Shown piece after piece: positions 1 through 64,000 of a stretch of 64,000 nt of DNA. The position numbers and the translations under genes were made by a program. How positions within the stretch are numbered: position 1 is the stretch's first letter; each line of letters begins with the position of its first letter. The stretch comes from Sulfitobacter sp. EhC04 (GTDB taxonomy: Bacteria; Pseudomonadota; Alphaproteobacteria; Rhodobacterales; Rhodobacteraceae): NCBI RefSeq assembly GCF_001650875.1, contig NZ_LXYI01000025.1, forward strand, positions 1-64,000, given 5' to 3'. The notes below the pieces were generated by a model. It was not told the DNA's origin. It saw only the letters and a program-made list of their open reading frames with translations, and did no database searches.

Positions 1-2
1 GG

Positions 3-332
3 GCAGAAGTCCGCGGGGCGCAGTTGCAGGGGGCGGAGCTCTTCGGGGCAAAGTTGCAGGGGGCCGACCTCCGCAGGGCGCAGTTTGATGCCGCCACAAA
101 CCTCAGCACCGCTGATCTTCGAGGTGCCGCGCTGAGGTCTGTGGACCTTACCAATGTCCCACAAATCGCGGAGCATCTGGAGGGGCTGTTTGGCGACGGC
201 ACGGTCACGCTTCCGGAGGGAATGGAGCGGCCCGAACGCTTTAGCGTTGAATTCGAGAAGCAACTTGATTTCGACACCGCATGGCGTGCTTTCCAGCGGT
301 CCATCGGTCAGGACCCCGCCGATCCCAAATAG
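3..332 (+). CDS. Pentapeptide-repeat protein, C-terminal fragment
   Basis: The reading frame is open to the left edge of the window, so only the C-terminal part is present. The first ~45 residues follow the pentapeptide pattern A(D/E/K)LxG (for example GAELFGAKLQGADLRRA, then TADLRGAALRSVDL), which folds as a right-handed quadrilateral beta-helix. A non-repeat tail of ~55 residues follows, with an acidic/aromatic end (FEKQLDFDTAWRAFQRSIG). No catalytic motif is visible. Pentapeptide proteins are diverse in function (DNA mimics, membrane-linked or regulatory proteins), so no role can be assigned from this piece. It ends 68 bp before serS on the same strand. Confidence 0.75.
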   Translation, partial: AEVRGAQLQGAELFGAKLQGADLRRAQFDAATNLSTADLRGAALRSVDLTNVPQIAEHLEGLFGDGTVTLPEGMERPERFSVEFEKQLDFDTAWRAFQRSIGQDPADPK

Positions 333-400
333 TCTACCGCTCCGCCGCGATCTGATGCATAAGGCGGCGCAACACATCAATCGAGCCAAGGACGCCCCCC

Positions 401-1693
401 ATGCACGACATCCGCGCCATCCGTGACAACCCCGCAGCCCTTGACGCCGCCCTGGCCCGGCGCGGCGATGCGCCGGTCTCGGCCGCTGTTCTGGAACTGG
501 ACGCGGCACGGCGGGGCAAGATTTCGGCGGCGGAGGCCGCCCAGGCGGAGCAGAACGCCGCCTCCAAGCTGGTCGGGGCCGCCAAGGCCAAGGGCGATGA
601 GGCGGAATTTGAACGCCTGCGCGCGCTGGTGGGCGAGAAGAAGGCCGAAGTGGCCGCGATGCAGGCCGAGGCCAAGGAGCTGGACGCGCAGTTGACCGAC
701 ATGCTGGCGCGCATTCCCAACACCCCCGCCGATGACGTGCCGGACGGGGCGGACGAGGGCGACAACGTGGAAGTGAGCCGCTGGGGCGACATCCCCGCCT
801 TCGATTTTGCGCCCAAGGAGCATTACGATATCACGGGCGTGGCCGCCTCGATGGATTTCGAGACGGCGGCAAAGATTTCCGGCAGCCGTTTCGTGCTGCT
901 GTCCGGAGCCGTGGCGCGGATTCACCGGGCGCTGGCGCAGTTCATGATAAACACCCATGTGGACGAGAACGGCTTGACCGAAGTGAACCCGCCGGTGCTG
1001 GTCAAGGACGACGCGATGTATGGCACTGATAAATTGCCGAAATTCGGGGAGGACAGCTATCGCACCGAAGAGGGCATGTGGCTGGTCCCGACCTCCGAGG
1101 TGCCGCTGACCTATATCGTGGCCGACCATGTGGTCGAGGAAAGCTATCTGCCGCGCCGCTACACCGCGCATACGCTGTGCTTCCGGTCCGAGGCAGGCAG
1201 CGCCGGGCGCGACACGGCGGGGATGCTGCGCCAGCACCAGTTCGAGAAGGTCGAGATGGTCAGCATCACCCACCCCGATGAAAGCGACGCGGAGCAAAAG
1301 CGGATGCTGCGCTGTGCGGAGGGGATATTGGAGGCGCTTGGCATCCCCTATCGCACCGTGATCCTGTGCACCGGCGACATGGGGTTCGGCGCGCGGCGCA
1401 CCTATGACATCGAGGCCTGGGTGCCGGGGCAGAACACCTACCGCGAGATTTCCTCCGTCTCCACCACCGGCGATTTCCAGGCCCGGCGGATGAATGCCCG
1501 GTTCAAGCCGAAGGACGGCGGCAAGCCGCAGTTCCTGCACACGCTGAACGGGTCCGGTCTGGCCGTGGGGCGCTGCCTGATCGCGGTGTTGGAGAATGGC
1601 CAGCAGGAAGACGGATCGGTTGTGCTGCCCGAGGCGCTGGCCCCCTATCTGGGGGGCAGGACAATGCTGTCGGCAGAGGGCGCGTTGGTCTGA
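401..1693 (+). CDS. serS: Seryl-tRNA synthetase
   Basis: This 430-residue protein has the full length of a bacterial class II seryl-tRNA synthetase, which charges tRNA-Ser (and tRNA-Sec where present) with serine in the cytoplasm. The N-terminal ~110 residues form the Ala/Glu/Lys-rich helical hairpin that contacts the long variable arm of tRNA-Ser. Class II motif 2 is clear at about residues 260-280 ([20 protein letters not shown]). Motif 3 is clear at about 383-398 ([16 protein letters not shown]). The start [11 protein letters not shown] is typical of the family. No gene overlaps it, and a TspO-like gene follows after 93 bp on the same strand. Confidence 0.97.
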
Positions 1694-1786
1694 GCCATTC
1701 CGCTGGGCGGGGTGCCGGGGTGCCCTGTGTTGCCTTGGGGCGCATCACGGCTATCTTTGGGGGACGTACCAACCTGAAGGCCTCAC

Positions 1787-2503
1787 ATGACCCCTGCCCT
1801 GCGCCCCGCCATCGCCGTCCTATGCTTCCTGCTGGCCGTCGCCTTTGCCGTTTCGCCCTTTCTGGTCGAGGGGTTTGCCGGGTTCGATCCTGAGCAGTTC
1901 CCGATCCGCCAGGACAATCCGCCGGTGCAGCCCGCCGGCTATGCCTTTGCGATCTGGAGTGTGATTTACGGCTGGCTGATCCTGGGGCTAGGCTGGGGCA
2001 TGCTGCGGGCACCGCGTGACGGGCAGTGGCATGACATGCGCCTGCCCCTGTGCATCTCGCTGGCGGTGGGCACCGCCTGGCTGTCGGTGGCGGTGGCCAG
2101 CCCGGTCTGGGCCACGGTGCTGATCTGGGTGATGCTGATCGCGGCACTTGCGGCGCTGTTCATGGCCCCGGTGGCCGACACCCCCTGGGCCGCCCTGCCC
2201 GTCGGGCTTTATGCCGGGTGGCTCTCTGCAGCCTCATGCGTGGCGCTGGGGTTGCTGGCGGCCGGGTATGGCTGGCTGGACCAGCAGGTGGCGGCACTGG
2301 TTTTTGTAGGGTTTGCGATATTCATCGGCTGTTTCGTGCAAACGGCGCTGCGCCGCGCGCCGACCTATGGGCTGGCCGTGATCTGGGCGCTGGTCGCGGT
2401 GGCAGTGGCGAACTGGCACATGGCGCAGGTCGTGGCCTGGCTGGCGGCGGTGGGCATTGTGGTGATGCTGGTGCCGACATTGGCGGCTCTGCGCAGGCAG
2501 TAA
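1787..2503 (+). CDS. TspO/MBR-related (tryptophan-rich sensory-like) membrane protein
   Basis: This is a 238-residue, very hydrophobic protein with about six or seven predicted membrane helices (for example near residues 7-27, 48-68, 85-105, 108-128, 135-158, 165-185, 195-232). The segment PAGYAFAIWSVIYGW resembles the PxGxxFxxxWxxxY signature of TspO/MBR proteins, which bind tetrapyrroles and cholesterol-like ligands. It is longer than the classical 160-residue, five-helix bacterial TspO, so the link is to the wider 'tryptophan-rich sensory protein' group only. It converges with der, and a double hairpin lies between the two. The function is unproven; an uncharacterised integral membrane protein is the fallback call. 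Confidence 0.5.
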   Translation: MTPALRPAIAVLCFLLAVAFAVSPFLVEGFAGFDPEQFPIRQDNPPVQPAGYAFAIWSVIYGWLILGLGWGMLRAPRDGQWHDMRLPLCISLAVGTAWLSVAVASPVWATVLIWVMLIAALAALFMAPVADTPWAALPVGLYAGWLSAASCVALGLLAAGYGWLDQQVAALVFVGFAIFIGCFVQTALRRAPTYGLAVIWALVAVAVANWHMAQVVAWLAAVGIVVMLVPTLAALRRQ

Positions 2504-2511
2504 GGCGTGAC

Positions 2512-2555
2512 CCGGAGTTTTTGAAAACTCCGGTTCGATTTTTTCGAAAAAATCG
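2512..2555. terminator. Back-to-back hairpins between convergent genes
   Basis: Two inverted repeats sit side by side between the convergent TspO-like gene and der. The first has 10-bp arms at 2512-2521 and 2524-2533 around a 2-nt loop. The second is a perfect 20-bp palindrome at 2536-2555 containing T6 and A6 runs, so it gives a T tract on either strand. This arrangement is a convincing bidirectional terminator. Confidence 0.8.
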
Positions 2556-2562
2556 CCCCGCC

Positions 2563-4026
2563 TCAGTCCTTGCGGCGTCCTTCGGTGTGTTTGCGCAATT
2601 TGGACGGCTTGGCCTTTTTGCGGCCCTTGTAGGGGTTCGCATCGTTCTGGCCGCGCATCCAAAGCCGGATCGGCGTGCCGGGCATGTCAAAGTCGATCCG
2701 CAAGCCATTGACAAGATAGCGGTTATAGCTGTCCGGCACTTTGTCCGGATGGCTGCACATGACCACAAAACCGGGGGGCCGTGTCTTGGCCTGGGTCATG
2801 TAGCGCAGTTTGATCCGCTTGCCCTGCGGCGCGGGGGGCGGATGCGCCTCCATCATACCCGAAAGCCAGCGGTTCAGCTGAGCCGTGGTCACCCGGCGGT
2901 TCCAGACTTCATAGGCGCGCATGATGGCGTCGTGCAGCCGGTCGAGGCCCCTGCCCGTCTTGGCGCTGACCGTGATCAGCGGGGCGCCGCGCAGCTGTGG
3001 CAGAAGCCGCTCGAAGCTTTCCTTCAGCGCCTTCAACTTGGCTTGGCGATCTTCCTCGATGTCCCATTTGTTCACCGCGACAACCACCGCGCGGCCTTCA
3101 CGCTCGGCCAGGTCGGCGATGCGCAGGTCCTGTTGTTCAAAGGGGATCTCGGCGTCCAGCAGCACCACAACCACTTCGGCGAATTTTACCGCGCGCAGCC
3201 CGTCGGAGACGCTGAGTTTCTCCAGCTTTTCCTGCACCTTGGCTTTCTTGCGCATGCCTGCGGTGTCAAAGATGCGCATCGGCACGCCGTTCCAGTCGGT
3301 GCGCAGGGAAATCGCATCGCGGGTGATCCCGGCCTCGGGACCGGTCAGCAGCCTGTCTTCGCCCAGGATCTGGTTGATCAGGGTGGATTTGCCCGCGTTC
3401 GGGCGACCCACGACGGCCACCTGCAACGGCTTGGCCTTGGTGGGTTCCGGCACGGCATCGGTGATCTCGCCGTCGTCTTCGGGCAGGTCCACATCGGTTT
3501 CGGGCGCGTCTGTCTCTGCCTTGTCGGCATGGGCGTCGGCCAGCGGCATCAGCACGGAATAAAGGTCGTTCAGACCCTCGCCGTGTTCCGCCGACATGCG
3601 GATCGGTTCGCCCAGCCCCAGGGAATAGGCCTCAATCACACCGGCATCCGCCGCCCGGCCCTCGGCCTTGTTGGCCGCCAGGATCACATGGGCGGAGCGT
3701 TTGCGCAGGATGTCGGCAAAGACCAGGTCCGTGGGTGTCACACCCACGCGGGCGTCGATCATGAACAGGCAGATGTCGGCCATGTCCACCGCACGTTCCG
3801 TCAGGCGGCGCATCCGGCCCTGCAGGCTGTCGTCGGTGACTTCTTCCAGACCGGCGGTGTCGACCACCGTGAACTTCAGATCCGCCAGCCGCGCGGCCCC
3901 CTCGCGCAGGTCGCGGGTCACGCCGGGCTGGTCATCGACCAGGGCAAGCCGTTTGCCGACAAGGCGGTTGAACAGCGTGGATTTGCCGACATTGGGACGG
4001 CCCACGATGGCAAGGGTAAAGGACAT
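2563..4026 (-). CDS. der: Ribosome-associated GTPase Der (EngA)
   Basis: This 487-residue protein has the tandem G domains unique to Der, a GTPase needed for 50S ribosomal subunit maturation. The first P-loop is at about residues 8-16 (GRPNVGKST) with DTAGL downstream. The second P-loop is at about 205-213 (GRPNAGKST), followed by DTAGM and NKWD. An acidic linker ([12 protein letters not shown]) separates the two G domains. The C-terminal ~100 residues are the KH-like domain, and the tail is basic. It is the last gene of a leftward group yfgM-like, bamB, der, with a 56-bp gap after bamB; this order is common in proteobacteria. Confidence 0.96.
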
Positions 4027-4082
4027 GGTTCACAAGGCTCCGACAGGGCCGATGCGGCCCCTGAGCCTCGCGCTTTAGACCA

Positions 4083-5450
4083 TTAGCGGTAGGCGTGCAA
4101 TTGCCCCTTGGTGGAGACCACGTAAAGGGTGCTGCCCGCCACGACAGGAGCGGTCGTTGCACCGCCGGGGATTTCGACGGTGCCGGTCAGGCTGCCATTG
4201 GTCGGATCAAAGCTGCGCAGCAGCCCGTCGTTGGAGGCGATGATCACCCGCCCGCCTGCCACGATGGGGCCGTGGTGGGCCACCACTTCGGACTGGCGGC
4301 GCGGTCTGTCCTTGACGAAATTCGGCAGCGGAATGCCCCAGACGCGGCTGCCATCGCTGGCGTCGAGCCGCACCAGTTCGTTCAGGTCGGTGACCGCGAA
4401 TACCGAATCCCCGATCGGCCAGACCGGGCCGATGGCCCCGTCCCGCGCGGTCCACAGACGCTGGCCGCTTTCGACGTTCAGCGCGGCAAGCCTGCCCGAA
4501 TGGTTGCCGACATAGACGCTGCCGCCGGACACAACCGGCGCAGAAGTCACATCGGACACGGCAGAAAGCGCGCGGCCGGGGCGCGACCCCACCACAGAGG
4601 CATCCCAGCGCGGCAGCCCGCCACGGCGGAAGACACCCTGCACTTCGCCGGTGCCATAGGCGAAGATCACGAATTTGTCCGTCACCGCAGGGGCCGGTGC
4701 GCCCAGCACGTTGTTCACGCTGCTGCTGCCGCCGACCTGCCATTCGATCCGGCCTGTTCCCTTGTCCAGCGCCCAGCCGGTGTCATCGCCCGAGGTCACA
4801 TAGACCAGATCGCCATAGATTGTCGGGGTGCCCGAGCCGGAGGCCTCAAGCTTTTGGGCCCAGCGTTCGCCGCCGGTCGCCACGTCGAGTGCCGCCAGCA
4901 CGCCATAGCCGATGGAGACGTAAAGTGTCTGACCGTCCACGGCCAGACCGCCGCCGGTGCCCTGACCGGATCTGTCGGTGACCGGCGTCAGGTCGCGGGT
5001 CCACAGGGTCTCTCCGCCCGTGGAGATCGCGGTGACACGCGCATCGGCGTCCAGCGTGAAGATGCGCCCGCCCGCAACCACCGGATCGGCGGTGATGCGC
5101 TGCTTGCGGCTGTCACCGGCGCCGATGTCCACGGACCAGATCGGTTGCAGGGTGGCGCGCAACGCGGGATGGGTCGTGCGGTATTGCGGCGTGCCGATGC
5201 TGTGGGACCAGGACGCGTTGTTCGCCGTACCACCCAGCGCAATCGCGCGGCTGGTGTTTGGCCCCTTCTCTTCGCCTTCAAGCGGGGCGGCCAGATCCGG
5301 GTCTTGCAGGATGGAGCGCACGGGCTCGCGTTTGCCCGGCAGATAAACCTGTTCCTCGGCACAGGCGGTCAAAAGCAACAGCGCTGTCAGCGCCCCGCCC
5401 ACCATCCGGGTCGTGCCGTGGTATTGCTTTTGCATCATGGTCCTGCCCAT
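4083..5450 (-). CDS. bamB: Outer-membrane assembly lipoprotein BamB (PQQ-like beta-propeller)
   Basis: BamB is a periplasmic lipoprotein that helps the BamA machine fold outer-membrane proteins. The N-terminus carries a lipoprotein signal with lipobox LLTAC, so Cys at about residue 30 would be the lipidated residue. The rest is made of repeated WTRDL-, WAQKL-, IEWQVG- and LWTARDG-type blades of an eight-bladed propeller, up to the C-terminal STKGQLHAYR. Length (about 455 residues) is slightly above E. coli BamB. The start could also be the methionine 15 residues further in, immediately before the hydrophobic segment. Its place between der and a YfgM-like gene supports the call. Confidence 0.9.
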   Translation of the reverse strand: MGRTMMQKQYHGTTRMVGGALTALLLLTACAEEQVYLPGKREPVRSILQDPDLAAPLEGEEKGPNTSRAIALGGTANNASWSHSIGTPQYRTTHPALRATLQPIWSVDIGAGDSRKQRITADPVVAGGRIFTLDADARVTAISTGGETLWTRDLTPVTDRSGQGTGGGLAVDGQTLYVSIGYGVLAALDVATGGERWAQKLEASGSGTPTIYGDLVYVTSGDDTGWALDKGTGRIEWQVGGSSSVNNVLGAPAPAVTDKFVIFAYGTGEVQGVFRRGGLPRWDASVVGSRPGRALSAVSDVTSAPVVSGGSVYVGNHSGRLAALNVESGQRLWTARDGAIGPVWPIGDSVFAVTDLNELVRLDASDGSRVWGIPLPNFVKDRPRRQSEVVAHHGPIVAGGRVIIASNDGLLRSFDPTNGSLTGTVEIPGGATTAPVVAGSTLYVVSTKGQLHAYR

Positions 5451-5488
5451 TCTCGTGCCCTTACCTCAAACCGTTTGGCCGGCTCTGA

Positions 5489-6196
5489 TCAGTTTCCGAC
5501 CGCTTGCCCGGTGACCGCGTCACCGGCTGCAATCGCGTTCTCGTCCAGCTTAGGTTCTCCACCCAGCGCCACAATCACCTGTAGGGCGCGCTGTTGCAAG
5601 TCCGAGGTGGTTTCCGCATCCTGCAAAATGGCCTGATAGCGCGCGATGGCCGCGTCGGGTTGATCCTGGCCGATGTCCAGCAGCGCCAGTTGTTCACTGG
5701 CCAGCAGCCGCAGCGGATTGCCGGGTTGGGCCATCGCCTCAAGCGCCTGGCGACGGTCCTCGATGGGCATGTCCGTATCCGGGAGGGTCATCGCCTTGAA
5801 ACTGGCGACCTGGCGGTAGATTTCCGGGACATCGCCATCCACGGCGAGGCTTTCCAGCGTCGCGGCGGCGGCGGCGGTATCTCCGGCTTCGACCTGTTCG
5901 GCAGCGGTCAGCAAGCGCAACACTGCCGCAGCCTCGGCCGAGTGCGGGGCAATCCGGGCCAGTTGCTCGGCACGGGCGGCTACGTCATTGGTGGCGAGGG
6001 CCGCCAGCATTGCGTCGCCCAGGGCCTCGGCCTGCGCCTGTTCCTGCGCCTTGCTGTACTCGCGCCACGCCGCTCCTGCCACGATCAGCACGATGGCCAG
6101 TGCGGCAATCCAGCCATAGCGCCGGAACAAGTGAAACAGACGGTCGCGGCGGACCTCGTCGTTGACTTCGTCGATAAAGCTGTCTGTGTCGCTCAT
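5489..6196 (-). CDS. YfgM-like single-pass periplasmic TPR protein
   Basis: The chosen start gives a 235-residue protein beginning MSDTDSFIDEVNDEVRRD. A longer frame exists upstream but has no support. A single membrane helix spans about residues 32-50 (YGWIAALAIVLIVAGAAW), preceded by a basic cytoplasmic stretch. The remaining ~180 residues are Ala/Glu-rich helices of TPR type facing the periplasm. In E. coli the YfgM family works with the SecYEG-linked chaperone PpiD, and its gene neighbours bamB and der as here. It is the first gene of this leftward operon, so its promoter must lie in the long structured gap to its right. Confidence 0.8.
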   Translation of the reverse strand: MSDTDSFIDEVNDEVRRDRLFHLFRRYGWIAALAIVLIVAGAAWREYSKAQEQAQAEALGDAMLAALATNDVAARAEQLARIAPHSAEAAAVLRLLTAAEQVEAGDTAAAAATLESLAVDGDVPEIYRQVASFKAMTLPDTDMPIEDRRQALEAMAQPGNPLRLLASEQLALLDIGQDQPDAAIARYQAILQDAETTSDLQQRALQVIVALGGEPKLDENAIAAGDAVTGQAVGN

Positions 6197-6257
6197 CAGG
6201 GCTGCCTCTGGTCTTGGTTTTTCACCTCTTAACCCGCACGGGGGGCCAAGCCAAGGG

Positions 6258-6351
6258 CTTGGGCCTGTGGACATTCACTTCCGGCACCCGTTTCAGTTCA
6301 AAATTGCCCGGTTCCAGACAAGAGAGCGCAGGAATAGCCAATTATTCCAGG
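6258..6351 (-). mobile_element. Truncated single-ended copy of the MITE-like element
   Basis: About 94 bp here match the right-hand end of the complete element at 25268-25538, read in reverse complement. The match begins with cttgggcctgtggac and runs through the shared inner block aaattgcccggttccag to the agagagcgcaggaatagcc block. There is one single-base deletion in the terminal repeat, and the outer CTAG is changed to CTTG. The other end is missing, so this is a decayed remnant. The strand follows the complete copy and is arbitrary. Confidence 0.75.
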
Positions 6352-6427
6352 CAGTGTCAGGTGAACCGGGTTTGACCCGAAGTGCCAAAGCGGGTCCGGT
6401 GCTTTGGCCTGGCCATCCTGCGGTGCT

Positions 6428-6473
6428 TTTGCAAATGAAGACATGTCATTTTTGACATGTCTTCATTTGCAAA
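6428..6473. repeat. Perfect 21-bp inverted repeat with 4-nt loop
   Basis: The arms at 6428-6448 and 6453-6473 are exactly complementary and enclose a TTTT loop. Each arm also contains the self-complementary core tgacatgtca. An uninterrupted 21-bp stem is far beyond what chance gives. It has no clear T tract after either arm, so it is not an ordinary terminator; a recombination or replication-derived hairpin, or an RNA element, is possible. Confidence 0.85.
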
Positions 6474-6500
6474 TCAGAGCCAATAGCGCCCCGCCATAGG

Positions 6501-6600
6501 CTCAGGTCAAAGGCCGGACGCTGAAGTCACCCGAATCCAAAAGACGTTGCATTGATCATTCAGACCCCGGATCGCTTGCGACCCGGTTCGCGCCCACCCT
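6501..6600 (+). repeat. Dispersed intergenic repeat, copy 1
   Basis: The 23 bp at 6501-6523 (beginning ctcaggtcaaaggccggacg) are identical to the reverse complement of 30684-30706. Weaker similarity continues for about 75 bp on the same side: a shared gcattgat, then GGTyCGCGCCC. This copy points toward the RND operon, which starts 300 bp downstream. The identity cannot be by chance in 64 kb. Its nature (old mobile element or RNA motif) is unknown. Confidence 0.7.
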
Positions 6601-6689
6601 CGGGACCGGGCGCGAACCTCTGTCGGGTGGGTGCCTCAATGCCGCTAAGGTCAATACCGGATGACCAGCAGTCTGCTCAAAATCGCGCG

Positions 6690-6722
6690 TTTTAACGGTT
6701 TTCTGCAAGAAATCCGTTAAAA
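6690..6722. promoter_or_regulatory. A/T-rich inverted repeat upstream of RND operon, candidate operator
   Basis: The 15-bp arms 6690-6704 and 6708-6722 match at 14 of 15 positions around a GCA centre (ttttaacgg...ccgttaaaa). It lies about 100 bp upstream of the membrane-fusion gene, where TetR- or MarR-type repressors of efflux operons bind. No regulator gene is adjacent, so the binding protein is unknown. Confidence 0.5.
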
Positions 6723-6823
6723 ATGCCTCAACTAAACTAGGCAGTTCAATTTTAAAGTACTACATAGCCGAAAACGCGGTTGGCCGAGAGCTTGGCCAAC
6801 CGCCCCAAGAATGGGGCCGCGCA

Positions 6824-8080
6824 ATGCGTATCTTCTCTATCTTTGCCGCCATTGCGGTGACTGTCATCCTCGCAATGTCCATCCTGGCACGCCCGCAGCT
6901 TATGGCTCTGTTCGGCATGTCGGATGCGGCAGAGCAATCAACCGAGGCGGTTCCGTCCGGTACGGAATCAGAGGTGGCCGTTGCCGCGCCGCTGCAGGAA
7001 ACCCGGCGCGTCAAGGTCGGCGTACGGCGATTCGAGGCGCAGCAGGTCGACAGCGCCGTCGTCCTGCGGGGCCAGACAGAGGCCGCACGCGCAGTCGATG
7101 TGCGCGCCGAGACCTCGGCGGTTGTCTCCTCTGCTCCGCTGCGCAAGGGCACGGAAGTGTCACAGGGCGATCCGATGTGCGTGCTGGACGCCGGAACCCG
7201 CGGTGCCGCCCTGCAGGAAGCCAAGGCAAGGCTGAGCGAGGCTGAAAGCCGGGTGCCGGAAGCTGAAGCGCGGGTTGAGGAAGCCCAGGCCAAGCTGGAA
7301 GAAGCCAAGATCAACCAGAATGCCGCGTCACGGCTGAGCGAGGACGGCTTTGCCTCGCAGACGCGGGTTGCCTCTTCGGATGCCTCCGTCGCCACGGCAC
7401 GGGCGGCAGTCAGTTCGGCAACTTCCGGGCTGAGCGCTGCGCAGTCGGGCATCGAGGCCGCGACCGCTGCCGTGGCCAGCGCAGAAAAGGAAATCGAGCG
7501 CCTGACCATGACCGCGCCCTTTGACGGGCTGCTGGAAAGCGATACAGCCGAACTGGGCAGCCTGCTGCAGCCCGGTGGGCTTTGTGCAACCATCATCCAG
7601 CTGAACCCGATCAAGCTGGTCGGCTTTGTACCGGAAACCGAAGTGAACCGCGTCAGCCTGGGCGCGCAGGCCGGTGCGCGGCTGGCAGCGGGCGGCGATG
7701 ACCTGGTGGGCAAGGTGATTTTCCTGTCACGGTCCGCCGATCCGCAGACCCGCACTTTCCGGGTCGAGATCGAGGTGCCGAACCCCGACCTGACAATCAG
7801 GGACGGGCAGACCGCCGAAATCGCCATAGCCTCGGCCGGGGTGCAGGCACATCTGATCCCGCAAAGCGCGATGACCCTGAACGATGACGGGGCGCTGGGT
7901 GTGCGCATGGTGGACGACACCGACACCGTATCCTTTGCCCCGGTCAGCATCATGCGCGACACCGCCAGCGGCGTCTGGGTCACGGGCCTGCCCGACACCG
8001 CGAATGTGATCGTGGTTGGTCAGGAATATGTGACTGCCGGTGTGCAGGTCGATCCGACCTATCAAGAGGTCACGCAATGA
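6824..8080 (+). CDS. RND efflux periplasmic adaptor (membrane-fusion protein)
   Basis: This 418-residue HlyD/AcrA-type protein links an inner-membrane RND pump to an outer-membrane channel. An N-terminal anchor or signal helix spans about residues 5-25. A lipoyl half-domain (VVLRGQTEAARAVDVRAE) comes next. An alpha-helical hairpin at about 125-215 has obvious heptad-like Ala/Glu repeats (AEARVEEAQAKLEEAK). The second lipoyl half and beta-barrel follow (MTAPFDGLLESDTAELGSLL). It overlaps the RND permease by 4 bp (ATGA), so the two are translationally coupled. No outer-membrane factor gene is present in this window. Confidence 0.9.
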   Translation: MRIFSIFAAIAVTVILAMSILARPQLMALFGMSDAAEQSTEAVPSGTESEVAVAAPLQETRRVKVGVRRFEAQQVDSAVVLRGQTEAARAVDVRAETSAVVSSAPLRKGTEVSQGDPMCVLDAGTRGAALQEAKARLSEAESRVPEAEARVEEAQAKLEEAKINQNAASRLSEDGFASQTRVASSDASVATARAAVSSATSGLSAAQSGIEAATAAVASAEKEIERLTMTAPFDGLLESDTAELGSLLQPGGLCATIIQLNPIKLVGFVPETEVNRVSLGAQAGARLAAGGDDLVGKVIFLSRSADPQTRTFRVEIEVPNPDLTIRDGQTAEIAIASAGVQAHLIPQSAMTLNDDGALGVRMVDDTDTVSFAPVSIMRDTASGVWVTGLPDTANVIVVGQEYVTAGVQVDPTYQEVTQ

Positions 8081-11000
8081 GCGGCATTGTCGATTGGGCC
8101 GCCGGCCGGGCACGGATGGTCCTGGCCTTTATCCTGCTGAGCCTTGTGGTCGGCGGCTATGCCTATTCCACCCTGCCCAAGGAAGGCGAGCCGGACATCG
8201 AGATTCCGGCGCTTTTCGTTTCGGTCCAGTTTCCGGGCATCTCGGCCTCTGACAGCGAAACCCTGCTGGTCAAACCGATGGAGACGGAACTGGCTGACCT
8301 GGACGGGCTGAAGACCATGACCGGCACGGCGGCGGAGAATTACGCCGGGGTCGCGCTGGAGTTTGAATTCGGCTGGGACAAGACCAAGATCATGGCCGAT
8401 GTCCGCGACGCCATGGGCAACGCCCAGGCGGATTTTCCCGAAGGGGCGGAAACCTATACGATCAACGAGATCAACTTTTCCGAATTCCCGATCATCATCG
8501 TGAACCTGACCGGCCCTGTGCCCGAACGCACGATGGCCCGCGTCGCCCGCGATCTGCAGGACGATCTTGAGGGGCTGGACGCGGTGCTGGAAGCGGGCGT
8601 TGCAGGCGACCGCGACGAGATGCTGGAGGTGCTGATCGACCCGCTGCGGCTGGAGGCCTATAACGTCACGGCGAACGAGCTGATCAATGTCGTCCAGAAC
8701 AACAACCAGCTGATCGCGGCGGGCGAGGTCGAGACGGACCAGGGCACGTTCTCGGTCAAGATCCCTTCCTCATTCGACGATCCGTCCGATGTCTACAGCC
8801 TGCCGGTCAAGACCAATGGCGACCGGGTCGTCACACTGGGGGATCTGGCCGAAATCAACCTCACCTTCGAGGACCGCAAGGGCACGGCGCGGTTCAACAA
8901 CGAAAAGACGCTGGCGCTGCAGGTGGTCAAGCGCAAGGGATACAACCTGATCGACACGGCGGCGCAGGTTAAGAAAATCGTCGCTGAACGCTCTGCCGCC
9001 TGGCCCGACGGGTTGCAGGCGGCGGTCACCGTCGGCACCTCCAACGACCAGAGCCGTGTCGTGGACAGCATGGTGCAGCAATTGCTCGGCTCGGTCTTTA
9101 CCGCCGTTGCGCTGGTGATGATCGTGGTGCTGGCAGCACTTGGCATTCGCGCCGCCTTGCTGGTGGGCTTTGCGATCCCGACCTCTTTCCTTCTGTGCTT
9201 CGCCTTCCTCGCGCTGATGGGCATTTCGGTGTCCAACATCGTGATGTTCGGCCTGATCCTGGCCGTGGGGATGCTGGTGGATGGTGCCATTGTGGTGGTG
9301 GAATACGCCGACAAGCGCCAGCAAGAGGGCGAAGGCCCGATGCGCGCTTATGTCGAGGCCGCCAAGCGGATGTTCTGGCCGGTGATCTCTTCCACCGCGA
9401 CGACGCTGTGCGCCTTCCTGCCGATGCTGTTCTGGCCCGGTGTGCCGGGTGAATTCATGGGCATGTTGCCGGTCACGCTGATCTTTGTGCTGTCGGCCTC
9501 GCTGGTGGTGGCGCTGATCTATCTGCCGGTGATGGGCGGCGTGACCGGGCGGCTGGAAAACTGGATGGCGCGCCAGATGACCGCGGTGGCGGCGCTGCCG
9601 CTGTGGCTGCACCTGTTGCTGTTCGTTGGCGCGGCGATCCTGTTCGTGCCCGCCGTATTGCTGATGGGCCCGACCGCGCCCGGTGCACCCGGCCTGCTGT
9701 TCCAGTGGATCGGTGCGCAATTCAGCGGCATGGATGCGCTGTCGGTGTTCTCGGTGGTCAGCACCTTTGCCATCGTGTTTGCGATCATCGTGATCGCGGC
9801 TGCGGTTGGCGCGCTGGCACTGGGGGGGCTGATGCTCGGGCTGGTAAGCCTGTTCGCGCTGATGACCCGTCTGGGCCGTGCGGGCCGCTGGCTGGTCGCG
9901 CGCATGTTCCGCCGCGAACCCGACCGCATCCATGCGGGCTATCGCCGGAACGGCTTTGGCTATGTGATGGCCTTCATCGCGGGCAACCCGGTGATGCCCT
10001 TGGTGATGGCAGGCGCGGTGTTCATCTTTGTCGGCACCGTGCTGATCTACTTCACCAACAACTCCAGGGGTGTGGAGTTCTTTGTCGAATCCGAGCCCGA
10101 GCAGGCAATTGTCTATGTGCTGGCGCGGGGCAACCTGTCGCTGGAGGAAAAGGACCAGCTGCTGCAACAGGCCGAAGCGATTGTGCTGGACCATCCCGGC
10201 GTCGAAACGGCCTTTGCCTTTGCAGGCGAAGGTGGGCTGAACAGCAACACCGGCGGCGCGCAGACCCCCAAGGACAGCATCGGGCAGGTCCAGTTCGAGA
10301 CGATCCCCTGGGAAGACCGCCCGCAGATGGTGGAACCCTGGTTCACGATTCCCTTGCTGGGCACGACCGTGACCCGCCACACCCAGGACCCGGCCTATGA
10401 TGGCGATGTGATCATCGACGACCTGACCGCGCGGCTTGAGCAGATCCCCGGCATCCGGATCGAGATTCTGGCGCAGGCACGCGGCCCCGCATCGGGCAAG
10501 CCCGTGCATCTGCGGCTGAAGTCCGACAGCTACACCGATCTGGTCAAGGCGACCGAACAGGTCCGCGCGCAATACGAAAAGACTCCCGGTCTGACCCTGA
10601 TCGAAGACACCCGCCCCCTGCCCGGCATCGACTGGCAGATCGACGTGGACGTCGAAAAGGCGGGCCGCTATGGCGCGGATGTGGTTTCCGTGGGCGCGAT
10701 GGTTCAGCTTGTCACGCGCGGGTTGCTGCTGGACACGATGCGGGTCGACACATCGGACGAGGAAATCGAGATTCGCGTGCGCCTGCCCGAAAAGGACCGG
10801 GTGCTGTCCACGCTGGACACGCTCAAGGTGCGCACCGCTGACGGGCTGATCCCGCTGTCGAACTTCATCAGCCGCACGCCGGTCCCGAAGCTGGCCGAGA
10901 TCAACCGGATCGACCAGAAGCGCTATCTTGACGTCAAGGCGGATGTGGCACCGGGGCTGATGAAAGTGGTGCGTGGTGACGCCGCCACTGGCGAGACCAT

Positions 11001-11964
11001 CGCAACGCTGCGCCCCGCGCGACCGGGGGCTGCGGCGGACGTGACCCTGCCGGAGACTGGTGCCTATACCGTGATCGACCGCACCGAAGCCGGCAAGGGC
11101 GCAGACCTTCAGGCCGACCTGACCAGCGGCGCGTTCCGGCTGGTGCCGATCAACGCCAACGAGCGGATCGCGGAATTGACCAAATGGCTGGATACCAAGC
11201 CGCTTGACCTGGGCGTCACTGCCGAATGGACCGGCGACCAGGAGGATCAGGCGGAAAGCCAGGCATTCCTGTCGTCGGCCTTTACCGCCGCGCTGGGGCT
11301 GATGTTCATCATCCTGCTGGCGCAGTTCAACAGCTTTTACAATGCGGTGCTGGTGCTGGTGGCGGTGGTGCTGTCCACAACCGGGGTGCTGATCGGGATG
11401 CTGGTCATGGATCAGACGTTCAGCATCATCATGACCGGGACGGGCATCGTGGCCCTGGCCGGGATCGTGGTGAACAACAACATCATCCTGATCGACACCT
11501 ATCAGGAATACGAGCGCTACATGCCCCGGATCGAGGCGATCATCCGCACCGCGCAGGCACGTATCCGGCCGGTGCTGCTGACCACGATCACGACAATGGC
11601 GGGTCTTGCGCCGATGATGTTCGGCCTCAGCCTCGACTTTGCCGTGGGGGGCTATACCATCGACAGCCCGACCGCGCTGTGGTGGAAACAACTGGCCACT
11701 GCGGTGGTGTTCGGCCTTGGCATCGCGACGGTGCTGACGCTGATGGTGACGCCCTCGCTGCTGGCGATCCGGGTCTGGGCCACCACCTATGTGCGCTGGG
11801 TGGCGCGGCTGCTGGCGCGGATGTCGCTGGGGCGGGCCAGCCGGGCGGCGCGGGACTGGGCGCTGGCGCGCGATGCCCGACGCATGAAACCGCAGGAGAT
11901 CATCTGGGATGACGTGCCCGCGCCGGTTCCGGTGATGGCACAGCGCCTGTCTGCCGCCGAATAG
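8077..11964 (+). CDS. RND-family efflux permease with extra central membrane segment
   Basis: This is a proton-driven inner-membrane efflux transporter of the AcrB/HAE type. At 1,295 residues it is about 250 longer than the usual ~1,040. The N-terminal helix TM1, the porter domain (~40-330) and the TM2-TM6 block are recognisable; TM4 carries VGMLVDGAIVVVE, with one Asp where many pumps have two. Between TM6 and TM7, residues ~505-625 hold additional hydrophobic stretches that standard pumps lack. The second porter domain also has an insertion, at about residues 965-1030. The final TM block contains GIVVNNNIILIDTY. Substrate is unknown. It is co-translated with the adaptor protein just upstream. 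Confidence 0.9.
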   Translation: MSGIVDWAAGRARMVLAFILLSLVVGGYAYSTLPKEGEPDIEIPALFVSVQFPGISASDSETLLVKPMETELADLDGLKTMTGTAAENYAGVALEFEFGWDKTKIMADVRDAMGNAQADFPEGAETYTINEINFSEFPIIIVNLTGPVPERTMARVARDLQDDLEGLDAVLEAGVAGDRDEMLEVLIDPLRLEAYNVTANELINVVQNNNQLIAAGEVETDQGTFSVKIPSSFDDPSDVYSLPVKTNGDRVVTLGDLAEINLTFEDRKGTARFNNEKTLALQVVKRKGYNLIDTAAQVKKIVAERSAAWPDGLQAAVTVGTSNDQSRVVDSMVQQLLGSVFTAVALVMIVVLAALGIRAALLVGFAIPTSFLLCFAFLALMGISVSNIVMFGLILAVGMLVDGAIVVVEYADKRQQEGEGPMRAYVEAAKRMFWPVISSTATTLCAFLPMLFWPGVPGEFMGMLPVTLIFVLSASLVVALIYLPVMGGVTGRLENWMARQMTAVAALPLWLHLLLFVGAAILFVPAVLLMGPTAPGAPGLLFQWIGAQFSGMDALSVFSVVSTFAIVFAIIVIAAAVGALALGGLMLGLVSLFALMTRLGRAGRWLVARMFRREPDRIHAGYRRNGFGYVMAFIAGNPVMPLVMAGAVFIFVGTVLIYFTNNSRGVEFFVESEPEQAIVYVLARGNLSLEEKDQLLQQAEAIVLDHPGVETAFAFAGEGGLNSNTGGAQTPKDSIGQVQFETIPWEDRPQMVEPWFTIPLLGTTVTRHTQDPAYDGDVIIDDLTARLEQIPGIRIEILAQARGPASGKPVHLRLKSDSYTDLVKATEQVRAQYEKTPGLTLIEDTRPLPGIDWQIDVDVEKAGRYGADVVSVGAMVQLVTRGLLLDTMRVDTSDEEIEIRVRLPEKDRVLSTLDTLKVRTADGLIPLSNFISRTPVPKLAEINRIDQKRYLDVKADVAPGLMKVVRGDAATGETIATLRPARPGAAADVTLPETGAYTVIDRTEAGKGADLQADLTSGAFRLVPINANERIAELTKWLDTKPLDLGVTAEWTGDQEDQAESQAFLSSAFTAALGLMFIILLAQFNSFYNAVLVLVAVVLSTTGVLIGMLVMDQTFSIIMTGTGIVALAGIVVNNNIILIDTYQEYERYMPRIEAIIRTAQARIRPVLLTTITTMAGLAPMMFGLSLDFAVGGYTIDSPTALWWKQLATAVVFGLGIATVLTLMVTPSLLAIRVWATTYVRWVARLLARMSLGRASRAARDWALARDARRMKPQEIIWDDVPAPVPVMAQRLSAAE

Positions 11965-12287
11965 GCGGCCGGCTGGCTGACCAGCAAGGAGAGCAAAGCG
12001 GACCTTCGTGCCGGGTGCAGCGAGCGACCGGAAAGAGCCCTTGCCGCATTCCACCCGCGCGGAGACAAGGCCGCAGGCCGCCGGCACGGCGATTTGGCTT
12101 CTGTAGTGTCTGACAGATAGTTAGGAGGTGCGTGGCTGCCATAAACTGCCAATCACTGAGGTCGGATCGCCGCGCCACGGCCCAACGATGCGCGGCTTTG
12201 CGAACGGCAGCAAAGTCCGCACACCTGACCTCAATGCGTCCCGCGTCAAAGGTCTGGTCTGGGTCAGGTATGCCTGTCCCGGCCCAA

Positions 12288-12385
12288 AGCGTTTCGGGAT
12301 ATACCTGGATCACTTGTTCGCTGCCTCTCCATTTGGTCAAACGCGAAAAGTGATCAGCGATGTTTCAGGTTTATCCCGAAACGCT
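12288..12385. repeat. Imperfect 20-bp inverted repeat with nested inner arms
   Basis: 12288-12307 (agcgtttcgggatatacctg) and the reverse complement of 12366-12385 agree at 19 of 20 positions. Inside it, GATCACTT at 12309-12316 pairs with AAGTGATC at 12348-12355. The whole could form a long interrupted stem of nearly 100 nt. No target duplication was seen. It may be a small mobile-element remnant or a structured RNA. Confidence 0.6.
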
Positions 12386-12464
12386 GCATTGACGAGATTC
12401 AGAATGTCCGTGGGTCCGGGTCGCTGGCACAGGACAAACGACACGTATTTTTGACATAAAGAAG

Positions 12465-12489
12465 CGGGGACCGGCGATTGCCGACCCCG
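12465..12489 (-). terminator. Terminator of the Atm1-type exporter gene
   Basis: A GC-rich stem (CGGGG-A-C-CGGC against GCCG-A-CCCCG, one mismatch and one bulge) with a GATT loop lies 5 bp beyond the stop codon. On the minus strand it is followed by CTTCTTTATG, a T-rich tail. Confidence 0.6.
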
Positions 12490-12494
12490 TTGCG

Positions 12495-14354
12495 CTATGC
12501 CTCTTCTTCGGATTGCTGGCGCTGCCACAGCTGCGCATACCGTCCGCCGCGCGCCAGCAAGTCGTCGTGACGGCCCTGCTCGACGATCTCGCCCTTTTCC
12601 AACACCACGATGCGATCCGCTTCGGCGATGGTGGACAAGCGATGCGCGATGGTCAGCACGGTACGCCCCTGCCCTGCACGGCGCAGCGCGTCCTGGATTT
12701 CCTGCTCCGTTTCGGTGTCGAGCGCGCTTGTCGCCTCGTCCAGCAGCAGGATCGGCGGGTCCTTGAGCAGGGTGCGCGCGATACCGACACGCTGCTTTTC
12801 GCCCCCCGACAGCTTCAAGCCCCTTTCGCCCACAGCCGTCTCATAGCCCAGCGGTAGGGACTGGATGAAGTCGTGGATCTGGGCATCGCGGGCGGCGGCT
12901 TCGATCTCTTGCCGCGTGGCACCCTCGCGCCCGTAGGCGATGTTGTAGAGGATCGTATCGTTGAACAGCACCGTATCCTGCGGCACCACCCCGATGGCGC
13001 GGTGCAGGCTGTTCTGGGTCACGTCGCGCACATCCTGCCCGTCAATGCGCAGCGCCCCGCCCTGCACGTCGTAAAACCGGAACAGCAGCCTGCCGATGGT
13101 GGATTTGCCCGAGCCGGTGGAGCCGACGATGGCCACGGTTTCACCGGGCTGCGCCTCAAGGCTGATGCCCTTGAGGATCTGGCGGTCGGGGTCATAGCCG
13201 AACCGCACGTCATCCAGGGTGACGCGCCCGCCGGTGACCTTCAGCTCTGCCGCGCCGGGTTTGTTGGTGATCTCGGCCGGTTGTTCCAGCAGGCCAAACA
13301 TCTGGCCCATATCGACAAGCGCCTGCCGGATTTCCCGGTAGACCGTCCCAAGGAAGTTCAGCGGCACGGTGATCTGGATCATATAGGCGTTGACCATCAC
13401 GAAATCGCCCACTGTCAGCGTGCCGTTCTGCACGCCGACGGCCGCCATGACCATCACCACGACAAGGCCCGCGGTGATCAGCAGGGACTGGCCGAAATTC
13501 AGGAAGGCCAGCGAATAGTTGGTCTTGATCGCCGCCAGTTCATAGCCTGCCATGGCATTGTCATAGCGGGCGGCCTCGCGGCTTTCCGCGCCGAAATACT
13601 TGACCGTCTCATAGTTCAGCAGGCTGTCGATGGCCTTTTGATTGGCGTCGGTGTCCTGATCGTTCATCTGGCGGCGCAGCTTTACGCGCCATTCGGTCAC
13701 GGCAAAGGTGAACCAGACATAAAGCGCGATGGTGACCGCCACGACCACCGTGTACCAGAAATCGAACAGCGCAGTCAGGATCACCGCAATCAACAGCAGT
13801 TCAAGGATCAGCGGCCCGATGGAGAACAGCAGGAAGCGCAGCAGAAAATCCACGCCCTTGACCCCGCGTTCGATGATCCGGCTCAGGCCCCCGGTCTTGC
13901 GCGTGATGTGATAGCGCATGGAGAGCCTGTGGATATGCTCGAAGGTCTCCAGCGCCAGCATCCGCAGGGCGCGCTGGCCGACACGGGCAAAGACCGCATC
14001 GCGCAATTGCTGGAAGCCCACGTTCATCAGCCGTGCCATGCCATAGGCGATGGTCAGCGAGATCGCCCCAAGCGCCAGCATCGGCGTGCCTTCGCCCGCC
14101 AGCGCATCCACCGCATCCTTGTAGAACAGCGGCGTTGCCACCGAGATCAGCTTGGACACCACAAGGGCGACCATTGCCCAGACAACCCGGTGTTTGACCC
14201 AAGGCATGTCGCGGGGCCAGAGGTAGGGCGCAACCTTGCGCAGCACACGCATGGCGGATTGGCGTTCGGCCTGATCCGCAAGTTCTTCGTCTGTCAGGGG
14301 TTCGGGTGGCGTATCGGCCCCTTTGACAGAGGGGCTGGCGGTGTCTGACGGCAT
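12495..14354 (-). CDS. Atm1/HMT1-type ABC exporter (fused permease-ATPase)
   Basis: This 619-residue half-transporter has six membrane helices (about residues 60-330) followed by an ATPase domain. The Walker A motif is GSTGSGKST at about residue 418, the signature LSGGEKQRVGIA is at about 520, and Walker B is ILLLDEATSALD. The N-terminal helix region (WPRDMPWVKHRVVWAM) and the VNFGQSL/LNFLGTVYREIRQ segments resemble the ABCB7/Atm1 family. Bacterial members of that family export glutathione-bound metals or glutathione polysulfide-type compounds from the cytoplasm. It functions as a homodimer. It stands alone between a LysM protein gene (upstream, 115-bp gap) and the RND operon. Confidence 0.88.
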   Translation of the reverse strand: MPSDTASPSVKGADTPPEPLTDEELADQAERQSAMRVLRKVAPYLWPRDMPWVKHRVVWAMVALVVSKLISVATPLFYKDAVDALAGEGTPMLALGAISLTIAYGMARLMNVGFQQLRDAVFARVGQRALRMLALETFEHIHRLSMRYHITRKTGGLSRIIERGVKGVDFLLRFLLFSIGPLILELLLIAVILTALFDFWYTVVVAVTIALYVWFTFAVTEWRVKLRRQMNDQDTDANQKAIDSLLNYETVKYFGAESREAARYDNAMAGYELAAIKTNYSLAFLNFGQSLLITAGLVVVMVMAAVGVQNGTLTVGDFVMVNAYMIQITVPLNFLGTVYREIRQALVDMGQMFGLLEQPAEITNKPGAAELKVTGGRVTLDDVRFGYDPDRQILKGISLEAQPGETVAIVGSTGSGKSTIGRLLFRFYDVQGGALRIDGQDVRDVTQNSLHRAIGVVPQDTVLFNDTILYNIAYGREGATRQEIEAAARDAQIHDFIQSLPLGYETAVGERGLKLSGGEKQRVGIARTLLKDPPILLLDEATSALDTETEQEIQDALRRAGQGRTVLTIAHRLSTIAEADRIVVLEKGEIVEQGRHDDLLARGGRYAQLWQRQQSEEEA

Positions 14355-14469
14355 GGGGGTTCCTATCGGCTTGAAACCCTACATAAGGCGGGACAGCGGC
14401 GGTTGCCACCGCAACCGGAATATTCAGAATTTCCGGAGCATCTTTTTCCGAAAGCGTGGCGTCACGCCG

Positions 14470-15933
14470 TCAGTCGGGCAGATCGAAGACCTGGCCGGGA
14501 TAGATCAGATCGGGGTCCATGATCGCGCCGGCGTTCGCCTCGAACACCCGGACATAAAGCAGCCCGTCGCCATATCGCGCGCGCGCAATGGCCCAGAGGG
14601 TCGCGCCCTTCTGCACGGTGATCGCCTTGATCGGTCCGTCCTGCCCGGCCCCGGCGGCTTCCAAAGTGGCCACGGATTCACGCTTGAACGGGGTCTCGAC
14701 ACGGCTGGATACCTTGCCATCGGTGGACACCTCATCCACCCGCAGGGTGTAGACCCCCGCATCCACATCCGGCAGATCGCCGCGCCAGCGGCCATTTTCG
14801 TCGACCGGCAGGCTGATCACCGACCTGTTGTTCAGATAGACACGCACCACCTGGGTGTCACGCCGCGCGCGCCCGGACAATTGCACCTCTCCGGCATCGG
14901 AATAGCTGATGGTGTCCAGTGCGACCGATTGCAGGGCATCCGGGCGCGGGGCATTGAGCAGTTCCACCCCGTCATCCGTCGCCTTGAGCAGTGCAACGCC
15001 CTGGCCGGGTTCCGGCGCAGTTGCATTTTCGGGGGCTGCGGCGGCGGTTTCAGGTTGTGACACCGCAGAATTTGACACGGCAGGCTCTGACGCGGGGCCG
15101 ACACTGGCCATCCCGACCGATGTATCGTCACCTGCCACCGGTTGTGCCTCTTGAGCGGTTCCATCTTGCAGCGCTGCGGTTTCAGTTTCGGGCGCGGCCT
15201 GGCCTTCTGCGGCCTGGTCGAGGGCCTCTGTTTGCGCCACCACCGGGTCAGCGGGGGCCGGGTCAGGTACATCGGAACCGGCAGCCTGTTCTGTGGCAGG
15301 CACCGCATCCTCTGCCGATGGCACTTCGGCCTGCGCCGCTTCGGTCTCTGGTGCGGTTGTCGGTGCGAGGATGATGCTGTCGCGGGAGATAGTGGTCTGC
15401 CCCCCCGGCGCTGTCTGGGACAGGCTGAGCACATGGCCCTCGCCATCCGGCGGGATCATCGCAAGCGTCGCGAACTTGCCACTGCCGTCCGCTGTGGCGC
15501 TGGCGATGGCATTGCCGTCTTGCAGGATCTCGATCTGCGCACCGGGTGCGGCACGGCCTGCGATGACGGTCATGCCGTCACCTTCGCGGCGCACCTCATC
15601 AAATGCCGGGGCGGATTCGGGCTCGGCTGATGCCAACTGGCCGGAGTCCGCCGGCGCGGCCTGATCCGAAGTCACGGGATCTGCCACCGCTTCTCCCTCT
15701 GCCGGATCACCCTCTGCACTGGCTTGCGCCGGTTCATCAGTCTCCGCTGCGGCGGGTGCATTACCCGTCTCGGCTTGCGGCACTTGCGGGACAAGCGCCA
15801 CGGGCGTGGCCTCTGGCGCATCTTCGGACCCGCGCAGCTGAAACCAGCTTGCCGCCCCGATCACAACAGCGCCGATGGCCACGAGTGCCAGAACACCTGA
15901 CTTGCCGCCAAGCGCCGCCATTGACTTGCTCAT
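14470..15933 (-). CDS. Membrane-anchored LysM protein with Ig-like domains
   Basis: The start at MSKSMAALGGK gives 487 residues; a longer upstream frame would overlap the divergent LOG gene and lacks support. One membrane helix (about residues 13-32) is followed by a long low-complexity Ala/Pro/Glu/Thr-rich region. Two beta-sandwich, Ig-like segments can be seen: about 115-175 (VIAGRAAPGAQIEILQDG) and about 345-410 (VQLSGRARRDTQVVRVYLN). The C-terminal ~50 residues are a LysM peptidoglycan-binding domain (KGATLWAIARARYGDG...IYPGQVFDLP). The predicted place is the inner membrane, reaching across the periplasm to peptidoglycan. Its exact role is unknown. Confidence 0.8.
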   Translation of the reverse strand: MSKSMAALGGKSGVLALVAIGAVVIGAASWFQLRGSEDAPEATPVALVPQVPQAETGNAPAAAETDEPAQASAEGDPAEGEAVADPVTSDQAAPADSGQLASAEPESAPAFDEVRREGDGMTVIAGRAAPGAQIEILQDGNAIASATADGSGKFATLAMIPPDGEGHVLSLSQTAPGGQTTISRDSIILAPTTAPETEAAQAEVPSAEDAVPATEQAAGSDVPDPAPADPVVAQTEALDQAAEGQAAPETETAALQDGTAQEAQPVAGDDTSVGMASVGPASEPAVSNSAVSQPETAAAAPENATAPEPGQGVALLKATDDGVELLNAPRPDALQSVALDTISYSDAGEVQLSGRARRDTQVVRVYLNNRSVISLPVDENGRWRGDLPDVDAGVYTLRVDEVSTDGKVSSRVETPFKRESVATLEAAGAGQDGPIKAITVQKGATLWAIARARYGDGLLYVRVFEANAGAIMDPDLIYPGQVFDLPD

Positions 15934-16036
15934 GCAATCCGTCCTTCCCCAAGGTTGAGCCTTTCTATCAGGCGCGGTAACAGGGGTCAAAATCCCACTG
16001 CGGGTGACCTTCGATTTCCACAAAAGAGGTGCCGAG

Positions 16037-16600
16037 ATGACGCATACCCCTAGCCCCAATTCCGTCTGTGTCTACTGCGGCTCGCGCCCCGGCACCGATC
16101 CGGCCTTTATGAAAGACGCGGAGAGCCTGGGGACAGGCCTGGCCCATGCGGGCCTGCGGCTGGTCTATGGCGCGGGGGATGTGGGGCTGATGGGAAGTGT
16201 CGCGCGGGCGGCGCAAGCGGCGGGCGGCGTGACCTTTGGCGTGATCCCACAGCATCTGGTGGCCTGGGAAGTCGGCAAGAGGGATCTGACGACCTATGTG
16301 GTGACAGAGACCATGCACGAGCGCAAAAAGGTCATGTTCATGAACTGCGACGCGGTGGTGGTTCTGCCGGGCGGTGCCGGGTCATTGGACGAATTGTTCG
16401 AGGTTCTGACCTGGCGTCAGCTTGGTCTGCATGAGAAGCCTGTTTTTATCGTAAATACAAATGGCTACTGGGATCCTTTGATGCAATTGGTGAACCATGT
16501 GATTGATCAGGGCTTTGCCGACGCCAGCTTGCTGGATTACCTCACGCCTGTGTCGGACGCGGCAGACGCGCTTGCCAGGCTTGACGCGCATTTCGGCTGA
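16037..16600 (+). CDS. LOG-family protein (cytokinin-riboside-monophosphate phosphoribohydrolase type)
   Basis: This 187-residue protein belongs to the LOG/lysine-decarboxylase-like family, which hydrolyses nucleoside 5'-monophosphates to free base and ribose 5-phosphate. It has CVYCGSRPGTDP near the N-terminus, ETMHERKK at about residue 96 and the active-site loop PGGAGSLDELFEVLTW at about 115-130, where the usual GGxGT has Ser. I chose the ATG at 16037 because AGAGG lies about 8 bp upstream; an in-frame ATG at 16004 lacks that. In bacteria the biological substrate is often uncertain (cytokinin release or nucleotide salvage). Confidence 0.88.
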   Translation: MTHTPSPNSVCVYCGSRPGTDPAFMKDAESLGTGLAHAGLRLVYGAGDVGLMGSVARAAQAAGGVTFGVIPQHLVAWEVGKRDLTTYVVTETMHERKKVMFMNCDAVVVLPGGAGSLDELFEVLTWRQLGLHEKPVFIVNTNGYWDPLMQLVNHVIDQGFADASLLDYLTPVSDAADALARLDAHFG

Positions 16601-16646
16601 AGCGCCACTTAACGCGACGCTTCAACTTTTGGCATTAAACGCCTGA

Positions 16647-17099
16647 TCAGGCTGCGATTTCCTTGGCAACCAGGGTCTCGATCTGATCAATGGGGTGGTT
16701 CGTCAGCGTCTTGGGAACCTCCGCCACAACCTTGTCCGCGACTTCCTTGTGGATCTCTTGGCGCAGCTCTCCAAGGGTGTGTGGTGGGGCGACCAGAACA
16801 ATCCGGTCAAACGCCCCCTGGTGCGCCTTTTTGTACAGGATTTCTGCAAGCTCCGCGGCAAAACGATCCTTTGCCAGTTGGTGCCAGTCGGTGTCCTGCA
16901 CGGCGGAGCGGTGGACGCTGGGGCCGTCGTTGAACCGCCCGCGTCGGTTCGCGGCCTGTTCACGGTTAGGTGGATTGTCTTGCGCCTCCTCCCGGAACAC
17001 CTCCAGAAACGGGTCTTCGCCGTCGGTCTGATTGATCAGGAACAATGCCTTTTCACCATCAGCGATCAGAACCCATGTGCCATTTGTGAGTTTTGTCAT
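16647..17099 (-). CDS. Host-attachment family protein
   Basis: This 150-residue soluble protein matches the 'host attachment protein' family named after an Agrobacterium plant-attachment gene. Recognisable features are the start NGTWVLIADGEKALF, a central acidic/Asn-Arg-rich stretch (NPPNREQAANRRGRF), and the C-terminal region (DRIVLVAPPHTLGELRQ...VPKTLTNHPIDQIE). The family is related to translation-termination-factor-like folds, and its biochemical role is unclear. Its start overlaps the stop of the upstream small gene by ATGA, so both are made together. The family link comes from residue patterns I recognise, not from a search. Confidence 0.75.
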   Translation of the reverse strand: MTKLTNGTWVLIADGEKALFLINQTDGEDPFLEVFREEAQDNPPNREQAANRRGRFNDGPSVHRSAVQDTDWHQLAKDRFAAELAEILYKKAHQGAFDRIVLVAPPHTLGELRQEIHKEVADKVVAEVPKTLTNHPIDQIETLVAKEIAA

Positions 17100-17305
17100 G
17101 CGCTCTCTCCATGGTAGCGTTTGTCCTGTCCGGTAACACGTGTGGCCCCTGCCGGTTTCTCGGTGGCGCGCTTCTTTTCGTCCTGGGTGCCGACGTCCCG
17201 CTCCAGATTGCCGCCTGCGCGGCCTTGCTGGCTGATCCCGGCGCTTTCACCGATGATCCTGACGCTGTCTTTGCTGCCGTCTTTGGATCTGTGACGCTCT
17301 GCCAT
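17096..17305 (-). CDS. Small basic conserved hypothetical protein
   Basis: A 69-residue, highly charged, probably disordered protein starts at MAERHRSKDG. The start is set by a strong AAGGAGG 6 bp upstream. It contains the run SQQGRAGGNLERDVGTQDEK and ends TRVTGQDKRYHGESA. I recall similar GRAGGNL-type small proteins in other Rhodobacterales, but no function is known. Its stop overlaps the start of the host-attachment-like gene, indicating a two-gene operon. A second open frame across the same bases gives a Ser/Thr/Ala-rich product with no ribosome-binding site and was not chosen. Confidence 0.65.
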   Translation of the reverse strand: MAERHRSKDGSKDSVRIIGESAGISQQGRAGGNLERDVGTQDEKKRATEKPAGATRVTGQDKRYHGESA

Positions 17306-17372
17306 GTGGTGCCTCCTTTGGTTTGGGTGGTTAAGGAAGAAACGCGGGGGGCCGCCACGGGGTTCCGACACG

Positions 17373-17403
17373 AAAACACCCCGCAGGCTGAGCTGCGGGG
17401 TGT
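17373..17403 (-). terminator. Rho-independent terminator downstream of sodB
   Basis: The 10-bp arms acaccccgca (17376-17385) and tgcggggtgt (17394-17403) enclose an 8-nt loop. On the minus strand the stem is followed by TTTTCG. It is about 205 bp beyond the sodB stop, after the repeated units, and just before the next leftward operon. Confidence 0.8.
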
Positions 17404-17431
17404 ACCTGTCTGATCTCATTCAGATTTGGAT

Positions 17432-17597
17432 CGCCATTTGCCTCAGAGCCGCGAGGCGACGTTTTCCCGGTTCGCCCAGCGTGCCACCGGCGCGCGTCGG
17501 TGACTGGGAGAGCAACGGTTCGATTAGAGCCGCGAGGCAACGTTTTCCCAGTTCACCCAGCCTGCCGCAAAGCGGCGGGCGTCGGTGACTGGGAGAG
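17432..17597 (-). repeat. Two tandem ~84-bp units that repeat the 3' end of sodB
   Basis: Units at 17432-17512 and 17513-17597 lie directly downstream of sodB. On the minus strand each contains a copy of the last ~9-10 sodB codons with a stop: VNWENVASRL-stop in the nearer unit and ANRENVASRL-stop in the farther one. Both units also share the block ctcccagtcaccgacgc. Third-position changes (TCGCGG versus TCCCGT) show that the copies have diverged. The cgccatttgcctcagag stretch next to the genuine stop is repeated in the outer unit. Tandem duplication is the simplest explanation. Confidence 0.8.
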
Positions 17598-17608
17598 CGC
17601 CATTTGCC

Positions 17609-18208
17609 TCAGAGACGGGATGCAACGTTTTCCCAGTTCACAAGGTTGTCCAGGAAGTTGGACAGGTAGTCGGGACGCGCGTTGCGGAAGTCGATGTAGT
17701 AGGAATGTTCCCACACGTCGCAGCCCAGCAGTGCCGTCTGGCCAAAGCAGACCGGGTTCACGCCGTTTTCCGTCTTGGTGACCTTGAGGCCGCCATCGGT
17801 GTCCTTGACCAGCCAGGCCCAGCCGGAGCCGAACTGACCCGCACCCGCCGCCTTGAATTCATCCTTGAACTTGTCGACGGAGCCAAAGCTGTCGGTGATC
17901 GCCTTTTCCAGCTCACCGGGCATGGCGGTGCTGTCCGGGCCCATCATCTCCCAGAACTGGTTGTGGTTCCACAACTGGCTGATGTTGTTGAAAATTCCGT
18001 TCTGCGCGACGGCAGAGGCGTCGTAAGTGCCCTTGATGATTTCCTCAAGGGACTTGCCTTCCCACTCGGTGCCCTCAATCGCCTTGTTGCCGTTGGTGAC
18101 ATAGGCATTGTGGTGCTTGTCGTGGTGAAACTCCAGCGTTTCGGCGCTCATGCCCTTGGGGGCAAGCGCATCGTGGGCATAGGGAAGATCGGGAAGTTCA
18201 AAAGCCAT
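17609..18208 (-). CDS. sodB: Iron-type superoxide dismutase
   Basis: This 199-residue cytoplasmic enzyme converts superoxide to hydrogen peroxide and oxygen. Metal ligands sit in LEFHHDKHHNAYV (His near residue 27), SQLWNHNQFW (His near 75) and CDVWEHSYYIDFRNARPDY (Asp and His near 158-162). The Gln in SQLWNH is typical of iron-specific enzymes; manganese enzymes usually supply Gln from the later loop. The ATG at 18208 (MAFELPDLPYA) is preceded by AGGAGG at 8-bp spacing, so the in-frame TTG two codons earlier is not used. The 3' end has been duplicated downstream. Confidence 0.95.
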   Translation of the reverse strand: MAFELPDLPYAHDALAPKGMSAETLEFHHDKHHNAYVTNGNKAIEGTEWEGKSLEEIIKGTYDASAVAQNGIFNNISQLWNHNQFWEMMGPDSTAMPGELEKAITDSFGSVDKFKDEFKAAGAGQFGSGWAWLVKDTDGGLKVTKTENGVNPVCFGQTALLGCDVWEHSYYIDFRNARPDYLSNFLDNLVNWENVASRL

Positions 18209-18319
18209 GATCAAGGCCTCCTAAATTGCATTTCTCAGGTGTCACATGAAGTACGCATGACACATAGGTCAAGTGCACTCTATGACATCAACGCAGAAGA
18301 TCAGCAATTCGATGCATCT

Positions 18320-18739
18320 TCATTTGATTTTCTTGCACTGCCCTTCGGTAAAATATCTGCCGACATTTGACGGAACGATGGATTCCATTCTGATATGAAG
18401 CGTTTTCTTGTCAACGGACCCTTTATAGATCACCCGACCGATGCTGGTGCCATCGCGGAATTTCAGGCCCTTCAGCTCCCAGTCAAAGCGAACACGCTTG
18501 CCCTCGTTGCTGATCAGATTGATCGGAATCGGCACCTCGTGAAGTTCCATGATCGCACCATCAAATGCCGCCGGGTTGGTCCAGCCCTCGACGAAACTCA
18601 AATACATTCTGTCGCCAAACCCACCGTTGGTGTTCAGCTGCTTCAAGTTGCATTCAAGAGTAAAACCCTTGGCCGCCTGCACAGGCCCCACACCCGCCAG
18701 AACCGCCAGGCCAACCGCTAAACTCTTGATAAACTTCAT
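18320..18739 (-). CDS. Secreted hypothetical protein, paralogue A
   Basis: This 139-residue protein starts with a clear Sec signal peptide (MKFIKSLAVGLAVLAG, cleavage probably after VQA near residue 22). The mature part begins AKGFTLECNLKQ and ends FTEGQCKKIK. The two cysteines, near the beginning and end, could form a disulfide in the periplasm. The neighbour at 18771-19184 has the same plan (ECDLK at the start, GSCKIRDK at the end, similar middle), so the two are diverged tandem paralogues. I do not recognise the family. The base composition is more A/T-rich than its neighbours. Confidence 0.7.
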   Translation of the reverse strand: MKFIKSLAVGLAVLAGVGPVQAAKGFTLECNLKQLNTNGGFGDRMYLSFVEGWTNPAAFDGAIMELHEVPIPINLISNEGKRVRFDWELKGLKFRDGTSIGRVIYKGSVDKKTLHIRMESIVPSNVGRYFTEGQCKKIK

Positions 18740-18770
18740 ACCGCTATCTCTATTCCTGAAATCACCGCAA

Positions 18771-19184
18771 TTATTTGTCCCGTATCTTGCAACTGCCCTT
18801 GGCGGACCACCGCTGAGGATACGCCGCGGGTTTGGCCACAACCGAAACAGCATGCGTCGCGGAATTCAGGTTCGCGAAGTAGCGGAATGTCGGTATGTAA
18901 TTGCCAGCGTCGTCCTTGGCGTTCGCGACGGTCCAATTGATGCGCAGGTTGTCCCCGCGCCGGGTGACCTTTGCCTCCGCAGGTCCGTCCAGAAAGGCCA
19001 GCGTGATACCGTCGATCACCTTTGCCCCGCCGTCGTCTTCAATAACAAAGGCCATCTTGGGCGAAACCCAGCCATTGTGGATGCGAGTCTTGAGATCACA
19101 TTCGAAGAGGGTCGCAGCCTGGGCAACGCCCGCAGCAGCCATGAGCACGAAAGCCGCGCCCGTCAATGAACGTCCAATGGTCAC
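18771..19184 (-). CDS. Secreted hypothetical protein, paralogue B
   Basis: This 137-residue protein has a signal peptide (MTIGRSLTGAAFVLMAAAG, cleavage after AQA near residue 23), mature start ATLFECDLKTR and end SAKGSCKIRDK. The pairing of one Cys near each end matches paralogue A, which lies 31 bp downstream on the same strand. Shared spaced features include a MxFxxED/SFVEG segment, a 'hxNWT'/'FDWEL' strand and the terminal GxCK. The likely place is the periplasm. No function is known, and no enzyme motif is visible. Confidence 0.7.
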   Translation of the reverse strand: MTIGRSLTGAAFVLMAAAGVAQAATLFECDLKTRIHNGWVSPKMAFVIEDDGGAKVIDGITLAFLDGPAEAKVTRRGDNLRINWTVANAKDDAGNYIPTFRYFANLNSATHAVSVVAKPAAYPQRWSAKGSCKIRDK

Positions 19185-19254
19185 CTGAACTGCCCCGCAC
19201 TCATTACACGAACTGGTTTTAAATCGCGAATGGCGGGGCAGGTCAAGGAATGTG

Positions 19255-19827
19255 TCAGGCGTAGTGACGTACTTCGGAACCCGGCATGGCGGCGTCTTTC
19301 AGCAGATCGAACATATATTGCGCGACCGACCGGAAGCAGACGATGCGTGCCGATCTGCCATCCGGCATCCAGAAGGCGGCAGGCACCTGGGCAAAGCGGG
19401 TGCGGCGGAACATGGTGCCGTTGAACTGATCCGGGTGCATGTCGACCGGGGCCAGCTTGGCAATGACCTCGCGCAGATGGTCGCCCGTGATGTCGAACAC
19501 CGCCCGCGCGTCAGAGACGTTGACCGCCAGCGCGTGGCTGCCCGCCAATTTCTCTTGCAGGTCCGCCAGACGGGCGTGCACGTCCGCATAGGGGCACATG
19601 ATCAGCAATTCGTCCGACGACATCCAGGCGATGCCCTGGCTGCCTTCGGTGTTGCACTGGCCCTGTTCGGGCAGGTTGACCCCGCCCGCAGCCACCGCAG
19701 CCTTGCCTAGCACCTTGTCCGACAGATCGCCGCGCAGGGTGACCATGCCGATGGGGCCGATTTCGGATACTCTCACTAGACCGGTGTCGTCAAAGATATT
19801 CTTGAGCGCGCTTACAGGATCAGACAT
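19255..19827 (-). CDS. soxG: Sarcosine oxidase gamma subunit
   Basis: This is the 190-residue gamma subunit of heterotetrameric sarcosine oxidase, which demethylates sarcosine to glycine with transfer of the methyl carbon to tetrahydrofolate. The start MSDPVSALKNIF is preferred over an in-frame ATG eight codons upstream because it agrees with the family. Family-like stretches are IAWMSSDELLIM, VNVSDARAVFDITG and PDQFNGTMFRRTRFAQVPAAFW. The gene overlaps the end of soxA by 8 bp, as expected for the last gene of the soxBDAG operon. Confidence 0.9.
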   Translation of the reverse strand: MSDPVSALKNIFDDTGLVRVSEIGPIGMVTLRGDLSDKVLGKAAVAAGGVNLPEQGQCNTEGSQGIAWMSSDELLIMCPYADVHARLADLQEKLAGSHALAVNVSDARAVFDITGDHLREVIAKLAPVDMHPDQFNGTMFRRTRFAQVPAAFWMPDGRSARIVCFRSVAQYMFDLLKDAAMPGSEVRHYA

Positions 19828-22800
19828 TCTGCTTTTCCCCGTCCTTGTCATAGAAAACCGGATCGACGATCCGTGCCTCGTACACCTTGCCGTCCACGCC
19901 GGGGAAGCTCAGCACTTCGCCCATGCGGTCGGGTCCGTGATGGACCAGCCCCATGGCGATCCCCTTGCCCAGGTTGGGCGAATGATAGGTGGAGGTCACA
20001 CGGCCCACGGTGTTGCGCTGACCGTTGTCGTTGGTCCCTTCGCCCACCGCATAGGCCCCGTCCGGCAGGGTGCTGCCGTCGGTGGTCTCCAGCCCGACCA
20101 GTTGCCAGCGTTCCGGGTCGGCCATGTGGCTGCGCGCCTGCGCACGCTTGCCAAGATAGTCATCTTTCTTCTTGGAAATCGCCCAGCTCAGCCCCAGATC
20201 CTGCGGGATCACGGTGCCGTCGCTTTCGTCCCCGATCATGATAAAGCCTTTTTCGGCGCGCAGGATGTGCAGCGCCTCGGTGCCATAGGGCATCACCCCC
20301 AGATCGGCACCCACCGCCATCAGCGCATCCCACAGGGCCTGCCCGTGGCTGGCATCGACCGCGATCTCATAGCTCAGTTCGCCCGAGAAGGAGATGCGGT
20401 AGACCCTGCAGTTGAACCCGCCCAGCGTGCCATCTGCCCAATCCATGAAGCCCAGCGTTTCCTTGCTGACATCCATGCCGCCCAGCCGTTCCAGCGCCTG
20501 CCGGGCATTGGGGCCGACCACGGCGATCTGCGCGTATTGTTCGGTCACATTGGCGACATAGACCTGCCAGTCCCACCATTCGGTCTGCAGCCATTCCTCC
20601 ATATGGGCATGGATGCTTTCAGCACCGCCGGTGGTGGTGTGGCACAGCCATGTATCTTCGTCGATCCGTGCGACAACACCGTCGTCGATCAGGAAACCGT
20701 TTTCGTTGCACATCAGGCCATAGCGGCATTTGCCCGGCTTCAGGGTCGACATCATGTTGGTGTAAAGCATGTCGAGGAAACGGCCCGCGTCCGGCCCCTT
20801 GACGATGATCTTGCCAAGGGTGGAGGCATCGAGCAGCCCGAGGTTCTCGCGCACGTTCTTCACTTCGCGCATGACCGCGTCATGGGTGCTTTCCAGCCCA
20901 CGGGTATAGGCGTAGGTCCTGCGCCACTGGCCCACTGGCTCCCAAATGGCACCGTTGGCGTCGTGCCAATCGTGCATCGGGGTGCGGCGCAGCGGCTGGA
21001 AGGTGGCACCACGCGCCCCGCCGCCGATCGCACCCATGGATATGGGGTGATAGGGCGGGCGGAACGTGGTGGTGCCGACAGTTGGGATCTCTGCATCCAG
21101 CGCGCCGGCCAGCGTGGCAAGCCCGTTGATATTGCTGAGTTTCCCCTGATCCGTCGCCATGCCCAGCGTGGTGTAGCGTTTGGCGTGTTCGACGCTGACG
21201 AACCCCTCTTGCGCGGCCAGCCGCACGTCGGAGACCTTGACGTCGTTCTGGTAGTCCAGCCAGGTCTTTTCGCGCAGCTTGGCACCCGCGCCGTGGGGCA
21301 TCATCCAGACCGGGGCCATCGGCGCTTCCTCGCGGCGGGCAGCGTTGGGGGGGCTGATGTCGCGGGGCAGCTTGAAGCCCAGTGTCGTCATCACGCCATC
21401 CGCCGCCGCGTGGGCGTCGTGCAGCACGTCGTCCAGCGGGAACATGCCCGAAGCCGCCCCGGCGGTGGTGACAAAGCCAACACCATCGGCACCCTTTGGC
21501 GGGTTATCCACATCCGGGCTGAAACAGGCACGTTTGCTGTCCCAGCGCAGTTTGCCGCCGCAATGGGACCACAGGTGCACCACCGGCGACCAGCCGCCGG
21601 ACATGGCAACCGCATCGCAGGCGATCTCTTCCAGCACCGCGCCTTCGCCCGCTTGCGAACAGATGGCGATACCGGTCACCCGCTTGCCGCCCTTCACAGC
21701 GGAAATCGCATGGCCCATCAGGATGCGGATACCCAGGGCACGGGCCTGCGCGACCAGTTCGCTGTCCTGCGGCAGGACCCGCGCATCGAGGATCGCAGGC
21801 ACGTCGAGGCCCGCATGCTTGAGCGCAATTGCCGTAAGGTAAGCGTTGTCATTGTTGGTGACCAAGACGGTGCGGTCACCGACGGACACGCCGAAGTTCA
21901 CCAGATAATCGCGCATGGCCCCGGCCAGCATCACACCGGGAATATCGTTTCCGGCAAAGCTGAGAGGGCGTTCGATGGCCCCGGTGGCGGTGATCACGTG
22001 ACCTGCCCGGATGCGCCACAACCGGTGGCGCGGACCGGCGTTTTCCGGCACGTGATCAGTCAGTTGCTCATAGCCCAGGACATAGCCGTGGTCATAGACC
22101 CCTGCCCCCATGGTGCGCAGGCGCAGCTGGACATTCTCCATCTCCGAAAGCTCTGCTAGAATTTCCTCCACGAACTTATCCACAGGCTTGCCATCGACGG
22201 TGCCACCATCGACCGGCGCGCGGCCGCCAAAGTGGTTTGTCTGCTCAAGCAGCAGCACACGCGCGCCGCTGCGGCCTGCGGTGCGCGCGGCCTCAAGCCC
22301 CGCGACCCCGCCGCCGACGATCAGAACGTCGCAGAAGGCGTGGAAGTGTTCGTAGGTATCCGCGTCGCGCGCTTTGGGCGCCTTGCCCAGACCGGCGGAG
22401 TGGCGGATGAAGGGCTCATAGACATGTTTCCAGAAACTGCGCGGATACATGAACATCTTGTAGTAAAAACCCGCGGGCAGGAATCTGCTGAGGTGGGTGT
22501 TGATCGCGCCCACGTCGAACTCCAGGCTGGGCCAGTGGTTCTGGCTTGCCGCTTCCAACCCGTCGAAAAGCTCTGTGGTGGTGACGCGCTGGTTCGGCTC
22601 GAACCGTCCTTCGCTGCCAAGATTGACCAATGCGTTGGGTTCTTCGGGGCCCGCGGCAACCACGCCGCGCGGGCGGTGGTACTTGAACGACCGACCCATC
22701 AGCATCTGGTCGTTTGCCAGCAGCGCCGAGGCAAGCGTATCGCCCTCATAACCGCGCAACTGCTTGCCGTTGAAGGTGAAATTCAACGGTTTGGCGGTGT

Positions 22801-22837
22801 TCAGCAGGCGTCCGCCTGTGGCCAGTCTGGTGCTCAT
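19820..22837 (-). CDS. soxA: Sarcosine oxidase alpha subunit
   Basis: This 1,005-residue subunit holds the NAD+ site and the folate-binding half of the heterotetrameric enzyme. Residues ~20-100 are a 2Fe-2S-ferredoxin-like fold (NGKQLRGYEGDTLASALLAN). Residues ~168-190 are the Rossmann GGG motif (VLIVGGGVAGLEAA). From about 620 to the end there is an aminomethyltransferase (GcvT-like) domain that binds tetrahydrofolate. The start at MSTRLATGGRLLN is chosen by family agreement; the longer frame upstream crosses soxD. It is fourth in the operon soxB, TM protein, soxD, soxA, soxG. Confidence 0.95.
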   Translation of the reverse strand: MSTRLATGGRLLNTAKPLNFTFNGKQLRGYEGDTLASALLANDQMLMGRSFKYHRPRGVVAAGPEEPNALVNLGSEGRFEPNQRVTTTELFDGLEAASQNHWPSLEFDVGAINTHLSRFLPAGFYYKMFMYPRSFWKHVYEPFIRHSAGLGKAPKARDADTYEHFHAFCDVLIVGGGVAGLEAARTAGRSGARVLLLEQTNHFGGRAPVDGGTVDGKPVDKFVEEILAELSEMENVQLRLRTMGAGVYDHGYVLGYEQLTDHVPENAGPRHRLWRIRAGHVITATGAIERPLSFAGNDIPGVMLAGAMRDYLVNFGVSVGDRTVLVTNNDNAYLTAIALKHAGLDVPAILDARVLPQDSELVAQARALGIRILMGHAISAVKGGKRVTGIAICSQAGEGAVLEEIACDAVAMSGGWSPVVHLWSHCGGKLRWDSKRACFSPDVDNPPKGADGVGFVTTAGAASGMFPLDDVLHDAHAAADGVMTTLGFKLPRDISPPNAARREEAPMAPVWMMPHGAGAKLREKTWLDYQNDVKVSDVRLAAQEGFVSVEHAKRYTTLGMATDQGKLSNINGLATLAGALDAEIPTVGTTTFRPPYHPISMGAIGGGARGATFQPLRRTPMHDWHDANGAIWEPVGQWRRTYAYTRGLESTHDAVMREVKNVRENLGLLDASTLGKIIVKGPDAGRFLDMLYTNMMSTLKPGKCRYGLMCNENGFLIDDGVVARIDEDTWLCHTTTGGAESIHAHMEEWLQTEWWDWQVYVANVTEQYAQIAVVGPNARQALERLGGMDVSKETLGFMDWADGTLGGFNCRVYRISFSGELSYEIAVDASHGQALWDALMAVGADLGVMPYGTEALHILRAEKGFIMIGDESDGTVIPQDLGLSWAISKKKDDYLGKRAQARSHMADPERWQLVGLETTDGSTLPDGAYAVGEGTNDNGQRNTVGRVTSTYHSPNLGKGIAMGLVHHGPDRMGEVLSFPGVDGKVYEARIVDPVFYDKDGEKQNV

Positions 22838-22854
22838 GAACGCGAACCTTTGTG

Positions 22855-22900
22855 CGGGCGGAGGCTGCGAGTGCCTCCGGCGGGAGTATTTTGTGGCATA
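22855..22900. repeat. Short GC-rich hairpin between soxD and soxA
   Basis: GGAGGC (22860-22865) pairs with GCCTCC (22873-22878), followed by ggcgggagtatttt. From memory, gcctccggcgggagtattt-type sequences are very common between genes in Rhodobacterales; I cannot count copies from this window. It lies in the 82-bp gap between soxD and soxA and could modulate the soxD:soxA mRNA ratio. Confidence 0.5.
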
Positions 22901-22919
22901 AGGAAACGGGGGGCCGGGA

Positions 22920-23249
22920 TCATCTTGCCGGGCCTGCTGCGGTATCGGGACGCCGGTCATGGATGATGTCCATGATCTCCTGCGGGGGCTCGGTGGTCTG
23001 GGCGCTGTAGCTGCCAAAGACTTCAAGCGTCATGGTGCAGCGCGCGACGTGGAACCATTTGCCACAGCCGTACTGGTGTCGCCAGCGTTCGAAATGCACG
23101 CCCTTGGGGTTCTTGCGCATGAAAAGATAGCCTTCGAATTCATCCTCGGATGAACCGGGGCCAAAGCGTTTCAGATGCGCCTCGCCGTGGGCGTGGAATT
23201 CTGTTTCCTCGGCGGTGACGCCGCAGCAGGGGCAATGGATGGTCAGCAT
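22920..23249 (-). CDS. soxD: Sarcosine oxidase delta subunit
   Basis: This 109-residue zinc-binding subunit completes the heterotetramer. Cys6 and Cys9 (MLTIHCPCCG) with His58 and Cys62 (RHQYGCGKW) match the three-Cys/one-His zinc site known for delta subunits. DEFEGYLFMRKNPKGVHFERWRH is the family core. It lies 111 bp after the small membrane protein gene and 82 bp before soxA. Confidence 0.93.
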   Translation of the reverse strand: MLTIHCPCCGVTAEETEFHAHGEAHLKRFGPGSSEDEFEGYLFMRKNPKGVHFERWRHQYGCGKWFHVARCTMTLEVFGSYSAQTTEPPQEIMDIIHDRRPDTAAGPAR

Positions 23250-23360
23250 GGCGATGTCCCGTGAAATTGGGGCGCGGGCAGGCGCGAAAAGGACGTGGAG
23301 ACGGCAAAAAGGCCGATGCCCATGGGGGCATCAGCCTGAGTGCAGGTGGTGTGGTTGGTC

Positions 23361-23690
23361 TTAGTCGCTTGCGGCAGGCGCAGTTTCGCCGCCACCGGAG
23401 TTCTCCGTGGCAGGAGCAGGCGCTTCGCTGTCGGCTGCTGGCGCATCGGCGGCTGGTGCTGTTGCAGCAGGCTCTGCGCCTTCGACGGTGATGTTGACAT
23501 CATCTGCGCCACTGGTGACGCCGTCATTGCCGCCGCCAAAGACGAAATAGGCAAGAACCGCGACGACAAGAACCAGCGCCGCGACGATGATGCCGACGTT
23601 GTTGCCACCAGACGTGGTGGTTGTGGTTGTTGTGGTGTTACGCTCCGCCGTGGTGCGATGTTCCGGGTCAGTGTTCTCTGGGTGTGCCAT
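23361..23690 (-). CDS. Single-pass membrane protein of unknown function inside the sox operon
   Basis: This 109-residue protein has an odd composition. A short polar N-terminus with eight consecutive threonines leads to one membrane helix at about residues 32-52 (VGIIVAALVLVVAVLAYFVF). The remaining ~55 residues are Ala/Pro/Glu/Asp-rich and look disordered (VEGAEPAATAPAADAPAADS), probably periplasmic. GAAGGAG precedes the ATG at good spacing, and the codon use resembles the neighbours, so I judge it real. It is not a sarcosine oxidase subunit. Whether it shares the sox transcript or is an unrelated insertion cannot be told from sequence. Confidence 0.65.
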   Translation of the reverse strand: MAHPENTDPEHRTTAERNTTTTTTTTSGGNNVGIIVAALVLVVAVLAYFVFGGGNDGVTSGADDVNITVEGAEPAATAPAADAPAADSEAPAPATENSGGGETAPAASD

Positions 23691-23826
23691 GAATTTGTTT
23701 CTCCTTCGTATCCCTCGTTCCGGGATTCAACGAAGGAAGCGACAGGCCGGTTCCGGGCAGCGCACCGCGCCGGCGTAATATCGCCTGCGCTGCGGCGATT
23801 CCGGGAAAACAACGGATGCGCGGCCA

Positions 23827-25071
23827 TCAGTGCGCCACCCCCGCCGCGACGGATTCGTCAATAAAACGGCCTTCGGTAAAGCGATTCAGCCCAAAGGCGT
23901 CGGTCAGCGGCGAGTGGCCCTTGGCGATCAGCTCGGCCATGGCCCAGCCCGATCCGGGGATCGCCTTGAACCCGCCGGTGCCCCAGCCACAATTGACAAA
24001 GACACCCTCGACCGGGGTCTTGGACAGGATGGGGGAACGGTCGCCGGTCACATCGACGATCCCGCCCCACTGGCGCAGCATCTTGAGGCGCGACACCATC
24101 GGGAAGGTCTCGATCAGCGCACGCACGGTTTCCTCGATGTGGTGGAAGGACCCGCGCTGGGTGTAGTTGTTGTAGCCGTCGGTGCCGCCGCCGATGACCA
24201 TCTCGCCCTTGTCGGACTGCGACATGTAGCCGTGCACGGTATTGGCCATCACGACCACGTCCATGCAGGGTTTGATCGGCTCTGACACCAGCGCCTGAAG
24301 GGCCACGGATTCAATCGGCAGACGGAAGCCCGCCATGTCGGCCAGATGCCCTGAATGGCCCGCAACGACCATGCCCAGCTTGTCACAGTCGATGTCGCCA
24401 CGGGTGGTGGAAACGCCGGTGACCTTGCCAGCCGTCTGGCGGATGCCGGTCACTTCGCATTTCTGGATCACATCCATGCCCATGTCGGAACAGGCCCGCG
24501 CATAGCCCCAGGCCACCGCGTCATGCCGCGCAGTGCCGCCACGCGCCTGCCACAGCCCGCCCAGCACCGGATAGCGCGGCCCGTCCAGGTCGATGATCGG
24601 CACCAGTTCCTTGACTCGGCTAGGGCTGATAAATTCGGTCGGCACGCCTTGCAGCGCATTGGCATGGGCGGTGCGCTTGTAGCCGCGCACCTCATGCTCT
24701 GTCTGGGCCAGCATGATCACGCCACGCGGGCTGAACATCACGTTGTAGTTCAGGTCCTGGCTCATTGTCTCATAGAGCGAGCGCGACTTTTCGTAGATCG
24801 CCGCTGACGGGTCCTGCAGGTAGTTCGAGCGGATGATGGTGGTGTTGCGGCCGGTGTTGCCGCCGCCGAGCCAGCCCTTTTCCAGGATCGCCACATTGGT
24901 GATGCCAAAGTTCTTGCCCAGGTAATAAGCCGTGGCCAGCCCGTGCCCGCCTGCGCCGATGATGATCACGTCATAGCGCTTTTTCGGCGCGGCATCACGC
25001 CAGGCTCGGGTCCAGCCGCTGTGGTGGCGCATCGCTTCGCGGGCCACTGCAAAAACGGAATATTTCTTCAT
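23827..25071 (-). CDS. soxB: Sarcosine oxidase beta subunit
   Basis: This 414-residue flavoprotein subunit oxidises sarcosine. A dinucleotide-binding motif at about residues 33-50 (DVIIIGAGGHGLATAYYLG) binds FAD. The His in TARHDAVAWGYARA is in the position where the family covalently holds FMN (inferred by family comparison). The C-terminal GWGTGGFKAIPGSGWAMAELIA is characteristic of DAO-type oxidases. It is the first gene of the leftward operon; the promoter should lie in the 200 bp to its right, between it and the MITE-like element. Confidence 0.95.
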   Translation of the reverse strand: MKKYSVFAVAREAMRHHSGWTRAWRDAAPKKRYDVIIIGAGGHGLATAYYLGKNFGITNVAILEKGWLGGGNTGRNTTIIRSNYLQDPSAAIYEKSRSLYETMSQDLNYNVMFSPRGVIMLAQTEHEVRGYKRTAHANALQGVPTEFISPSRVKELVPIIDLDGPRYPVLGGLWQARGGTARHDAVAWGYARACSDMGMDVIQKCEVTGIRQTAGKVTGVSTTRGDIDCDKLGMVVAGHSGHLADMAGFRLPIESVALQALVSEPIKPCMDVVVMANTVHGYMSQSDKGEMVIGGGTDGYNNYTQRGSFHHIEETVRALIETFPMVSRLKMLRQWGGIVDVTGDRSPILSKTPVEGVFVNCGWGTGGFKAIPGSGWAMAELIAKGHSPLTDAFGLNRFTEGRFIDESVAAGVAH

Positions 25072-25267
25072 GCTCTCAGGGTCCCTGCTTGGCTGGAGTA
25101 GGCAGATTCGGGTCGGGCGCGGTCGCTTACCCCGTTCTGGCTATCTTGGCCAAAAAAAGAATAATGGCCACGGCACTCCTTGGCAAATTTGCGACATGGG
25201 TCGCGATTGTTGCGGACGCGCCGGGAGGGTGGTCAAAATGTCCCCTTTTGTGCATGGGGTTGAATGA
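25072..25267. other. Upstream region of soxB
   Basis: This stretch of about 200 bp lies between the soxB start and the MITE-like element. It must hold the promoter of the sarcosine oxidase operon. I see TGGCCA twice around an A/G-rich tract (about 25154-25176) but no confident promoter boxes and no gene. Confidence 0.4.
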
Positions 25268-25538
25268 CTAGGGCCTGTGGACGTTCATCTTCCGCCACCC
25301 GCGCGAGTCGGATTTTGCCGCTGGCGCTCTGATTTGAGTGCAGCAATGTGATCATTGGAAGCGAAAATCCGAGATGGCAGAGGCAAAATCCGCCGCGCCC
25401 TGCAAGGGTTTCGCCAAAATTGCCCATTTCTGCGTTAAGAGAGCTTGAAATAGCTGGCTATTCCTGCGCTCTCTTGCCTGGAACTGAGCAATTTTGGACT
25501 GAAACGGGTGGTGGAAGATGAACGTCCACAGGCCCTAG
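25268..25538 (+). mobile_element. Complete MITE-like element with 34-bp terminal inverted repeats
   Basis: The left end 25268-25301 (ctagggcctgtggacgttca...) and the reverse complement of 25505-25538 agree at 33 of 34 positions. The 271-bp element has no transposase and no long frame. The outermost CTAG at both ends is palindromic, so it is either part of the repeat or a 4-bp target duplication; IS5-group and IS630-type elements both favour TA-centred targets. Inside, further paired blocks (ccaaaattgc/gcaattttgg; cggattttgcc/ggcaaaatccg) would let the whole fold. A truncated relative is at 6258-6351. Confidence 0.82.
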
Positions 25539-25570
25539 GTATTCTTGAATTCGAATCTGTCGGGGACTGC

Positions 25571-26791
25571 ATGACGTTCTGGATCATCACCTGCGCGATG
25601 GCGGCCATGGTCGCGGCCCTTCTGGCGCGCGCGATGGCGCGTGGCGCAAAGGTCGGACCGGAGGATGCGGCGGCCTATGATCTGCGGGTCTACCGCGACC
25701 AGCTGGCCGAAGTGGAACGCGACGTGGCGCGCGGCGTTGTCCCGCCCGAGGACGCTGAACGCGCAAGAACCGAGATTTCGCGTCGCATTCTGGCGGTCGG
25801 TGCCGCAGAGGGCAAAACGCCCGCTACCGGCAAAGGGTCACCGCGTATCGTCTATGGCCTGCTGGCGCTTGTGGTTGTCGCCGGATCCTTGCTGCTTTAC
25901 CGCTCTGTTGGTGCGCCGGGCTACGGCGACCTTGGGCTGGCGGATCGGATCGCCTTTGCCGAAGAGATGCGCGAGAACCGTCCCAGCCAGCAAGCCGCCG
26001 AGGACAGCCTGCCCGCAATGCCCGCTGAGCCCGGCATTACCGAGGAATTCCAGACCCTGATGACACGGCTGCGCGAGACCGTCGCGAAACGGCCCGAAGA
26101 TTTGCAGGGCCACCAGTTGCTGGCAACCAACGAGGCCCGGATCGGGAATTTTTCGGCGGCGGCAGGCGCACAGGCAGAGGTGCTGCGGATCAAGGGCGAC
26201 AGTGCCACCGCAGCCGATTACAGCGATTACGGCGAATTCCTGGTGCTGGCGGCGGGGGGATATGTTTCGCCGCAGGCAGAAACGGCATTGCGGGCCGCGC
26301 TGGGGCGTGACGCGCAGGACGGGCGGGCGCGCTATTATGTCGGGCTGATGATGGTGCAGACCGGACGGCCGGATGTCGCGTTTCGCATCTGGGACGGATT
26401 GCTGCGGCGCGGGCCGGAGGACGCGCCGTGGATCGCGCCGATCCGGGCGCAGATCATGCCGGTCGCGACACTGGCCGGGGTGGACTACGAAATGCCGCAG
26501 GCAAGCGCGGCGCGCGGCCCTTCTGCCGAGGACATCGAGGCCGCCGGAGACATGAGCGCGGAAGACCGGATGGAGATGATCGGCGGCATGGTGGCAGGGC
26601 TGTCTGACCGTCTGGCCACCGAGGGCGGCCCGGCGACGGATTGGGCGCGGCTGATCACCTCGCTGGCGGTGCTGGACCGGGCCGAGGAGGCGCGGCGCAT
26701 CTATGACAACGCTTTGGACGTCTTTGCCGGGGATGCCGCGGCGCTGGACATCATCAGCCGCGCGGGACAGCAGGCCGGGGTGGCGGAATGA
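25571..26791 (+). CDS. ccmI: c-type cytochrome biogenesis protein CcmI (CycH)
   Basis: This 406-residue membrane protein chaperones apocytochrome c to the heme-ligation complex. Two membrane helices are visible: residues ~2-20 (TFWIITCAMAAMVAALLARA) and ~98-115 (YGLLALVVVAGSLLLYRS). Between them is a cytoplasmic loop with a leucine-zipper-like helix (YRDQLAEVERDVARGVVPP). The C-terminal periplasmic part is helical, TPR-like. I place the start at MTFWIITC; the same frame is open a further 21 codons upstream, but those codons come from the adjacent MITE end. Its stop overlaps the ruvX start by 4 bp. Confidence 0.9.
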   Translation: MTFWIITCAMAAMVAALLARAMARGAKVGPEDAAAYDLRVYRDQLAEVERDVARGVVPPEDAERARTEISRRILAVGAAEGKTPATGKGSPRIVYGLLALVVVAGSLLLYRSVGAPGYGDLGLADRIAFAEEMRENRPSQQAAEDSLPAMPAEPGITEEFQTLMTRLRETVAKRPEDLQGHQLLATNEARIGNFSAAAGAQAEVLRIKGDSATAADYSDYGEFLVLAAGGYVSPQAETALRAALGRDAQDGRARYYVGLMMVQTGRPDVAFRIWDGLLRRGPEDAPWIAPIRAQIMPVATLAGVDYEMPQASAARGPSAEDIEAAGDMSAEDRMEMIGGMVAGLSDRLATEGGPATDWARLITSLAVLDRAEEARRIYDNALDVFAGDAAALDIISRAGQQAGVAE

Positions 26792-27276
26792 TTTATGACG
26801 AGATGGCGGAATTTGCGGCCGCCCTGCCCCCGATGGCTGCGCTGATCGGGCTCGATTTGGGGGAAAAGACCATCGGCGTCGCGGTCAGCGACAGTTTCCT
26901 CAGCGTGGCGACCCCGCTGGAAACGGTCCGACGCAAGAAATTCGGACTGGATGCCGCCCGCCTGACAGAGATCATCCGCGACCGGCGCATCGGCGGTCTG
27001 GTGCTGGGCTTGCCGCGCAACATGGACGGCTCCGAAGGGCCGCGCTGCCAGTCCACCCGCGCCTTTGCCCGCAATTTCGACCGGTTGCTGCCGTTGCCGA
27101 TCACCTTTTGGGACGAGCGGTTGAGCACGGTGGCGGCAGAACGCGCGCTGCTGGAGGCGGATACGACACGAAAACGTCGCGCGGAAGTGATTGATCACGT
27201 CGCAGCGGGCTATATTCTGCAAGGCGCGCTGGACCGTCTGGCGGTGATGCGCAGGCAAGGAGCCAGGGATGACTGA
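26788..27276 (+). CDS. ruvX: Putative Holliday-junction resolvase RuvX (YqgF)
   Basis: This 162-residue RNase H-fold protein contains the family start IGLDLGEKTIGVAVSD (first catalytic Asp at about residue 21), the middle motif LVLGLPRNMDGSEG and the C-terminal WDERLSTVAAERAL plus VIDHVAAGYILQGAL. In other bacteria YqgF takes part in 16S rRNA 5'-end processing and/or resolves Holliday junctions; which role dominates here is not known. It is translationally coupled to ccmI on the left and overlaps the DUF1289 gene by 8 bp on the right. Confidence 0.92.
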   Translation: MIYDEMAEFAAALPPMAALIGLDLGEKTIGVAVSDSFLSVATPLETVRRKKFGLDAARLTEIIRDRRIGGLVLGLPRNMDGSEGPRCQSTRAFARNFDRLLPLPITFWDERLSTVAAERALLEADTTRKRRAEVIDHVAAGYILQGALDRLAVMRRQGARDD

Positions 27277-27508
27277 CGACATCTGGAAACGCGCCGAGAT
27301 CGAAAGCCCCTGCATCAAGATATGCGTGGTGCATCCGGACTCGCGGCTGTGCACGGGATGTCTGCGGTCGATTGACGAGATTGGGCGCTGGTCCCGGATG
27401 ACCCCGGAAGAACGGCGCGGGATCATGGCGGAATTGCCGGGCCGGGCGAGTCAGTTGACCAAACGCCGGGGCGGTCGCGCCGCGCGCCTGGCGCGACAGG
27501 GCAAATAA
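27269..27508 (+). CDS. DUF1289 small Cys-rich protein
   Basis: This 79-residue protein shows the family core SPCIKICVVHPDSRLCTGC (four cysteines, C-x3-C...C-x2-C, likely a metal site) followed by RSIDEIGRWSRMTPEERR. The C-terminus is basic (TKRRGGRAARLARQGK). DUF1289 proteins are conserved in proteobacteria, but their role is unknown. It is the last gene of the ccmI-ruvX operon. Confidence 0.85.
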   Translation: MTDDIWKRAEIESPCIKICVVHPDSRLCTGCLRSIDEIGRWSRMTPEERRGIMAELPGRASQLTKRRGGRAARLARQGK

Positions 27509-27529
27509 ACTTGAAAAAGCGGGTTGTTG

Positions 27530-27766
27530 TCAGCGGTTGCCGGCAATCTGGTAGAGCAGGTCGAGCCCGAAATCCGCGGTGATCGCCCCTTCGGCGCCGG
27601 TCGGGGCGTGGTTGCCATTAGCGGCGAAACGGCTCAGCCGGGCAAAGCTGCATTTGCGTTCCAGTGCCGCGGCCTGGAGTTTGCCGAATGCCATTGTTGT
27701 GCGGCCGTTCTGAGCGGCGTTCCAATACGCCACTGCGCCGTCGGGTCCTGTCAGAATAATGTTCAT
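27530..27766 (-). CDS. Hypothetical protein, 78 residues
   Basis: A short frame runs opposite to the DUF1289 gene and converges with it. The product (MNIILTGPDGAVAYWNAAQNG...) has no signal peptide, membrane helix or recognised domain. A weak GGGGACGG precedes the ATG. Composition and length are compatible with a real small gene, but I have no family match, so it could also be a chance frame. Confidence 0.35.
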   Translation of the reverse strand: MNIILTGPDGAVAYWNAAQNGRTTMAFGKLQAAALERKCSFARLSRFAANGNHAPTGAEGAITADFGLDLLYQIAGNR

Positions 27767-27868
27767 TTTGCCGTCCCCGGATCAAAAAATTTATGATCCA
27801 TGAATTGCTGCAGGAAAAGGCAACAATGAGGCGCAGTCGAGGTGATTGTTGGGAAATCGGGCGGATGT

Positions 27869-28603
27869 TCAGCCGTTCAGCCAGGCGGAGGCGGAAATTT
27901 GTGGCCGGAAATAGGCAATCATCCGCCCCTCCGGCGGGGCTGTTTCGCCTTTGGCCCAGGGGGCGACGCCGTGCAAAAGGTGGCGGTGCAGCAAGGTGGC
28001 CTGCCCCGGTTCGGCCAGCACCTGCACCGGGTCGATGGCATCGAAAACCACGCGCCGTGCAGCCCCGTAGGCATCCGTCAGGTCGACTGTTCCGGGGTCG
28101 CGGTCGCCAATCGCCCGGCGCAGGGTGTCGCCCATGATCCGGTGACTGCCCGGCCAGACCACCAGCGGTGCGGCATCGGCATGGTTCAAAGGCAGGCCGA
28201 GGATAAACCCATGCGGTTCTCGCAGGAAACGGCGGCGGGCGGGGCCTTCGGGCAGCAGCCCATCAACATGCGCGGCATGGCGGTTGATGCGGAATTGGTG
28301 GTTCGCATCGCTCTCTGACGGGTCCTTCCCCGGATAGCCGGGATAGACGATGGACAGCTGCGCGCGGTGCCAGTGGTCAGGCGGCGCAATATCCCCACGC
28401 CAGGGCCCATCAAGCGGCACCCCGGCGATGCTGCCATCCGGCGCATTCGGCAAGGCATCCACGCCCACGAACCAGGTGTCGCCGTGACGCAGGTTGTCGG
28501 CACGGACCGCCGGGTCGTTTGCAAGGTCCAGCGCCAAGCGGTGCGCGGCCTGCGCCCAACGCAGGGTGGCAGGGTCCGGGGCGAATACCCGGAACCCGCT
28601 CAC
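27869..28603 (-). CDS. Phytanoyl-CoA-dioxygenase-like protein
   Basis: The GTG start at 28603 overlaps the stop codon of the upstream TauE gene (GTGA), giving 244 residues; a longer in-frame region upstream is only the TauE gene in another frame. The sequence carries a candidate Fe(II) site of 2-oxoglutarate oxygenases: His-x-Asp in RHAAHVDGLLP (near residue 125) and a distal His in HRHLLHGVAPW (near 218). VVWPGSHRIMGD is typical of the PhyH group. Its substrate is unknown. I assign the fold with moderate confidence from these motifs only. Confidence 0.6.
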   Translation of the reverse strand: MSGFRVFAPDPATLRWAQAAHRLALDLANDPAVRADNLRHGDTWFVGVDALPNAPDGSIAGVPLDGPWRGDIAPPDHWHRAQLSIVYPGYPGKDPSESDANHQFRINRHAAHVDGLLPEGPARRRFLREPHGFILGLPLNHADAAPLVVWPGSHRIMGDTLRRAIGDRDPGTVDLTDAYGAARRVVFDAIDPVQVLAEPGQATLLHRHLLHGVAPWAKGETAPPEGRMIAYFRPQISASAWLNG

Positions 28604-29421
28604 CAGCCCAGCGCCTTGCGGATCATGTTCAGCGCCACCAGGATCAGGAACACCGAAAACACCCGTTTCAACGGTTTGGGGTCCATCGCATGGGCCAGCT
28701 TGACCCCCAGCGGCGCGGTGATCAGCGTCATGGCGATCACGATGCCAAAGGCGACGAGGTTGACCGTGCCGATGGTCAACGGCGGTGCGCCTGTCGTCAT
28801 CGGGACAAACAGGAAGCCGATGACCGAGGGCACCGCGATCAGCACGCCGAACCCTGCCGCCGTGGCCACCGCGCGGTGGATCGGGGTGGCATAAAGGCTC
28901 ATCAGCGGCACGCCGAAACTGCCCCCCCCAATACCCATGAGTACCGACAGGAAGCCGACAGATGGCGAGAGCAGCGCGCGGGTGATCCCGCGCGGCATCG
29001 CGGCCCCCAACCGCCATTCCGACCGGCCCAGCCCCATATAGAGGCCCACAACCAGCGCCAGGCCGCCAAAGATCGCCTGCAAGGTGCCGGAGCGCAATTG
29101 GGAGACCAAAAGCATCCCGCAGATCGCCCCGATCACGATACCCGGTGCCCAGCCGCGCAGGATATCCCAATCGACGGCACCCTTCCGGTTATGGCTCAGC
29201 ACTGACCGGACGGAGGTGACGATGATGGTTGCCAGCGAGGTCGCCAGACACATCTGCATCAGCTGCGGCCCCTCATAGCCAAGGGTCTGAAAGGCATAGA
29301 AAAATGCGGGGACAAGAACGATCCCGCCACCGACGCCCAAAAGCCCTGCAAGCACGCCTGCAAAAGCGCCGATAAAGGCCAGGAGCACGCCCATCTGGAT
29401 CAGCAGTATCGTGTCTGGCAT
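28600..29421 (-). CDS. TauE/SafE-family anion permease
   Basis: This 273-residue integral membrane protein has about eight helices and the two GxG-rich repeats of the TauE/SafE family (FIGAFAGVLAGLLGVGGGIVLVP near residue 17, VLMGIGGGSFGVP near 160). Members export or import sulfite, sulfonate or related anions; substrate is not predictable here. The gene overlaps the PhyH-like gene by 4 bp, so they form an operon. A sulfonate or organic-acid link is possible but not shown. Confidence 0.88.
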   Translation of the reverse strand: MPDTILLIQMGVLLAFIGAFAGVLAGLLGVGGGIVLVPAFFYAFQTLGYEGPQLMQMCLATSLATIIVTSVRSVLSHNRKGAVDWDILRGWAPGIVIGAICGMLLVSQLRSGTLQAIFGGLALVVGLYMGLGRSEWRLGAAMPRGITRALLSPSVGFLSVLMGIGGGSFGVPLMSLYATPIHRAVATAAGFGVLIAVPSVIGFLFVPMTTGAPPLTIGTVNLVAFGIVIAMTLITAPLGVKLAHAMDPKPLKRVFSVFLILVALNMIRKALGW

Positions 29422-29448
29422 GGGGTCTCTCCTTCTTGACGCCCCCTG

Positions 29449-30459
29449 CTACACCGCCTGCGCCTGCTGCGCCAGCGCCTCTATCTCTTCCAGCGCCTGA
29501 ACCACCAGTTCGGGGCCTGCGCTCGGCTTGCTGACCCCTTCGGACAGGCTGCGCCGCCAGCCGCGCGCACCGGGGCGGCCCGCGAAAAGGCCCAGCATGT
29601 GCCGGGTGATCTGGTTCAGCCGCCCGCCCTTGACCAGATGCGCCTCGATATAGGGCAGCATGTCATGGACAGCCTGTTCCGGCGTGCTGTCCGGGCCTGC
29701 GCCAAAGATCCGCCGGTCCGCCGCGCAAAGAAGGTCGGCGGGGCTGTGATAGGCGGCGCGCCCGACCATGACGCCGTCCAGGCCCCCGCCCAGAAACGCC
29801 TCCGCCTGATCCAAAGAAGTGATGCCACCGTTGACCGAGATGTGCAGGTTCGGAAAATATTCCTTCATCAGGTGCACAAGCGGGTAGTCCAGCGGCGGGA
29901 TGTCGCGGTTCTCCTTGGGGCTGAGCCCCTGCAGCCAGGCCTTGCGGGCATGAATGCTGACGCGGGTGCACCCGGCAGCCACAATCCGGGCAAGGAAATC
30001 CGGCAGGACATCCCGTGGTTCCTGATCGTCAACGCCGATGCGGCATTTGACCGTCACCTCCACGTCCACCGCCGCCTGCATTTCGGCCACGCAATCTGCC
30101 ACACGGGCCGGGTCCTTCATCAGCACCGCGCCAAAGGTGCCCGATTGCACCCGGTCAGAGGGGCAACCGCAATTGAGGTTGATCTCATCATATCCCGCAT
30201 CCGCCCCCAGCCGCGCCGCCTGTGCCAGTTCGCGCGCGTCGGAGCCGCCAAGTTGCAGGGCAACGGGGTGTTCACTGACGTCATGTTCCAACAGATGCAC
30301 CGCCCCGCCCCGCACCAGCGCAGGTGCGGTCACCATCTCGGTATACAGCAGCGCCCGCCCGCTCAGCAGCCGGTGCAGGTAACGGCAATGGCGGTCGGTC
30401 CAATCCATCATGGGGGCGGTGGACAATCGCGCTGCCGCACTGGCTGCGTTGTTGGGCAT
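29449..30459 (-). CDS. dusA: tRNA-dihydrouridine synthase A
   Basis: This 336-residue FMN enzyme reduces uridine in the D-loop of tRNA (positions 20/20a in the DusA class). Family landmarks are the start region STAPMMDWTDRHCRYLHRL, the FMN/catalytic segment EINLNCGCPSDRVQSGTFGA (catalytic Cys near residue 98), IHARKAWLQGLSPKENRDIPPL and SVNGGITSLDQA. The DusA-type C-terminal helical domain is present. The 27-bp gap to the TauE gene allows co-transcription, although no functional link is evident. Confidence 0.94.
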   Translation of the reverse strand: MPNNAASAAARLSTAPMMDWTDRHCRYLHRLLSGRALLYTEMVTAPALVRGGAVHLLEHDVSEHPVALQLGGSDARELAQAARLGADAGYDEINLNCGCPSDRVQSGTFGAVLMKDPARVADCVAEMQAAVDVEVTVKCRIGVDDQEPRDVLPDFLARIVAAGCTRVSIHARKAWLQGLSPKENRDIPPLDYPLVHLMKEYFPNLHISVNGGITSLDQAEAFLGGGLDGVMVGRAAYHSPADLLCAADRRIFGAGPDSTPEQAVHDMLPYIEAHLVKGGRLNQITRHMLGLFAGRPGARGWRRSLSEGVSKPSAGPELVVQALEEIEALAQQAQAV

Positions 30460-30599
30460 TCTTCACTCTCCTGTGGTCCGCGACCCGGTTCTGCGTGCTT
30501 GTTGCACACATACTGCACAGGAATTGGGGCAGTCCAGCCCCCCGCAAGGCAAGACTGGGAAACGGCGGCTATTGGGGGGATATGCAATCTTGGTGACCC

Positions 30600-30706
30600 A
30601 CTCTATCGCACAGCCTCGGTGCCGGGCGCGGACCTATGTTGCGCGCGGTTATCAATGCCGCGAACTTTGATAACCTGTCACGCCAGCGTCCGGCCTTTGA
30701 CCTGAG
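30600..30706 (-). repeat. Dispersed intergenic repeat, copy 2
   Basis: Read on the minus strand, 30706 to 30684 is identical over 23 bp to 6501-6523, and weaker similarity continues to about 30600, including gcattgat and GGTCCGCGCCC. It points toward dusA, whose start is 225 bp further on, the same relative orientation as copy 1 has to the RND operon. Confidence 0.7.
30647..30675. repeat. 9-bp-arm inverted repeat upstream of dusA
   Basis: GGTTATCAA (30647-30655) is exactly complementary to TTGATAACC (30667-30675) around 11 nt. It could be an operator or an RNA hairpin. It lies inside the dispersed repeat; the matching place in copy 1 has a weaker stem. Confidence 0.6.
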
Positions 30707-30782
30707 GCAGACCCCATCGCCAACGTCCCGAGAGCACGTCGCGCGGCAAGGTATTGGCGGTTCAAGTTTGAGGCCGGACGCC

Positions 30783-32345
30783 TTAGCTCTTGTCGTCAGC
30801 TTCTTCGGCGTCTTTCTTAAGTGCAGTATCCAGATTGACGCCAATACTGTCTCCCAGCTTTTTCAGCGCGGGCAATGAAATGGCCATGTCCATGATTGCG
30901 TCGACCGTCTGATTGATGGGTGAGGCCGCCCCCCTATCACCGGATCTCTCAAGTCCGGTGATGTGGTTGATCGAAATCCCGTTGATCTTTTCTGCCGGCT
31001 TCACCATTTCAGCAAGAATTTGTGGCAAGGCATTCAGCCGCGCCAATTCCAACGCCATCTTGACCTGCGCCTCGGAACGGGCATTTTCTGCGCTGATCTG
31101 CGCAAGGTTCGCTTCCGTTTCGGCCAGTTTCATGGCCTTGAGAGCTTCAGCCTCTTCGCGTTTGGCTGCGGTCTTGTCGGCAGCAGTGGCCTTATCGCTT
31201 GCTGCGGCGATCTTGGCGCGCGCGGCTGTGGCTTCGGCCTGTTCTTGTGCTGCGATCAGGGCGAGCGCCTTGCGCCTTTCAGCTTCTGCCATCTGGCGGG
31301 CGGTATGCACGGCTTCCGCGGCCGTCACAGCGGCAATGCGTGCCGTATCCGCTTCGGCATGCGCACGGCTTCCTTCCTGGGACTTTGCGGAAAAGGAAAT
31401 TGCGCGATCCTGTTCCGCGACTTCGATGGCCAGCGCTTGCGCTATTTCCGCGACGCGCAGTGTCTGTTCCTTGGCAATATCTGCCGAAGCGATGTCTTGC
31501 TCCATCTGAATGCGCGCCTGCGCAGCAGAGCGTTCGCTGTCAGCCTTGCGTGCGGCGATTTCAGAAAGCTGTGCTGCAATCAGTGTTTCTACTTCCTGCG
31601 TTTGCGCGATTTCGGCACGGCGCTGTTCAAGATTGATTTCCAGTTTGCGGCGCGCGGATTCCATCGCAGCGCGCGCGACACTGACCTGGCTGTCTCCTTC
31701 AATTTCGGCCCGTTCTTTTTTGGATTGCGCAATCACCTCAGCAAGTTTCCGCATCCCCACAGCGTTAAAGGCGTTGTTTTCATCCAGCGCGGCAAATGGG
31801 GTCTGGTCAAGCGCCGTAAGCGACACTGAATCAAGCTGCAAACCATAATTGGCGAGCGTATCCGTCAGGGCCTCGCGCACCTGTTTGACAAAGCTGGCAC
31901 GGGTCTCGTGCAATTCATCCATGGTCATCTGCGCGGCAACCGAACGCAGCGCATCAATCATCATTCCGTCGATCAGATTTTTCAGCTGATCGGGTTGGAA
32001 CACCCGCTGCCCCAAGGTCTGCGCCGCCCGCGTGATCGCGTCCTCGCTGGGGGTCACGCTGGCGAAAAACTCAGCGCCGACATCGACGCGCAGGCGGTCC
32101 TTGGTGATAAGGGATAATTCTCCCGACCGGGTCACGTCCATGCGCAGGGTTTGCATGTTGACGCGGTTGATCTCGTGGAAATAGGGGATCGCCAGGATAC
32201 CCCCGTCGATAATCACACGGCGGCCGCTCAGACCGGTGCGCACAAGGGCGACCTCGTTCGTGGCGCGTTGGTAGAACGACGCGGCAAGCGCGATGACGAT
32301 TGCCGCGACAACCAGTATGATGATGATCCAAGCCAGTGCTGACAT
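30783..32345 (-). CDS. Flotillin-family (SPFH) membrane scaffold protein
   Basis: This 520-residue protein begins with one membrane helix (residues ~4-24, LAWIIIILVVAAIVIALAAS). An SPFH/band-7 domain (~28-200) follows, then a very long Ala/Glu/Lys coiled coil (~210-450) rich in AEA and EAE repeats, and a C-terminal ~70-residue oligomerisation tail. It is close to the YqiK/flotillin group, which organises membrane microdomains. A strong AAGGAGG sits over the stop codon of the upstream SDR gene, with a 13-bp gap. It therefore appears to be the last gene of the aromatic uptake operon, an unusual partner for catabolic genes. Confidence 0.88.
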   Translation of the reverse strand: MSALAWIIIILVVAAIVIALAASFYQRATNEVALVRTGLSGRRVIIDGGILAIPYFHEINRVNMQTLRMDVTRSGELSLITKDRLRVDVGAEFFASVTPSEDAITRAAQTLGQRVFQPDQLKNLIDGMMIDALRSVAAQMTMDELHETRASFVKQVREALTDTLANYGLQLDSVSLTALDQTPFAALDENNAFNAVGMRKLAEVIAQSKKERAEIEGDSQVSVARAAMESARRKLEINLEQRRAEIAQTQEVETLIAAQLSEIAARKADSERSAAQARIQMEQDIASADIAKEQTLRVAEIAQALAIEVAEQDRAISFSAKSQEGSRAHAEADTARIAAVTAAEAVHTARQMAEAERRKALALIAAQEQAEATAARAKIAAASDKATAADKTAAKREEAEALKAMKLAETEANLAQISAENARSEAQVKMALELARLNALPQILAEMVKPAEKINGISINHITGLERSGDRGAASPINQTVDAIMDMAISLPALKKLGDSIGVNLDTALKKDAEEADDKS

Positions 32346-32358
32346 GTTGTCGCCCTCC

Positions 32359-33165
32359 TTATGATGACAGCCCGTGCATGTCGCACAGGATGTTCGGTGA
32401 CATGCCGCCGTCGGCGGGAATATTGGTGCCGCGGATCCAAGATGTCATGTCTGACAACAGGAAGGCGACGATAGGTGCAAGATCTTGCGGCGAGCCGGGA
32501 CGATCCATGACGCGGGCGTCCTCTTCGGCGCGTGCGCCAAGCGTTTCAAGAAAATCACCCAGGATGGGGGTATCGACCGGCCCGGGACTGACAGCGTTCA
32601 TCCGGATGCCACGGTCCCTCCAGGTCCAACGGTTTTGCATGGTCCAGGCAATCAGCGCCTCTTTGGAAAAGAAATAGCTGCGCCCGCCTGCGTTGGTGAT
32701 CTGCTGATCTGCGGCAAAGCGCGCGGCATCATCCACATGCACGCCTTCACTGGCCCGGATGGCAGGAATAGAGTCCGGCCAGCCGAATCCCGCAAGCGAT
32801 GCAAGGTTCACGATGCTGGCACCATCATTCAATTTCGGCAGCAGACCAAGCGTCAGATGCTTGAGCCCGAAGAGATTGACGGCGAGCACCTTTTCCGCAG
32901 GTGCAGTGGGCGGCAGGCCTGCAATATTGGCAATCCCGTCGATACCCTTGGGCAGCACGTCAACCAAGGCGTCAATCGTGGCGCCATCAGACAAATCCGC
33001 GCGGTAGAACTCTTCGACATGATCAAACCGTTTGGTCACATCAATGCCCAGCACCTTCGCCCCCATCGCGGTGCAGACACGCGCGGTTTCCAGCCCGATC
33101 CCCGATGCGGACCCGGTCACGACGATTGTCTTTCCCTTCAGCAGGGGTGCGCGTTCCCAACTCAT
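32359..33165 (-). CDS. calA: Coniferyl-alcohol-dehydrogenase-like SDR
   Basis: This 268-residue classical short-chain dehydrogenase has the cofactor motif VVTGSASGIGLETA near residue 16 and the catalytic set NLASLAG (Ser) and SYFFSKEAL (Tyr-x3-Lys). Its overall pattern, including the short DLSDGATIDALVDVLP segment and the C-terminal PADGGMSPN, resembles coniferyl-alcohol dehydrogenases, which oxidise the lignin monomer coniferyl alcohol to coniferyl aldehyde with NAD(P)+. The start MSWERAPLL is 1 bp after the stop of the aldehyde dehydrogenase gene, so the two are one operon. Substrate is inferred from family resemblance and context. Confidence 0.72.
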   Translation of the reverse strand: MSWERAPLLKGKTIVVTGSASGIGLETARVCTAMGAKVLGIDVTKRFDHVEEFYRADLSDGATIDALVDVLPKGIDGIANIAGLPPTAPAEKVLAVNLFGLKHLTLGLLPKLNDGASIVNLASLAGFGWPDSIPAIRASEGVHVDDAARFAADQQITNAGGRSYFFSKEALIAWTMQNRWTWRDRGIRMNAVSPGPVDTPILGDFLETLGARAEEDARVMDRPGSPQDLAPIVAFLLSDMTSWIRGTNIPADGGMSPNILCDMHGLSS

Positions 33166-33166
33166 C

Positions 33167-34633
33167 TCAAAACACCGGCGGGTAGGGGCGATCGCCACGA
33201 TCGAGCGTGATCCAGCGCGTTTCGGTAAATGTTTCCATCGACCATTTCCCCCCATGCTTTCCGACGCCCGATGCTTTGCTGCCACCGAAAGGTACATGCG
33301 GTTCGTCGTTCACGGACGAACAGTTGACATGGCACATGCCCGTTTCCAGCTTGCGTGACATCTCAAGCGCGCGATTTTCATCACGTGTAATGATCCCGGA
33401 ACTCAGCCCGTATTCGGTGTCATTGTTCAGCGCAATGGCCTCGGCATCCGTACGAAACGGAGCCACAACCGCAACGGGGCCGAATGTTTCGTCCTGCCAC
33501 ACGGCCATGTCAGGGGTGACATTGGTCAGGATCGTCGGTTCCACATAGCGGTCCCAGACCCGTCCACCCAGCACGGCCTTAGCACCCTTGGACAGCGCAT
33601 CCTCGATTTGAAACTTCACCCGTTCGACCTGCCGATCATTGATCAACGGGCCGATCACATTGGACTCGTCCGCAGTATCACCGGTTTTCAGCGTGGCCGC
33701 GCGGGCCACGAACTGGCGCAGGAATTCGGGATAGATGCTTTCGTGGACCAGCACCTTTTCCACCGACATGCAGATTTGCCCCTGATGCATGAAGCTGCCG
33801 AAACTCGCGGCGGCTGTCGCGCGGTCCATGTCGGCGTCTTCCAGCACGATCAGGCTGTCCTTGCCGCCCAGCTCGACGCAAGCCTTTTTCAGATGCGCCC
33901 CGGCCTTGGCCATGATCTGACGCCCGATGGGGGTGGACCCGGTAAAGGAAATCCCCTTGACGACAGGGCTCTCAACCATCTCGTCGCCCATTTCTGACAC
34001 GCGGTCGCGCGAGCAGGTGATGACGTTGAACACACCTTTGGGGATGCCAGCCTCTTCCATGATTTCGGCGAAATACAGCCCCCCCGCATAGGGGGTATCC
34101 TCGGATGGTTTCAACACAATCGTGTTGCCCGCAGCCAGTGCAAAGGCAAAGCCGCGCGATGACAGAATGCCGGGCATGTTCCACGGGCTGATCACGCTGA
34201 CCACGCCCATCGGGACACGTTCCACCATCGACACCTTACCGTGTTGCGACGGCAGCATTTCCCCGATGGCGTTGTAGCACATGGCAGCTGCGGCGCGGAA
34301 AACTTCCGGGACGTAACCTGCCTCGAACATCCCCTTGCCGAACCAACCGCCTCCTTCGGACCGGACTGCGTCGACAAAATCCATCTTGCGCCGTTCCCAG
34401 ACATCCGCAGCCTTCAGCAAGATACGGGCGCGGTCCTGAAAATGCAGCGCAGCCCATGCCGGAAAGGCAGCCTTGGCCGCATCAATCGCCGTGCGTGTTT
34501 CCATGCGCCCCCCGTCGGGGATCTGCGCCCAGACGGCACCGGTCGAGGGGTTGATGTCGTCAAACAAGCGGCTAGATGTCACCCAGTCCCCGCCGATGAA
34601 CATGCCTTTGATATGGTTGTGTGAATCGAGCAT
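33167..34633 (-). CDS. Aldehyde dehydrogenase (vanillin/coniferyl-aldehyde type)
   Basis: This 488-residue NAD(P)+-dependent aldehyde dehydrogenase has the catalytic Cys in HQGQICMS (near residue 287), the general-base Glu in VELGGKDS and FTGSTPIGRQI at the cofactor site. The close sequence style to vanillin and benzaldehyde dehydrogenases suggests an aromatic aldehyde substrate. The chosen ATG (MLDSHNHIKG) has AAGGAAA 6-7 bp upstream; an in-frame start 25 codons earlier overlaps livF. One base separates it from livF and one from calA. Together with CalA it would turn coniferyl alcohol into ferulate. Confidence 0.85.
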   Translation of the reverse strand: MLDSHNHIKGMFIGGDWVTSSRLFDDINPSTGAVWAQIPDGGRMETRTAIDAAKAAFPAWAALHFQDRARILLKAADVWERRKMDFVDAVRSEGGGWFGKGMFEAGYVPEVFRAAAAMCYNAIGEMLPSQHGKVSMVERVPMGVVSVISPWNMPGILSSRGFAFALAAGNTIVLKPSEDTPYAGGLYFAEIMEEAGIPKGVFNVITCSRDRVSEMGDEMVESPVVKGISFTGSTPIGRQIMAKAGAHLKKACVELGGKDSLIVLEDADMDRATAAASFGSFMHQGQICMSVEKVLVHESIYPEFLRQFVARAATLKTGDTADESNVIGPLINDRQVERVKFQIEDALSKGAKAVLGGRVWDRYVEPTILTNVTPDMAVWQDETFGPVAVVAPFRTDAEAIALNNDTEYGLSSGIITRDENRALEMSRKLETGMCHVNCSSVNDEPHVPFGGSKASGVGKHGGKWSMETFTETRWITLDRGDRPYPPVF

Positions 34634-34634
34634 T

Positions 34635-35780
34635 CTATTTCCTTTCAAAGCCGGTGCCATCGGGCTGGCGGCGATAGACTTCCACGCGGGGTGCCCGGTA
34701 GACTTCAATCACAGGAGGCGGTTTTGGCTCTGGTGATCTGTCTTGGGTCGGGGCGGTTGCGGATGGTTTGGGTATTGCGGGCGCTTTGGTGCGTTTGCGG
34801 GCTTCGATCGCGCCACGTTCAATTCTGGAGAGCGTCGCAGACAAGCGGTCTTGCGGGATTTCGGCGCTTGGCCCGTGACCGGTGGCAGGCCGCGTTTGCG
34901 CCACCGCATCACCGCTTTGACGGCTGGCTGCGGCAACTAGGTCGGCCACGGACCGGCCAAGGATCGCATCCGCCGACTGGGTTTGCTGGCTACGTGGTCG
35001 GATCTCAACGGCCGGAACCAAGGGTTCATAAATATCCGCAGCCTGCGCCGGTGTGGCGGTTGCCCCGGCGCTGCCAACACCCAGATAGGCCGCCTGAACT
35101 GCCGGATCGCGCATCAGGTTGGCGGCGCTGTCCTCATGCACCACATGGGCGTTTTCAATCAGATAGCCCCGGTCCGCAATGGCCAGCGACTGTTTGGCAT
35201 TCTGTTCCACCATCAGCACGCCAATCCCCAGATCGCGGACGCGGGTAAGGTTTTGAAACAGCTCCTTTGACAACAACGGCGACAACCCCAGCGAAGGTTC
35301 GTCCAACGTCAGGATCGCCGGGTTCGACATCATCGCGCGGCCAATGGCGACCATCTGTTGCTCGCCGCCGGACATGGTGCCGACGATCTGTTTTGCACGC
35401 TCGCGCAGCTTGGGAAACAGACCATAGACTCGCTCCAGCGTCATCTTTTCGTCGTCCCGCGCCCGTGATGAATAGGCCCCGAGCGTCAGGTTTTCGCGCA
35501 CGGTCAGGTCCGGAAAAACGCCACGGCCCTCGGGCACAAGTGCCAGTCCTGCATCGACGATCCTGTTTGCAGGCAGTCCCGCCAGATCGGCCCCGTCAAG
35601 CAGGATGCTGCCCGCAACCACCCCTTCGCAGATCCCGCTCGCTGCCTTTAGCAAGGTCGACTTGCCCGCCCCGTTGGCACCAAGGATGACCACGATTTCG
35701 CCCTTGGCGACGTTGACGGATGCCTTTTCGAGCGCGCGGTGCTGGCCGTAGTGGACGGTGACGTCATGGAGTTCAAGCAT
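34635..35780 (-). CDS. livF: LivF-type ABC ATPase with long C-terminal extension
   Basis: Residues 1-235 are a standard LivF ATPase: Walker A GANGAGKST (near 36), signature MSGGEQQM, Walker B ILTLDEPSLGLSP. Instead of ending at AAYLGV, the protein continues for about 146 residues that are rich in Ala, Pro and Arg and look disordered. This tail closes with a repeated element (VIEVYRAP then VEVYRRQP). Typical LivF proteins lack this tail. I chose the ATG at 35780, with GGGAG 6 bp upstream; it overlaps livG by 8 bp. The transporter probably imports an aromatic acid or alcohol, not a branched-chain amino acid. Confidence 0.86.
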   Translation of the reverse strand: MLELHDVTVHYGQHRALEKASVNVAKGEIVVILGANGAGKSTLLKAASGICEGVVAGSILLDGADLAGLPANRIVDAGLALVPEGRGVFPDLTVRENLTLGAYSSRARDDEKMTLERVYGLFPKLRERAKQIVGTMSGGEQQMVAIGRAMMSNPAILTLDEPSLGLSPLLSKELFQNLTRVRDLGIGVLMVEQNAKQSLAIADRGYLIENAHVVHEDSAANLMRDPAVQAAYLGVGSAGATATPAQAADIYEPLVPAVEIRPRSQQTQSADAILGRSVADLVAAASRQSGDAVAQTRPATGHGPSAEIPQDRLSATLSRIERGAIEARKRTKAPAIPKPSATAPTQDRSPEPKPPPVIEVYRAPRVEVYRRQPDGTGFERK

Positions 35781-36504
35781 CGTCATCTCCCAGATAGGCA
35801 CGAATGACTTCCTTGTCGGACAAGACTTGCGTCGGCGTGCCTTCTGCAATCTTTGTGCCTGCGGCCATGACCACGCAGCGGTCGCAAAGCGACCGGATTG
35901 CATCCATCACATGTTCCACCAGAATGATCGTGCGCCCCTCGTCGCGCAGCGATTTGATCAGTGTGATCCCGATTTGCAATTCCGTCGGGTTCAACCCGGC
36001 CAGCCATTCATCCAGCAGCAGAACCTTGGGGTCGCTCGCCAGGGTGCGTGCCAGTTCAACCCGCTTGGTATCAATATAGGTCAATTGGCGCAGGGGCATA
36101 TCCCCTTTGCCACCAAGGCCCACCTTATCCAGCAGATGTTCGGCATGATCATGCGCGTCATGCCCCCAACGACGGCGGTGACCAAAGACTGCACCGGCAA
36201 TGACATTCTCGCGCACGTTCATCGACGGCAGCAGGCGCACAAGCTGGAATGTGCGGCTGACCCCTTTGCGGTTGATTGTCTGCGCGGGCAGGCCAGAAAT
36301 CGGACTGCCCCACAGTGACACGGTGCCGGAGGTCAGCGGCAAAGCACCCGATACAAGGTTCAAAGTTGTCGATTTGCCAGAACCATTTGGCCCTAGCAAT
36401 CCAACCACCTCGCGCTCGGCTACGTCAAAGTCCATCGCATTGACCGCCACCAGACCGCCAAAGCGTTTCGTGACACCGCGCAGGGACAGAACGGGATTTA
36501 CCAT
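35773..36504 (-). CDS. livG: LivG-type ABC ATPase
   Basis: This 243-residue ATPase of a branched-chain-amino-acid-type (HAAT) uptake system has Walker A GPNGSGKST near residue 37 and a LivG-type insertion (HRRRWGHDAHDHAEHLL). Walker B is VLLLDEWLAGLNP; most LivG proteins have LLDEPxAGL, so Trp replaces Pro. The LSGGQ signature is replaced by LTYIDTKRVELAR. That is a notable departure, because the signature normally contacts ATP across the dimer; LivF supplies a normal one. The start is 1 bp from livM. Confidence 0.88.
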   Translation of the reverse strand: MVNPVLSLRGVTKRFGGLVAVNAMDFDVAEREVVGLLGPNGSGKSTTLNLVSGALPLTSGTVSLWGSPISGLPAQTINRKGVSRTFQLVRLLPSMNVRENVIAGAVFGHRRRWGHDAHDHAEHLLDKVGLGGKGDMPLRQLTYIDTKRVELARTLASDPKVLLLDEWLAGLNPTELQIGITLIKSLRDEGRTIILVEHVMDAIRSLCDRCVVMAAGTKIAEGTPTQVLSDKEVIRAYLGDDDA

Positions 36505-36505
36505 G

Positions 36506-37441
36506 TTACGCCCCTTCCCTTGCGTTGAGCCGGTGCAGAATCTTGCCCAGCAAGCCGACAAAGCCGCCGGGCAGCAGATAGACGATCACCAGAAATGCGA
36601 TGCCGATGACCAGCGTGGTCTGGTTGGGGAAATTGGACGACACGGCCTCTAACAGAAAGGTGAAGGGTATCACGCCGACCAGCGGCCCCCACAGGCGCGA
36701 TGCGCCGCCCAGCAAGGCCATGATCACCACCTGAAACGACAGGATCGGCGCAAAGGCCAGCGACGGTTCGATATAGACATAGCGCGGCGCAAGGATGGCC
36801 CCGGTCATCGCCGCGACCGCACCGGGCAGCATGAACAGCAGCACCTTCGCGCGGGCGGTGTTGATCCCGGAATGGGCCGCGACGGTTTCATCATCGCCAA
36901 TGACCCGCAGGGCAAAGCCAAGGCGCGACCGCCCGATCAGCCAGCCCGTCAGAAACACCGCCGCAGCCAACCCAAGGAGCCACCAATAGATGCCTGCTTC
37001 GTCCAGATCGGTCAGGACATAAAGCCCCTTTTGCCCGGTGTTGTTCTGCACCCAGGTGATGGATTGCCGCACCAGTTCGGCCAGTCCCAGTGTGAAGATC
37101 ACGAAATAGACGCCCGACAATCGCAGCGTCGCCAGACCCACAAGCGCGGCCAGCACCGCGCCGATCAGACCGGCAATGGCGACCAGCGACCAGAACGGCA
37201 GCGCATCAATGCCCAGCCCCGTCACATAGGTCCCCACACCAAAGAAAGCGGCGGTGGCAAGGCTGATGTAATGGGTCGGCCCAGAAAACAGCGCCCAGGA
37301 TGTGGCAAGGGTTGTGAACATTGCGATCGTGACGCCAAGTCCCAGCCAATAACCATTGTCGCCCAAAGGCAGCAGCGCACAGATCGCGAGGGCCGCCGCC
37401 GCAAGGATCAGGTTGCGGATATCGGTTTTGGTCAGGCTCAT
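36506..37441 (-). CDS. livM: LivM-type ABC permease
   Basis: This 311-residue permease has about eight to ten membrane helices and the HAAT permease loop SRLGFALRVIGDDETVAAHSG near residue 175, which contacts the ATPases. The following segments (AKVLLFMLPGAVAAMTGAILA, GGASRLWGPLVGVIPFTFLLE) are family-typical. Its ATG overlaps the livH stop by 4 bp. It forms the membrane channel with LivH. Confidence 0.92.
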   Translation of the reverse strand: MSLTKTDIRNLILAAAALAICALLPLGDNGYWLGLGVTIAMFTTLATSWALFSGPTHYISLATAAFFGVGTYVTGLGIDALPFWSLVAIAGLIGAVLAALVGLATLRLSGVYFVIFTLGLAELVRQSITWVQNNTGQKGLYVLTDLDEAGIYWWLLGLAAAVFLTGWLIGRSRLGFALRVIGDDETVAAHSGINTARAKVLLFMLPGAVAAMTGAILAPRYVYIEPSLAFAPILSFQVVIMALLGGASRLWGPLVGVIPFTFLLEAVSSNFPNQTTLVIGIAFLVIVYLLPGGFVGLLGKILHRLNAREGA

Positions 37442-38304
37442 GTCGGCTTTTTTCCAAACAGGCCCTGTGGGCGAAACAACAATATCCCAAGAAACATCAC
37501 ATAGGCGGCGGCAAGGGTCAGGCCCGGATCAAGCAGTGTTGCGACCAGCGTTTCCAGGATGCCCAGCAGCAGGGCCGCGACGATCGTGCCGCGCACGTCA
37601 CCGACGCCGCCCATGATGACGATGATCAACGCCTTGAGCGTAAAGACAACGCCGGTCGATGCATCAAGCGTCAAATAGGTTGAAATCAGCGCGCCACCAA
37701 CGGCTGTCACGGCCCCGCCAAGCGCAAAGGTAAAAGCCGACAATGCCTTGACGTCGATCCCCACAAGACGCGCCGACGCAGGCGTCGTCCCGATCGCGCG
37801 GATCGACAGGCCCGCGCGCGAACGGTTCAGCCAGAGATAGAGTGCGCCACATATCAATACGGCCATGACAAAAGACAGCACACGGTTTGCGCCATAGGTA
37901 TTGCCAAGCACCTCTACCGGCACCGCCATAAAGCTGTATGAAAAGTAATCACCGCCGAAAAAGCTCAGCATCAGGCCCACGCCGATGAACGACAACCCAA
38001 ATGTGGCGAGGATGCTGTCACTTTCCAACTGGCCACGGGACTTGGCGCGGTTGACCAAAGGTTGCAGCATCACGCGGTAGATCAGCGAATTCAACGCAAA
38101 TGCCAATGGTGCGACCAGAAAGATCGTCAGGATCGGGCTAAGCTGCGTCGCAGTATAGGCAATAAAGGCAAAATAGCCGCCTGCCACAAGAATTTCACCA
38201 TTGGCGAGATTCATGATCCGCGCCACGCCGTATTGCAGGTTCAACCCCATCGCGATCAACGCATAGGTGCCGCCCAGCAAGATGCCTGTGACCAGAATGT
38301 CCAA
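37438..38304 (-). CDS. livH: LivH-type ABC permease
   Basis: This 288-residue permease starts MDILVTGILLGGTYALIAMGLNL, the conserved LivH beginning. The cytoplasmic coupling loop SRAGLSIRAIGTTPASARLVGID is near residue 160, and GGVGDVRGTIVAALLLGILE near 245. About eight helices are predicted. It follows livK after a 61-bp gap that holds a stem-loop. Confidence 0.93.
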   Translation of the reverse strand: MDILVTGILLGGTYALIAMGLNLQYGVARIMNLANGEILVAGGYFAFIAYTATQLSPILTIFLVAPLAFALNSLIYRVMLQPLVNRAKSRGQLESDSILATFGLSFIGVGLMLSFFGGDYFSYSFMAVPVEVLGNTYGANRVLSFVMAVLICGALYLWLNRSRAGLSIRAIGTTPASARLVGIDVKALSAFTFALGGAVTAVGGALISTYLTLDASTGVVFTLKALIIVIMGGVGDVRGTIVAALLLGILETLVATLLDPGLTLAAAYVMFLGILLFRPQGLFGKKPT

Positions 38305-38331
38305 GGTGGTGTTTCCTTTGTCTGTCGTTTT

Positions 38332-38357
38332 GGGGCGGCGTTCCCTCCCGCCGCCCC
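38332..38357. repeat. GC-rich stem-loop between livK and livH
   Basis: GGGGCGGCG (38332-38340) and CGCCGCCCC (38349-38357) are exactly complementary around 8 nt. In the leftward mRNA the stem sits 8 bp after the livK stop. No T tract follows, so it probably protects the livK 3' end or partly attenuates, giving more binding protein than permease. Confidence 0.7.
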
Positions 38358-38365
38358 GTTTGGGA

Positions 38366-39565
38366 CTACTCCCAGCCGTCTTTCAGGATGACAGGCACGG
38401 TGCCGTCGCGGCCACGGGATGCCACGCCCTTGAACACGCCACCCTGCCACTGACCCACTGTCCAGAAAGCAGCATTGGAGTTGTTCTCGTCAAAGCTGAT
38501 CGGGCCAAGGATTGTCTCGAAGGTGCTTTCCTTGAGGTGCGCAGAGACCGCAGCACGGTCCAGACCGACGGCCTCGATGGCCTGGCCAAGGATCTCCAGC
38601 GACGCATAGGTCGTGGCAGACGCCCAATAATCCGGCTTGGCACCTGTCACCGCTTCATGCGCTGCGGCATATTCCATGAACGCAGGGCTCGCCGGGTTGA
38701 CGCCACCAGCCCCAAGAATGCCTTCTGCTGCGGCACCAAATCGCGTGCCATAACTGGGGAAAGGCGTGGCAACGGCGGTGTAGAACGCCTTCACATCAAG
38801 GTTTTCGATCATCGCCTGTTCGGTCAGACCGAAAGTGTCCGGCGGATAGGACCACGCCACGAATGCGTCAGGCGCGGCGGCCGCGGCCCCTTTGATCACA
38901 GGCGACAAATCCTGCGTGCCAAGCGGATAGGAGGTTTCATAGACGATATCGAAACCCGCTTCTTCGAACAGCGGTTTGGCGGCGGTTGCCAGTTCGATCC
39001 CGAAGGCGTCAGCCACGTTCACCATGGCGACCTTGTTGCCCATCTGGCCCGCGTCGCGCATCCCGCTCAGGACCTTGACCACATCTGCGGCCAGTGCCGT
39101 GGTCGTGCCCAGCGTGAAGAACATGTTGGAGAACTTTGCAGCCAGGTCAGCCTGCTGGTCGGTGATGGCCGACACCGCAATCTGCGGGTATCCATAGCGG
39201 TCGAACAGGGGTGCGGCGGCAAGGTTCAGACCCGTGCCATAGGGCGCGATGATGAAATTCGCGTCATCCTGGGTTGCCAGACGCTGCACAGCCTTGATGG
39301 TTTCGCCGGGGTTTGTCTGATCGTCATATTCGATCAGTTCGATCATCATCTTTTCGCCATCAACGGTCAGGCCGCCAGCGGCGTTGACCTGGTTGACCCA
39401 AAGCTGGATCGACGGCCATTGTGTGACTGTCGCACCACCGGCAAGCGGTCCGGTCTTGGGTGCCACGGCACCGATGCGGATGGTTTCGGCGCTGGCGGCG
39501 GTGGCGGCCAGGGCGGTGGCGATTGTCAAAGCACTGACAAGTTTCAAAAATGGTCTGCGGTTCAT
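38366..39565 (-). CDS. livK: Periplasmic substrate-binding protein of the Liv-type transporter
   Basis: This 399-residue type I periplasmic binding protein starts at MNRRPFLKLVSALTIATALA. The signal peptide has Arg-Arg before FLK, which could route it through Tat as well as Sec, with cleavage after ASA. The mature part begins ETIRIGAVAPKTGPLAGGA, the usual HAAT binding-protein start. The ligand cannot be read from the sequence. The genes on both sides are aromatic-aldehyde and alcohol dehydrogenases, so an aromatic ligand is the natural inference. It is 35 bp after the upstream aldehyde dehydrogenase gene. Confidence 0.88.
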   Translation of the reverse strand: MNRRPFLKLVSALTIATALAATAASAETIRIGAVAPKTGPLAGGATVTQWPSIQLWVNQVNAAGGLTVDGEKMMIELIEYDDQTNPGETIKAVQRLATQDDANFIIAPYGTGLNLAAAPLFDRYGYPQIAVSAITDQQADLAAKFSNMFFTLGTTTALAADVVKVLSGMRDAGQMGNKVAMVNVADAFGIELATAAKPLFEEAGFDIVYETSYPLGTQDLSPVIKGAAAAAPDAFVAWSYPPDTFGLTEQAMIENLDVKAFYTAVATPFPSYGTRFGAAAEGILGAGGVNPASPAFMEYAAAHEAVTGAKPDYWASATTYASLEILGQAIEAVGLDRAAVSAHLKESTFETILGPISFDENNSNAAFWTVGQWQGGVFKGVASRGRDGTVPVILKDGWE

Positions 39566-39600
39566 TGCGTATCCTCCATTTGCAATTGGTCGTCTTACGT

Positions 39601-40989
39601 TCAAAGTTTCGGTCTTTGGTCCTGCGAATGCGTGGCGATCCAGCGTGTTTCAGTAAATTCAGCGATGGCCTGTGCGCCGCCAAAGCGTCCGTATCCGCTG
39701 TGCTTCATGCCGCCGAATGGCATCTCCGGATCGTCATGCACGGTCGGGCCGTTGATCTGCACGACGCCGTATTCCAGCCGGTCTGCGATGTCGTGGGCGC
39801 GGTCAATGTCACGGGAAAAGACCGCGGCGTTCAGCCCAAAGTCGGAATCATTCGCGATCGACACCGCTTCTTCGGCGTCATGCACACGCATGATGCTTGC
39901 CAATGGCCCGAAGGTTTCTTCGCGGTAAAGCCGCATGTTGGCGGCGATCCCGTCAAGCAGGGCGGGTTGCATCACGCAGCCGTCGATCTGGCCACCGACC
40001 AAAAGCCGCGCGCCCTTGGACACGGCATCCTCGATCAGCCCGTTGACGCGTTGTGCGGCCTCGGCAGATATCATGCGGCCCAGTTCGGTGACTTCATGCA
40101 TGGGGTCAGCGGCCACGATTTGCCGGGTGCGCGCCTCCAGCTTGGACACGAATGCATCGGCCACGGATCGCACCACGATGATCCAATCGGTGGACATGCA
40201 AATCTGACCCTGATTGAAGAAAGCCCCAAAACAGGCCGCTTCGGCAGCGGCATCCAGATCAGCGTCGTCCAGAACGATCAGCGGGGCCTTGCCGGACAGT
40301 TCCAGAAGGGCGGGTTTCAGGTGGCGCGCGGCTTCGATTGCGACTTCGCGACCGACGCGGGTGGAGCCGGTGAAATTGACGCGGCGAATGCAAGGATGCC
40401 CAATCAGCTGCACCATCGTGTCATGCGCATCCTCGGGCGCGCTCAGCACGCAGGTCAGCGCGCCTTCGGGAAGGTCGGATTCATTCAGAACATCCACCAG
40501 ATGCTGGTGCGTTCTCGGGCAGTGCTCTGACCCTTTCATGACGACCGTGTTGCCGCACATCAAGGCGTTGGCAATCGCCCGCACTCCCAATGCAATCGGC
40601 GCGTTCCAGGGGACCAACCCCAGCACGACGCCAGCGGCCTGCCTGCGGATGATGGAATGTTTGCCCGATTTTGGGTCCGTCACGATCTGATCATCCAGCG
40701 CGGGGGCAAGGCCCGCCACATGCGACAGCATCGCCATCGCAAGGTCGATATTGAAAGCGGTCCATGATTGTGCGGCCCCGGTTTCCTCTGCGGCAATCGC
40801 GTAGAATTCGCTGCGATGACCATCAAGAAGAGTGATCATCTCGCGCAGGACCGCTGCCCTTTCAGCGACCGGCGTGCGCGACCAAATCGGGAAAGCAGCC
40901 GCGGCGGCATTCACAGCCGGTTCCACGGGAGTCGCGGAAACATCCACCTCCCTCATCCGGCCAAAACTGGACGCCACTTGCTGCAACAT
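39601..40989 (-). CDS. Aldehyde dehydrogenase (salicylaldehyde/vanillin-dehydrogenase type)
   Basis: This 462-residue aldehyde dehydrogenase has the catalytic Cys in NQGQICMSTD (near residue 270), Glu in LELSGKAP and NFTGSTRVGRE. The overall pattern (PWNAPIALGVRAIANALMCGN; GSEHCPRTHQ) matches vanillin, salicylaldehyde and benzaldehyde dehydrogenases. It is the first gene of the leftward nine-gene operon and faces an AraC-type regulator across a 134-bp gap. Having two aldehyde dehydrogenases flank one transporter suggests different substrates, for example vanillin and coniferyl aldehyde. Confidence 0.83.
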   Translation of the reverse strand: MLQQVASSFGRMREVDVSATPVEPAVNAAAAAFPIWSRTPVAERAAVLREMITLLDGHRSEFYAIAAEETGAAQSWTAFNIDLAMAMLSHVAGLAPALDDQIVTDPKSGKHSIIRRQAAGVVLGLVPWNAPIALGVRAIANALMCGNTVVMKGSEHCPRTHQHLVDVLNESDLPEGALTCVLSAPEDAHDTMVQLIGHPCIRRVNFTGSTRVGREVAIEAARHLKPALLELSGKAPLIVLDDADLDAAAEAACFGAFFNQGQICMSTDWIIVVRSVADAFVSKLEARTRQIVAADPMHEVTELGRMISAEAAQRVNGLIEDAVSKGARLLVGGQIDGCVMQPALLDGIAANMRLYREETFGPLASIMRVHDAEEAVSIANDSDFGLNAAVFSRDIDRAHDIADRLEYGVVQINGPTVHDDPEMPFGGMKHSGYGRFGGAQAIAEFTETRWIATHSQDQRPKL

Positions 40990-41123
40990 GATCCCCCCGG
41001 TTCTGCCGAACGCACCTCCATACGTTCGGACAGACGGCCTATCTGTGGCCGCTGCTGCAAAGTTAGATCAAACAGCCAATCAAGGAATATTGATATCTGG
41101 TCATTTATTGTCATTATCCGGGA
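40990..41123. promoter_or_regulatory. Divergent promoter region of the aromatic operon and its AraC regulator
   Basis: This 134-bp gap separates the leftward catabolic operon from the rightward regulator. An A/T-rich stretch (about 41065-41115) contains repeated tcatt elements (tggtcatttattgtcattat) of the kind AraC proteins bind as direct repeats. The exact promoter boxes are not clear. Confidence 0.45.
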
Positions 41124-42044
41124 ATGCGGACGTCATTTTCAACTTTCGAAGCGCTTCGGGGCCACAAGGCCACCGTCCATGCAGACGCGTTTCGCAGCGC
41201 ATTGGCCGATCGGTTCCTGGGGGGACTCGTCGATTTTCCGGGCCGGACGGTGCAATGCATCATGGTCCTGTCAGGCAGAGCTGTCCGCCTGCAACAGGAC
41301 GAGGAGGAGACAATCATCGGGCCGGCGATCAACTGGGGCCCAAAGGACAGCCACACCCGGATCAGGGCCAAGGCAGGCAGCAACGGCGTGATCATGACGA
41401 TTGGCGATAGCACGTTAAGCAACGCGATCGGGCACAATCCCGAAGCGGCCACATTGCGCCTGATGTCGGCGCGGTCCTTTACGCTGAACCTTGTGGAAAA
41501 GCCAGATATCGCACACTCACTGTCGGCCTGTTTCGACGCGATCTTCAAAGAGCTCGATGCGGGTCAGACGGGCATGGAAACCGTGATCGAGGCGCAAATC
41601 AGGATCATGTTGGTATCTCTCTGGCGCGCAGGCGTGAATGAAATGCTTGAAGACCAAAGCTACCGGACCGCGAACCTGACGCTGGAAAGGTTTCGCCATT
41701 TGGTAGAGGCACATCTGCGCGAACGCTGGCCGGTACACCAATTCGCCACCGAGCTGGGCGTTTCGCCTGATCGTCTTCATGACATTTGCACCCGCACGCT
41801 CGGCAAGCCGCCGCAGCGCCTTGTCCGCGACCGCCTTACCTTCGAAGCGCAAGCGTTGCTGCAACGCTCGCACCAGACACTAGATCAAATCGCCGACTAT
41901 CTTGGGTTTCGCAGCACGTCCCAGTTCAGCGCGTTTTTCAGATCGGAAACAGGCCAGCCTCCAGGTGCTTTTCGCAAGGCAATCCGACGCAATGACATTG
42001 CAAAAAGCCAAGTAGACGTTGGCAGTTTTGCGGATTGGCCCTGA
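41124..42044 (+). CDS. AraC-family transcriptional regulator
   Basis: This 306-residue regulator has an N-terminal cupin-like sensor part (GRAVRLQQDEEETIIGPA near residue 55). The two helix-turn-helix motifs are in the C-terminal ~100 residues (VHQFATELGVSPDRLHDICTRT and QTLDQIADYLGFRSTSQFSAFF). Its divergent position makes it the probable activator of the aromatic operon, responding to the imported compound. The Shine-Dalgarno sequence is weak. It converges with mtlK across a 205-bp gap in which I see nothing. Confidence 0.85.
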   Translation: MRTSFSTFEALRGHKATVHADAFRSALADRFLGGLVDFPGRTVQCIMVLSGRAVRLQQDEEETIIGPAINWGPKDSHTRIRAKAGSNGVIMTIGDSTLSNAIGHNPEAATLRLMSARSFTLNLVEKPDIAHSLSACFDAIFKELDAGQTGMETVIEAQIRIMLVSLWRAGVNEMLEDQSYRTANLTLERFRHLVEAHLRERWPVHQFATELGVSPDRLHDICTRTLGKPPQRLVRDRLTFEAQALLQRSHQTLDQIADYLGFRSTSQFSAFFRSETGQPPGAFRKAIRRNDIAKSQVDVGSFADWP

Positions 42045-42249
42045 GCACACATTTTCACTTGCAGCGGGGCCTGATTCTAAAGGCCTGCTGCCTCTGAACA
42101 AATCCTTTCCCAGTTTCCATCTGCCAAGTCGGCCTGAAGATCAGAACCGTTTGCCGGGTGCTGCTTTGCGAACACACCCGCAAGATCTGGCCTCCAGAAT
42201 CAGATCGTTTCATCCTCAATCCGACCCACCAAATGCCGGGATCAAGCAC

Positions 42250-43734
42250 CTAACCCTGTTTCGAACACCCCGCCGTGCAATATTCGTTAAGGGCCGATCT
42301 GAGGCCCTGCTCCCAGATGGTGCGCAGCCAATAGTCGAACCGCGTCGAGAAGGCCTCCTGCCCGGCAAGGTCACCATAGATGCCCGTCATCTCCAGCCAT
42401 GCGGCGGGGCGGCTGCGCGCGGATTTTGCCGTCTCGGTCAACTTGTCCCACATCGGATCGTTGGGCTCGATCACGCTGCCATCCTCGCGCGTGCCTTCGC
42501 ACATCCGCGCCCAGCACGCTTCGACCATGGCCAGACCGTCCATCGGCAGCCCCGCTGCCAGCGCCCGGCGCACCAGCGGCAACACGAAACCAGTGTGCCG
42601 CGCACTGCCGTCAAAAGCGACACGTCGGGTTGTATCCTCGATCTGCGGATTGGAGAACCGCGCCGCAATCAGATCGACATAAGCCACCGGGGTCATGTCC
42701 GGCACCGGTGCGACATGGGGCACGATTTCGCGCAGCGCGACTTTGCGAAACAGCCCGCCCACCTGGGGATCGTCCATGCAGGCAGAGATTGTGGGGATCG
42801 ACAGAACCTCGCCCGCATTGGCGATCACCTGATGTCCGGCGTTCAGGATACGGATCTTCATGGTTTCATAGGCGTGGACATCGTTCGAAAATATCGCCCC
42901 TGCCCGGTCCCAGTCGGGCCTGCCCGCGCAGAAATAATCCTCCATCACCCATTGGCGGAAATTCTCGTGGCAGACGGGTGCCGTGTCGTCGATGCCCAGC
43001 GCGCGGGCCTGGGCAATCTGGGCCGGGCCGGTGGCGGGCACGATGGAATCGACCATCGAATTGGGAAAGCTGCAATTGCTGTTGATCCAGCCTGCAAGCT
43101 CCGGGTCCTGCATGCCGGCCAAACCGACGACGGTATGGCGCAGAATGTCACCATTGCCCTGCAGGTTGTCGCAGCTTTGCGCGGTAAAGGGACCTGTGCC
43201 TGCCTCGCGGCGCAGGCGCAGGGCCGCCACAATCGCGCCGAAGGCCGTGCGCGGGCTGTCCGGGTTCTGCGCGTCATGCAGGATATCTGCATGCATGGCA
43301 TCAAAGGCCTTGCTGACCGGATCAATGTAATAGCCCCCTTCGGTCACTGTCAGGGCCACGATGCGGATGTCGGGCTGCGCCATGCGCGCGATGAGGGGGC
43401 CATTGCCCTCTTTGATGGGCACATACTCGATCATTGCGCCCACGACCTCGGCAGACTGGGACGTGGGTGACAATTCGATCAGCGTTGTCAGGTAATCTTG
43501 TTCGGCCAGACGCAGCCGCATCGCCTCGTCATAGGGGCGCACCCCGGCACCGACAATCGCCCAGTCAAGTGCCGCGCCCTGTTGCATCAGGCGGTGCAGA
43601 TACCATGCCTGATGCGCCCGGTGGAAATTGCCCACGCCGATGTGGACAATGCCCGGCGTCAGGGCGGCTCGGTCATAGCTGGGCCGCAGGATGTCATCCG
43701 GCAGGTCGGGCAGCGTTGCATTGGACAGTTTCAT
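42250..43734 (-). CDS. mtlK: Mannitol 2-dehydrogenase (polyol dehydrogenase family)
   Basis: This 494-residue long-chain polyol dehydrogenase oxidises D-mannitol to fructose with NAD+. The N-terminal GIVHIGVGNFHRAHQAWYL (near residue 28) is the family's dinucleotide site. The catalytic Lys region can be seen in MKIRILNAGHQVIANAGE (near 292), followed by NPQIEDTTRRVAFDGS. The product is one base from smoS, as in the Rhodobacter smo-mtlK operon. It is the last gene of the leftward sugar-alcohol operon; no fructose or xylulose kinase follows in this window. Confidence 0.92.
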   Translation of the reverse strand: MKLSNATLPDLPDDILRPSYDRAALTPGIVHIGVGNFHRAHQAWYLHRLMQQGAALDWAIVGAGVRPYDEAMRLRLAEQDYLTTLIELSPTSQSAEVVGAMIEYVPIKEGNGPLIARMAQPDIRIVALTVTEGGYYIDPVSKAFDAMHADILHDAQNPDSPRTAFGAIVAALRLRREAGTGPFTAQSCDNLQGNGDILRHTVVGLAGMQDPELAGWINSNCSFPNSMVDSIVPATGPAQIAQARALGIDDTAPVCHENFRQWVMEDYFCAGRPDWDRAGAIFSNDVHAYETMKIRILNAGHQVIANAGEVLSIPTISACMDDPQVGGLFRKVALREIVPHVAPVPDMTPVAYVDLIAARFSNPQIEDTTRRVAFDGSARHTGFVLPLVRRALAAGLPMDGLAMVEACWARMCEGTREDGSVIEPNDPMWDKLTETAKSARSRPAAWLEMTGIYGDLAGQEAFSTRFDYWLRTIWEQGLRSALNEYCTAGCSKQG

Positions 43735-43735
43735 G

Positions 43736-44509
43736 TCAGCTCATCCATTGTCCGCCATCCACGTTGTAGGTCTGGGCAACGATGTAATCGGCCTCGGAGG
43801 AGGCCAGAAAGACAGCCATCCCGGTCAGATCCTCGGCGCGGCCCATCCGACCGAATGGCACGGCTGCGCTGACTTCGCGCTTTTTCTGGCCCGGTGCCTT
43901 GTTCTCGTATTTGGCAAAGAAGGCATCGACGCCGTCCCAATGTTCACCGTCCACCACGCCGGGCGCGATGGCGTTCACGTTGATGCCATGTTCGATCAGG
44001 TTCAGCCCTGCGGACTGGGTCAGGCTGATGACTGCCGCCTTGGTGGCGCAATAGACCGCGACAAGGCTCTCGCCGCGGCGACCGGCCTGGCTGGCCAGGT
44101 TGATGATCTTGCCGCCGCCACCTTGCGCAATCATCTGCCGTGCCACCGCCTGCAGGGTGAACAGGCAGCCCGACACGTTGATGTCAAAGGCACGCTGGTA
44201 GTCCTCGCGGGTAATCTCGACGATCGGTGCCGCGGTAAAGATCGCGGCGTTGTTGATCAGAATGTCGATCCTGCCGAAATGGGCGACGGCCTGAGCGATA
44301 CCGGCGTCGATGCTGGCCTGATCTGTCACATCCATCGCCACGGCGCAGGCGTTTTCGCCCATCGCCGTGGCTGTCTGCACTGCTCGGTCGTTGTCGATAT
44401 CCGCGATCACCACCTGCGCGCCTTCGCGCAGATAGGCTTGCGCGAAGGCTTGTCCGATACCCCGCGCCGCGCCGGTGATCAGCGCGGTCTTTCCTGCCAG
44501 TCGGTTCAT
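43736..44509 (-). CDS. smoS: Sorbitol dehydrogenase (SDR type)
   Basis: This 257-residue short-chain dehydrogenase oxidises D-sorbitol (glucitol) to D-fructose and also galactitol-type polyols in its Rhodobacter relative. It has [14 protein letters not shown] near residue 9, NNAA near 88, NLASQAG (Ser), and Tyr-x3-Lys in [30 protein letters not shown] is characteristic of the SmoS group. The gene overlaps smoK by 4 bp and lies 1 bp from mtlK. Confidence 0.92.
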
Positions 44510-45510
44510 GCGATCCGCAATCCTGCTGTGTCAAAGCGGTGGATTTCATCCGCGCGGGGCGCGAGGTGGATCTTATCGCCATGGGTCAGGCTGACGTCAC
44601 CAATGGCGCGGACGGTCAGCGTGTCGGCCAGCCCGGTGTTGTGGATGTGGAAGAACGTGTCGGAGCCAAGGTGTTCGGCCACGCCAACGGTGCCCTGCCA
44701 GGTGCCGCCGCTTTCGACCACGTCGATATGCTCGGGCCGGATGCCGATGGTATGGGCGTCGTGCTTGGCCGCTTCCTCGCCGGTGATCAGGTTCATCCTG
44801 GGCGAGCCGATGAAACCCGCGACAAAGGTGTTGCGCGGGGCGCGGTAAAGCTCAAGCGGGCTGCCAACCTGTTCGATCACACCCGCTTGCAACACCACGA
44901 TCTTGTCGGCCATGGTCATCGCCTCGACCTGGTCGTGGGTGACGTAGATCATCGTGGTGGCCAGCTTCTTGTGCAGTTCGGAGATTTCCATCCGCATGCC
45001 AACGCGCAGGGCGGCATCGAGGTTTGACAGCGGTTCGTCAAACAGGAAGGCCGCCGGTTCGCGCACGATGGCGCGGCCAATGGCGACACGCTGGCGCTGG
45101 CCGCCCGACAGCTGGCCGGGGCGGCGGTCGATATAGTCGGCCAGGTTCAGCACCTGCGCTGCCGCATCCACGCGCTTGTCGATCTCGGCCTGGTCCATCT
45201 TGGCCATCTTCAGCGGAAAGGCGATGTTCTTGCGCACCGACATATGCGGATAAAGCGCATAGGACTGGAACACCATCGCCAGCCCGCGCCGTGCAGGAAC
45301 CACATCCGTTGCATCGCTGCCGTCGATCTCGATATGGCCGGTGGTGATGTCCTCCAGCCCCGCGATCAGACGCAGAAGGGTCGATTTACCACAACCCGAA
45401 GGGCCCACGAATACGGTGAATTCGCCATCCTTGATGGTCAGGTCCAGCGGCGGGATGACCTGCACATCGCCAAAGGATTTCGTCACCTGTTTAAGTTCAA
45501 TCTGTCCCAT
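44506..45510 (-). CDS. smoK: Sorbitol/mannitol ABC transporter ATPase
   Basis: This 334-residue MalK/UgpC-type ATPase has Walker [10 protein letters not shown] near residue 36, signature [14 protein letters not shown] near 133, [10 protein letters not shown], and a C-terminal regulatory OB-like domain of about 100 residues ([12 protein letters not shown]). It energises import through SmoF and SmoG. The gap to smoG is 12 bp. Confidence 0.94.
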
Positions 45511-45522
45511 ATTCCCGGTTCC

Positions 45523-46353
45523 CTATTTCACGGCGCCGAAGGTCAGGCCCCGGACGAGTTGTTTCTGGCTGAACCAGCCAAGGATGAGGATTGGCGCGAT
45601 GGCCATTGTCGATGCGGCGCTGAGTTTGGCGTAGAACAGCCCTTCGGGGCTGGAATAGCTGGCGATGAAGGCAGTCAGCGGTGCCGCCTGTGCTGCGGTC
45701 AGGTTCAATGTCCAGAACGCCTCGTTCCAGGCCAGGATGAAATTCAACAGCAGGGTTGAGGCAATGCCGGGGATCGCCATCGGTGTGAGCACATAGAGGA
45801 TCTCCTCCTTGAGCGTGGCCCCGTCCATCCGCGCGGCTTCCAGGATTTCGCCGGGAATTTCGCGGAAGTAGGTGTAGAGCATCCAGACGATGATCGGCAG
45901 GTTGATCAGCATCAGGATGATGACCAGCGCCACGCGGTTGTCGAGCACGCCCAAACGGATGCACAGCAGGTAGATCGGGTAAAGCACCCCTACCGCCGGC
46001 AGCATCTTGGTCGAGAGCATCCACAGCAGGATGTCCTTGGTCCGTTTGGACGGAACAAAAGCCATCGACCACGCCGCCGGCACCGCGATGATGATGCCCA
46101 GAAGGGTCGAGCCACCCGCGATGATGATGGAGTTCCACAGGAAGCGGCCGTAGTTCGACCGCTCCATCACGGTGCTGTAATTCTCGGTGGTCCAGTCAAA
46201 GAACAGGAACAGGGGTGGATCGCTGATCGCCTGGGCTTCGGTCTTGAAGCTGGTCAGGATTGTCCAGAGAATCGGGAAGAAGATCAGCAGCCCGATGATC
46301 CACGCGATTGTGGTATTGATCGTCTTGCGCTGTGTCGTGACGGAACGTGCCAT
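45523..46353 (-). CDS. smoG: Sorbitol/mannitol ABC transporter permease SmoG
   Basis: This 276-residue MalG-type permease has six helices and the coupling EAA loop (EILEAARMDGATLKEEILYV near residue 190). It starts with a basic N-terminus, then IAWIIGLLIFFPILWTIL. It is 15 bp downstream of smoF. Confidence 0.94.
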   Translation of the reverse strand: MARSVTTQRKTINTTIAWIIGLLIFFPILWTILTSFKTEAQAISDPPLFLFFDWTTENYSTVMERSNYGRFLWNSIIIAGGSTLLGIIIAVPAAWSMAFVPSKRTKDILLWMLSTKMLPAVGVLYPIYLLCIRLGVLDNRVALVIILMLINLPIIVWMLYTYFREIPGEILEAARMDGATLKEEILYVLTPMAIPGIASTLLLNFILAWNEAFWTLNLTAAQAAPLTAFIASYSSPEGLFYAKLSAASTMAIAPILILGWFSQKQLVRGLTFGAVK

Positions 46354-46368
46354 TTGTGGCCTCCTCCC

Positions 46369-47235
46369 TCAGGTATCAAGGTTCTTGCCGACGATGCGCA
46401 TCAGGAAGATGGCAACGATATTGGCAAGGATGATGGCATAGACACCGCCCGCAGAGCCCAGACCGATGTTCTGGCTCTCCAGCACGCGCTGGAAGATCAG
46501 ATAGGACAGCGTGCGGGTGCCGAAGGCGCCGCCGGTGGTGACGAAAATCTCGGCAAAGATCGCCAGCAGAAAGATCGTCTGGATCAGCAGCACGATGGTG
46601 ATCGCGCGGGAAAGATGCGGCAGGGTGATGTAGAAAAACCGTGCAAGGGGCGATGCGCCATCCATTTCGGCGGCCTCAAGCTGTTCGCTGTCCAGCGACT
46701 GGATTGCGGTCAGCAGGATCAGCGTCGCAAAGGGCAGCCATTGCCAGCTGACGATCAGGATGATCGACGGGGTCGCCGCGTTAGACAGCCAACTGACCGG
46801 GTCCGCCCCGAAGAACCGCCACAGATGGGCAAAAAGCCCGTTGGTGGGGTCCATGAAGATGTTCTTCCAGACCAGCGCCGAAACGGTGGGCATGACAAAG
46901 AAGGGTGCAATTACCAGGATGCGGACAACCCCCTGCCCCCACATCGGCTGATCCAGCAGGATCGCCAGCAGGACGCCAAGGGCGATGGTGATGGCCAGGA
47001 CACCGGCGACGATAATCAGCGTGGTCGAGACGGCGGGCCAGAAGGAACTGGAGGTGACAAAGCGAACGTAGTTGTCAAAACCGGTCCAGCCCTGGTCACC
47101 GCCACGCAGCGGCAAATAGGTTCGGAAAGAGAACCACAGCGTCATCGTGAGAGGCACCAGCATCCAGCCCAAAAGCAGGATCACGGCGGGGGCCATCATC
47201 AGTCTGGCGGCGGATCGGGAAGCCTTGGTCGCCAT
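46369..47235 (-). CDS. smoF: Sorbitol/mannitol ABC transporter permease SmoF
   Basis: This 288-residue MalF-type permease has about six helices and the EAA-type loop EQLEAAEMDGASPLARFFYI near residue 190. It lacks the long extra periplasmic domain of E. coli MalF, as is usual for sugar-alcohol systems. A 127-bp gap with a stem-loop separates it from smoE. Confidence 0.94.
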   Translation of the reverse strand: MATKASRSAARLMMAPAVILLLGWMLVPLTMTLWFSFRTYLPLRGGDQGWTGFDNYVRFVTSSSFWPAVSTTLIIVAGVLAITIALGVLLAILLDQPMWGQGVVRILVIAPFFVMPTVSALVWKNIFMDPTNGLFAHLWRFFGADPVSWLSNAATPSIILIVSWQWLPFATLILLTAIQSLDSEQLEAAEMDGASPLARFFYITLPHLSRAITIVLLIQTIFLLAIFAEIFVTTGGAFGTRTLSYLIFQRVLESQNIGLGSAGGVYAIILANIVAIFLMRIVGKNLDT

Positions 47236-47318
47236 GGGATACGTCTCCTTGTTTGACGAAACGCCGGTTCAGGCGTCCGGTGCTTGGACGTGGATGAAAT
47301 TGCGGCATTGATCAAAGA

Positions 47319-47348
47319 CCACGGGGCGGGCGATGCGCCGCCCCGTGG
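47319..47348. repeat. GC-rich stem-loop between smoE and smoF
   Basis: CCACGGGGCGG (47319-47329) pairs exactly with CCGCCCCGTGG (47338-47348). It starts 15 bp beyond the smoE stop in the leftward mRNA. No T tract follows, so differential mRNA stability is more likely than full termination. Confidence 0.75.
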
Positions 47349-47362
47349 GTCGGGTCATCGGC

Positions 47363-48679
47363 TTACCGATACCCGGCAGCTTCCATCGCTTCGTTGGTGA
47401 TGTCCTGCGCCTTGGCCAGTGCTTCCTCGACGGTTTGCTGACCGGCATAGGCGGCCGAGAACTCCTGGCTTACCTCGGTCGCGATACCGGCAAATTCGGG
47501 GATCGCGGCGAACTGGACACCGACGTAGGGCACCGGATCGACGGTCGGGCTTTCCGGGTCAGCCGACAGGATGCTGTCCAGCGTCATCTGCGCGAAGGGC
47601 ACTTTCTGGTATTCGGGGTTCTCGTAAAGCGACTTGCGCGCGCCCGGCGGGACATTGGCCCAGCCTTCGTTTTCGGCCACCAGTTCGATATAGTCCTTGG
47701 AGGTTGCCCATTCGATGAATTGCTTGGCTTCGGCTTCCTGCTGCGTGCCGGCGGGGATCGCAAGAGCCCATGCCCAGAGCCAGTTGGACCGCTTGCCCAG
47801 CCCGGTATCGGGTGCCAGCGCAAAACCGACGCTGTCGGCGACGGTGGAATCATTGGCGTTGGTCACGAAGGAGGCCGCAACCGTGGCGTCGATCCACATG
47901 CCGCATTTGCCTTGCTGGAACAGCGACAGGTTTTCGTTGAAGCCATTGGTCGCATAACCGGCAGGGCCGGAGGCATCCATCATGTCCTTGTAGAAGTTGA
48001 GCGTGTTCGCCCAGGCCTCGGTATCGAACTGGGCATTCCAGTCCTCGTCGAACCAGCGCGCACCAAACGAATTGGACATCGCGGTGATCAAGGCACCACC
48101 CTCGCCCCAACCGGCCTTGCCGCGCAGGCAGATGCCGTTGATTTCATTGTCGCGGTCGGTCATTGCAGCGGCGGCTTCGGCGATGAATTCCCAGGTCGGG
48201 GCTTCGGGCATTTCCAGCCCGGCCTTTTCCATCAGATCCGTGCGGTACATGATCATGGAGCTTTCGCCGTAGAACGGTGCTGCATAAAGCGTGCCGTCAT
48301 GGGACAGGCCCCCTGCCATCGCGGGCAGGATGTCGTCGACGTCATATTCGGCGGACAGATCGTCAAGCGGCACCAGCCAGCCCTGTGCGCCCCAGATCGG
48401 GGTCTCGTACATGCCGATGGTCATGATGTCGAACTGGCCACCCTTGGTGGTGATGTCCGTTGTCACGCGCTGACGCAGGACGTTTTCCTCCAGTGTCACC
48501 CACTCCACGGCGATGCCGGTCTCTTCGGTAAATGTATCGGTATAGCCCTGCATCCGGATCATGTCGCCGTTGTTGACGGTGGCAATGGTGATGGATGGGC
48601 TGTGGCTGTCTGCATATGCGCTGCTGGCTGCGATCAGCCCAAGCGCGGTTGCAGCACAAAGCGTGCTCTTCAAAGACAT
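47363..48679 (-). CDS. smoE: Sorbitol/mannitol-binding periplasmic protein
   Basis: This 438-residue extracellular solute-binding protein (family 1) has a signal peptide cleaved after AYA near residue 23. The mature start SHSPSITIATVNNGDMIRMQG and later motifs (WVTLEENVLRQRVTTDITTKGGQFDI; SNSFGARWFDEDWNAQF) match SmoE-type polyol binders. It is first in the operon, and a palindromic LacI-type site lies about 70 bp upstream of its start. Confidence 0.93.
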   Translation of the reverse strand: MSLKSTLCAATALGLIAASSAYADSHSPSITIATVNNGDMIRMQGYTDTFTEETGIAVEWVTLEENVLRQRVTTDITTKGGQFDIMTIGMYETPIWGAQGWLVPLDDLSAEYDVDDILPAMAGGLSHDGTLYAAPFYGESSMIMYRTDLMEKAGLEMPEAPTWEFIAEAAAAMTDRDNEINGICLRGKAGWGEGGALITAMSNSFGARWFDEDWNAQFDTEAWANTLNFYKDMMDASGPAGYATNGFNENLSLFQQGKCGMWIDATVAASFVTNANDSTVADSVGFALAPDTGLGKRSNWLWAWALAIPAGTQQEAEAKQFIEWATSKDYIELVAENEGWANVPPGARKSLYENPEYQKVPFAQMTLDSILSADPESPTVDPVPYVGVQFAAIPEFAGIATEVSQEFSAAYAGQQTVEEALAKAQDITNEAMEAAGYR

Positions 48680-48747
48680 CCGTTATCCTCCCTGGTTGGA
48701 CGTTCTGATCCGAGCCTATGGCAGAGATGTACGCGACGTCAACAAAA

Positions 48748-48765
48748 ATTTATCGCGCGTAAACT
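48748..48765. promoter_or_regulatory. Candidate LacI-family operator of the smo operon
   Basis: On the minus strand this reads agtttacgcgcgataaat. It shares 13 of 18 positions with the perfect palindrome upstream of the lacI-type gene, including the central CGCGCG and the TTT/AA flanks. It is 69-86 bp upstream of smoE and 9 bp after the regulator gene's stop. Confidence 0.6.
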
Positions 48766-48774
48766 ATTTGCACA

Positions 48775-49800
48775 TCACGCGGAGTCTCTCAGGATCAGCC
48801 TGCCTTCCAGGCGCGTGCTGCTCCAGGGGGTCACCTCCCCGTTGATCGCCGCGAACAATGCATCGGAGGCGGCTTTGGAAACAGCATCATAGGCATGCGA
48901 AATGGTGGTGAGCGGCGGACAAGTATAGCGCGAATGCGGATGACCGTCCTGCCCCGCGACGCGTACGGCACAATCGGGCCCACGCCCCACGGTCACACCC
49001 TTTTCATAGCAGGCCGTCAGCAGCCCGATGGCCAGCCGGTCATTGCTGCACAGGATGGAGTTTGTGGGGAAAAGCCCCTCGGAAAAGGCGGTGTGCCCCC
49101 CCAGACGCCCGATTTCCTCAAAATCCCAGCCATCGCCTTCGACAGAGATGACATGGGGCTCGTGACCAAATTCTGCCATCGCATCCAGATAACTCTGGCG
49201 GCGGCGGTGGGCATTCGGGTTGGTCGGGCGCTTCATCTCGAAAAAGCACGGCGGCTCACCGGTGCGGCAGAGGTAATCGGTGATATGGGCTGTGAACTGG
49301 ATATTGTCCGAACCGACAAAGGCGAGGCCCAACTCGCCCACGTTGCTGTCAAACAGCAAGGTTGGCACATCCGCGCAGAACCGTTCCAGCGCACCACGAT
49401 CAGAGGCGCGGCCCAGCGGGGCCAGCAGGACACCGGCGGGCCGGATCGCACGCAGGGAATTCAGCACATCCGTCTCATGCGCGGGATCGCCATGGGAGCT
49501 GAACAGCGTGGGGTGATAGCCCGCCTCGATGCAATGGCGTTCCAGCTTGCGCGCGATCTCTGCAAAATAGGGGTCCGTCAGCAGGGGCACCACGATGCCG
49601 ACATTCTTGGTCAGCTTGCGGTTCTGGTTCATCGCGTAAAGGTTTGGCCGGTAATCGTATTTCTCGATTGCCGCTTCGATCTGTGCGCGGGTTGACGCCC
49701 GGACACTTTCGGGATCGTGAAAGTACTTTGAAACGGTTGGCCGGGAAATGCCGCTGACGGCAGCGAATTCCTCCATGTTCCTGATTGTCCTGGTCGACAT
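48775..49800 (-). CDS. LacI-family repressor of the sugar-alcohol operon
   Basis: This 341-residue regulator has an N-terminal helix-turn-helix (NMEEFAAVSGISRPTVSKYF, residues ~8-27) with the hinge region after DYRPNLYAMNQNR. A periplasmic-binding-protein-like effector domain follows (NVGIVVPLLTDPYFAEIARK; PAGVLLAPLGRAS; ILCSNDRLAIGLL). It sits immediately upstream of smoE on the same strand, separated by 95 bp. The likely effector is a polyol or its keto product. The 18-bp palindrome 36 bp upstream suggests autoregulation. Confidence 0.92.
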   Translation of the reverse strand: MSTRTIRNMEEFAAVSGISRPTVSKYFHDPESVRASTRAQIEAAIEKYDYRPNLYAMNQNRKLTKNVGIVVPLLTDPYFAEIARKLERHCIEAGYHPTLFSSHGDPAHETDVLNSLRAIRPAGVLLAPLGRASDRGALERFCADVPTLLFDSNVGELGLAFVGSDNIQFTAHITDYLCRTGEPPCFFEMKRPTNPNAHRRRQSYLDAMAEFGHEPHVISVEGDGWDFEEIGRLGGHTAFSEGLFPTNSILCSNDRLAIGLLTACYEKGVTVGRGPDCAVRVAGQDGHPHSRYTCPPLTTISHAYDAVSKAASDALFAAINGEVTPWSSTRLEGRLILRDSA

Positions 49801-49835
49801 GTGGCCCTCGCAGTATTTTTACACCTGCAACCATG

Positions 49836-49853
49836 ACTTTCCGCGCGGAAAGT
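49836..49853. promoter_or_regulatory. Perfect 18-bp palindrome, candidate LacI operator
   Basis: The sequence actttccgcgcggaaagt is completely self-complementary with a central CG, the usual form for LacI-family operators. It lies 36 bp upstream of the regulator's start codon. Confidence 0.75.
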
Positions 49854-49948
49854 ATCAACCTTTCTTTGCGAATAAGCCATGCCTTCCTCCGCGGTCTGCC
49901 GGTTCAGCATGCCGGGGCACCAAAGGGGGATGCAAAAAGGCTTTGCCG

Positions 49949-51127
49949 TTACTGCAGCAGGATCGGTATCTGGATCGGTCCGCGAAAGCCAAAGCCTTTC
50001 CAGATCACATCATCCCTGTCAGGGATGCTCATCTTCGGGAAGCGGTCGAACAGCATCGGCAGCATGATCTGCCCCACAGCCCGGCGGGCGACGTGGGTGC
50101 CCTGGCAGAAATGCGGCCCGTTGCCAAAGGCCTGATGCGGGGCCTTGTCGCGGTAGACGTTATAGTTTTCGCCGTCTTGATAGATGTCTTCGTCCCGGTT
50201 GGCGCTGGCCTGAATGGTCATCACGGTATCGCCTTTTGGGATCGTGTATCCGCGCAATTCGGTGTCCTGCGTGACCAGCCGCGATGAGGCCTGGATCGGC
50301 GCGACCCAGCGCACGCCTTCCTCAAAGGCCTGGTCCCAGTGGTCATTCCTGCGGACCTCTGCCAATTGGTCCGGGTGGGTCAGCAGGCCATAGAGGATGG
50401 TATTGAGCGCATCGCGCGGCTCGTTGATACCGCCACCGATGGCGATCTTGATGTTGGCATATATCTGCTTTTCCTCGATCGGATCATCGGCATTCAGCAT
50501 CACCGAGAACGCCGAATTGTCCGGCTCGGCGCGGTGCCGGTCCTGGATGCTGTCGAGCAGCGCATGGATCTGCGTATTGGCCCGGTCCGCGCGTTCAAAG
50601 GGCGCATCGGCCCAGCCGAAATTACCCGCCCCTTCAATCAGCGCCTGCGACCATTCCATCATGTCCTCGTCCGAGGCTTCGGGCATCCCCAGCAGGATCG
50701 CCAGCCCCCGCGCGGCATAGGCCCCCGACAGGACCGCGAAAATATCCACAATCTCGCCGCGCGGCAGACGCGCCACGTATTCCTCGGCGATCTTCACATA
50801 TTGCGGCATCCAGTCGTTCTTGATCACCTTGGGCGAAAAGGCCGGGGCCATCGCCATCCGCTCGCGCTTGTGATCCTCGCCATCCTTGCGCATCAGCGTA
50901 TGCGACCAGAACGCCCGCTTCATCGGCGTGTTGGGATCGTCGGAGCTGAAAATCTCGGGGTTGTCTTTGACGTATTTCGTGTCTTCCGCCTTGGTCAGCA
51001 GGGTGCGCCCGGCGGACTTGACCCGCAGCACCGGTGCCTCCGCACGCAGGCGGCGGTAGATCGGGTAAGGGTCGCGATCAAGCTGCGCCAGCGTGATGCT
51101 TTCGTCCAGTGGGGCAAGCGTAGGCAT
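49949..51127 (-). CDS. Cytochrome P450 with atypical I-helix
   Basis: This 392-residue soluble bacterial P450 has the heme-thiolate motif FGNGPHFCQGTH (Cys near residue 341) and an ExxR motif (EEGVRW near 270). In the I-helix the usual A/G-G-x-D/E-T-T oxygen-activation motif is replaced by GGGINEPRD (231-239), so the acid-alcohol pair is missing. This recalls P450s that O-demethylate lignin aromatics (CYP255/GcoA-like), but I cannot fix the family. No ferredoxin or reductase gene is nearby. It is third in a leftward group with amidohydrolase and tannase genes, so an aromatic substrate is likely. Confidence 0.85.
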   Translation of the reverse strand: MPTLAPLDESITLAQLDRDPYPIYRRLRAEAPVLRVKSAGRTLLTKAEDTKYVKDNPEIFSSDDPNTPMKRAFWSHTLMRKDGEDHKRERMAMAPAFSPKVIKNDWMPQYVKIAEEYVARLPRGEIVDIFAVLSGAYAARGLAILLGMPEASDEDMMEWSQALIEGAGNFGWADAPFERADRANTQIHALLDSIQDRHRAEPDNSAFSVMLNADDPIEEKQIYANIKIAIGGGINEPRDALNTILYGLLTHPDQLAEVRRNDHWDQAFEEGVRWVAPIQASSRLVTQDTELRGYTIPKGDTVMTIQASANRDEDIYQDGENYNVYRDKAPHQAFGNGPHFCQGTHVARRAVGQIMLPMLFDRFPKMSIPDRDDVIWKGFGFRGPIQIPILLQ

Positions 51128-51189
51128 TGTGAAACTTTCTCAGGCAGGAAAGACGCAGGTGCCGGGGCACCCGCGCCATGACCCCCATG

Positions 51190-52839
51190 TTATTCGCAAG
51201 TGAAGCTTTCCGCCATCCCCTCGTCGCCACCGGTGTAGCGCGCGACAGTTGGCGCAGGGCACAGCGGGCGCGAGATGTCTGCCATCGCTTCGGGCAGATC
51301 GCGGTTCGACGCCCGCGCCGTTGCGGTCACGGCCTGCGGTTCTGTGCCGTTTTCAACCCATGCGACCAGTTCCGCGAACATGTCGAAGCCTTCGACCGCA
51401 GGGCCACCCGAACAATGGGTCATGCCGGGCACGGGGTAGAACCTGGCAAAGGCTGCCGCCTTGCCTGCATTGTTGGAATCCAGCTTGCTGTACCAGTTGG
51501 CGGTGTCGTTGACGGAAAATACCGGGTCCGAGACGCCGTGAAAGACGATCATCTTGCCACCTGCATCGCGGAAGGCTGCCAGTTCGGGGTTGTCCGATCC
51601 GGGTGGGGTCATCACCTCCATTGCCGATTCAGGGTAGGCTTCGCTGGTGGCATAGATTTCCGCCGCGCGGGTGGACAGGTCAAAGTCCTTGAGGAACTGT
51701 TCCAGCGTGTCGGGGTCGCCCGCCACTTCGGTTGGTGGCGTGGTGAAGACCTGTGCCAGCGATGACGCGCCCATCACCGCGATGATCGGTTTCTTGCCCC
51801 AAGGCGGGATCGGGCTTTCCAGTTTCCAGAACCGCCAGCCGCCGCCCGCGATCCCGGTGTCCCAGGGGAAATCGCTGTAGACCGGGGTGCCGCCATCTGG
51901 CGTGCCTGCATGAATGATGTCCAGTGCGGTGACCTGTTCGGGCGAGAGGCAGGCCGAGTTCTGACCGTCGGTGCATTGCAGGGCGGCGCTGTCAAAGCTG
52001 GCCTGACAGGCGGCGGTGTCCATCACCAGTCCGTCTTGCAACCCGTCCAGCGCGTCACATGCTGCAAGGACACCATTCGCCACGGTTTGCAGATCGTCCG
52101 GGCTGAAAGCGGTGGCCAGATCGCCGGTGATGGCGGTCAGGGCCTGCACATCAACCGCATGTTGCAGCGCCGCCTTGGGCAGGTTGTAGCCCGGCGCGCC
52201 GGCCAGCAGACCGTCGAAAGCCTCTGGCATACGCGATGCCGCAACCAGCGCGTGCCGCCCGCCGTTGGAGCAGCCCACACCATAGCTGTGGCCGATCCCG
52301 GCCCCATAGAAGGCCTCGACGATCTGACGGGCCAGCGGGTCCAGCACCGCGACGGCCTTGTAGCCGTACATCTGCCGCGCCTCGAAATCGAAGCCAAAAC
52401 GCGCGCCGCCCGCAAGGCCCGCATCCGCGACAGCCTTGCCGTCATGGCCAGCATCCGAGGAGACCACCGCAAAGCCGCGCGCCAGGGGGGTCTGCTCACC
52501 CGTACCAGCGCCCATGCCGCCGGTGGCCGGTTTCACTTCACCGTCGTTGCCGCCGTTGAACTGGTGGACATAATCGCCGTTCCAGACCTCCGGCAGGGCC
52601 AGCTCGAACCGCAGCGCATAGGCGCGCCCGTCGGTGCCGGTGCGTTCGGCAGTGGTGGCACGGATGCGGCATTGCGCGGCGGGGTTGTCATCGCCCGCGG
52701 GCACTGCGGCCACATCGGTAAAGGTGACACCGCTCAGGCCCAGTGCCTCGGGCGTAAGCCCGTCACACTGCATTTGGGCCGCAGCCAATGTGGCCGTTCC
52801 GCTCAACAGCGCGGCTGTTCCTATGGTTTTCAACATCAC
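51190..52839 (-). CDS. Tannase/feruloyl-esterase-family secreted hydrolase
   Basis: This 549-residue enzyme has a signal peptide (cleavage after LAAA, near residue 21). The catalytic Ser191 is in GVGCSNGGRHAL, the Asp is in HGVSDPVFS and the His is in GMTHCSGG. The Cys next to Ser and the Cys next to His are the disulfide-linked CS-D-HC arrangement of the tannase family. The family hydrolyses gallate, ferulate or related phenolic esters outside the cytoplasm. Here it would release hydroxycinnamates for uptake by the neighbouring TRAP or MFS transporters. It follows the amidohydrolase gene by 52 bp. Confidence 0.88.
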   Translation of the reverse strand: MMLKTIGTAALLSGTATLAAAQMQCDGLTPEALGLSGVTFTDVAAVPAGDDNPAAQCRIRATTAERTGTDGRAYALRFELALPEVWNGDYVHQFNGGNDGEVKPATGGMGAGTGEQTPLARGFAVVSSDAGHDGKAVADAGLAGGARFGFDFEARQMYGYKAVAVLDPLARQIVEAFYGAGIGHSYGVGCSNGGRHALVAASRMPEAFDGLLAGAPGYNLPKAALQHAVDVQALTAITGDLATAFSPDDLQTVANGVLAACDALDGLQDGLVMDTAACQASFDSAALQCTDGQNSACLSPEQVTALDIIHAGTPDGGTPVYSDFPWDTGIAGGGWRFWKLESPIPPWGKKPIIAVMGASSLAQVFTTPPTEVAGDPDTLEQFLKDFDLSTRAAEIYATSEAYPESAMEVMTPPGSDNPELAAFRDAGGKMIVFHGVSDPVFSVNDTANWYSKLDSNNAGKAAAFARFYPVPGMTHCSGGPAVEGFDMFAELVAWVENGTEPQAVTATARASNRDLPEAMADISRPLCPAPTVARYTGGDEGMAESFTCE

Positions 52840-52891
52840 AATATTCCTCCCAGAGTGTGTGATTTGTTATTCTTCACGACGCGCCCGCGCC

Positions 52892-53779
52892 TCAGCCGGT
52901 TTCTCCCAACAGACGCAGGGCGTTTTCCTTCAGGATCAACGGGCGCACCTCGTCCTTGAACGGGGCCGCCTCGAAATCCGCCAGCCAGCGGTCGGGCGTG
53001 ATCGCGGGCCAGTCCGAGCCGAACAACATCTTCTTTTTCAGGATCGAGTTGGCATAGCGGATGAAGGTTTCGGGGAAGTATTTGGGCGACCAGCCGGACA
53101 TGTCGTAATAGACATTCGGCTTGTGCTGGGCGACGGACAGACCTTCCTCGGTCCAGGGGAACGAGGGGTGGGCGAGGATGATCTTCATGTCGGGGAAATC
53201 CACCGCCACATCGTCCAGGTACATCGGGTTGGAATACTTCAGGCGCATTCCCATGCCGCCCCGCATGCCCGACCCGACGCCGGTCTGGCCGGTGTGGAAA
53301 AGGGTGATCACGCCCTCTTCGGCACAGGCTTCCAGCACCGTATAGCAGGCGTCGCGGTCATTGGGGTAAAAGCCCTGCATGGTGGGGTGAAACTTGAACC
53401 CGCGCACACCGAACTCGCGCACCAGACGGCGCACTTCGCGCGCTCCGGCCTTGCCCTTGTGCGGATCGACAGAGGCAAAGGGGATCAGGATGTCGTCATT
53501 CTCTGCGCAGATCTGCGCGACTTCTTCGTTTGAATAGCGGCGAAAGCCTGTCTCGCGCTCCGCATCGACGGGAAAGATCACCGCAGCGATGTTACGCTCG
53601 CGGTAATAGCTGGCGGTATCCTGCACCGTGGGCAACATGCCTTCGGCACCGGCGGGATTTTTGAAGTAAGCCGCCATGCCGGCCTGAAACTCGTTATACC
53701 CATCGTCGCGGTGGTCACAGCAGGGCTCTTCTGCATGGGTGTGAAAATCAATCGCCTTCACCTTGCTGAAATCGACCAT
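52892..53779 (-). CDS. Amidohydrolase-2 family, probable aryl beta-ketoacyl-CoA hydrolase
   Basis: This 295-residue metal-dependent TIM-barrel protein has His13-x-His15 (FHTH), His131 (FKFHPTMQ), His162 (LFHTGQTG), His204 (LAHPSFPW) and Asp256 (FGSDWP). The family includes ACMSD-like decarboxylases and, in Agrobacterium hydroxycinnamate catabolism, a 4-hydroxyphenyl-beta-ketoacyl-CoA hydrolase. Because hydratase, dehydrogenase and CoA ligase genes of the same pathway surround it, I infer the latter role: cleaving the beta-ketoacyl-CoA to a hydroxybenzoate. It is first in the leftward group and divergent from the hydratase gene. Confidence 0.75.
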   Translation of the reverse strand: MVDFSKVKAIDFHTHAEEPCCDHRDDGYNEFQAGMAAYFKNPAGAEGMLPTVQDTASYYRERNIAAVIFPVDAERETGFRRYSNEEVAQICAENDDILIPFASVDPHKGKAGAREVRRLVREFGVRGFKFHPTMQGFYPNDRDACYTVLEACAEEGVITLFHTGQTGVGSGMRGGMGMRLKYSNPMYLDDVAVDFPDMKIILAHPSFPWTEEGLSVAQHKPNVYYDMSGWSPKYFPETFIRYANSILKKKMLFGSDWPAITPDRWLADFEAAPFKDEVRPLILKENALRLLGETG

Positions 53780-53831
53780 CCTGTTTGCCTCCCCAAAACC
53801 GTTGATGTTAAAAACCGCTATACAAGAAAAC

Positions 53832-53848
53832 TGTTAATCTGTACAACA
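53832..53848. promoter_or_regulatory. Candidate MarR operator in the amidohydrolase/hydratase promoter
   Basis: TGTTAATCTGTACAACA shares 13 of 17 positions, including the TGTT and AACA ends, with the site at 62047-62063 beside the marR gene. It is 33 bp upstream of the hydratase ATG and 52 bp upstream of the amidohydrolase start. Confidence 0.55.
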
Positions 53849-53881
53849 TAAATCTAGGACAGGCAGGAGGGGGAGATTCCG

Positions 53882-54664
53882 ATGCAGGATAGCCAGAAAA
53901 CCGGCAAGGCCACGCGTGTGGAGATTGACGGCGATATCGCCACGATCATTTTCGACCGCCCTGACAAGCGGAACGCGATGAACGACGCGTTGGTCGGCGA
54001 CCTCGATGCGTTTTTCTCCAACCCGCCCGAAGGTGTGAATGCCGTCATCCTGACGGGTGCCGGGGGACATTATTGTTCCGGCCTGGACCTGGCCGAGCAT
54101 GAACAGCGTGCGCCGATCGCGGGAGTCTACCATTCGCGCAACTGGCATCGCGTGGCCGACCTGATCGAGTTCGGCCCCCTGCCCGTCATTTCCGCCATGA
54201 CCGGGGCGGTGATCGGCGGCGGTCTGGAAATCGCCACATCGACCCATGTGCGCATCGCGGAGCCCGACGTGCGGTTCCAACTGCCCGAGGGGCGGCGCGG
54301 TATTTTTGTCGGGGGCGGGGCGACCGTGCGGGTCAGCCGTATCATCGGTGCCGACCGGATGCGCGAAATGATGCTGACCGGCCGCAACTACGGGGCCGAG
54401 GAAGGTCTGGCGATGGGACTGGCGCATTACTCTGTCGGCGCGGGAGAGGCGCTGCCACTGGCACGCAAGCTTGCGCGGAAAATAGCAGACAACGCGCCGT
54501 TTTCGAATTACCTCATGATACAGGCGATCTCGCGGATCGGCGATATGTCGCGCCACGACGGCCTGTTCACCGAAAGTCTTGCGGCAGCCATGTCGCAAAC
54601 CTCGGACGGAGCGAAAGAGGGCCTGCGCGCATTTCTTGAGAAGCGCGAACCAAAGTTCAGATAG
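53882..54664 (+). CDS. Enoyl-CoA hydratase/isomerase family protein
   Basis: This 260-residue crotonase-fold enzyme has the two oxyanion-hole segments CSGLDL (65-70) and IGGGLEIA (111-118), followed by LPEGRRGIFVGGGATVR. In context it would add water to feruloyl-CoA or p-coumaroyl-CoA. Whether it also cleaves to vanillin (as the Ech-type hydratase-lyases do) or only hydrates cannot be decided from sequence; the nearby dehydrogenase and hydrolase favour the non-cleaving route. It starts a rightward unit with the TRAP transporter genes. Confidence 0.85.
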   Translation: MQDSQKTGKATRVEIDGDIATIIFDRPDKRNAMNDALVGDLDAFFSNPPEGVNAVILTGAGGHYCSGLDLAEHEQRAPIAGVYHSRNWHRVADLIEFGPLPVISAMTGAVIGGGLEIATSTHVRIAEPDVRFQLPEGRRGIFVGGGATVRVSRIIGADRMREMMLTGRNYGAEEGLAMGLAHYSVGAGEALPLARKLARKIADNAPFSNYLMIQAISRIGDMSRHDGLFTESLAAAMSQTSDGAKEGLRAFLEKREPKFR

Positions 54665-54725
54665 CGCCCTGCCGGGAAGTGGAGACCCGGTAAGGCGATG
54701 ACAGAAAACAACAGGGAGGAAGACC

Positions 54726-55763
54726 ATGAAAAGAAGAGAATTTCTGAAAACGACCGCTGCCGGCACGGCCATGATGGCCGCCATGCCCGGCGTTGCACTG
54801 GCCCAGGAAGTAACCCTGCGGCTGCACCAGTTCCTGCCCCCCGTGGCAACAGTGCCCGCAAGGATCCTCAAGCCCTGGGGCGAGCGTCTGGCAGAGGCCT
54901 CTGACGGCCGCCTGAACGTGCAGCATTTCGATGCGATGTCCCTTGGCGGGCGTCCGCCCGAGTTGATGGACCAGGCGCGCGACGGTGTCGTGGACCTGTC
55001 GATGACGGTTGTCGGCTATACGCCGGGCCGCTTCCCGCGGACCGAAGTCTTTGAGCTGCCGTTCATGATGACCAGCCCCGTCGCCACATCGCTGGCGTTT
55101 TGGCAGATGGTCGAAGAGGACTTCCAGTCCAACGAATATGCCGACTTCAAGGTGCTGGGTGCCTGGGTTCACGGACCCGGCGTGATTCACTCCACCGATC
55201 CCATCGAAAAGCTGGAGGACATGAAGGGCAAGACCGTGCGCGGCCCTACCCGCGTGATCAACGACATGCTGTCCGAACTGGGGGCCACCCCGGTCGGCAT
55301 GCCCCTGCCCGCAATCCCGGAGGCGCTTTCGAAAGGTGTCATCAACTCGACCGTGATCCCCTGGGAAGTCACCCCGGCGGTCCGTCTGACGGAACTGGTG
55401 TCGAACCACACCGAATTCTCCGGGGCGGAATCGCTTTATACCGCGACCATCGTGCTGGTGATGAACAAGGCGAAGTATGACGCCTTGCCCGATGACCTCA
55501 AGGCCATCCTTGACGCGGAATCCGGCGCCAAACTGTCGGAATTCGCTTCGCAGATAATGTGGGACTACGACGCACCGGGACGTGAACTGGCGGTCAAGAA
55601 CGGCAACAACATCATCCAGCTGGGCGAAGCCGAAGTCGCCCGCTGGAAGGAAGCGGCCCAGCCGGTGATTGAACGCTGGGTGGCCGACCTGGATGGCAAG
55701 GGGATCGACGGGCAGGCGCTGATCGACCGCGCCAAGGCCCTGATCGCCGAAAAGACAACCTGA
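54726..55763 (+). CDS. dctP: TRAP transporter periplasmic binding protein
   Basis: This 345-residue DctP-family protein has a signal peptide with twin arginines (MKRREFLKTTAAGTAMMAAM), cleaved after ALA. The mature start QEVTLRLHQFLPPVATVPAR is DctP-like. The ligand-binding region contains GRPPELMDQARDGVVDLSMT and the conserved TRVINDMLSELGATPVGMP; an Arg in that segment usually binds the ligand's carboxylate. Hydroxycinnamate or another aromatic acid is the likely ligand. A 61-bp gap follows the hydratase gene, with AGGGAGG before the ATG. Confidence 0.93.
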   Translation: MKRREFLKTTAAGTAMMAAMPGVALAQEVTLRLHQFLPPVATVPARILKPWGERLAEASDGRLNVQHFDAMSLGGRPPELMDQARDGVVDLSMTVVGYTPGRFPRTEVFELPFMMTSPVATSLAFWQMVEEDFQSNEYADFKVLGAWVHGPGVIHSTDPIEKLEDMKGKTVRGPTRVINDMLSELGATPVGMPLPAIPEALSKGVINSTVIPWEVTPAVRLTELVSNHTEFSGAESLYTATIVLVMNKAKYDALPDDLKAILDAESGAKLSEFASQIMWDYDAPGRELAVKNGNNIIQLGEAEVARWKEAAQPVIERWVADLDGKGIDGQALIDRAKALIAEKTT

Positions 55764-55779
55764 CGTCATGAACTGACAT

Positions 55780-55801
55780 CAGAGGGCCCTCGGGCCCTCT
55801 G
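55780..55801 (+). repeat. Stem-loop between dctP and dctQ
   Basis: CAGAGGGCCC (55780-55789) pairs exactly with GGGCCCTCTG (55792-55801) around 2 nt. It lies 17 bp after the dctP stop and just before dctQ, the same arrangement as the stems after livK and smoE. Confidence 0.75.
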
Positions 55802-55806
55802 CTTCT

Positions 55807-56340
55807 ATGGGGAAGTGGCTGATGTACGCGGCAAGTTACAAAATGGCTGATATCATCGCGCGGGGGCTGGCGTTTGTCGGTGGCGGCATCCTGATCCTGA
55901 TCACGCTGATCACCTGCGTGTCGATCATCGGACGTGCCTTTGTGCCGCTGGATATTGGCATCGGCCCGATCCGGGGCATTTATGACATCACGGAAATCGG
56001 CATGGCAGCGGCGATCTTTGCCTTTCTGCCCTGGGCCCAACTGCATGAAACACATGCGCGGGTCGATCTGTTCCAGGCGTTCATGCCGGGCGGATTCGAC
56101 CGGGCACTGGATCTGCTTTTCAACATCGGCATGGCCATTATCGCCGCAATTGGCACCTGGCGGCTCTACCTCGGGATGCTGGACAAACTGTCATACGGCG
56201 AAACCACATTGATTGCGCAGATTCCGGTCTGGCAGGGCTTTGCGGCCTCGCTGGTCGGGGCAATCGGTTTTGTGATCGTGGCAATCTTTTGCATCTGGCG
56301 GTCGGTCCGCAGGCTGGCCGGCATGGAACAACAGGAATAG
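55807..56340 (+). CDS. dctQ: TRAP transporter small permease
   Basis: This 177-residue four-helix DctQ subunit supports the large permease. Helices lie at about residues 20-42, 60-80, 95-118 and 140-165. The loop EIGMAAAIFAFLPWAQLHETHARVD holds the family's conserved H-x-R/D end. Two starts are possible: the ATG at 55807 touches the stem-loop, while the ATG at 55822 (MYAASYKM) has GGGGAAG 6 bp upstream and may be the real one. Confidence 0.9.
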   Translation: MGKWLMYAASYKMADIIARGLAFVGGGILILITLITCVSIIGRAFVPLDIGIGPIRGIYDITEIGMAAAIFAFLPWAQLHETHARVDLFQAFMPGGFDRALDLLFNIGMAIIAAIGTWRLYLGMLDKLSYGETTLIAQIPVWQGFAASLVGAIGFVIVAIFCIWRSVRRLAGMEQQE

Positions 56341-56342
56341 AA

Positions 56343-57674
56343 ATGTCGAACTTTGAACTCGCACTCTGGTCGTTTCCCGTCCTGCTGATCCTGGTATTCC
56401 TGCGCGCGCCCATTGCTCTGGCGATGATTGCGGTCGGGGTTGGCGGGACCTATCTGGTCATCGGCACGCCGATGATGACACTGAACCAGCTGAAGACGCT
56501 GACCTATGGCACGTTTTCAAACTATTCCTTTTCGATCATTCCGCTGTTCCTGCTGATGGGCCAGTTCGCCACGCTGTCGGGCATGTCGGCCTCACTGTTC
56601 AAGGCCGCAGAGAGCTTTCTGGGCCACCGTCGCGGCGGTGTCGCGATGTCAGCCGTGGGGGCCTGCGCGGGCTTCGGCGCGATTTGCGGGTCGTCGCTGG
56701 CGACCGCCGCCACCATGGGCCAGGTCGCCCTGCCAGAGCTGCGCCGCTATGGCTATCCCGATTCACTGGCCACCGGCGCGCTGGCGGCAGGCGGGACGCT
56801 GGGCATCCTGATCCCGCCCTCGGTGATCCTGGTGATCTATGCGATCCTGGCCGAACAGAACATCGAGAAGCTTTTTGTGGCCGCCCTGATCCCCGGCATC
56901 CTGGCCGCCATCGGCTATATGATCGCCATTTCGATCTGGGTGCGCGTGTCGCCGAACTCTGCCGCTGTACGCAACCGGGTGCCATGGGGGGAACGCATGG
57001 TGGCCCTGGGCAAGGTCTGGCCGGTGATCACCATTTTCGTCACTGTTGTCGGCGGGATCTATGCGGGCATCTTTACACCTACCGAAGCCGCTGCCGTGGG
57101 GGCCGCAGGGACCGGGCTGGTCGCACTGGTATCGGGCGAGATGTCATGGGACCGCCTGCGCGAGGCAGTCCTGACGACGGCGGGCTCCACTGCGATGATC
57201 TTTCTGATCATCCTGGGGGCCGGCATCTACAACAACTTCCTGTCGCTGACGCAGCTGCCGCAATCGGCCTCGATCTGGGTCGGGGAACAGGGGTTTTCGC
57301 CCTGGTTCGTTTTGACCATCGTGCTGCTGATGTATCTCGTTTTCGGCTGCGTGATGGATTCGCTGTCCATGGTGCTACTGACCGTTCCGATCATCTTTCC
57401 CATCATGATGGTGCTGGACTTTGGCATGTCGGCCAATGACTTCGGCCTGTGGTTCGGCATTCTGGTGCTGATCGTGGTCGAGGTGGGGCTGATCACGCCA
57501 CCGGTCGGGATGAACCTGTTCATCATCAACTCGATGGCAAAAGGCACCCCGATTTCAGAGACCTACAAGGGTGCCCTGCCCTTTGTTGTCACCGACATCC
57601 TGCGCGTGGTGATCCTCGCCGCCTTCCCGGCGATCACGCTCTGGCTGGTGTGGTTCATCGACAGCTTCGGCTGA
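56343..57674 (+). CDS. dctM: TRAP transporter large permease
   Basis: This 443-residue DctM subunit has about twelve helices and carries out Na+-coupled transport. Family-typical segments are PLFLLMGQFATLSGMSASLFKAA, GACAGFGAICGSSLATAATMG (the conserved substrate/ion region near residue 105), GTLGILIPPSVILVIYAI and VEVGLITPPVGMNLFIINS. The ATG at 56343 is 2 bp after the dctQ stop; a longer frame would overlap dctQ. Confidence 0.94.
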   Translation: MSNFELALWSFPVLLILVFLRAPIALAMIAVGVGGTYLVIGTPMMTLNQLKTLTYGTFSNYSFSIIPLFLLMGQFATLSGMSASLFKAAESFLGHRRGGVAMSAVGACAGFGAICGSSLATAATMGQVALPELRRYGYPDSLATGALAAGGTLGILIPPSVILVIYAILAEQNIEKLFVAALIPGILAAIGYMIAISIWVRVSPNSAAVRNRVPWGERMVALGKVWPVITIFVTVVGGIYAGIFTPTEAAAVGAAGTGLVALVSGEMSWDRLREAVLTTAGSTAMIFLIILGAGIYNNFLSLTQLPQSASIWVGEQGFSPWFVLTIVLLMYLVFGCVMDSLSMVLLTVPIIFPIMMVLDFGMSANDFGLWFGILVLIVVEVGLITPPVGMNLFIINSMAKGTPISETYKGALPFVVTDILRVVILAAFPAITLWLVWFIDSFG

Positions 57675-57681
57675 GGCAAAC

Positions 57682-57707
57682 CGCGCGCGGGGTATGGCCC
57701 GCGCGCG
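57682..57707 (+). terminator. Stem-loop after dctM
   Basis: CGCGCGCGGG (57682-57691) pairs with CCCGCGCGCG (57698-57707) around GTATGG. It is 7 bp after the dctM stop. No T run follows, so it is a weak or factor-dependent terminator or a stability element before the MFS gene. Confidence 0.5.
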
Positions 57708-57754
57708 TGGCGGCTGCTACCACGGCGGGCAACAGCCCCCAGGCAGGTCCGGCC

Positions 57755-58939
57755 ATGTCCCGAAAACTGATCTTTCCGCTCTACTACGCCGCGATCCTGT
57801 TTCAAGCGGGAGCCTACGGGCTGACCTTCATGCTGCCCCGGCTGTTCGACAGCTTTGGCGCGAACGAAAAGGTCGTGGGCACGATGCTGCTGCTGACCAC
57901 TGCCGCCACGGTGATCACGGTCTATTTCTCCGGCCATCTCTCGGACCTTCTGGGTCGGTTGCGCACGCTGGGCATGGCCTGTATCGCCATCTCCGCCTCC
58001 CTGTTCCTCTATGGCACTGTGCCGGGCGTCGGTGCGGGGCTGGTGGCGGCAAGCCTGCTTTTGGGCTTTGGCTGGGGCCTGACCTATTCGCTGGGTCCCA
58101 TCGTCATGTCCCGCCTCGTGCGCGCGGATGAACGGGTGCGTTACTTCACCCTTCTCTCGGTCTTTGTGATGGCCGGGTTCGGCTTTGCCCCGGTGATCGT
58201 CTCGGCGATGGAGGATGCAGGCTTTGCCATCCGCGACGCATTCTTGCTAAATGGGACCCTGTGTCTTGTGAGCGCGGCCCTGTTCTTTGCGCTTGACCGT
58301 CCGATCAAGGCGCAGGCGGTGAATGCACGGCCCGAAGCGCCCTCCCGCATCACGCTTGCAGCGGTCGCCGGGGTGCTGCGCTCGCCCGCGCGGCTGCCGG
58401 TCTTCATGGTCTTCCTGGGGGCCAGCATCTTTGCCGGGTTGAATAATTTCCAGACGGTCTTTGCCGATGCGCGGGGGGTGGACTACGCTTGGTTCTTCCT
58501 GAGCTACACGCTGACATCGGTGATTTTCCGGCTGGTCATGGCGCGGTTCACCGGGGGGCCAAACCCATATATGACCATTGCGCTGCTGCAATGCCTGATG
58601 TGCGCGGGGCTCGCGCTGTTTGTGGTCAGCGGCGACAGCCTGCCGCTTTATATCCTTGTCGCCGTGTTGTTCGGACTGGGCTACGGCGTGTCCTACCCGG
58701 TGCTGGTGGCCATGGCCGCCGATGATGCGGATGACGATCTGGGCGCGCAGACGTTGCAGTTGTTCGCGCTGACCTATTTCATCGGGATCTTCGGCTTTCC
58801 GCTGATCGCGGGCTGGATGATCGTGGAGGTCGGCACGATGCCCCTGCTGATCCTGATCACCCTGCTGGCCGTGGTTGAGGCCGGGCTTGCTCTGCGCCGG
58901 GGTCTGGCACGGCGCAGGGCGGCAAGCGCCCTGGCCTGA
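57755..58939 (+). CDS. Major facilitator superfamily transporter
   Basis: This 394-residue permease has twelve predicted helices. The loop 2-3 motif is HLSDLLGRLRT near residue 63, a variant of G-x3-D-x2-G-R-x-G. The chosen ATG (MSRKLIFPLYYAA) gives the normal MFS length; the longer frame to the left belongs to dctM DNA in another frame. It may take up the same aromatic acids as the TRAP system or export a toxic intermediate. It converges with the CoA ligase gene, only 4 bp away. Confidence 0.85.
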   Translation: MSRKLIFPLYYAAILFQAGAYGLTFMLPRLFDSFGANEKVVGTMLLLTTAATVITVYFSGHLSDLLGRLRTLGMACIAISASLFLYGTVPGVGAGLVAASLLLGFGWGLTYSLGPIVMSRLVRADERVRYFTLLSVFVMAGFGFAPVIVSAMEDAGFAIRDAFLLNGTLCLVSAALFFALDRPIKAQAVNARPEAPSRITLAAVAGVLRSPARLPVFMVFLGASIFAGLNNFQTVFADARGVDYAWFFLSYTLTSVIFRLVMARFTGGPNPYMTIALLQCLMCAGLALFVVSGDSLPLYILVAVLFGLGYGVSYPVLVAMAADDADDDLGAQTLQLFALTYFIGIFGFPLIAGWMIVEVGTMPLLILITLLAVVEAGLALRRGLARRRAASALA

Positions 58940-58943
58940 ACGG

Positions 58944-60737
58944 TCAGACCGAGATCACATCCGCGCCCGCATCATCGGCATAGAGGCGTTCGATCAGGTC
59001 GGCATTGTTCGACCGCATGGCGCGCTGGTTAAGGGACCCTTTTTCCGTAACCTCGCCCCTGTCAAAGCTTGGGGCATCCAGCAGGACAACCGCCCGGCGC
59101 ACCCGCGCGGCTGAGCCTGTCGCGGCCTTGGCCGCCTGGGTCAGTTTCTCGCGCAGGGCAGCGCGCAGCTCGTCCGCCCCCATCGCTGTGCCCTTGTCCG
59201 ACAGCAACAGCAAGGCACCGAGTTCGGCCTCGTTCTCGCCCGCGATCACGGCATCCCGCACAAGGCCGCCCATGGCATCGACCAGGGCCGCGCGTACCGC
59301 GCCGACCGCGACCCAGGTGCCGGTGGTCAGCTTGAAATTCTCGGCGATGCGCCCGTCAAAGAAGAACCCTTTGGCATAATCATCCGGGTCGGCAGGCCGC
59401 AGCGCGTCGCCAAAGCAATAGAACCCTTCCTCGTCAAAGGCCTCTGCCGTCTTGGCGGGGTCACCGTAGTACCCCGGTGTGATCGTCGGACCCTTGAGCC
59501 GCGCCTCCAGCTTGCCGCCGTTGGGCACCAGCTTCAGGGTAAGCCCCAGCGACGGCACCCCGACATTCCCGGATTTTTCCTGCACCTCGGTACAGGCCAG
59601 CGCGAAGGGGGCGGTTTCGGTGGCCCCCAGCCCGGTGGCCAACAGCACCTCGCGCCCTGTCGCGTTGCGCCCGGCGGCGCGCAGGCGGTCCCAGGTCAGC
59701 TGCGCCATCCCCGCGCCCGCATAGAACATCATCCCGAGATCGCGAAAGAAGCTCTGCGCCAGGGCCGGGTCGTTTTCCAGTTCAGCAACCAGCATGTCGT
59801 AGCCGACGGGTACATTGAAATACCAGGTGCAGGAGACATCGCGCAGGTTGCGCAGCGTCTCGTCGAACTTGCCCGGCACCGGACGACCATCGTCGATATA
59901 ATAGCTGCCACCATTGGTGGTCACCATGTAGAAAACCTTGTTGCCTGCCGCAGTGTGGTTCCAGGGTGCCCAGTCCAGCACGACCGGCGGCTTGCGCGCC
60001 AGGAAGCGATAGCAATCGCGGATCATCGCCTGGCTGGCGCAGATCATGCGGTTGGTGTTGATCACCGCCTTGGGCGAGCCGGTGGAGCCCGAGGTGAAGA
60101 GGTATTTCACCACTGTCTGATCACTCAACGCGGCACGCGCGGCCTCTGCCCCGGAGGGATCACCGGCCAGAAGGTCATCAAAGCTGACCGCGCCCTGTCC
60201 GGCGTTACGCAGGGCAATGACCTGCCGACCTTCCTCAGCGATGGCGCTGAACGCGGGCGCAAAGGCATCCCCGTCATCGGCATAAAGCGCGCCGGGTTTC
60301 AATGTCGCCGCAATGTCCCGGAGCTTGGCGTGGTCTTTGGAGACCAGTGCATAGGCGGGGGAAACCGGCGCATAGGGAATGCCGACATAGGCACAGGCCA
60401 TGCCCAGCAGCGCATGTTCCAGGCTGTTTTCCGACAGGATCAGCAGCGGCCTGTCCGGCCCCAGCCCCATCGCCAGCAGGGATGCCCCGATGGCGCGGAT
60501 CTGGTTGCGTGCCGTGCCGTATGAGATGCGCCGCCAGTCGCCGCCTTCGTGGCGTCGGGCAATCCATGTCCTGTCCGGCGTGGCATCCGCCCATTTGTCA
60601 AAGTAATCCGCCAGCGTCGCCTCGAAGGCACCCAGTTCGCCGCGCTGGCGCATCAGGATGGTCCCGTCATCGCGGGTTTCATAGTCGAAGTCAGGCTGCC
60701 AGAAGTCCGATGCGTTCAATCCGGTCTGAGTGCTCAT
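58944..60737 (-). CDS. fcs: Feruloyl-CoA-synthetase-like acyl-CoA ligase
   Basis: This 597-residue AMP-forming ligase belongs to the ANL superfamily. The phosphate-binding loop is YLFTSGSTGSPKAVINT near residue 212, followed by ATGLGATETAPFAL near 370 and a C-terminal YAKGFFFDGRIAENFKLTTGTWV domain. Its N-terminal part (ARRHEGGDWRRISYG; LSENSLEHALLGMA) matches the feruloyl-CoA synthase type. It would activate ferulate, p-coumarate or caffeate with ATP and CoA. It lies 15 bp after the SDR gene in the leftward marR-SDR-ligase operon. Confidence 0.82.
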   Translation of the reverse strand: MSTQTGLNASDFWQPDFDYETRDDGTILMRQRGELGAFEATLADYFDKWADATPDRTWIARRHEGGDWRRISYGTARNQIRAIGASLLAMGLGPDRPLLILSENSLEHALLGMACAYVGIPYAPVSPAYALVSKDHAKLRDIAATLKPGALYADDGDAFAPAFSAIAEEGRQVIALRNAGQGAVSFDDLLAGDPSGAEAARAALSDQTVVKYLFTSGSTGSPKAVINTNRMICASQAMIRDCYRFLARKPPVVLDWAPWNHTAAGNKVFYMVTTNGGSYYIDDGRPVPGKFDETLRNLRDVSCTWYFNVPVGYDMLVAELENDPALAQSFFRDLGMMFYAGAGMAQLTWDRLRAAGRNATGREVLLATGLGATETAPFALACTEVQEKSGNVGVPSLGLTLKLVPNGGKLEARLKGPTITPGYYGDPAKTAEAFDEEGFYCFGDALRPADPDDYAKGFFFDGRIAENFKLTTGTWVAVGAVRAALVDAMGGLVRDAVIAGENEAELGALLLLSDKGTAMGADELRAALREKLTQAAKAATGSAARVRRAVVLLDAPSFDRGEVTEKGSLNQRAMRSNNADLIERLYADDAGADVISV

Positions 60738-60752
60738 TTGAAAGTCCTGTCC

Positions 60753-61526
60753 TTACCGCGGGGCCATGCGGATGCCGCCATCGAGGCGGATCACCTCGCC
60801 ATTCAGCATCTTGTTCACGGTGATGTGGTTGACCATTTCAGCGTATTCCTGCGGATCGCCAAGGCGAGAGGGGAACGGCACCTGCGCGCCAAGCGCGGTC
60901 TGCACCTCTTCTGGCAATTCGTGCAGAAGCGGTGTCAGGAACAGCCCCGGTGCCACGGTACAGACGCGAATGCCCTTGTCGGCCAGGTCGCGGGCCATCG
61001 GCAGGGTCATGCCCACGATGCCGCCCTTGGACGCCGAATAGGCCACCTGCCCGATCTGCCCGTCAAAGGCCGCGACCGAAGCGGTGTTGACAATCACGCC
61101 GCGGGCGCCGTCATCATCCACCGGGTCGGCCGTAACCATGCGCGCCGCCGCCTGAGAGGCGCAATTGAAGCTGCCCATCAGGTTCACCATGATGGTTTTC
61201 TGAAACAACCCCGGATCATGGGCCGCCCCGCGCGAGACGGTTTTGGCCGCCCCGCCGATACCCGCACAGTTCACCAGCACACGCGGCACGCCAAAGGCCG
61301 CCTCTGCCGCCGCGATGCCCTCTGCCACAGAGGCCGGATCAGAGACATCCACCCGGCTGAACCCGCCGCCGATGCGGGCGGCATGCGCCTCGCCCTGTTC
61401 GGTGTTCAGATCGAACAGCATCACCTTCAACCCGGCCTGTGCCAGGCGGGCCGCCGTCGCCGCACCCAGTCCGGACGCGCCACCGGTGACAATCGCGGCA
61501 TGGCCGCTCCAGTCCTGCAATGTCAT
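60753..61526 (-). CDS. SDR, probable aryl beta-hydroxyacyl-CoA dehydrogenase
   Basis: This 257-residue short-chain dehydrogenase has VTGGASGLGAATAARL near residue 14, NCAGIGGA near 88, NTASVAAFDGQ (Ser) and Tyr-x3-Lys in AYSASKGG. The sequence is close to the HSD10-type 3-hydroxyacyl-CoA dehydrogenases. Between the hydratase and the hydrolase this fits oxidation of 4-hydroxyphenyl-beta-hydroxypropionyl-CoA to the beta-keto form. It overlaps the marR gene by 4 bp and precedes the ligase gene by 15 bp. Confidence 0.85.
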   Translation of the reverse strand: MTLQDWSGHAAIVTGGASGLGAATAARLAQAGLKVMLFDLNTEQGEAHAARIGGGFSRVDVSDPASVAEGIAAAEAAFGVPRVLVNCAGIGGAAKTVSRGAAHDPGLFQKTIMVNLMGSFNCASQAAARMVTADPVDDDGARGVIVNTASVAAFDGQIGQVAYSASKGGIVGMTLPMARDLADKGIRVCTVAPGLFLTPLLHELPEEVQTALGAQVPFPSRLGDPQEYAEMVNHITVNKMLNGEVIRLDGGIRMAPR

Positions 61527-62002
61527 TCCACCTCTCCCTTCGATCTGATTTTGCGCAGCAAGTTGATCAACACGCGTTGCTCTGCCGCAGAGAGGTCGGC
61601 CAGCAGCGCCTTTTCATGGGCGCGCACTGTCGCGACCGCCTCTGCATAGGCGCTGCGCCCCTTCTGCGTCGGCACCAGTGCCTGAACCCGCCGGTCCCCC
61701 GGCACGGTTGCGCGCGACAGATACCCCAGCCCTTCCAGCTCATCGACGATGGCCACGAGGCCCGACCGTTCAATGCCCAGCCTGCGGGCCAGTTTGCTCT
61801 GCGAGATATGGGGGAACTGAACAACCAGCGACAGGGCCGAAAAGACACGCGGTGCCAGCGAATCCTGCCCAAGTGCCTCGCGAAAATCGGCCTGAACGAT
61901 CACATAGGCACGTTTGAGGTTATAGCCGACAAACTGTTCAAGGTCGGATATGACGTGTTCATCATCCTGGTCCACCTCCTGGACCTTTGCCCCTGCAGCC
62001 AT
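61523..62002 (-). CDS. MarR-family regulator (HcaR-like)
   Basis: This 159-residue winged-helix protein has the recognition region SQSKLARRLGIERSGLVAIV (near residue 70) and the wing RATVPGDRRVQALVPT. The ATG at 62002 is 8 bp from GGGGAGG; the GTG three codons upstream would overlap that site. MarR proteins of this type commonly repress hydroxycinnamate genes until a CoA-thioester binds. It is the first gene of the operon with the SDR and ligase, and the palindrome at 62047-62063 lies 45 bp upstream. Confidence 0.88.
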   Translation of the reverse strand: MAAGAKVQEVDQDDEHVISDLEQFVGYNLKRAYVIVQADFREALGQDSLAPRVFSALSLVVQFPHISQSKLARRLGIERSGLVAIVDELEGLGYLSRATVPGDRRVQALVPTQKGRSAYAEAVATVRAHEKALLADLSAAEQRVLINLLRKIRSKGEVE

Positions 62003-62046
62003 ACTGCGCACCTCCCCTGTTTGCTTGGGGGAAGTTTACAGGATAT

Positions 62047-62063
62047 TGTTTATCTGGTAAACA
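62047..62063. promoter_or_regulatory. Candidate MarR operator between marR and DUF3237 genes
   Basis: TGTTTATCTGGTAAACA has exact 6-bp arms (TGTTTA/TAAACA) around 5 nt. It is 45 bp upstream of marR and 26 bp upstream of the DUF3237 gene. A related site is at 53832-53848. Confidence 0.65.
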
Positions 62064-62088
62064 GTTTAATGAGATAAGGATCGCCCCG

Positions 62089-62553
62089 ATGAACCTTCCT
62101 GACCCCAGACTGGAGCATGCCTGCGACCTGACCGTGGAACTGGACCCGATCCGCGAGATGGGACCGGGCCGGGCCGGTCAACGGCGGATCATCCCGATTG
62201 TCGGCGGCACGGTCAGCGGCCCGCTGCTGCAAGGCAAACTGCTGAACCTCGGCGCGGACTGGCAGACCATCTTTGCCGACGGTCTGGCCGAACTTGATAC
62301 CCGCTATGCAATGGAAACCCACGACGGGGCCACGATAGAGATCGTGAACTACGGGCTGCGCCATGGCCCGCCGGACGTGCTGGCGGCGATCATGCGGGGC
62401 GAACAGGTTTCCGCTGACAACTATTACATGCGCACCCATGCGCGGCTTGAGACCGGCGACACCCGATATGACTGGGTGAACCGGACCCTGTTCGCAGGCG
62501 TCGGCGCGCGGCACCTGCAACAGGTTCATATCCGCCTTTATGCGATCAGATAG
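62089..62553 (+). CDS. DUF3237 protein
   Basis: This 154-residue protein is a DUF3237-type small beta-barrel: LEHACDLTVELDPI at the start, RRIIPIVGGTVSGPLLQGKL near residue 40, ADWQTIFADGLAELDTRYAM, and YDWVNRTLFAGVGAR near the end. Family function is unknown, though such genes recur in aromatic catabolic clusters. The ATG at 62089 has AAGGA about 8 bp upstream. It is divergent from marR with the candidate operator in between, which suggests membership of the same regulon. Confidence 0.75.
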   Translation: MNLPDPRLEHACDLTVELDPIREMGPGRAGQRRIIPIVGGTVSGPLLQGKLLNLGADWQTIFADGLAELDTRYAMETHDGATIEIVNYGLRHGPPDVLAAIMRGEQVSADNYYMRTHARLETGDTRYDWVNRTLFAGVGARHLQQVHIRLYAIR

Positions 62554-62570
62554 GCGTTGCGGGCCGGTTC

Positions 62571-64000
62571 TCAGGGCTTGGTGGGGCGTGCAGCCAACCC
62601 CGCGTCGCGCATCTGTGACAGGGTCATGCGGGGCGTCAGCGCCTCTGCCGAGACGTTCAGATCCAGCACTGCGCCGGTGGTCGAGGCCAGCGCCCGGTCG
62701 AAGGCCGCGTTGAAATCGGCGGTGGTCTCCACACTTTCGGCGTGGAACCCATAAGCCCTGGCAAGGGCGGTGAAATCCGGGTTCACCATGGTCGTGCCGG
62801 ATACGCGTTCGGGATAGTGGCGCTCTTGGTGGGCGCGGATGGTGCCATAGATGCCGTTGTTCACAATCAGCACGATGGGCTGTGCGCCCGCCTGCGCGGC
62901 ACTGGCCAGTTCCTGACAGTTCATCTGGAAATCCCCGTCGCCCGCGAAACAGACCACGGTACGCTCCGGGTGCGCAACCTTGGCCGCGATGGCCGCAGGC
63001 AGGCCGTATCCCATCGCCCCCGACTGCGGGGCCAGCAGCCGCGCCTTGGGGCCGAACTTGAAGAACTTGTTGGGCCAGACGGTGAAATTTCCCGCCCCGT
63101 TGGTCAGGATCGCATCCTCCGGCAAAACCTCGCGCAGATAGGCTGTCGCCATGGCCATATCGACGGGCGACGGCTGCTCAGGCGCGTCAAAGCCTGCCTC
63201 CCATGCCGCGCGACCTTTCGCGCGCCACTCGGCCCAGCCGCCCTTGACCGGGGTCAGTGCAGCGGCAAAGGCGTTTGGCCCCGCCGTGATGCCAAGTGCC
63301 GGGATGTAAATCTTGCCGATTTCCTCGCTTGAGCCGTGAACATGGATGACCTTCTGCTTCGGATGCGGCACGTCCAGCAGCGTATAGGCGTCTGTTGTCA
63401 TCTCGCCAAAGCGGATGTTGATCGCAAGGATCGTGTCGGCCTGCGTGATCAGGTCCTTGACATGGGCGGGCATGCCGACACCGGCCTCGCCGCAATAGAC
63501 GGGTGAGTGGTTGTTGAAACGATCCTGGAACCGGAATGCCGCGACCACGGGAATGTCCGATGCTTCGGCAAAGCCTTCCAGTGCGGCGCGGCCCGTGTCG
63601 GTCCAGTTGCAGCCCCCCGTCAGGATCAGCGGACGTTTTGCGGCGGACAGCATCATCAGCGCCTTGTCGATCCCGGCAGGCGTCGGGGCCGGCTCCTCGA
63701 TCAGGGCGGGGGCCGTCAGGGGGGCCACATCCGACAGGCTGGTCAGCATGTCCTCCGGCAGGGCCACCACAACCGGGCCGGGACGGCCCGTGGTGGCCAT
63801 GGTCCAGGCCCGCGCGAGGATTTCGGGGATGCGGTCCACATGGTCGATCTCGACCGCCCATTTCGCCAGCGGGCCAAAGAACGCACGGTAGTCAACTTCC
63901 TGAAACGCCTCGCGCCCGCGCATGTCGGTGCCCACCTGCCCCACGAAGAGGATCATCGGCGCGCTGTCCTGAAAGGCGGTATGCACCCCGATGGAGGCAT
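62571..64000 (-). CDS. Thiamine-diphosphate-dependent enzyme (acetolactate-synthase-like), N-terminus beyond window
   Basis: The frame is open to the right edge, so the first residues are missing (visible part begins ASIGVHTAFQDSAPMILFVG). About 475 residues remain. The central domain (~110-250) and the ThDP domain are present, with GDGDFQMNCQELASAAQAG and the closing NN in VLIVNNGIYGT, the usual GDG-x24-27-NN cofactor motif. Members include acetolactate synthase, benzoylformate decarboxylase and benzaldehyde lyase. The specific reaction cannot be decided. Its stop is 18 bp from the convergent DUF3237 gene, so it may or may not belong to the aromatic cluster. Confidence 0.85.
   Translation of the reverse strand, partial: ASIGVHTAFQDSAPMILFVGQVGTDMRGREAFQEVDYRAFFGPLAKWAVEIDHVDRIPEILARAWTMATTGRPGPVVVALPEDMLTSLSDVAPLTAPALIEEPAPTPAGIDKALMMLSAAKRPLILTGGCNWTDTGRAALEGFAEASDIPVVAAFRFQDRFNNHSPVYCGEAGVGMPAHVKDLITQADTILAINIRFGEMTTDAYTLLDVPHPKQKVIHVHGSSEEIGKIYIPALGITAGPNAFAAALTPVKGGWAEWRAKGRAAWEAGFDAPEQPSPVDMAMATAYLREVLPEDAILTNGAGNFTVWPNKFFKFGPKARLLAPQSGAMGYGLPAAIAAKVAHPERTVVCFAGDGDFQMNCQELASAAQAGAQPIVLIVNNGIYGTIRAHQERHYPERVSGTTMVNPDFTALARAYGFHAESVETTADFNAAFDRALASTTGAVLDLNVSAEALTPRMTLSQMRDAGLAARPTKP

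Follow-up and report, generated by a model that had tools for sequence, protein, structure and literature searches.

The question raised by this locus is whether two neighbouring gene clusters serve one catabolic pathway. The window, by which we mean the whole analysed stretch of 64,000 nt of contig NZ_LXYI01000025.1 of Sulfitobacter sp. EhC04, contains module 1 (30783-42044) and module 2 (49949-62553). An earlier, sequence-only reading treated them as halves of a split pathway, in which module 1 turns coniferyl alcohol into ferulate and module 2 takes ferulate to vanillate and acetyl-CoA. We assigned domains by Pfam/NCBIfam profile searches of ORF translations and judged the modules separately. 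The gene positions of that reading were borne out, as was its sugar-alcohol operon between the modules (mannitol-dehydrogenase, sugar-ABC and LacI genes at 42250-49800). Module 2 contains the following features:

49949..51127, minus strand: cytochrome P450 of VirH2 type, candidate aromatic O-demethylase (ferulate to caffeate; PF00067)
51190..52839, minus strand: accessory esterase of the tannase/feruloyl esterase family (PF07519, 354.7 bits; CSNGG and HC motifs)
52892..53779, minus strand: amidohydrolase (amh; PF04909), by the names of its relatives akin to '4-hydroxyphenyl-beta-ketoacyl-CoA hydrolase'
53817..53848, plus strand: conserved double box in the amh/ech gap, candidate MarR operator or promoter element (score 49.9)
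53882..54664, plus strand: enoyl-CoA hydratase/crotonase (ech; PF00378, 142.5 bits)
54726..55763, plus strand: TRAP solute-binding protein, DctP (PF03480; nearest PDB entry 7nr2, 388.6 bits)
55807..56340, plus strand: TRAP small permease, DctQ (PF04290)
56343..57674, plus strand: TRAP large permease, DctM (TIGR00786, 288.8 vs 268.45 on the longer ORF 56289-57674)
57755..58939, plus strand: MFS transporter (PF07690 on the longer ORF 57449-58939)
58944..60737, minus strand: hydroxycinnamate (feruloyl)-CoA ligase-like enzyme (PRK12582, 678 bits, cut-off 777)
60753..61526, minus strand: SDR, candidate 3-hydroxyacyl-CoA dehydrogenase of the pathway (PF00106)
61523..62011, minus strand: MarR-family regulator (PF12802/PF01047)
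62047..62078, minus strand: second, weaker double box in the marR/DUF3237 gap (score 15.6)
62089..62553, plus strand: DUF3237 (UPF0311) protein, a small beta-barrel, candidate quinone-methide enzyme (PF11578, 159.4 bits on the longer ORF)

The profile searches agree with the earlier calls of a tannase-family member, a hydratase (ECH over cut-off at 53924-54661), an amidohydrolase, an SDR and TRAP and MFS genes; the ligase called feruloyl-CoA-synthetase-like does belong to the AMP-ligase family but stays below the cut-off of the specific model. The P450, the MarR gene, the DUF3237 gene and, in module 1, the flotillin gene were absent from the earlier list.

Eighty amidohydrolase loci, each reaching at most 10 kb per side, were compared, and the 33 with amidohydrolase identity of at least 87% were taken as close loci. 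ECH is present in 30 of these 33, MarR in 23, the ligase in 22 and the SDR in 20, and the grouping of the module 2 genes is above chance. In Rhizobium sp. Q54, genes named 'feruloyl-CoA synthase' and '4-hydroxyphenyl-beta-ketoacyl-CoA hydrolase' stand together with MarR, ECH and TRAP genes. The hydroxycinnamate scheme of A. fabrum, as described in PMC7797058, consists of a CoA ligase, an ECH, a dehydrogenase, a final 3-ketoacyl-CoA enzyme and a MarR repressor, and these five components of its SpG8-1b region (Atu1415-1422) are common to module 2, where ligase, ECH, dehydrogenase and 3-ketoacyl-CoA-cleaving amidohydrolase all lie in one locus with a MarR gene inside it. The comparison was made by sequence through Agrobacterium salinitolerans L050, with 79% identity for the amidohydrolase and 48% for the ligase, and the earlier recognition of an Agrobacterium-type gene set thus stands. 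Module 2 is very probably a catabolic cluster for hydroxycinnamates (ferulate, p-coumarate) that uses the known CoA-dependent beta-oxidative route, and in its core-enzyme assignments, taken alone, we have high confidence. As transferred from A. fabrum, the ligase would convert the free hydroxycinnamic acid to its CoA thioester, the crotonase would hydrate this, the SDR would then oxidise the 3-hydroxy group, and the amidohydrolase would cleave the 3-ketoacyl-CoA to a benzoic acid and acetyl-CoA. Caffeate would give protocatechuate directly, and p-coumarate would give 4-hydroxybenzoate, to be processed by PobA and PcaHG; the search for downstream genes that the earlier reading had proposed found PobA in the genome (626.4 vs a cut-off of 538.7) as well as PcaH (350.6 vs 296.4).

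A different chemistry is suggested by the coumarate cluster of R. palustris (TarPQM RPA1782-1784, the UPF0311 protein RPA1785, CouP RPA1789, CouR RPA1794), which has TRAP, ligase, ECH, a MarR-type regulator and a DUF3237 relative in common with module 2 but is described as non-beta-oxidative. Module 2 could likewise follow a hydratase/lyase route via an aromatic aldehyde, and the nearest solved structure to its ECH, 3hin, is what we take to be an R. palustris protein. Against this stand the SDR and the amidohydrolase, the lack of any ALDH among the module 2 proteins and the presence of ECH glutamates (GGGLE, LPEG) at both places that are presumably the catalytic residues of hydratases, and we regard this route as very improbable.

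In the beta-oxidative reading, the genes around the core would supply its substrates. Esters would be cut by the tannase-family esterase, whose nearest PDB entry is MHETase and whose gene occurs in three of the 33 close loci, and the free acids would enter through the TRAP transporter, as gene linkage hints; by this linkage it may resemble TarPQM-type aromatic TRAP transporters, which bind hydroxycinnamates with high affinity. Relatives of the MFS transporter were found in none of the 80 amidohydrolase loci.

The P450 raises the question of the order of steps for ferulate. It shares 62.5% identity over 392 residues with a P450 of the Ti plasmid, recorded as 'cytochrome P450', whose gene precedes virK and lies near a VirA-like gene, and which from this position and customary naming we take to be VirH2. 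In the P450 tree the window protein falls in a sister clade of the VirH2 clade, several forks being weak, and across 248 genomes of the family the subfamily matches have at least 57% identity, followed by a gap down to at most 42%. Judged by sequence, the window P450 is a member of the same subfamily as VirH2; unlike the Ti-plasmid gene, its gene is embedded in an operon for hydroxycinnamates in a genome of Rhodobacterales type. P450 and amidohydrolase share a locus in 18 of the 33 close loci, and a Paracoccus aestuarii plasmid carries in one run pobA, P450, a 2Fe-2S protein, an FAD reductase, TRAP, an AMP-binding protein, ECH, MarR and amidohydrolase. The P450 also occurs in other settings: among its 33 strongest matches across the 248 genomes, 26 are separated from an amidohydrolase match by more than 10 kb or by a contig boundary. 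No ferredoxin or reductase partner was found within the 64-kb window, and electrons would come from a pair encoded elsewhere in the genome; a P450 paralog at C23 adjoins a 2Fe-2S-like ORF and an FAD reductase, which are candidate partners only.

By analogy with VirH2, ferulate is the most likely substrate from which the P450 would strip the 3-O-methyl group. Alternatively, it may convert vanillate to protocatechuate once the side chain has been shortened, or its substrates may be 4-methoxy or dimethoxy acids. The nearest PDB entry is 6g71, followed by entries of GcoA, an aromatic O-demethylase that acts on guaiacol. The likeness to GcoA speaks for O-demethylation as such; together with the position of the gene as last in the amh-tannase-P450 run and with relatives that adjoin TRAP genes without an amidohydrolase, it also keeps such a late or different action a serious, if less favoured, alternative. 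Against this alternative stands the conversion of ferulic to caffeic acid described for VirH2 (PMC6683767). Given the VirH2-like P450 and its linkage to the amidohydrolase, ferulate may be demethylated first, reaching protocatechuate without vanillate, and for this reason the P450 casts doubt on vanillate as the end point. The module 2 proposal thereby offers a concrete and testable sequence in which marine Rhodobacterales-type bacteria may use ferulate, with a candidate demethylase that differs in type from the folate-dependent and Rieske ones. In L050 a folate-type (GCV_T) gene adjoins the amidohydrolase, whereas none was found among the scanned module 2 proteins; conversely, the 20.9 kb of L050 contain no match to P450, TRAP or DUF3237, while module 2 has all three along with the tannase and MFS genes. 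The Sulfitobacter genome does have a VanA_C match over cut-off (37.1 vs 23.5 bits) and, at C23:97395, a 40% relative of the Agrobacterium GCV_T gene, so that demethylation of vanillate by another enzyme is possible.

The second addition to the known route is the DUF3237 gene, whose product has both the domain and the fold of this family, with 38% identity to 3c5o (RPA1785) in the structural alignment. Of the 50 genomes of the family that encode DUF3237, 45 also have the amidohydrolase, compared with 71 of 248 overall, and this links widely distributed proteins whose role is mostly unknown to hydroxycinnamate catabolism. The DUF3237 proteins PinX, PhcF and PhcG (PMC12607616) belong to dilignol pathways, those for pinoresinol and phenylcoumaran, and act by decarboxylation, probably via a quinone methide. 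The window protein, encoded beside a monomer pathway, is likened to them by domain and description, and under the combined reading stated below as doubtful it could, for example, catalyse the decarboxylative dehydration of 3-hydroxy-3-arylpropionate escaping as free acid.

A regulatory link between this gene and the core is suggested by the double box of the amh/ech gap. Among 28 related gaps, 20 match it at 20-23 of 23 positions and eight at 17-18. Its best other match in the 64 kb is the box at 62047, the best unrelated place scoring -1.3, and one of 2000 shuffles of the marR/DUF3237 gap scores as well; the half box alone hardly stands out there (13.9 vs 13.0 and 11.9 at other places). We infer that the double box puts two divergent promoters under the control of MarR, and DUF3237 would then belong to the same regulon, though the motif may belong to the promoter itself instead of being an operator. 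We consider it doubtful, but worth stating, that all of the following hold: demethylation of ferulate to caffeate by the P450, bypassing vanillate, DUF3237 as an enzyme of the same regulon for p-quinone-methide chemistry, and VirH2 within a wider family of demethylases. If true, this would make VirH2 of the Ti plasmid a member of a wider family of hydroxycinnamate-cluster demethylases.

Whether module 1 feeds this route was examined through its own genes:

30783..32345, minus strand: flotillin, last gene of the operon (PF15975/PF01145)
32359..33168, minus strand: SDR (calA) of subfamily PRK12428, 'coniferyl-alcohol dehydrogenase' (285.6 vs 242 bits on ORF 32359-33297)
33167..34708, minus strand: aldehyde dehydrogenase 1 (aldh1; PF00171), true start probably at about 34636
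34635..39604, minus strand: Liv-type ABC importer, comprising LivF, LivG, LivM, LivH and a substrate-binding protein (Pfam/NCBIfam)
39601..40989, minus strand: aldehyde dehydrogenase 2 (aldh2; PF00171)
41124..42044, plus strand: AraC-family regulator, divergent from module 1 (PF12833; HpaA model 101.1 bits, cut-off 274.65)

Module 1 is a real conserved operon: all 14 close calA orthologs, the window included, preserve the set flotillin-SDR-aldh1. The importer was called correctly before, and the SDR passes the cut-off of the coniferyl-alcohol dehydrogenase model. The two ALDHs are confirmed as to family, while their designation as aromatic-type is not, the best NCBIfam models (SSADH, HpaE, BADH) all being far below cut-off. 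The role of module 1 in making ferulate depends on one subfamily label. The nearest PDB entry of the SDR is a 3alpha-HSD/carbonyl reductase, and names within its group are inconsistent: among the matches listed (20 of 98), relatives of 42-58% identity on plasmids carry both names, 3-alpha-hydroxysteroid and coniferyl-alcohol dehydrogenase. A P. putida gene once named calA turned out to encode an aromatic aldehyde reductase from a different enzyme family (PMC7054097), a warning about such labels.

That the modules join at ferulate is favoured by their adjacency in this genome, by the lack in module 1 of enzymes leading onward from the acid, and by co-occurrence. Genomes with close calA orthologs more often contain the amidohydrolase (9/14 vs 71/248 overall, p=0.005), a close P450 (7/14 vs 13/248, p=4.8e-7) and DUF3237 (9/14 vs 50/248, p=2.6e-4), all p-values ignoring kinship. 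Where they co-occur, however, the amidohydrolase or P450 gene sits on a different contig from calA or at a large distance from it, and five of the 14 calA genomes (one only 75% complete) have no amidohydrolase. At the limits set, the 80 amidohydrolase loci yielded no relative of calA, aldh1 or flotillin, and the promoter gap of module 1 (aldh2/araC) lacks the double box, 758 of 2000 shuffles being as good. Little found here ties module 1 to the module 2 pathway, though co-occurrence is above chance; a joint pathway is unproven, and we consider the split pathway, with vanillate or protocatechuate as its aromatic product, improbable. We lean slightly towards the whole proposal of the module 2 route, a P450 acting on ferulate, a MarR double-box regulon and a separate module 1, the last being, from its gene content, a putative alcohol-to-acid import operon. 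The case warns against joining neighbouring operons by subfamily label. Two of the seven sister operons looked at contain an FMO-like flavin monooxygenase and a hydrolase, which argues further against the split pathway and suggests ketone or ester substrates there.

Domain searches completed the gene list of the hydroxycinnamate-type cluster (module 2, 49949-62553). The sequence-only reading, which was largely right on the genes present and their placement, had named most of these genes but omitted the P450, MarR and DUF3237 genes. A minus-strand run starting at 53779 comprises the amidohydrolase, a tannase-family esterase and the P450, with intergenic gaps of 52 and 62 bases, and divergent from it on the plus strand lie the crotonase, TRAP dctPQM and an MFS transporter. 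The right side carries MarR, SDR and ligase genes on the minus strand, with the DUF3237 gene divergent from MarR.

49949-51127, minus: P450
51190-52839, minus: tannase-family esterase (closest solved structure MHETase, 331.4 bits)
52892-53779, minus: amidohydrolase
53817-53848: conserved double box
53882-54664, plus: crotonase (ECH)
58944-60737, minus: ligase
60753-61526, minus: SDR
61523-62011, minus: MarR
62047-62078: weaker copy of the double box
62089-62553, plus: DUF3237 protein
62571-63986, outside module 2: TPP-dependent enzyme, its N-terminal domain mostly missing, probably because the gene extends beyond the window end

The functions of all proteins in both modules are assigned by homology transfer. 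The amidohydrolase retains the motifs HTH, FHTG, AHPS and GSDW, consistent with what we take to be the metal site. Its closest named relatives are mostly from Roseobacter/Paracoccaceae genomes; for the DUF3237 protein, they are Sulfitobacter proteins. In the A. fabrum pathway, as described in excerpts of PMC7797058, a feruloyl-CoA synthase, an enoyl-CoA hydratase, a hydroxypropionyl-CoA dehydrogenase and a last enzyme yielding vanillate act in this order, and a MarR protein is the repressor; the last enzyme is named there a beta-keto-thiolase, whereas relatives of the window protein are publicly named 4-hydroxyphenyl-beta-ketoacyl-CoA hydrolase. The hydroxycinnamate half of the earlier interpretation, a predicted route of this kind, is well supported by homology and gene context. 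PobA (626.4 bits, cut-off 538.7) and PcaH (350.6 bits, cut-off 296.4), predicted sinks for the pathway products, are encoded on contigs C17 and C89 of the same genome (4.85 Mb, 89 contigs). The window itself covers bases 1-64000 of contig C25.

When a single genome of each species was scanned for the amidohydrolase, at least 593 stretches matched, at least 547 of which encode a relative; the locus counts given next refer to the best 80 of these loci, and a gene was counted when tblastn gave a match exceeding preset identity limits within the sequence fetched, which reached up to 10 kb on each side. At the 33 loci with at least 87% amidohydrolase identity we found ECH (30/33), MarR (23/33), ligase (22/33), TRAP DctP (21/33), SDR (20/33), P450 (18/33), DUF3237 (17/33) and tannase (3/33); the MFS transporter was found at none of the 33 within these limits. 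Contig ends cut some of these loci; 24 have 7.5 kb of flanking sequence in either direction, and of these 14 carry a P450 and 14 carry DUF3237. The remaining 47 loci include 34 Agrobacterium-like ones, which carry ECH (34/34), ligase (33/34) and SDR (27/34), and rarely P450 (2/34), TRAP DctP (2/34) or DUF3237 (1/34). The core enzymes are general across loci, and P450, TRAP and DUF3237, being common in the close loci and rare in the Agrobacterium-like ones, are hallmarks of the window's cluster type. Two contigs, one with Chromatiales (L005) and one with Granulosicoccaceae (L010) in its title, also carry a P450 relative in the amidohydrolase locus. In the Chromatiales contig a sulfatase adjoins DUF3237 within the cluster (6133-8473), a possible hint of sulfated phenolics. 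In two close relatives (L159, 10278-13069; L158, 3861-6723) the P450 is followed by an acyl-CoA dehydrogenase and a FAD_binding_3 protein, which suggests an entry for dihydro-hydroxycinnamates.

The window P450 is 62.5% identical over 392 residues to P450s in Agrobacterium Ti-plasmid records. In one record two P450 genes directly precede virK, the second of them being the match, and a VirA-like gene lies farther along; we take the pair to be virH1-virH2. The other Ti-plasmid P450 is just 24.6% identical. The closest solved structures are 6g71, which shares the I-helix motif GGG(I/L)NEP, and GcoA, an aromatic O-demethylase. VirH2 is described in an excerpt of a review as an O-demethylase converting ferulic to caffeic acid (PMC6683767). 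The genome also has other possible demethylases, namely a VanA_C match (37.1 bits, cut-off 23.5) and, at 40%, a relative of GCV_T from Agrobacterium. In a 52-row tree, whose root is uncertain and some forks weak, VirH2 falls in a 12-row clade that is sister to the 25-row clade with the window P450; the Granulosicoccaceae P450 and a paralog from the window's own genome group with VirH2. This paralog (L150, G000:C23:225500-245000, 8151-11864) has its own LysR gene and is followed by a 107-residue ORF, a putative 2Fe-2S ferredoxin, and then a FAD reductase. On a Paracoccus aestuarii plasmid, one run encodes PobA, ALDH, P450, a 2Fe-2S protein, FAD reductase, TRAP, an AMP-binding protein, ECH, MarR, amidohydrolase, acyl-CoA dehydrogenase and SDR. 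Exclusivity of the P450 to amidohydrolase loci is disfavoured, because 26 of its 33 strongest matches in 248 family genomes had no amidohydrolase match within 10 kb and one plasmid relative adjoins a Liv-type importer.

The double box in the amidohydrolase/crotonase gap has the consensus GCTATACAnnAaAACcGTTannctnTAcAACA, matched at 20-23 of 23 positions in 20 of 28 related-locus gaps and at 17-18 in the other eight. With a matrix derived from these 28 gaps, window excluded, the window's own gap scores 49.9; the best other place in the 64 kb, overlapping shifts aside, is the marR/DUF3237 gap (15.6, equalled or bettered by 1 of 2000 shuffles), and the next unrelated place scores -1.3. A half-box search ranked the marR/DUF3237 gap second (13.9), near others (13.0). 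Sequence upstream of marR beat the median of 30 random stretches, some including the amidohydrolase/crotonase site itself, in 23/23 related loci and the maximum in 10/23. We infer that MarR is a candidate for the protein binding the double box. The box was not found in the module 1 promoter gap, where the score was shuffle-like (758 of 2000 as good).

Module 1 (30783-42044) has the order aldh2-sbp-livHMGF-aldh1-SDR-flotillin, with a divergent AraC gene. All ten genes keep this order in six of 13 fetched relatives (L161, L162, L163, L165, L166 and L168); the other seven are truncated at the end of the contig or of the fetched sequence, or have no aldh2 and araC. Flotillin-SDR-aldh1 is kept in 14/14 close orthologs, window counted, and the gene for flotillin, a membrane scaffold protein (30783-32345 in the window), is the last of the operon in all 14. 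Two of seven sister operons examined, with an SDR 57-60% identical to the window's, carry an extra SDR, an alpha/beta hydrolase and an FMO-like monooxygenase (hydrolase and monooxygenase at L183, 6626-11248, and L175, 6350-11836), for which ketone catabolism is possible.

Genomes with close orthologs of the module 1 SDR (32359-33168, minus) are enriched in the amidohydrolase (9/14) and DUF3237 (9/14), and a close P450 is present in 7/14 vs 13/248. This co-occurrence favours a link of module 1 with aromatic catabolism, or common ancestry. Among the matches listed for genomes other than the window's, no module 1 SDR lay near the amidohydrolase, P450 or DUF3237 on the same contig. The safest reading of module 1 is a predicted oxidation of alcohol to acid. 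The sequence-only reading had assigned it to coniferyl alcohol and joined it to module 2 at ferulate. Neither that substrate nor the junction is well supported. In another genome (L169, G001:C3:281500-301000), as in the window, a sugar-type ABC operon (13458-19093) adjoins module 1 and resembles the window's genes at 45523-48679 (56-61%, three proteins).
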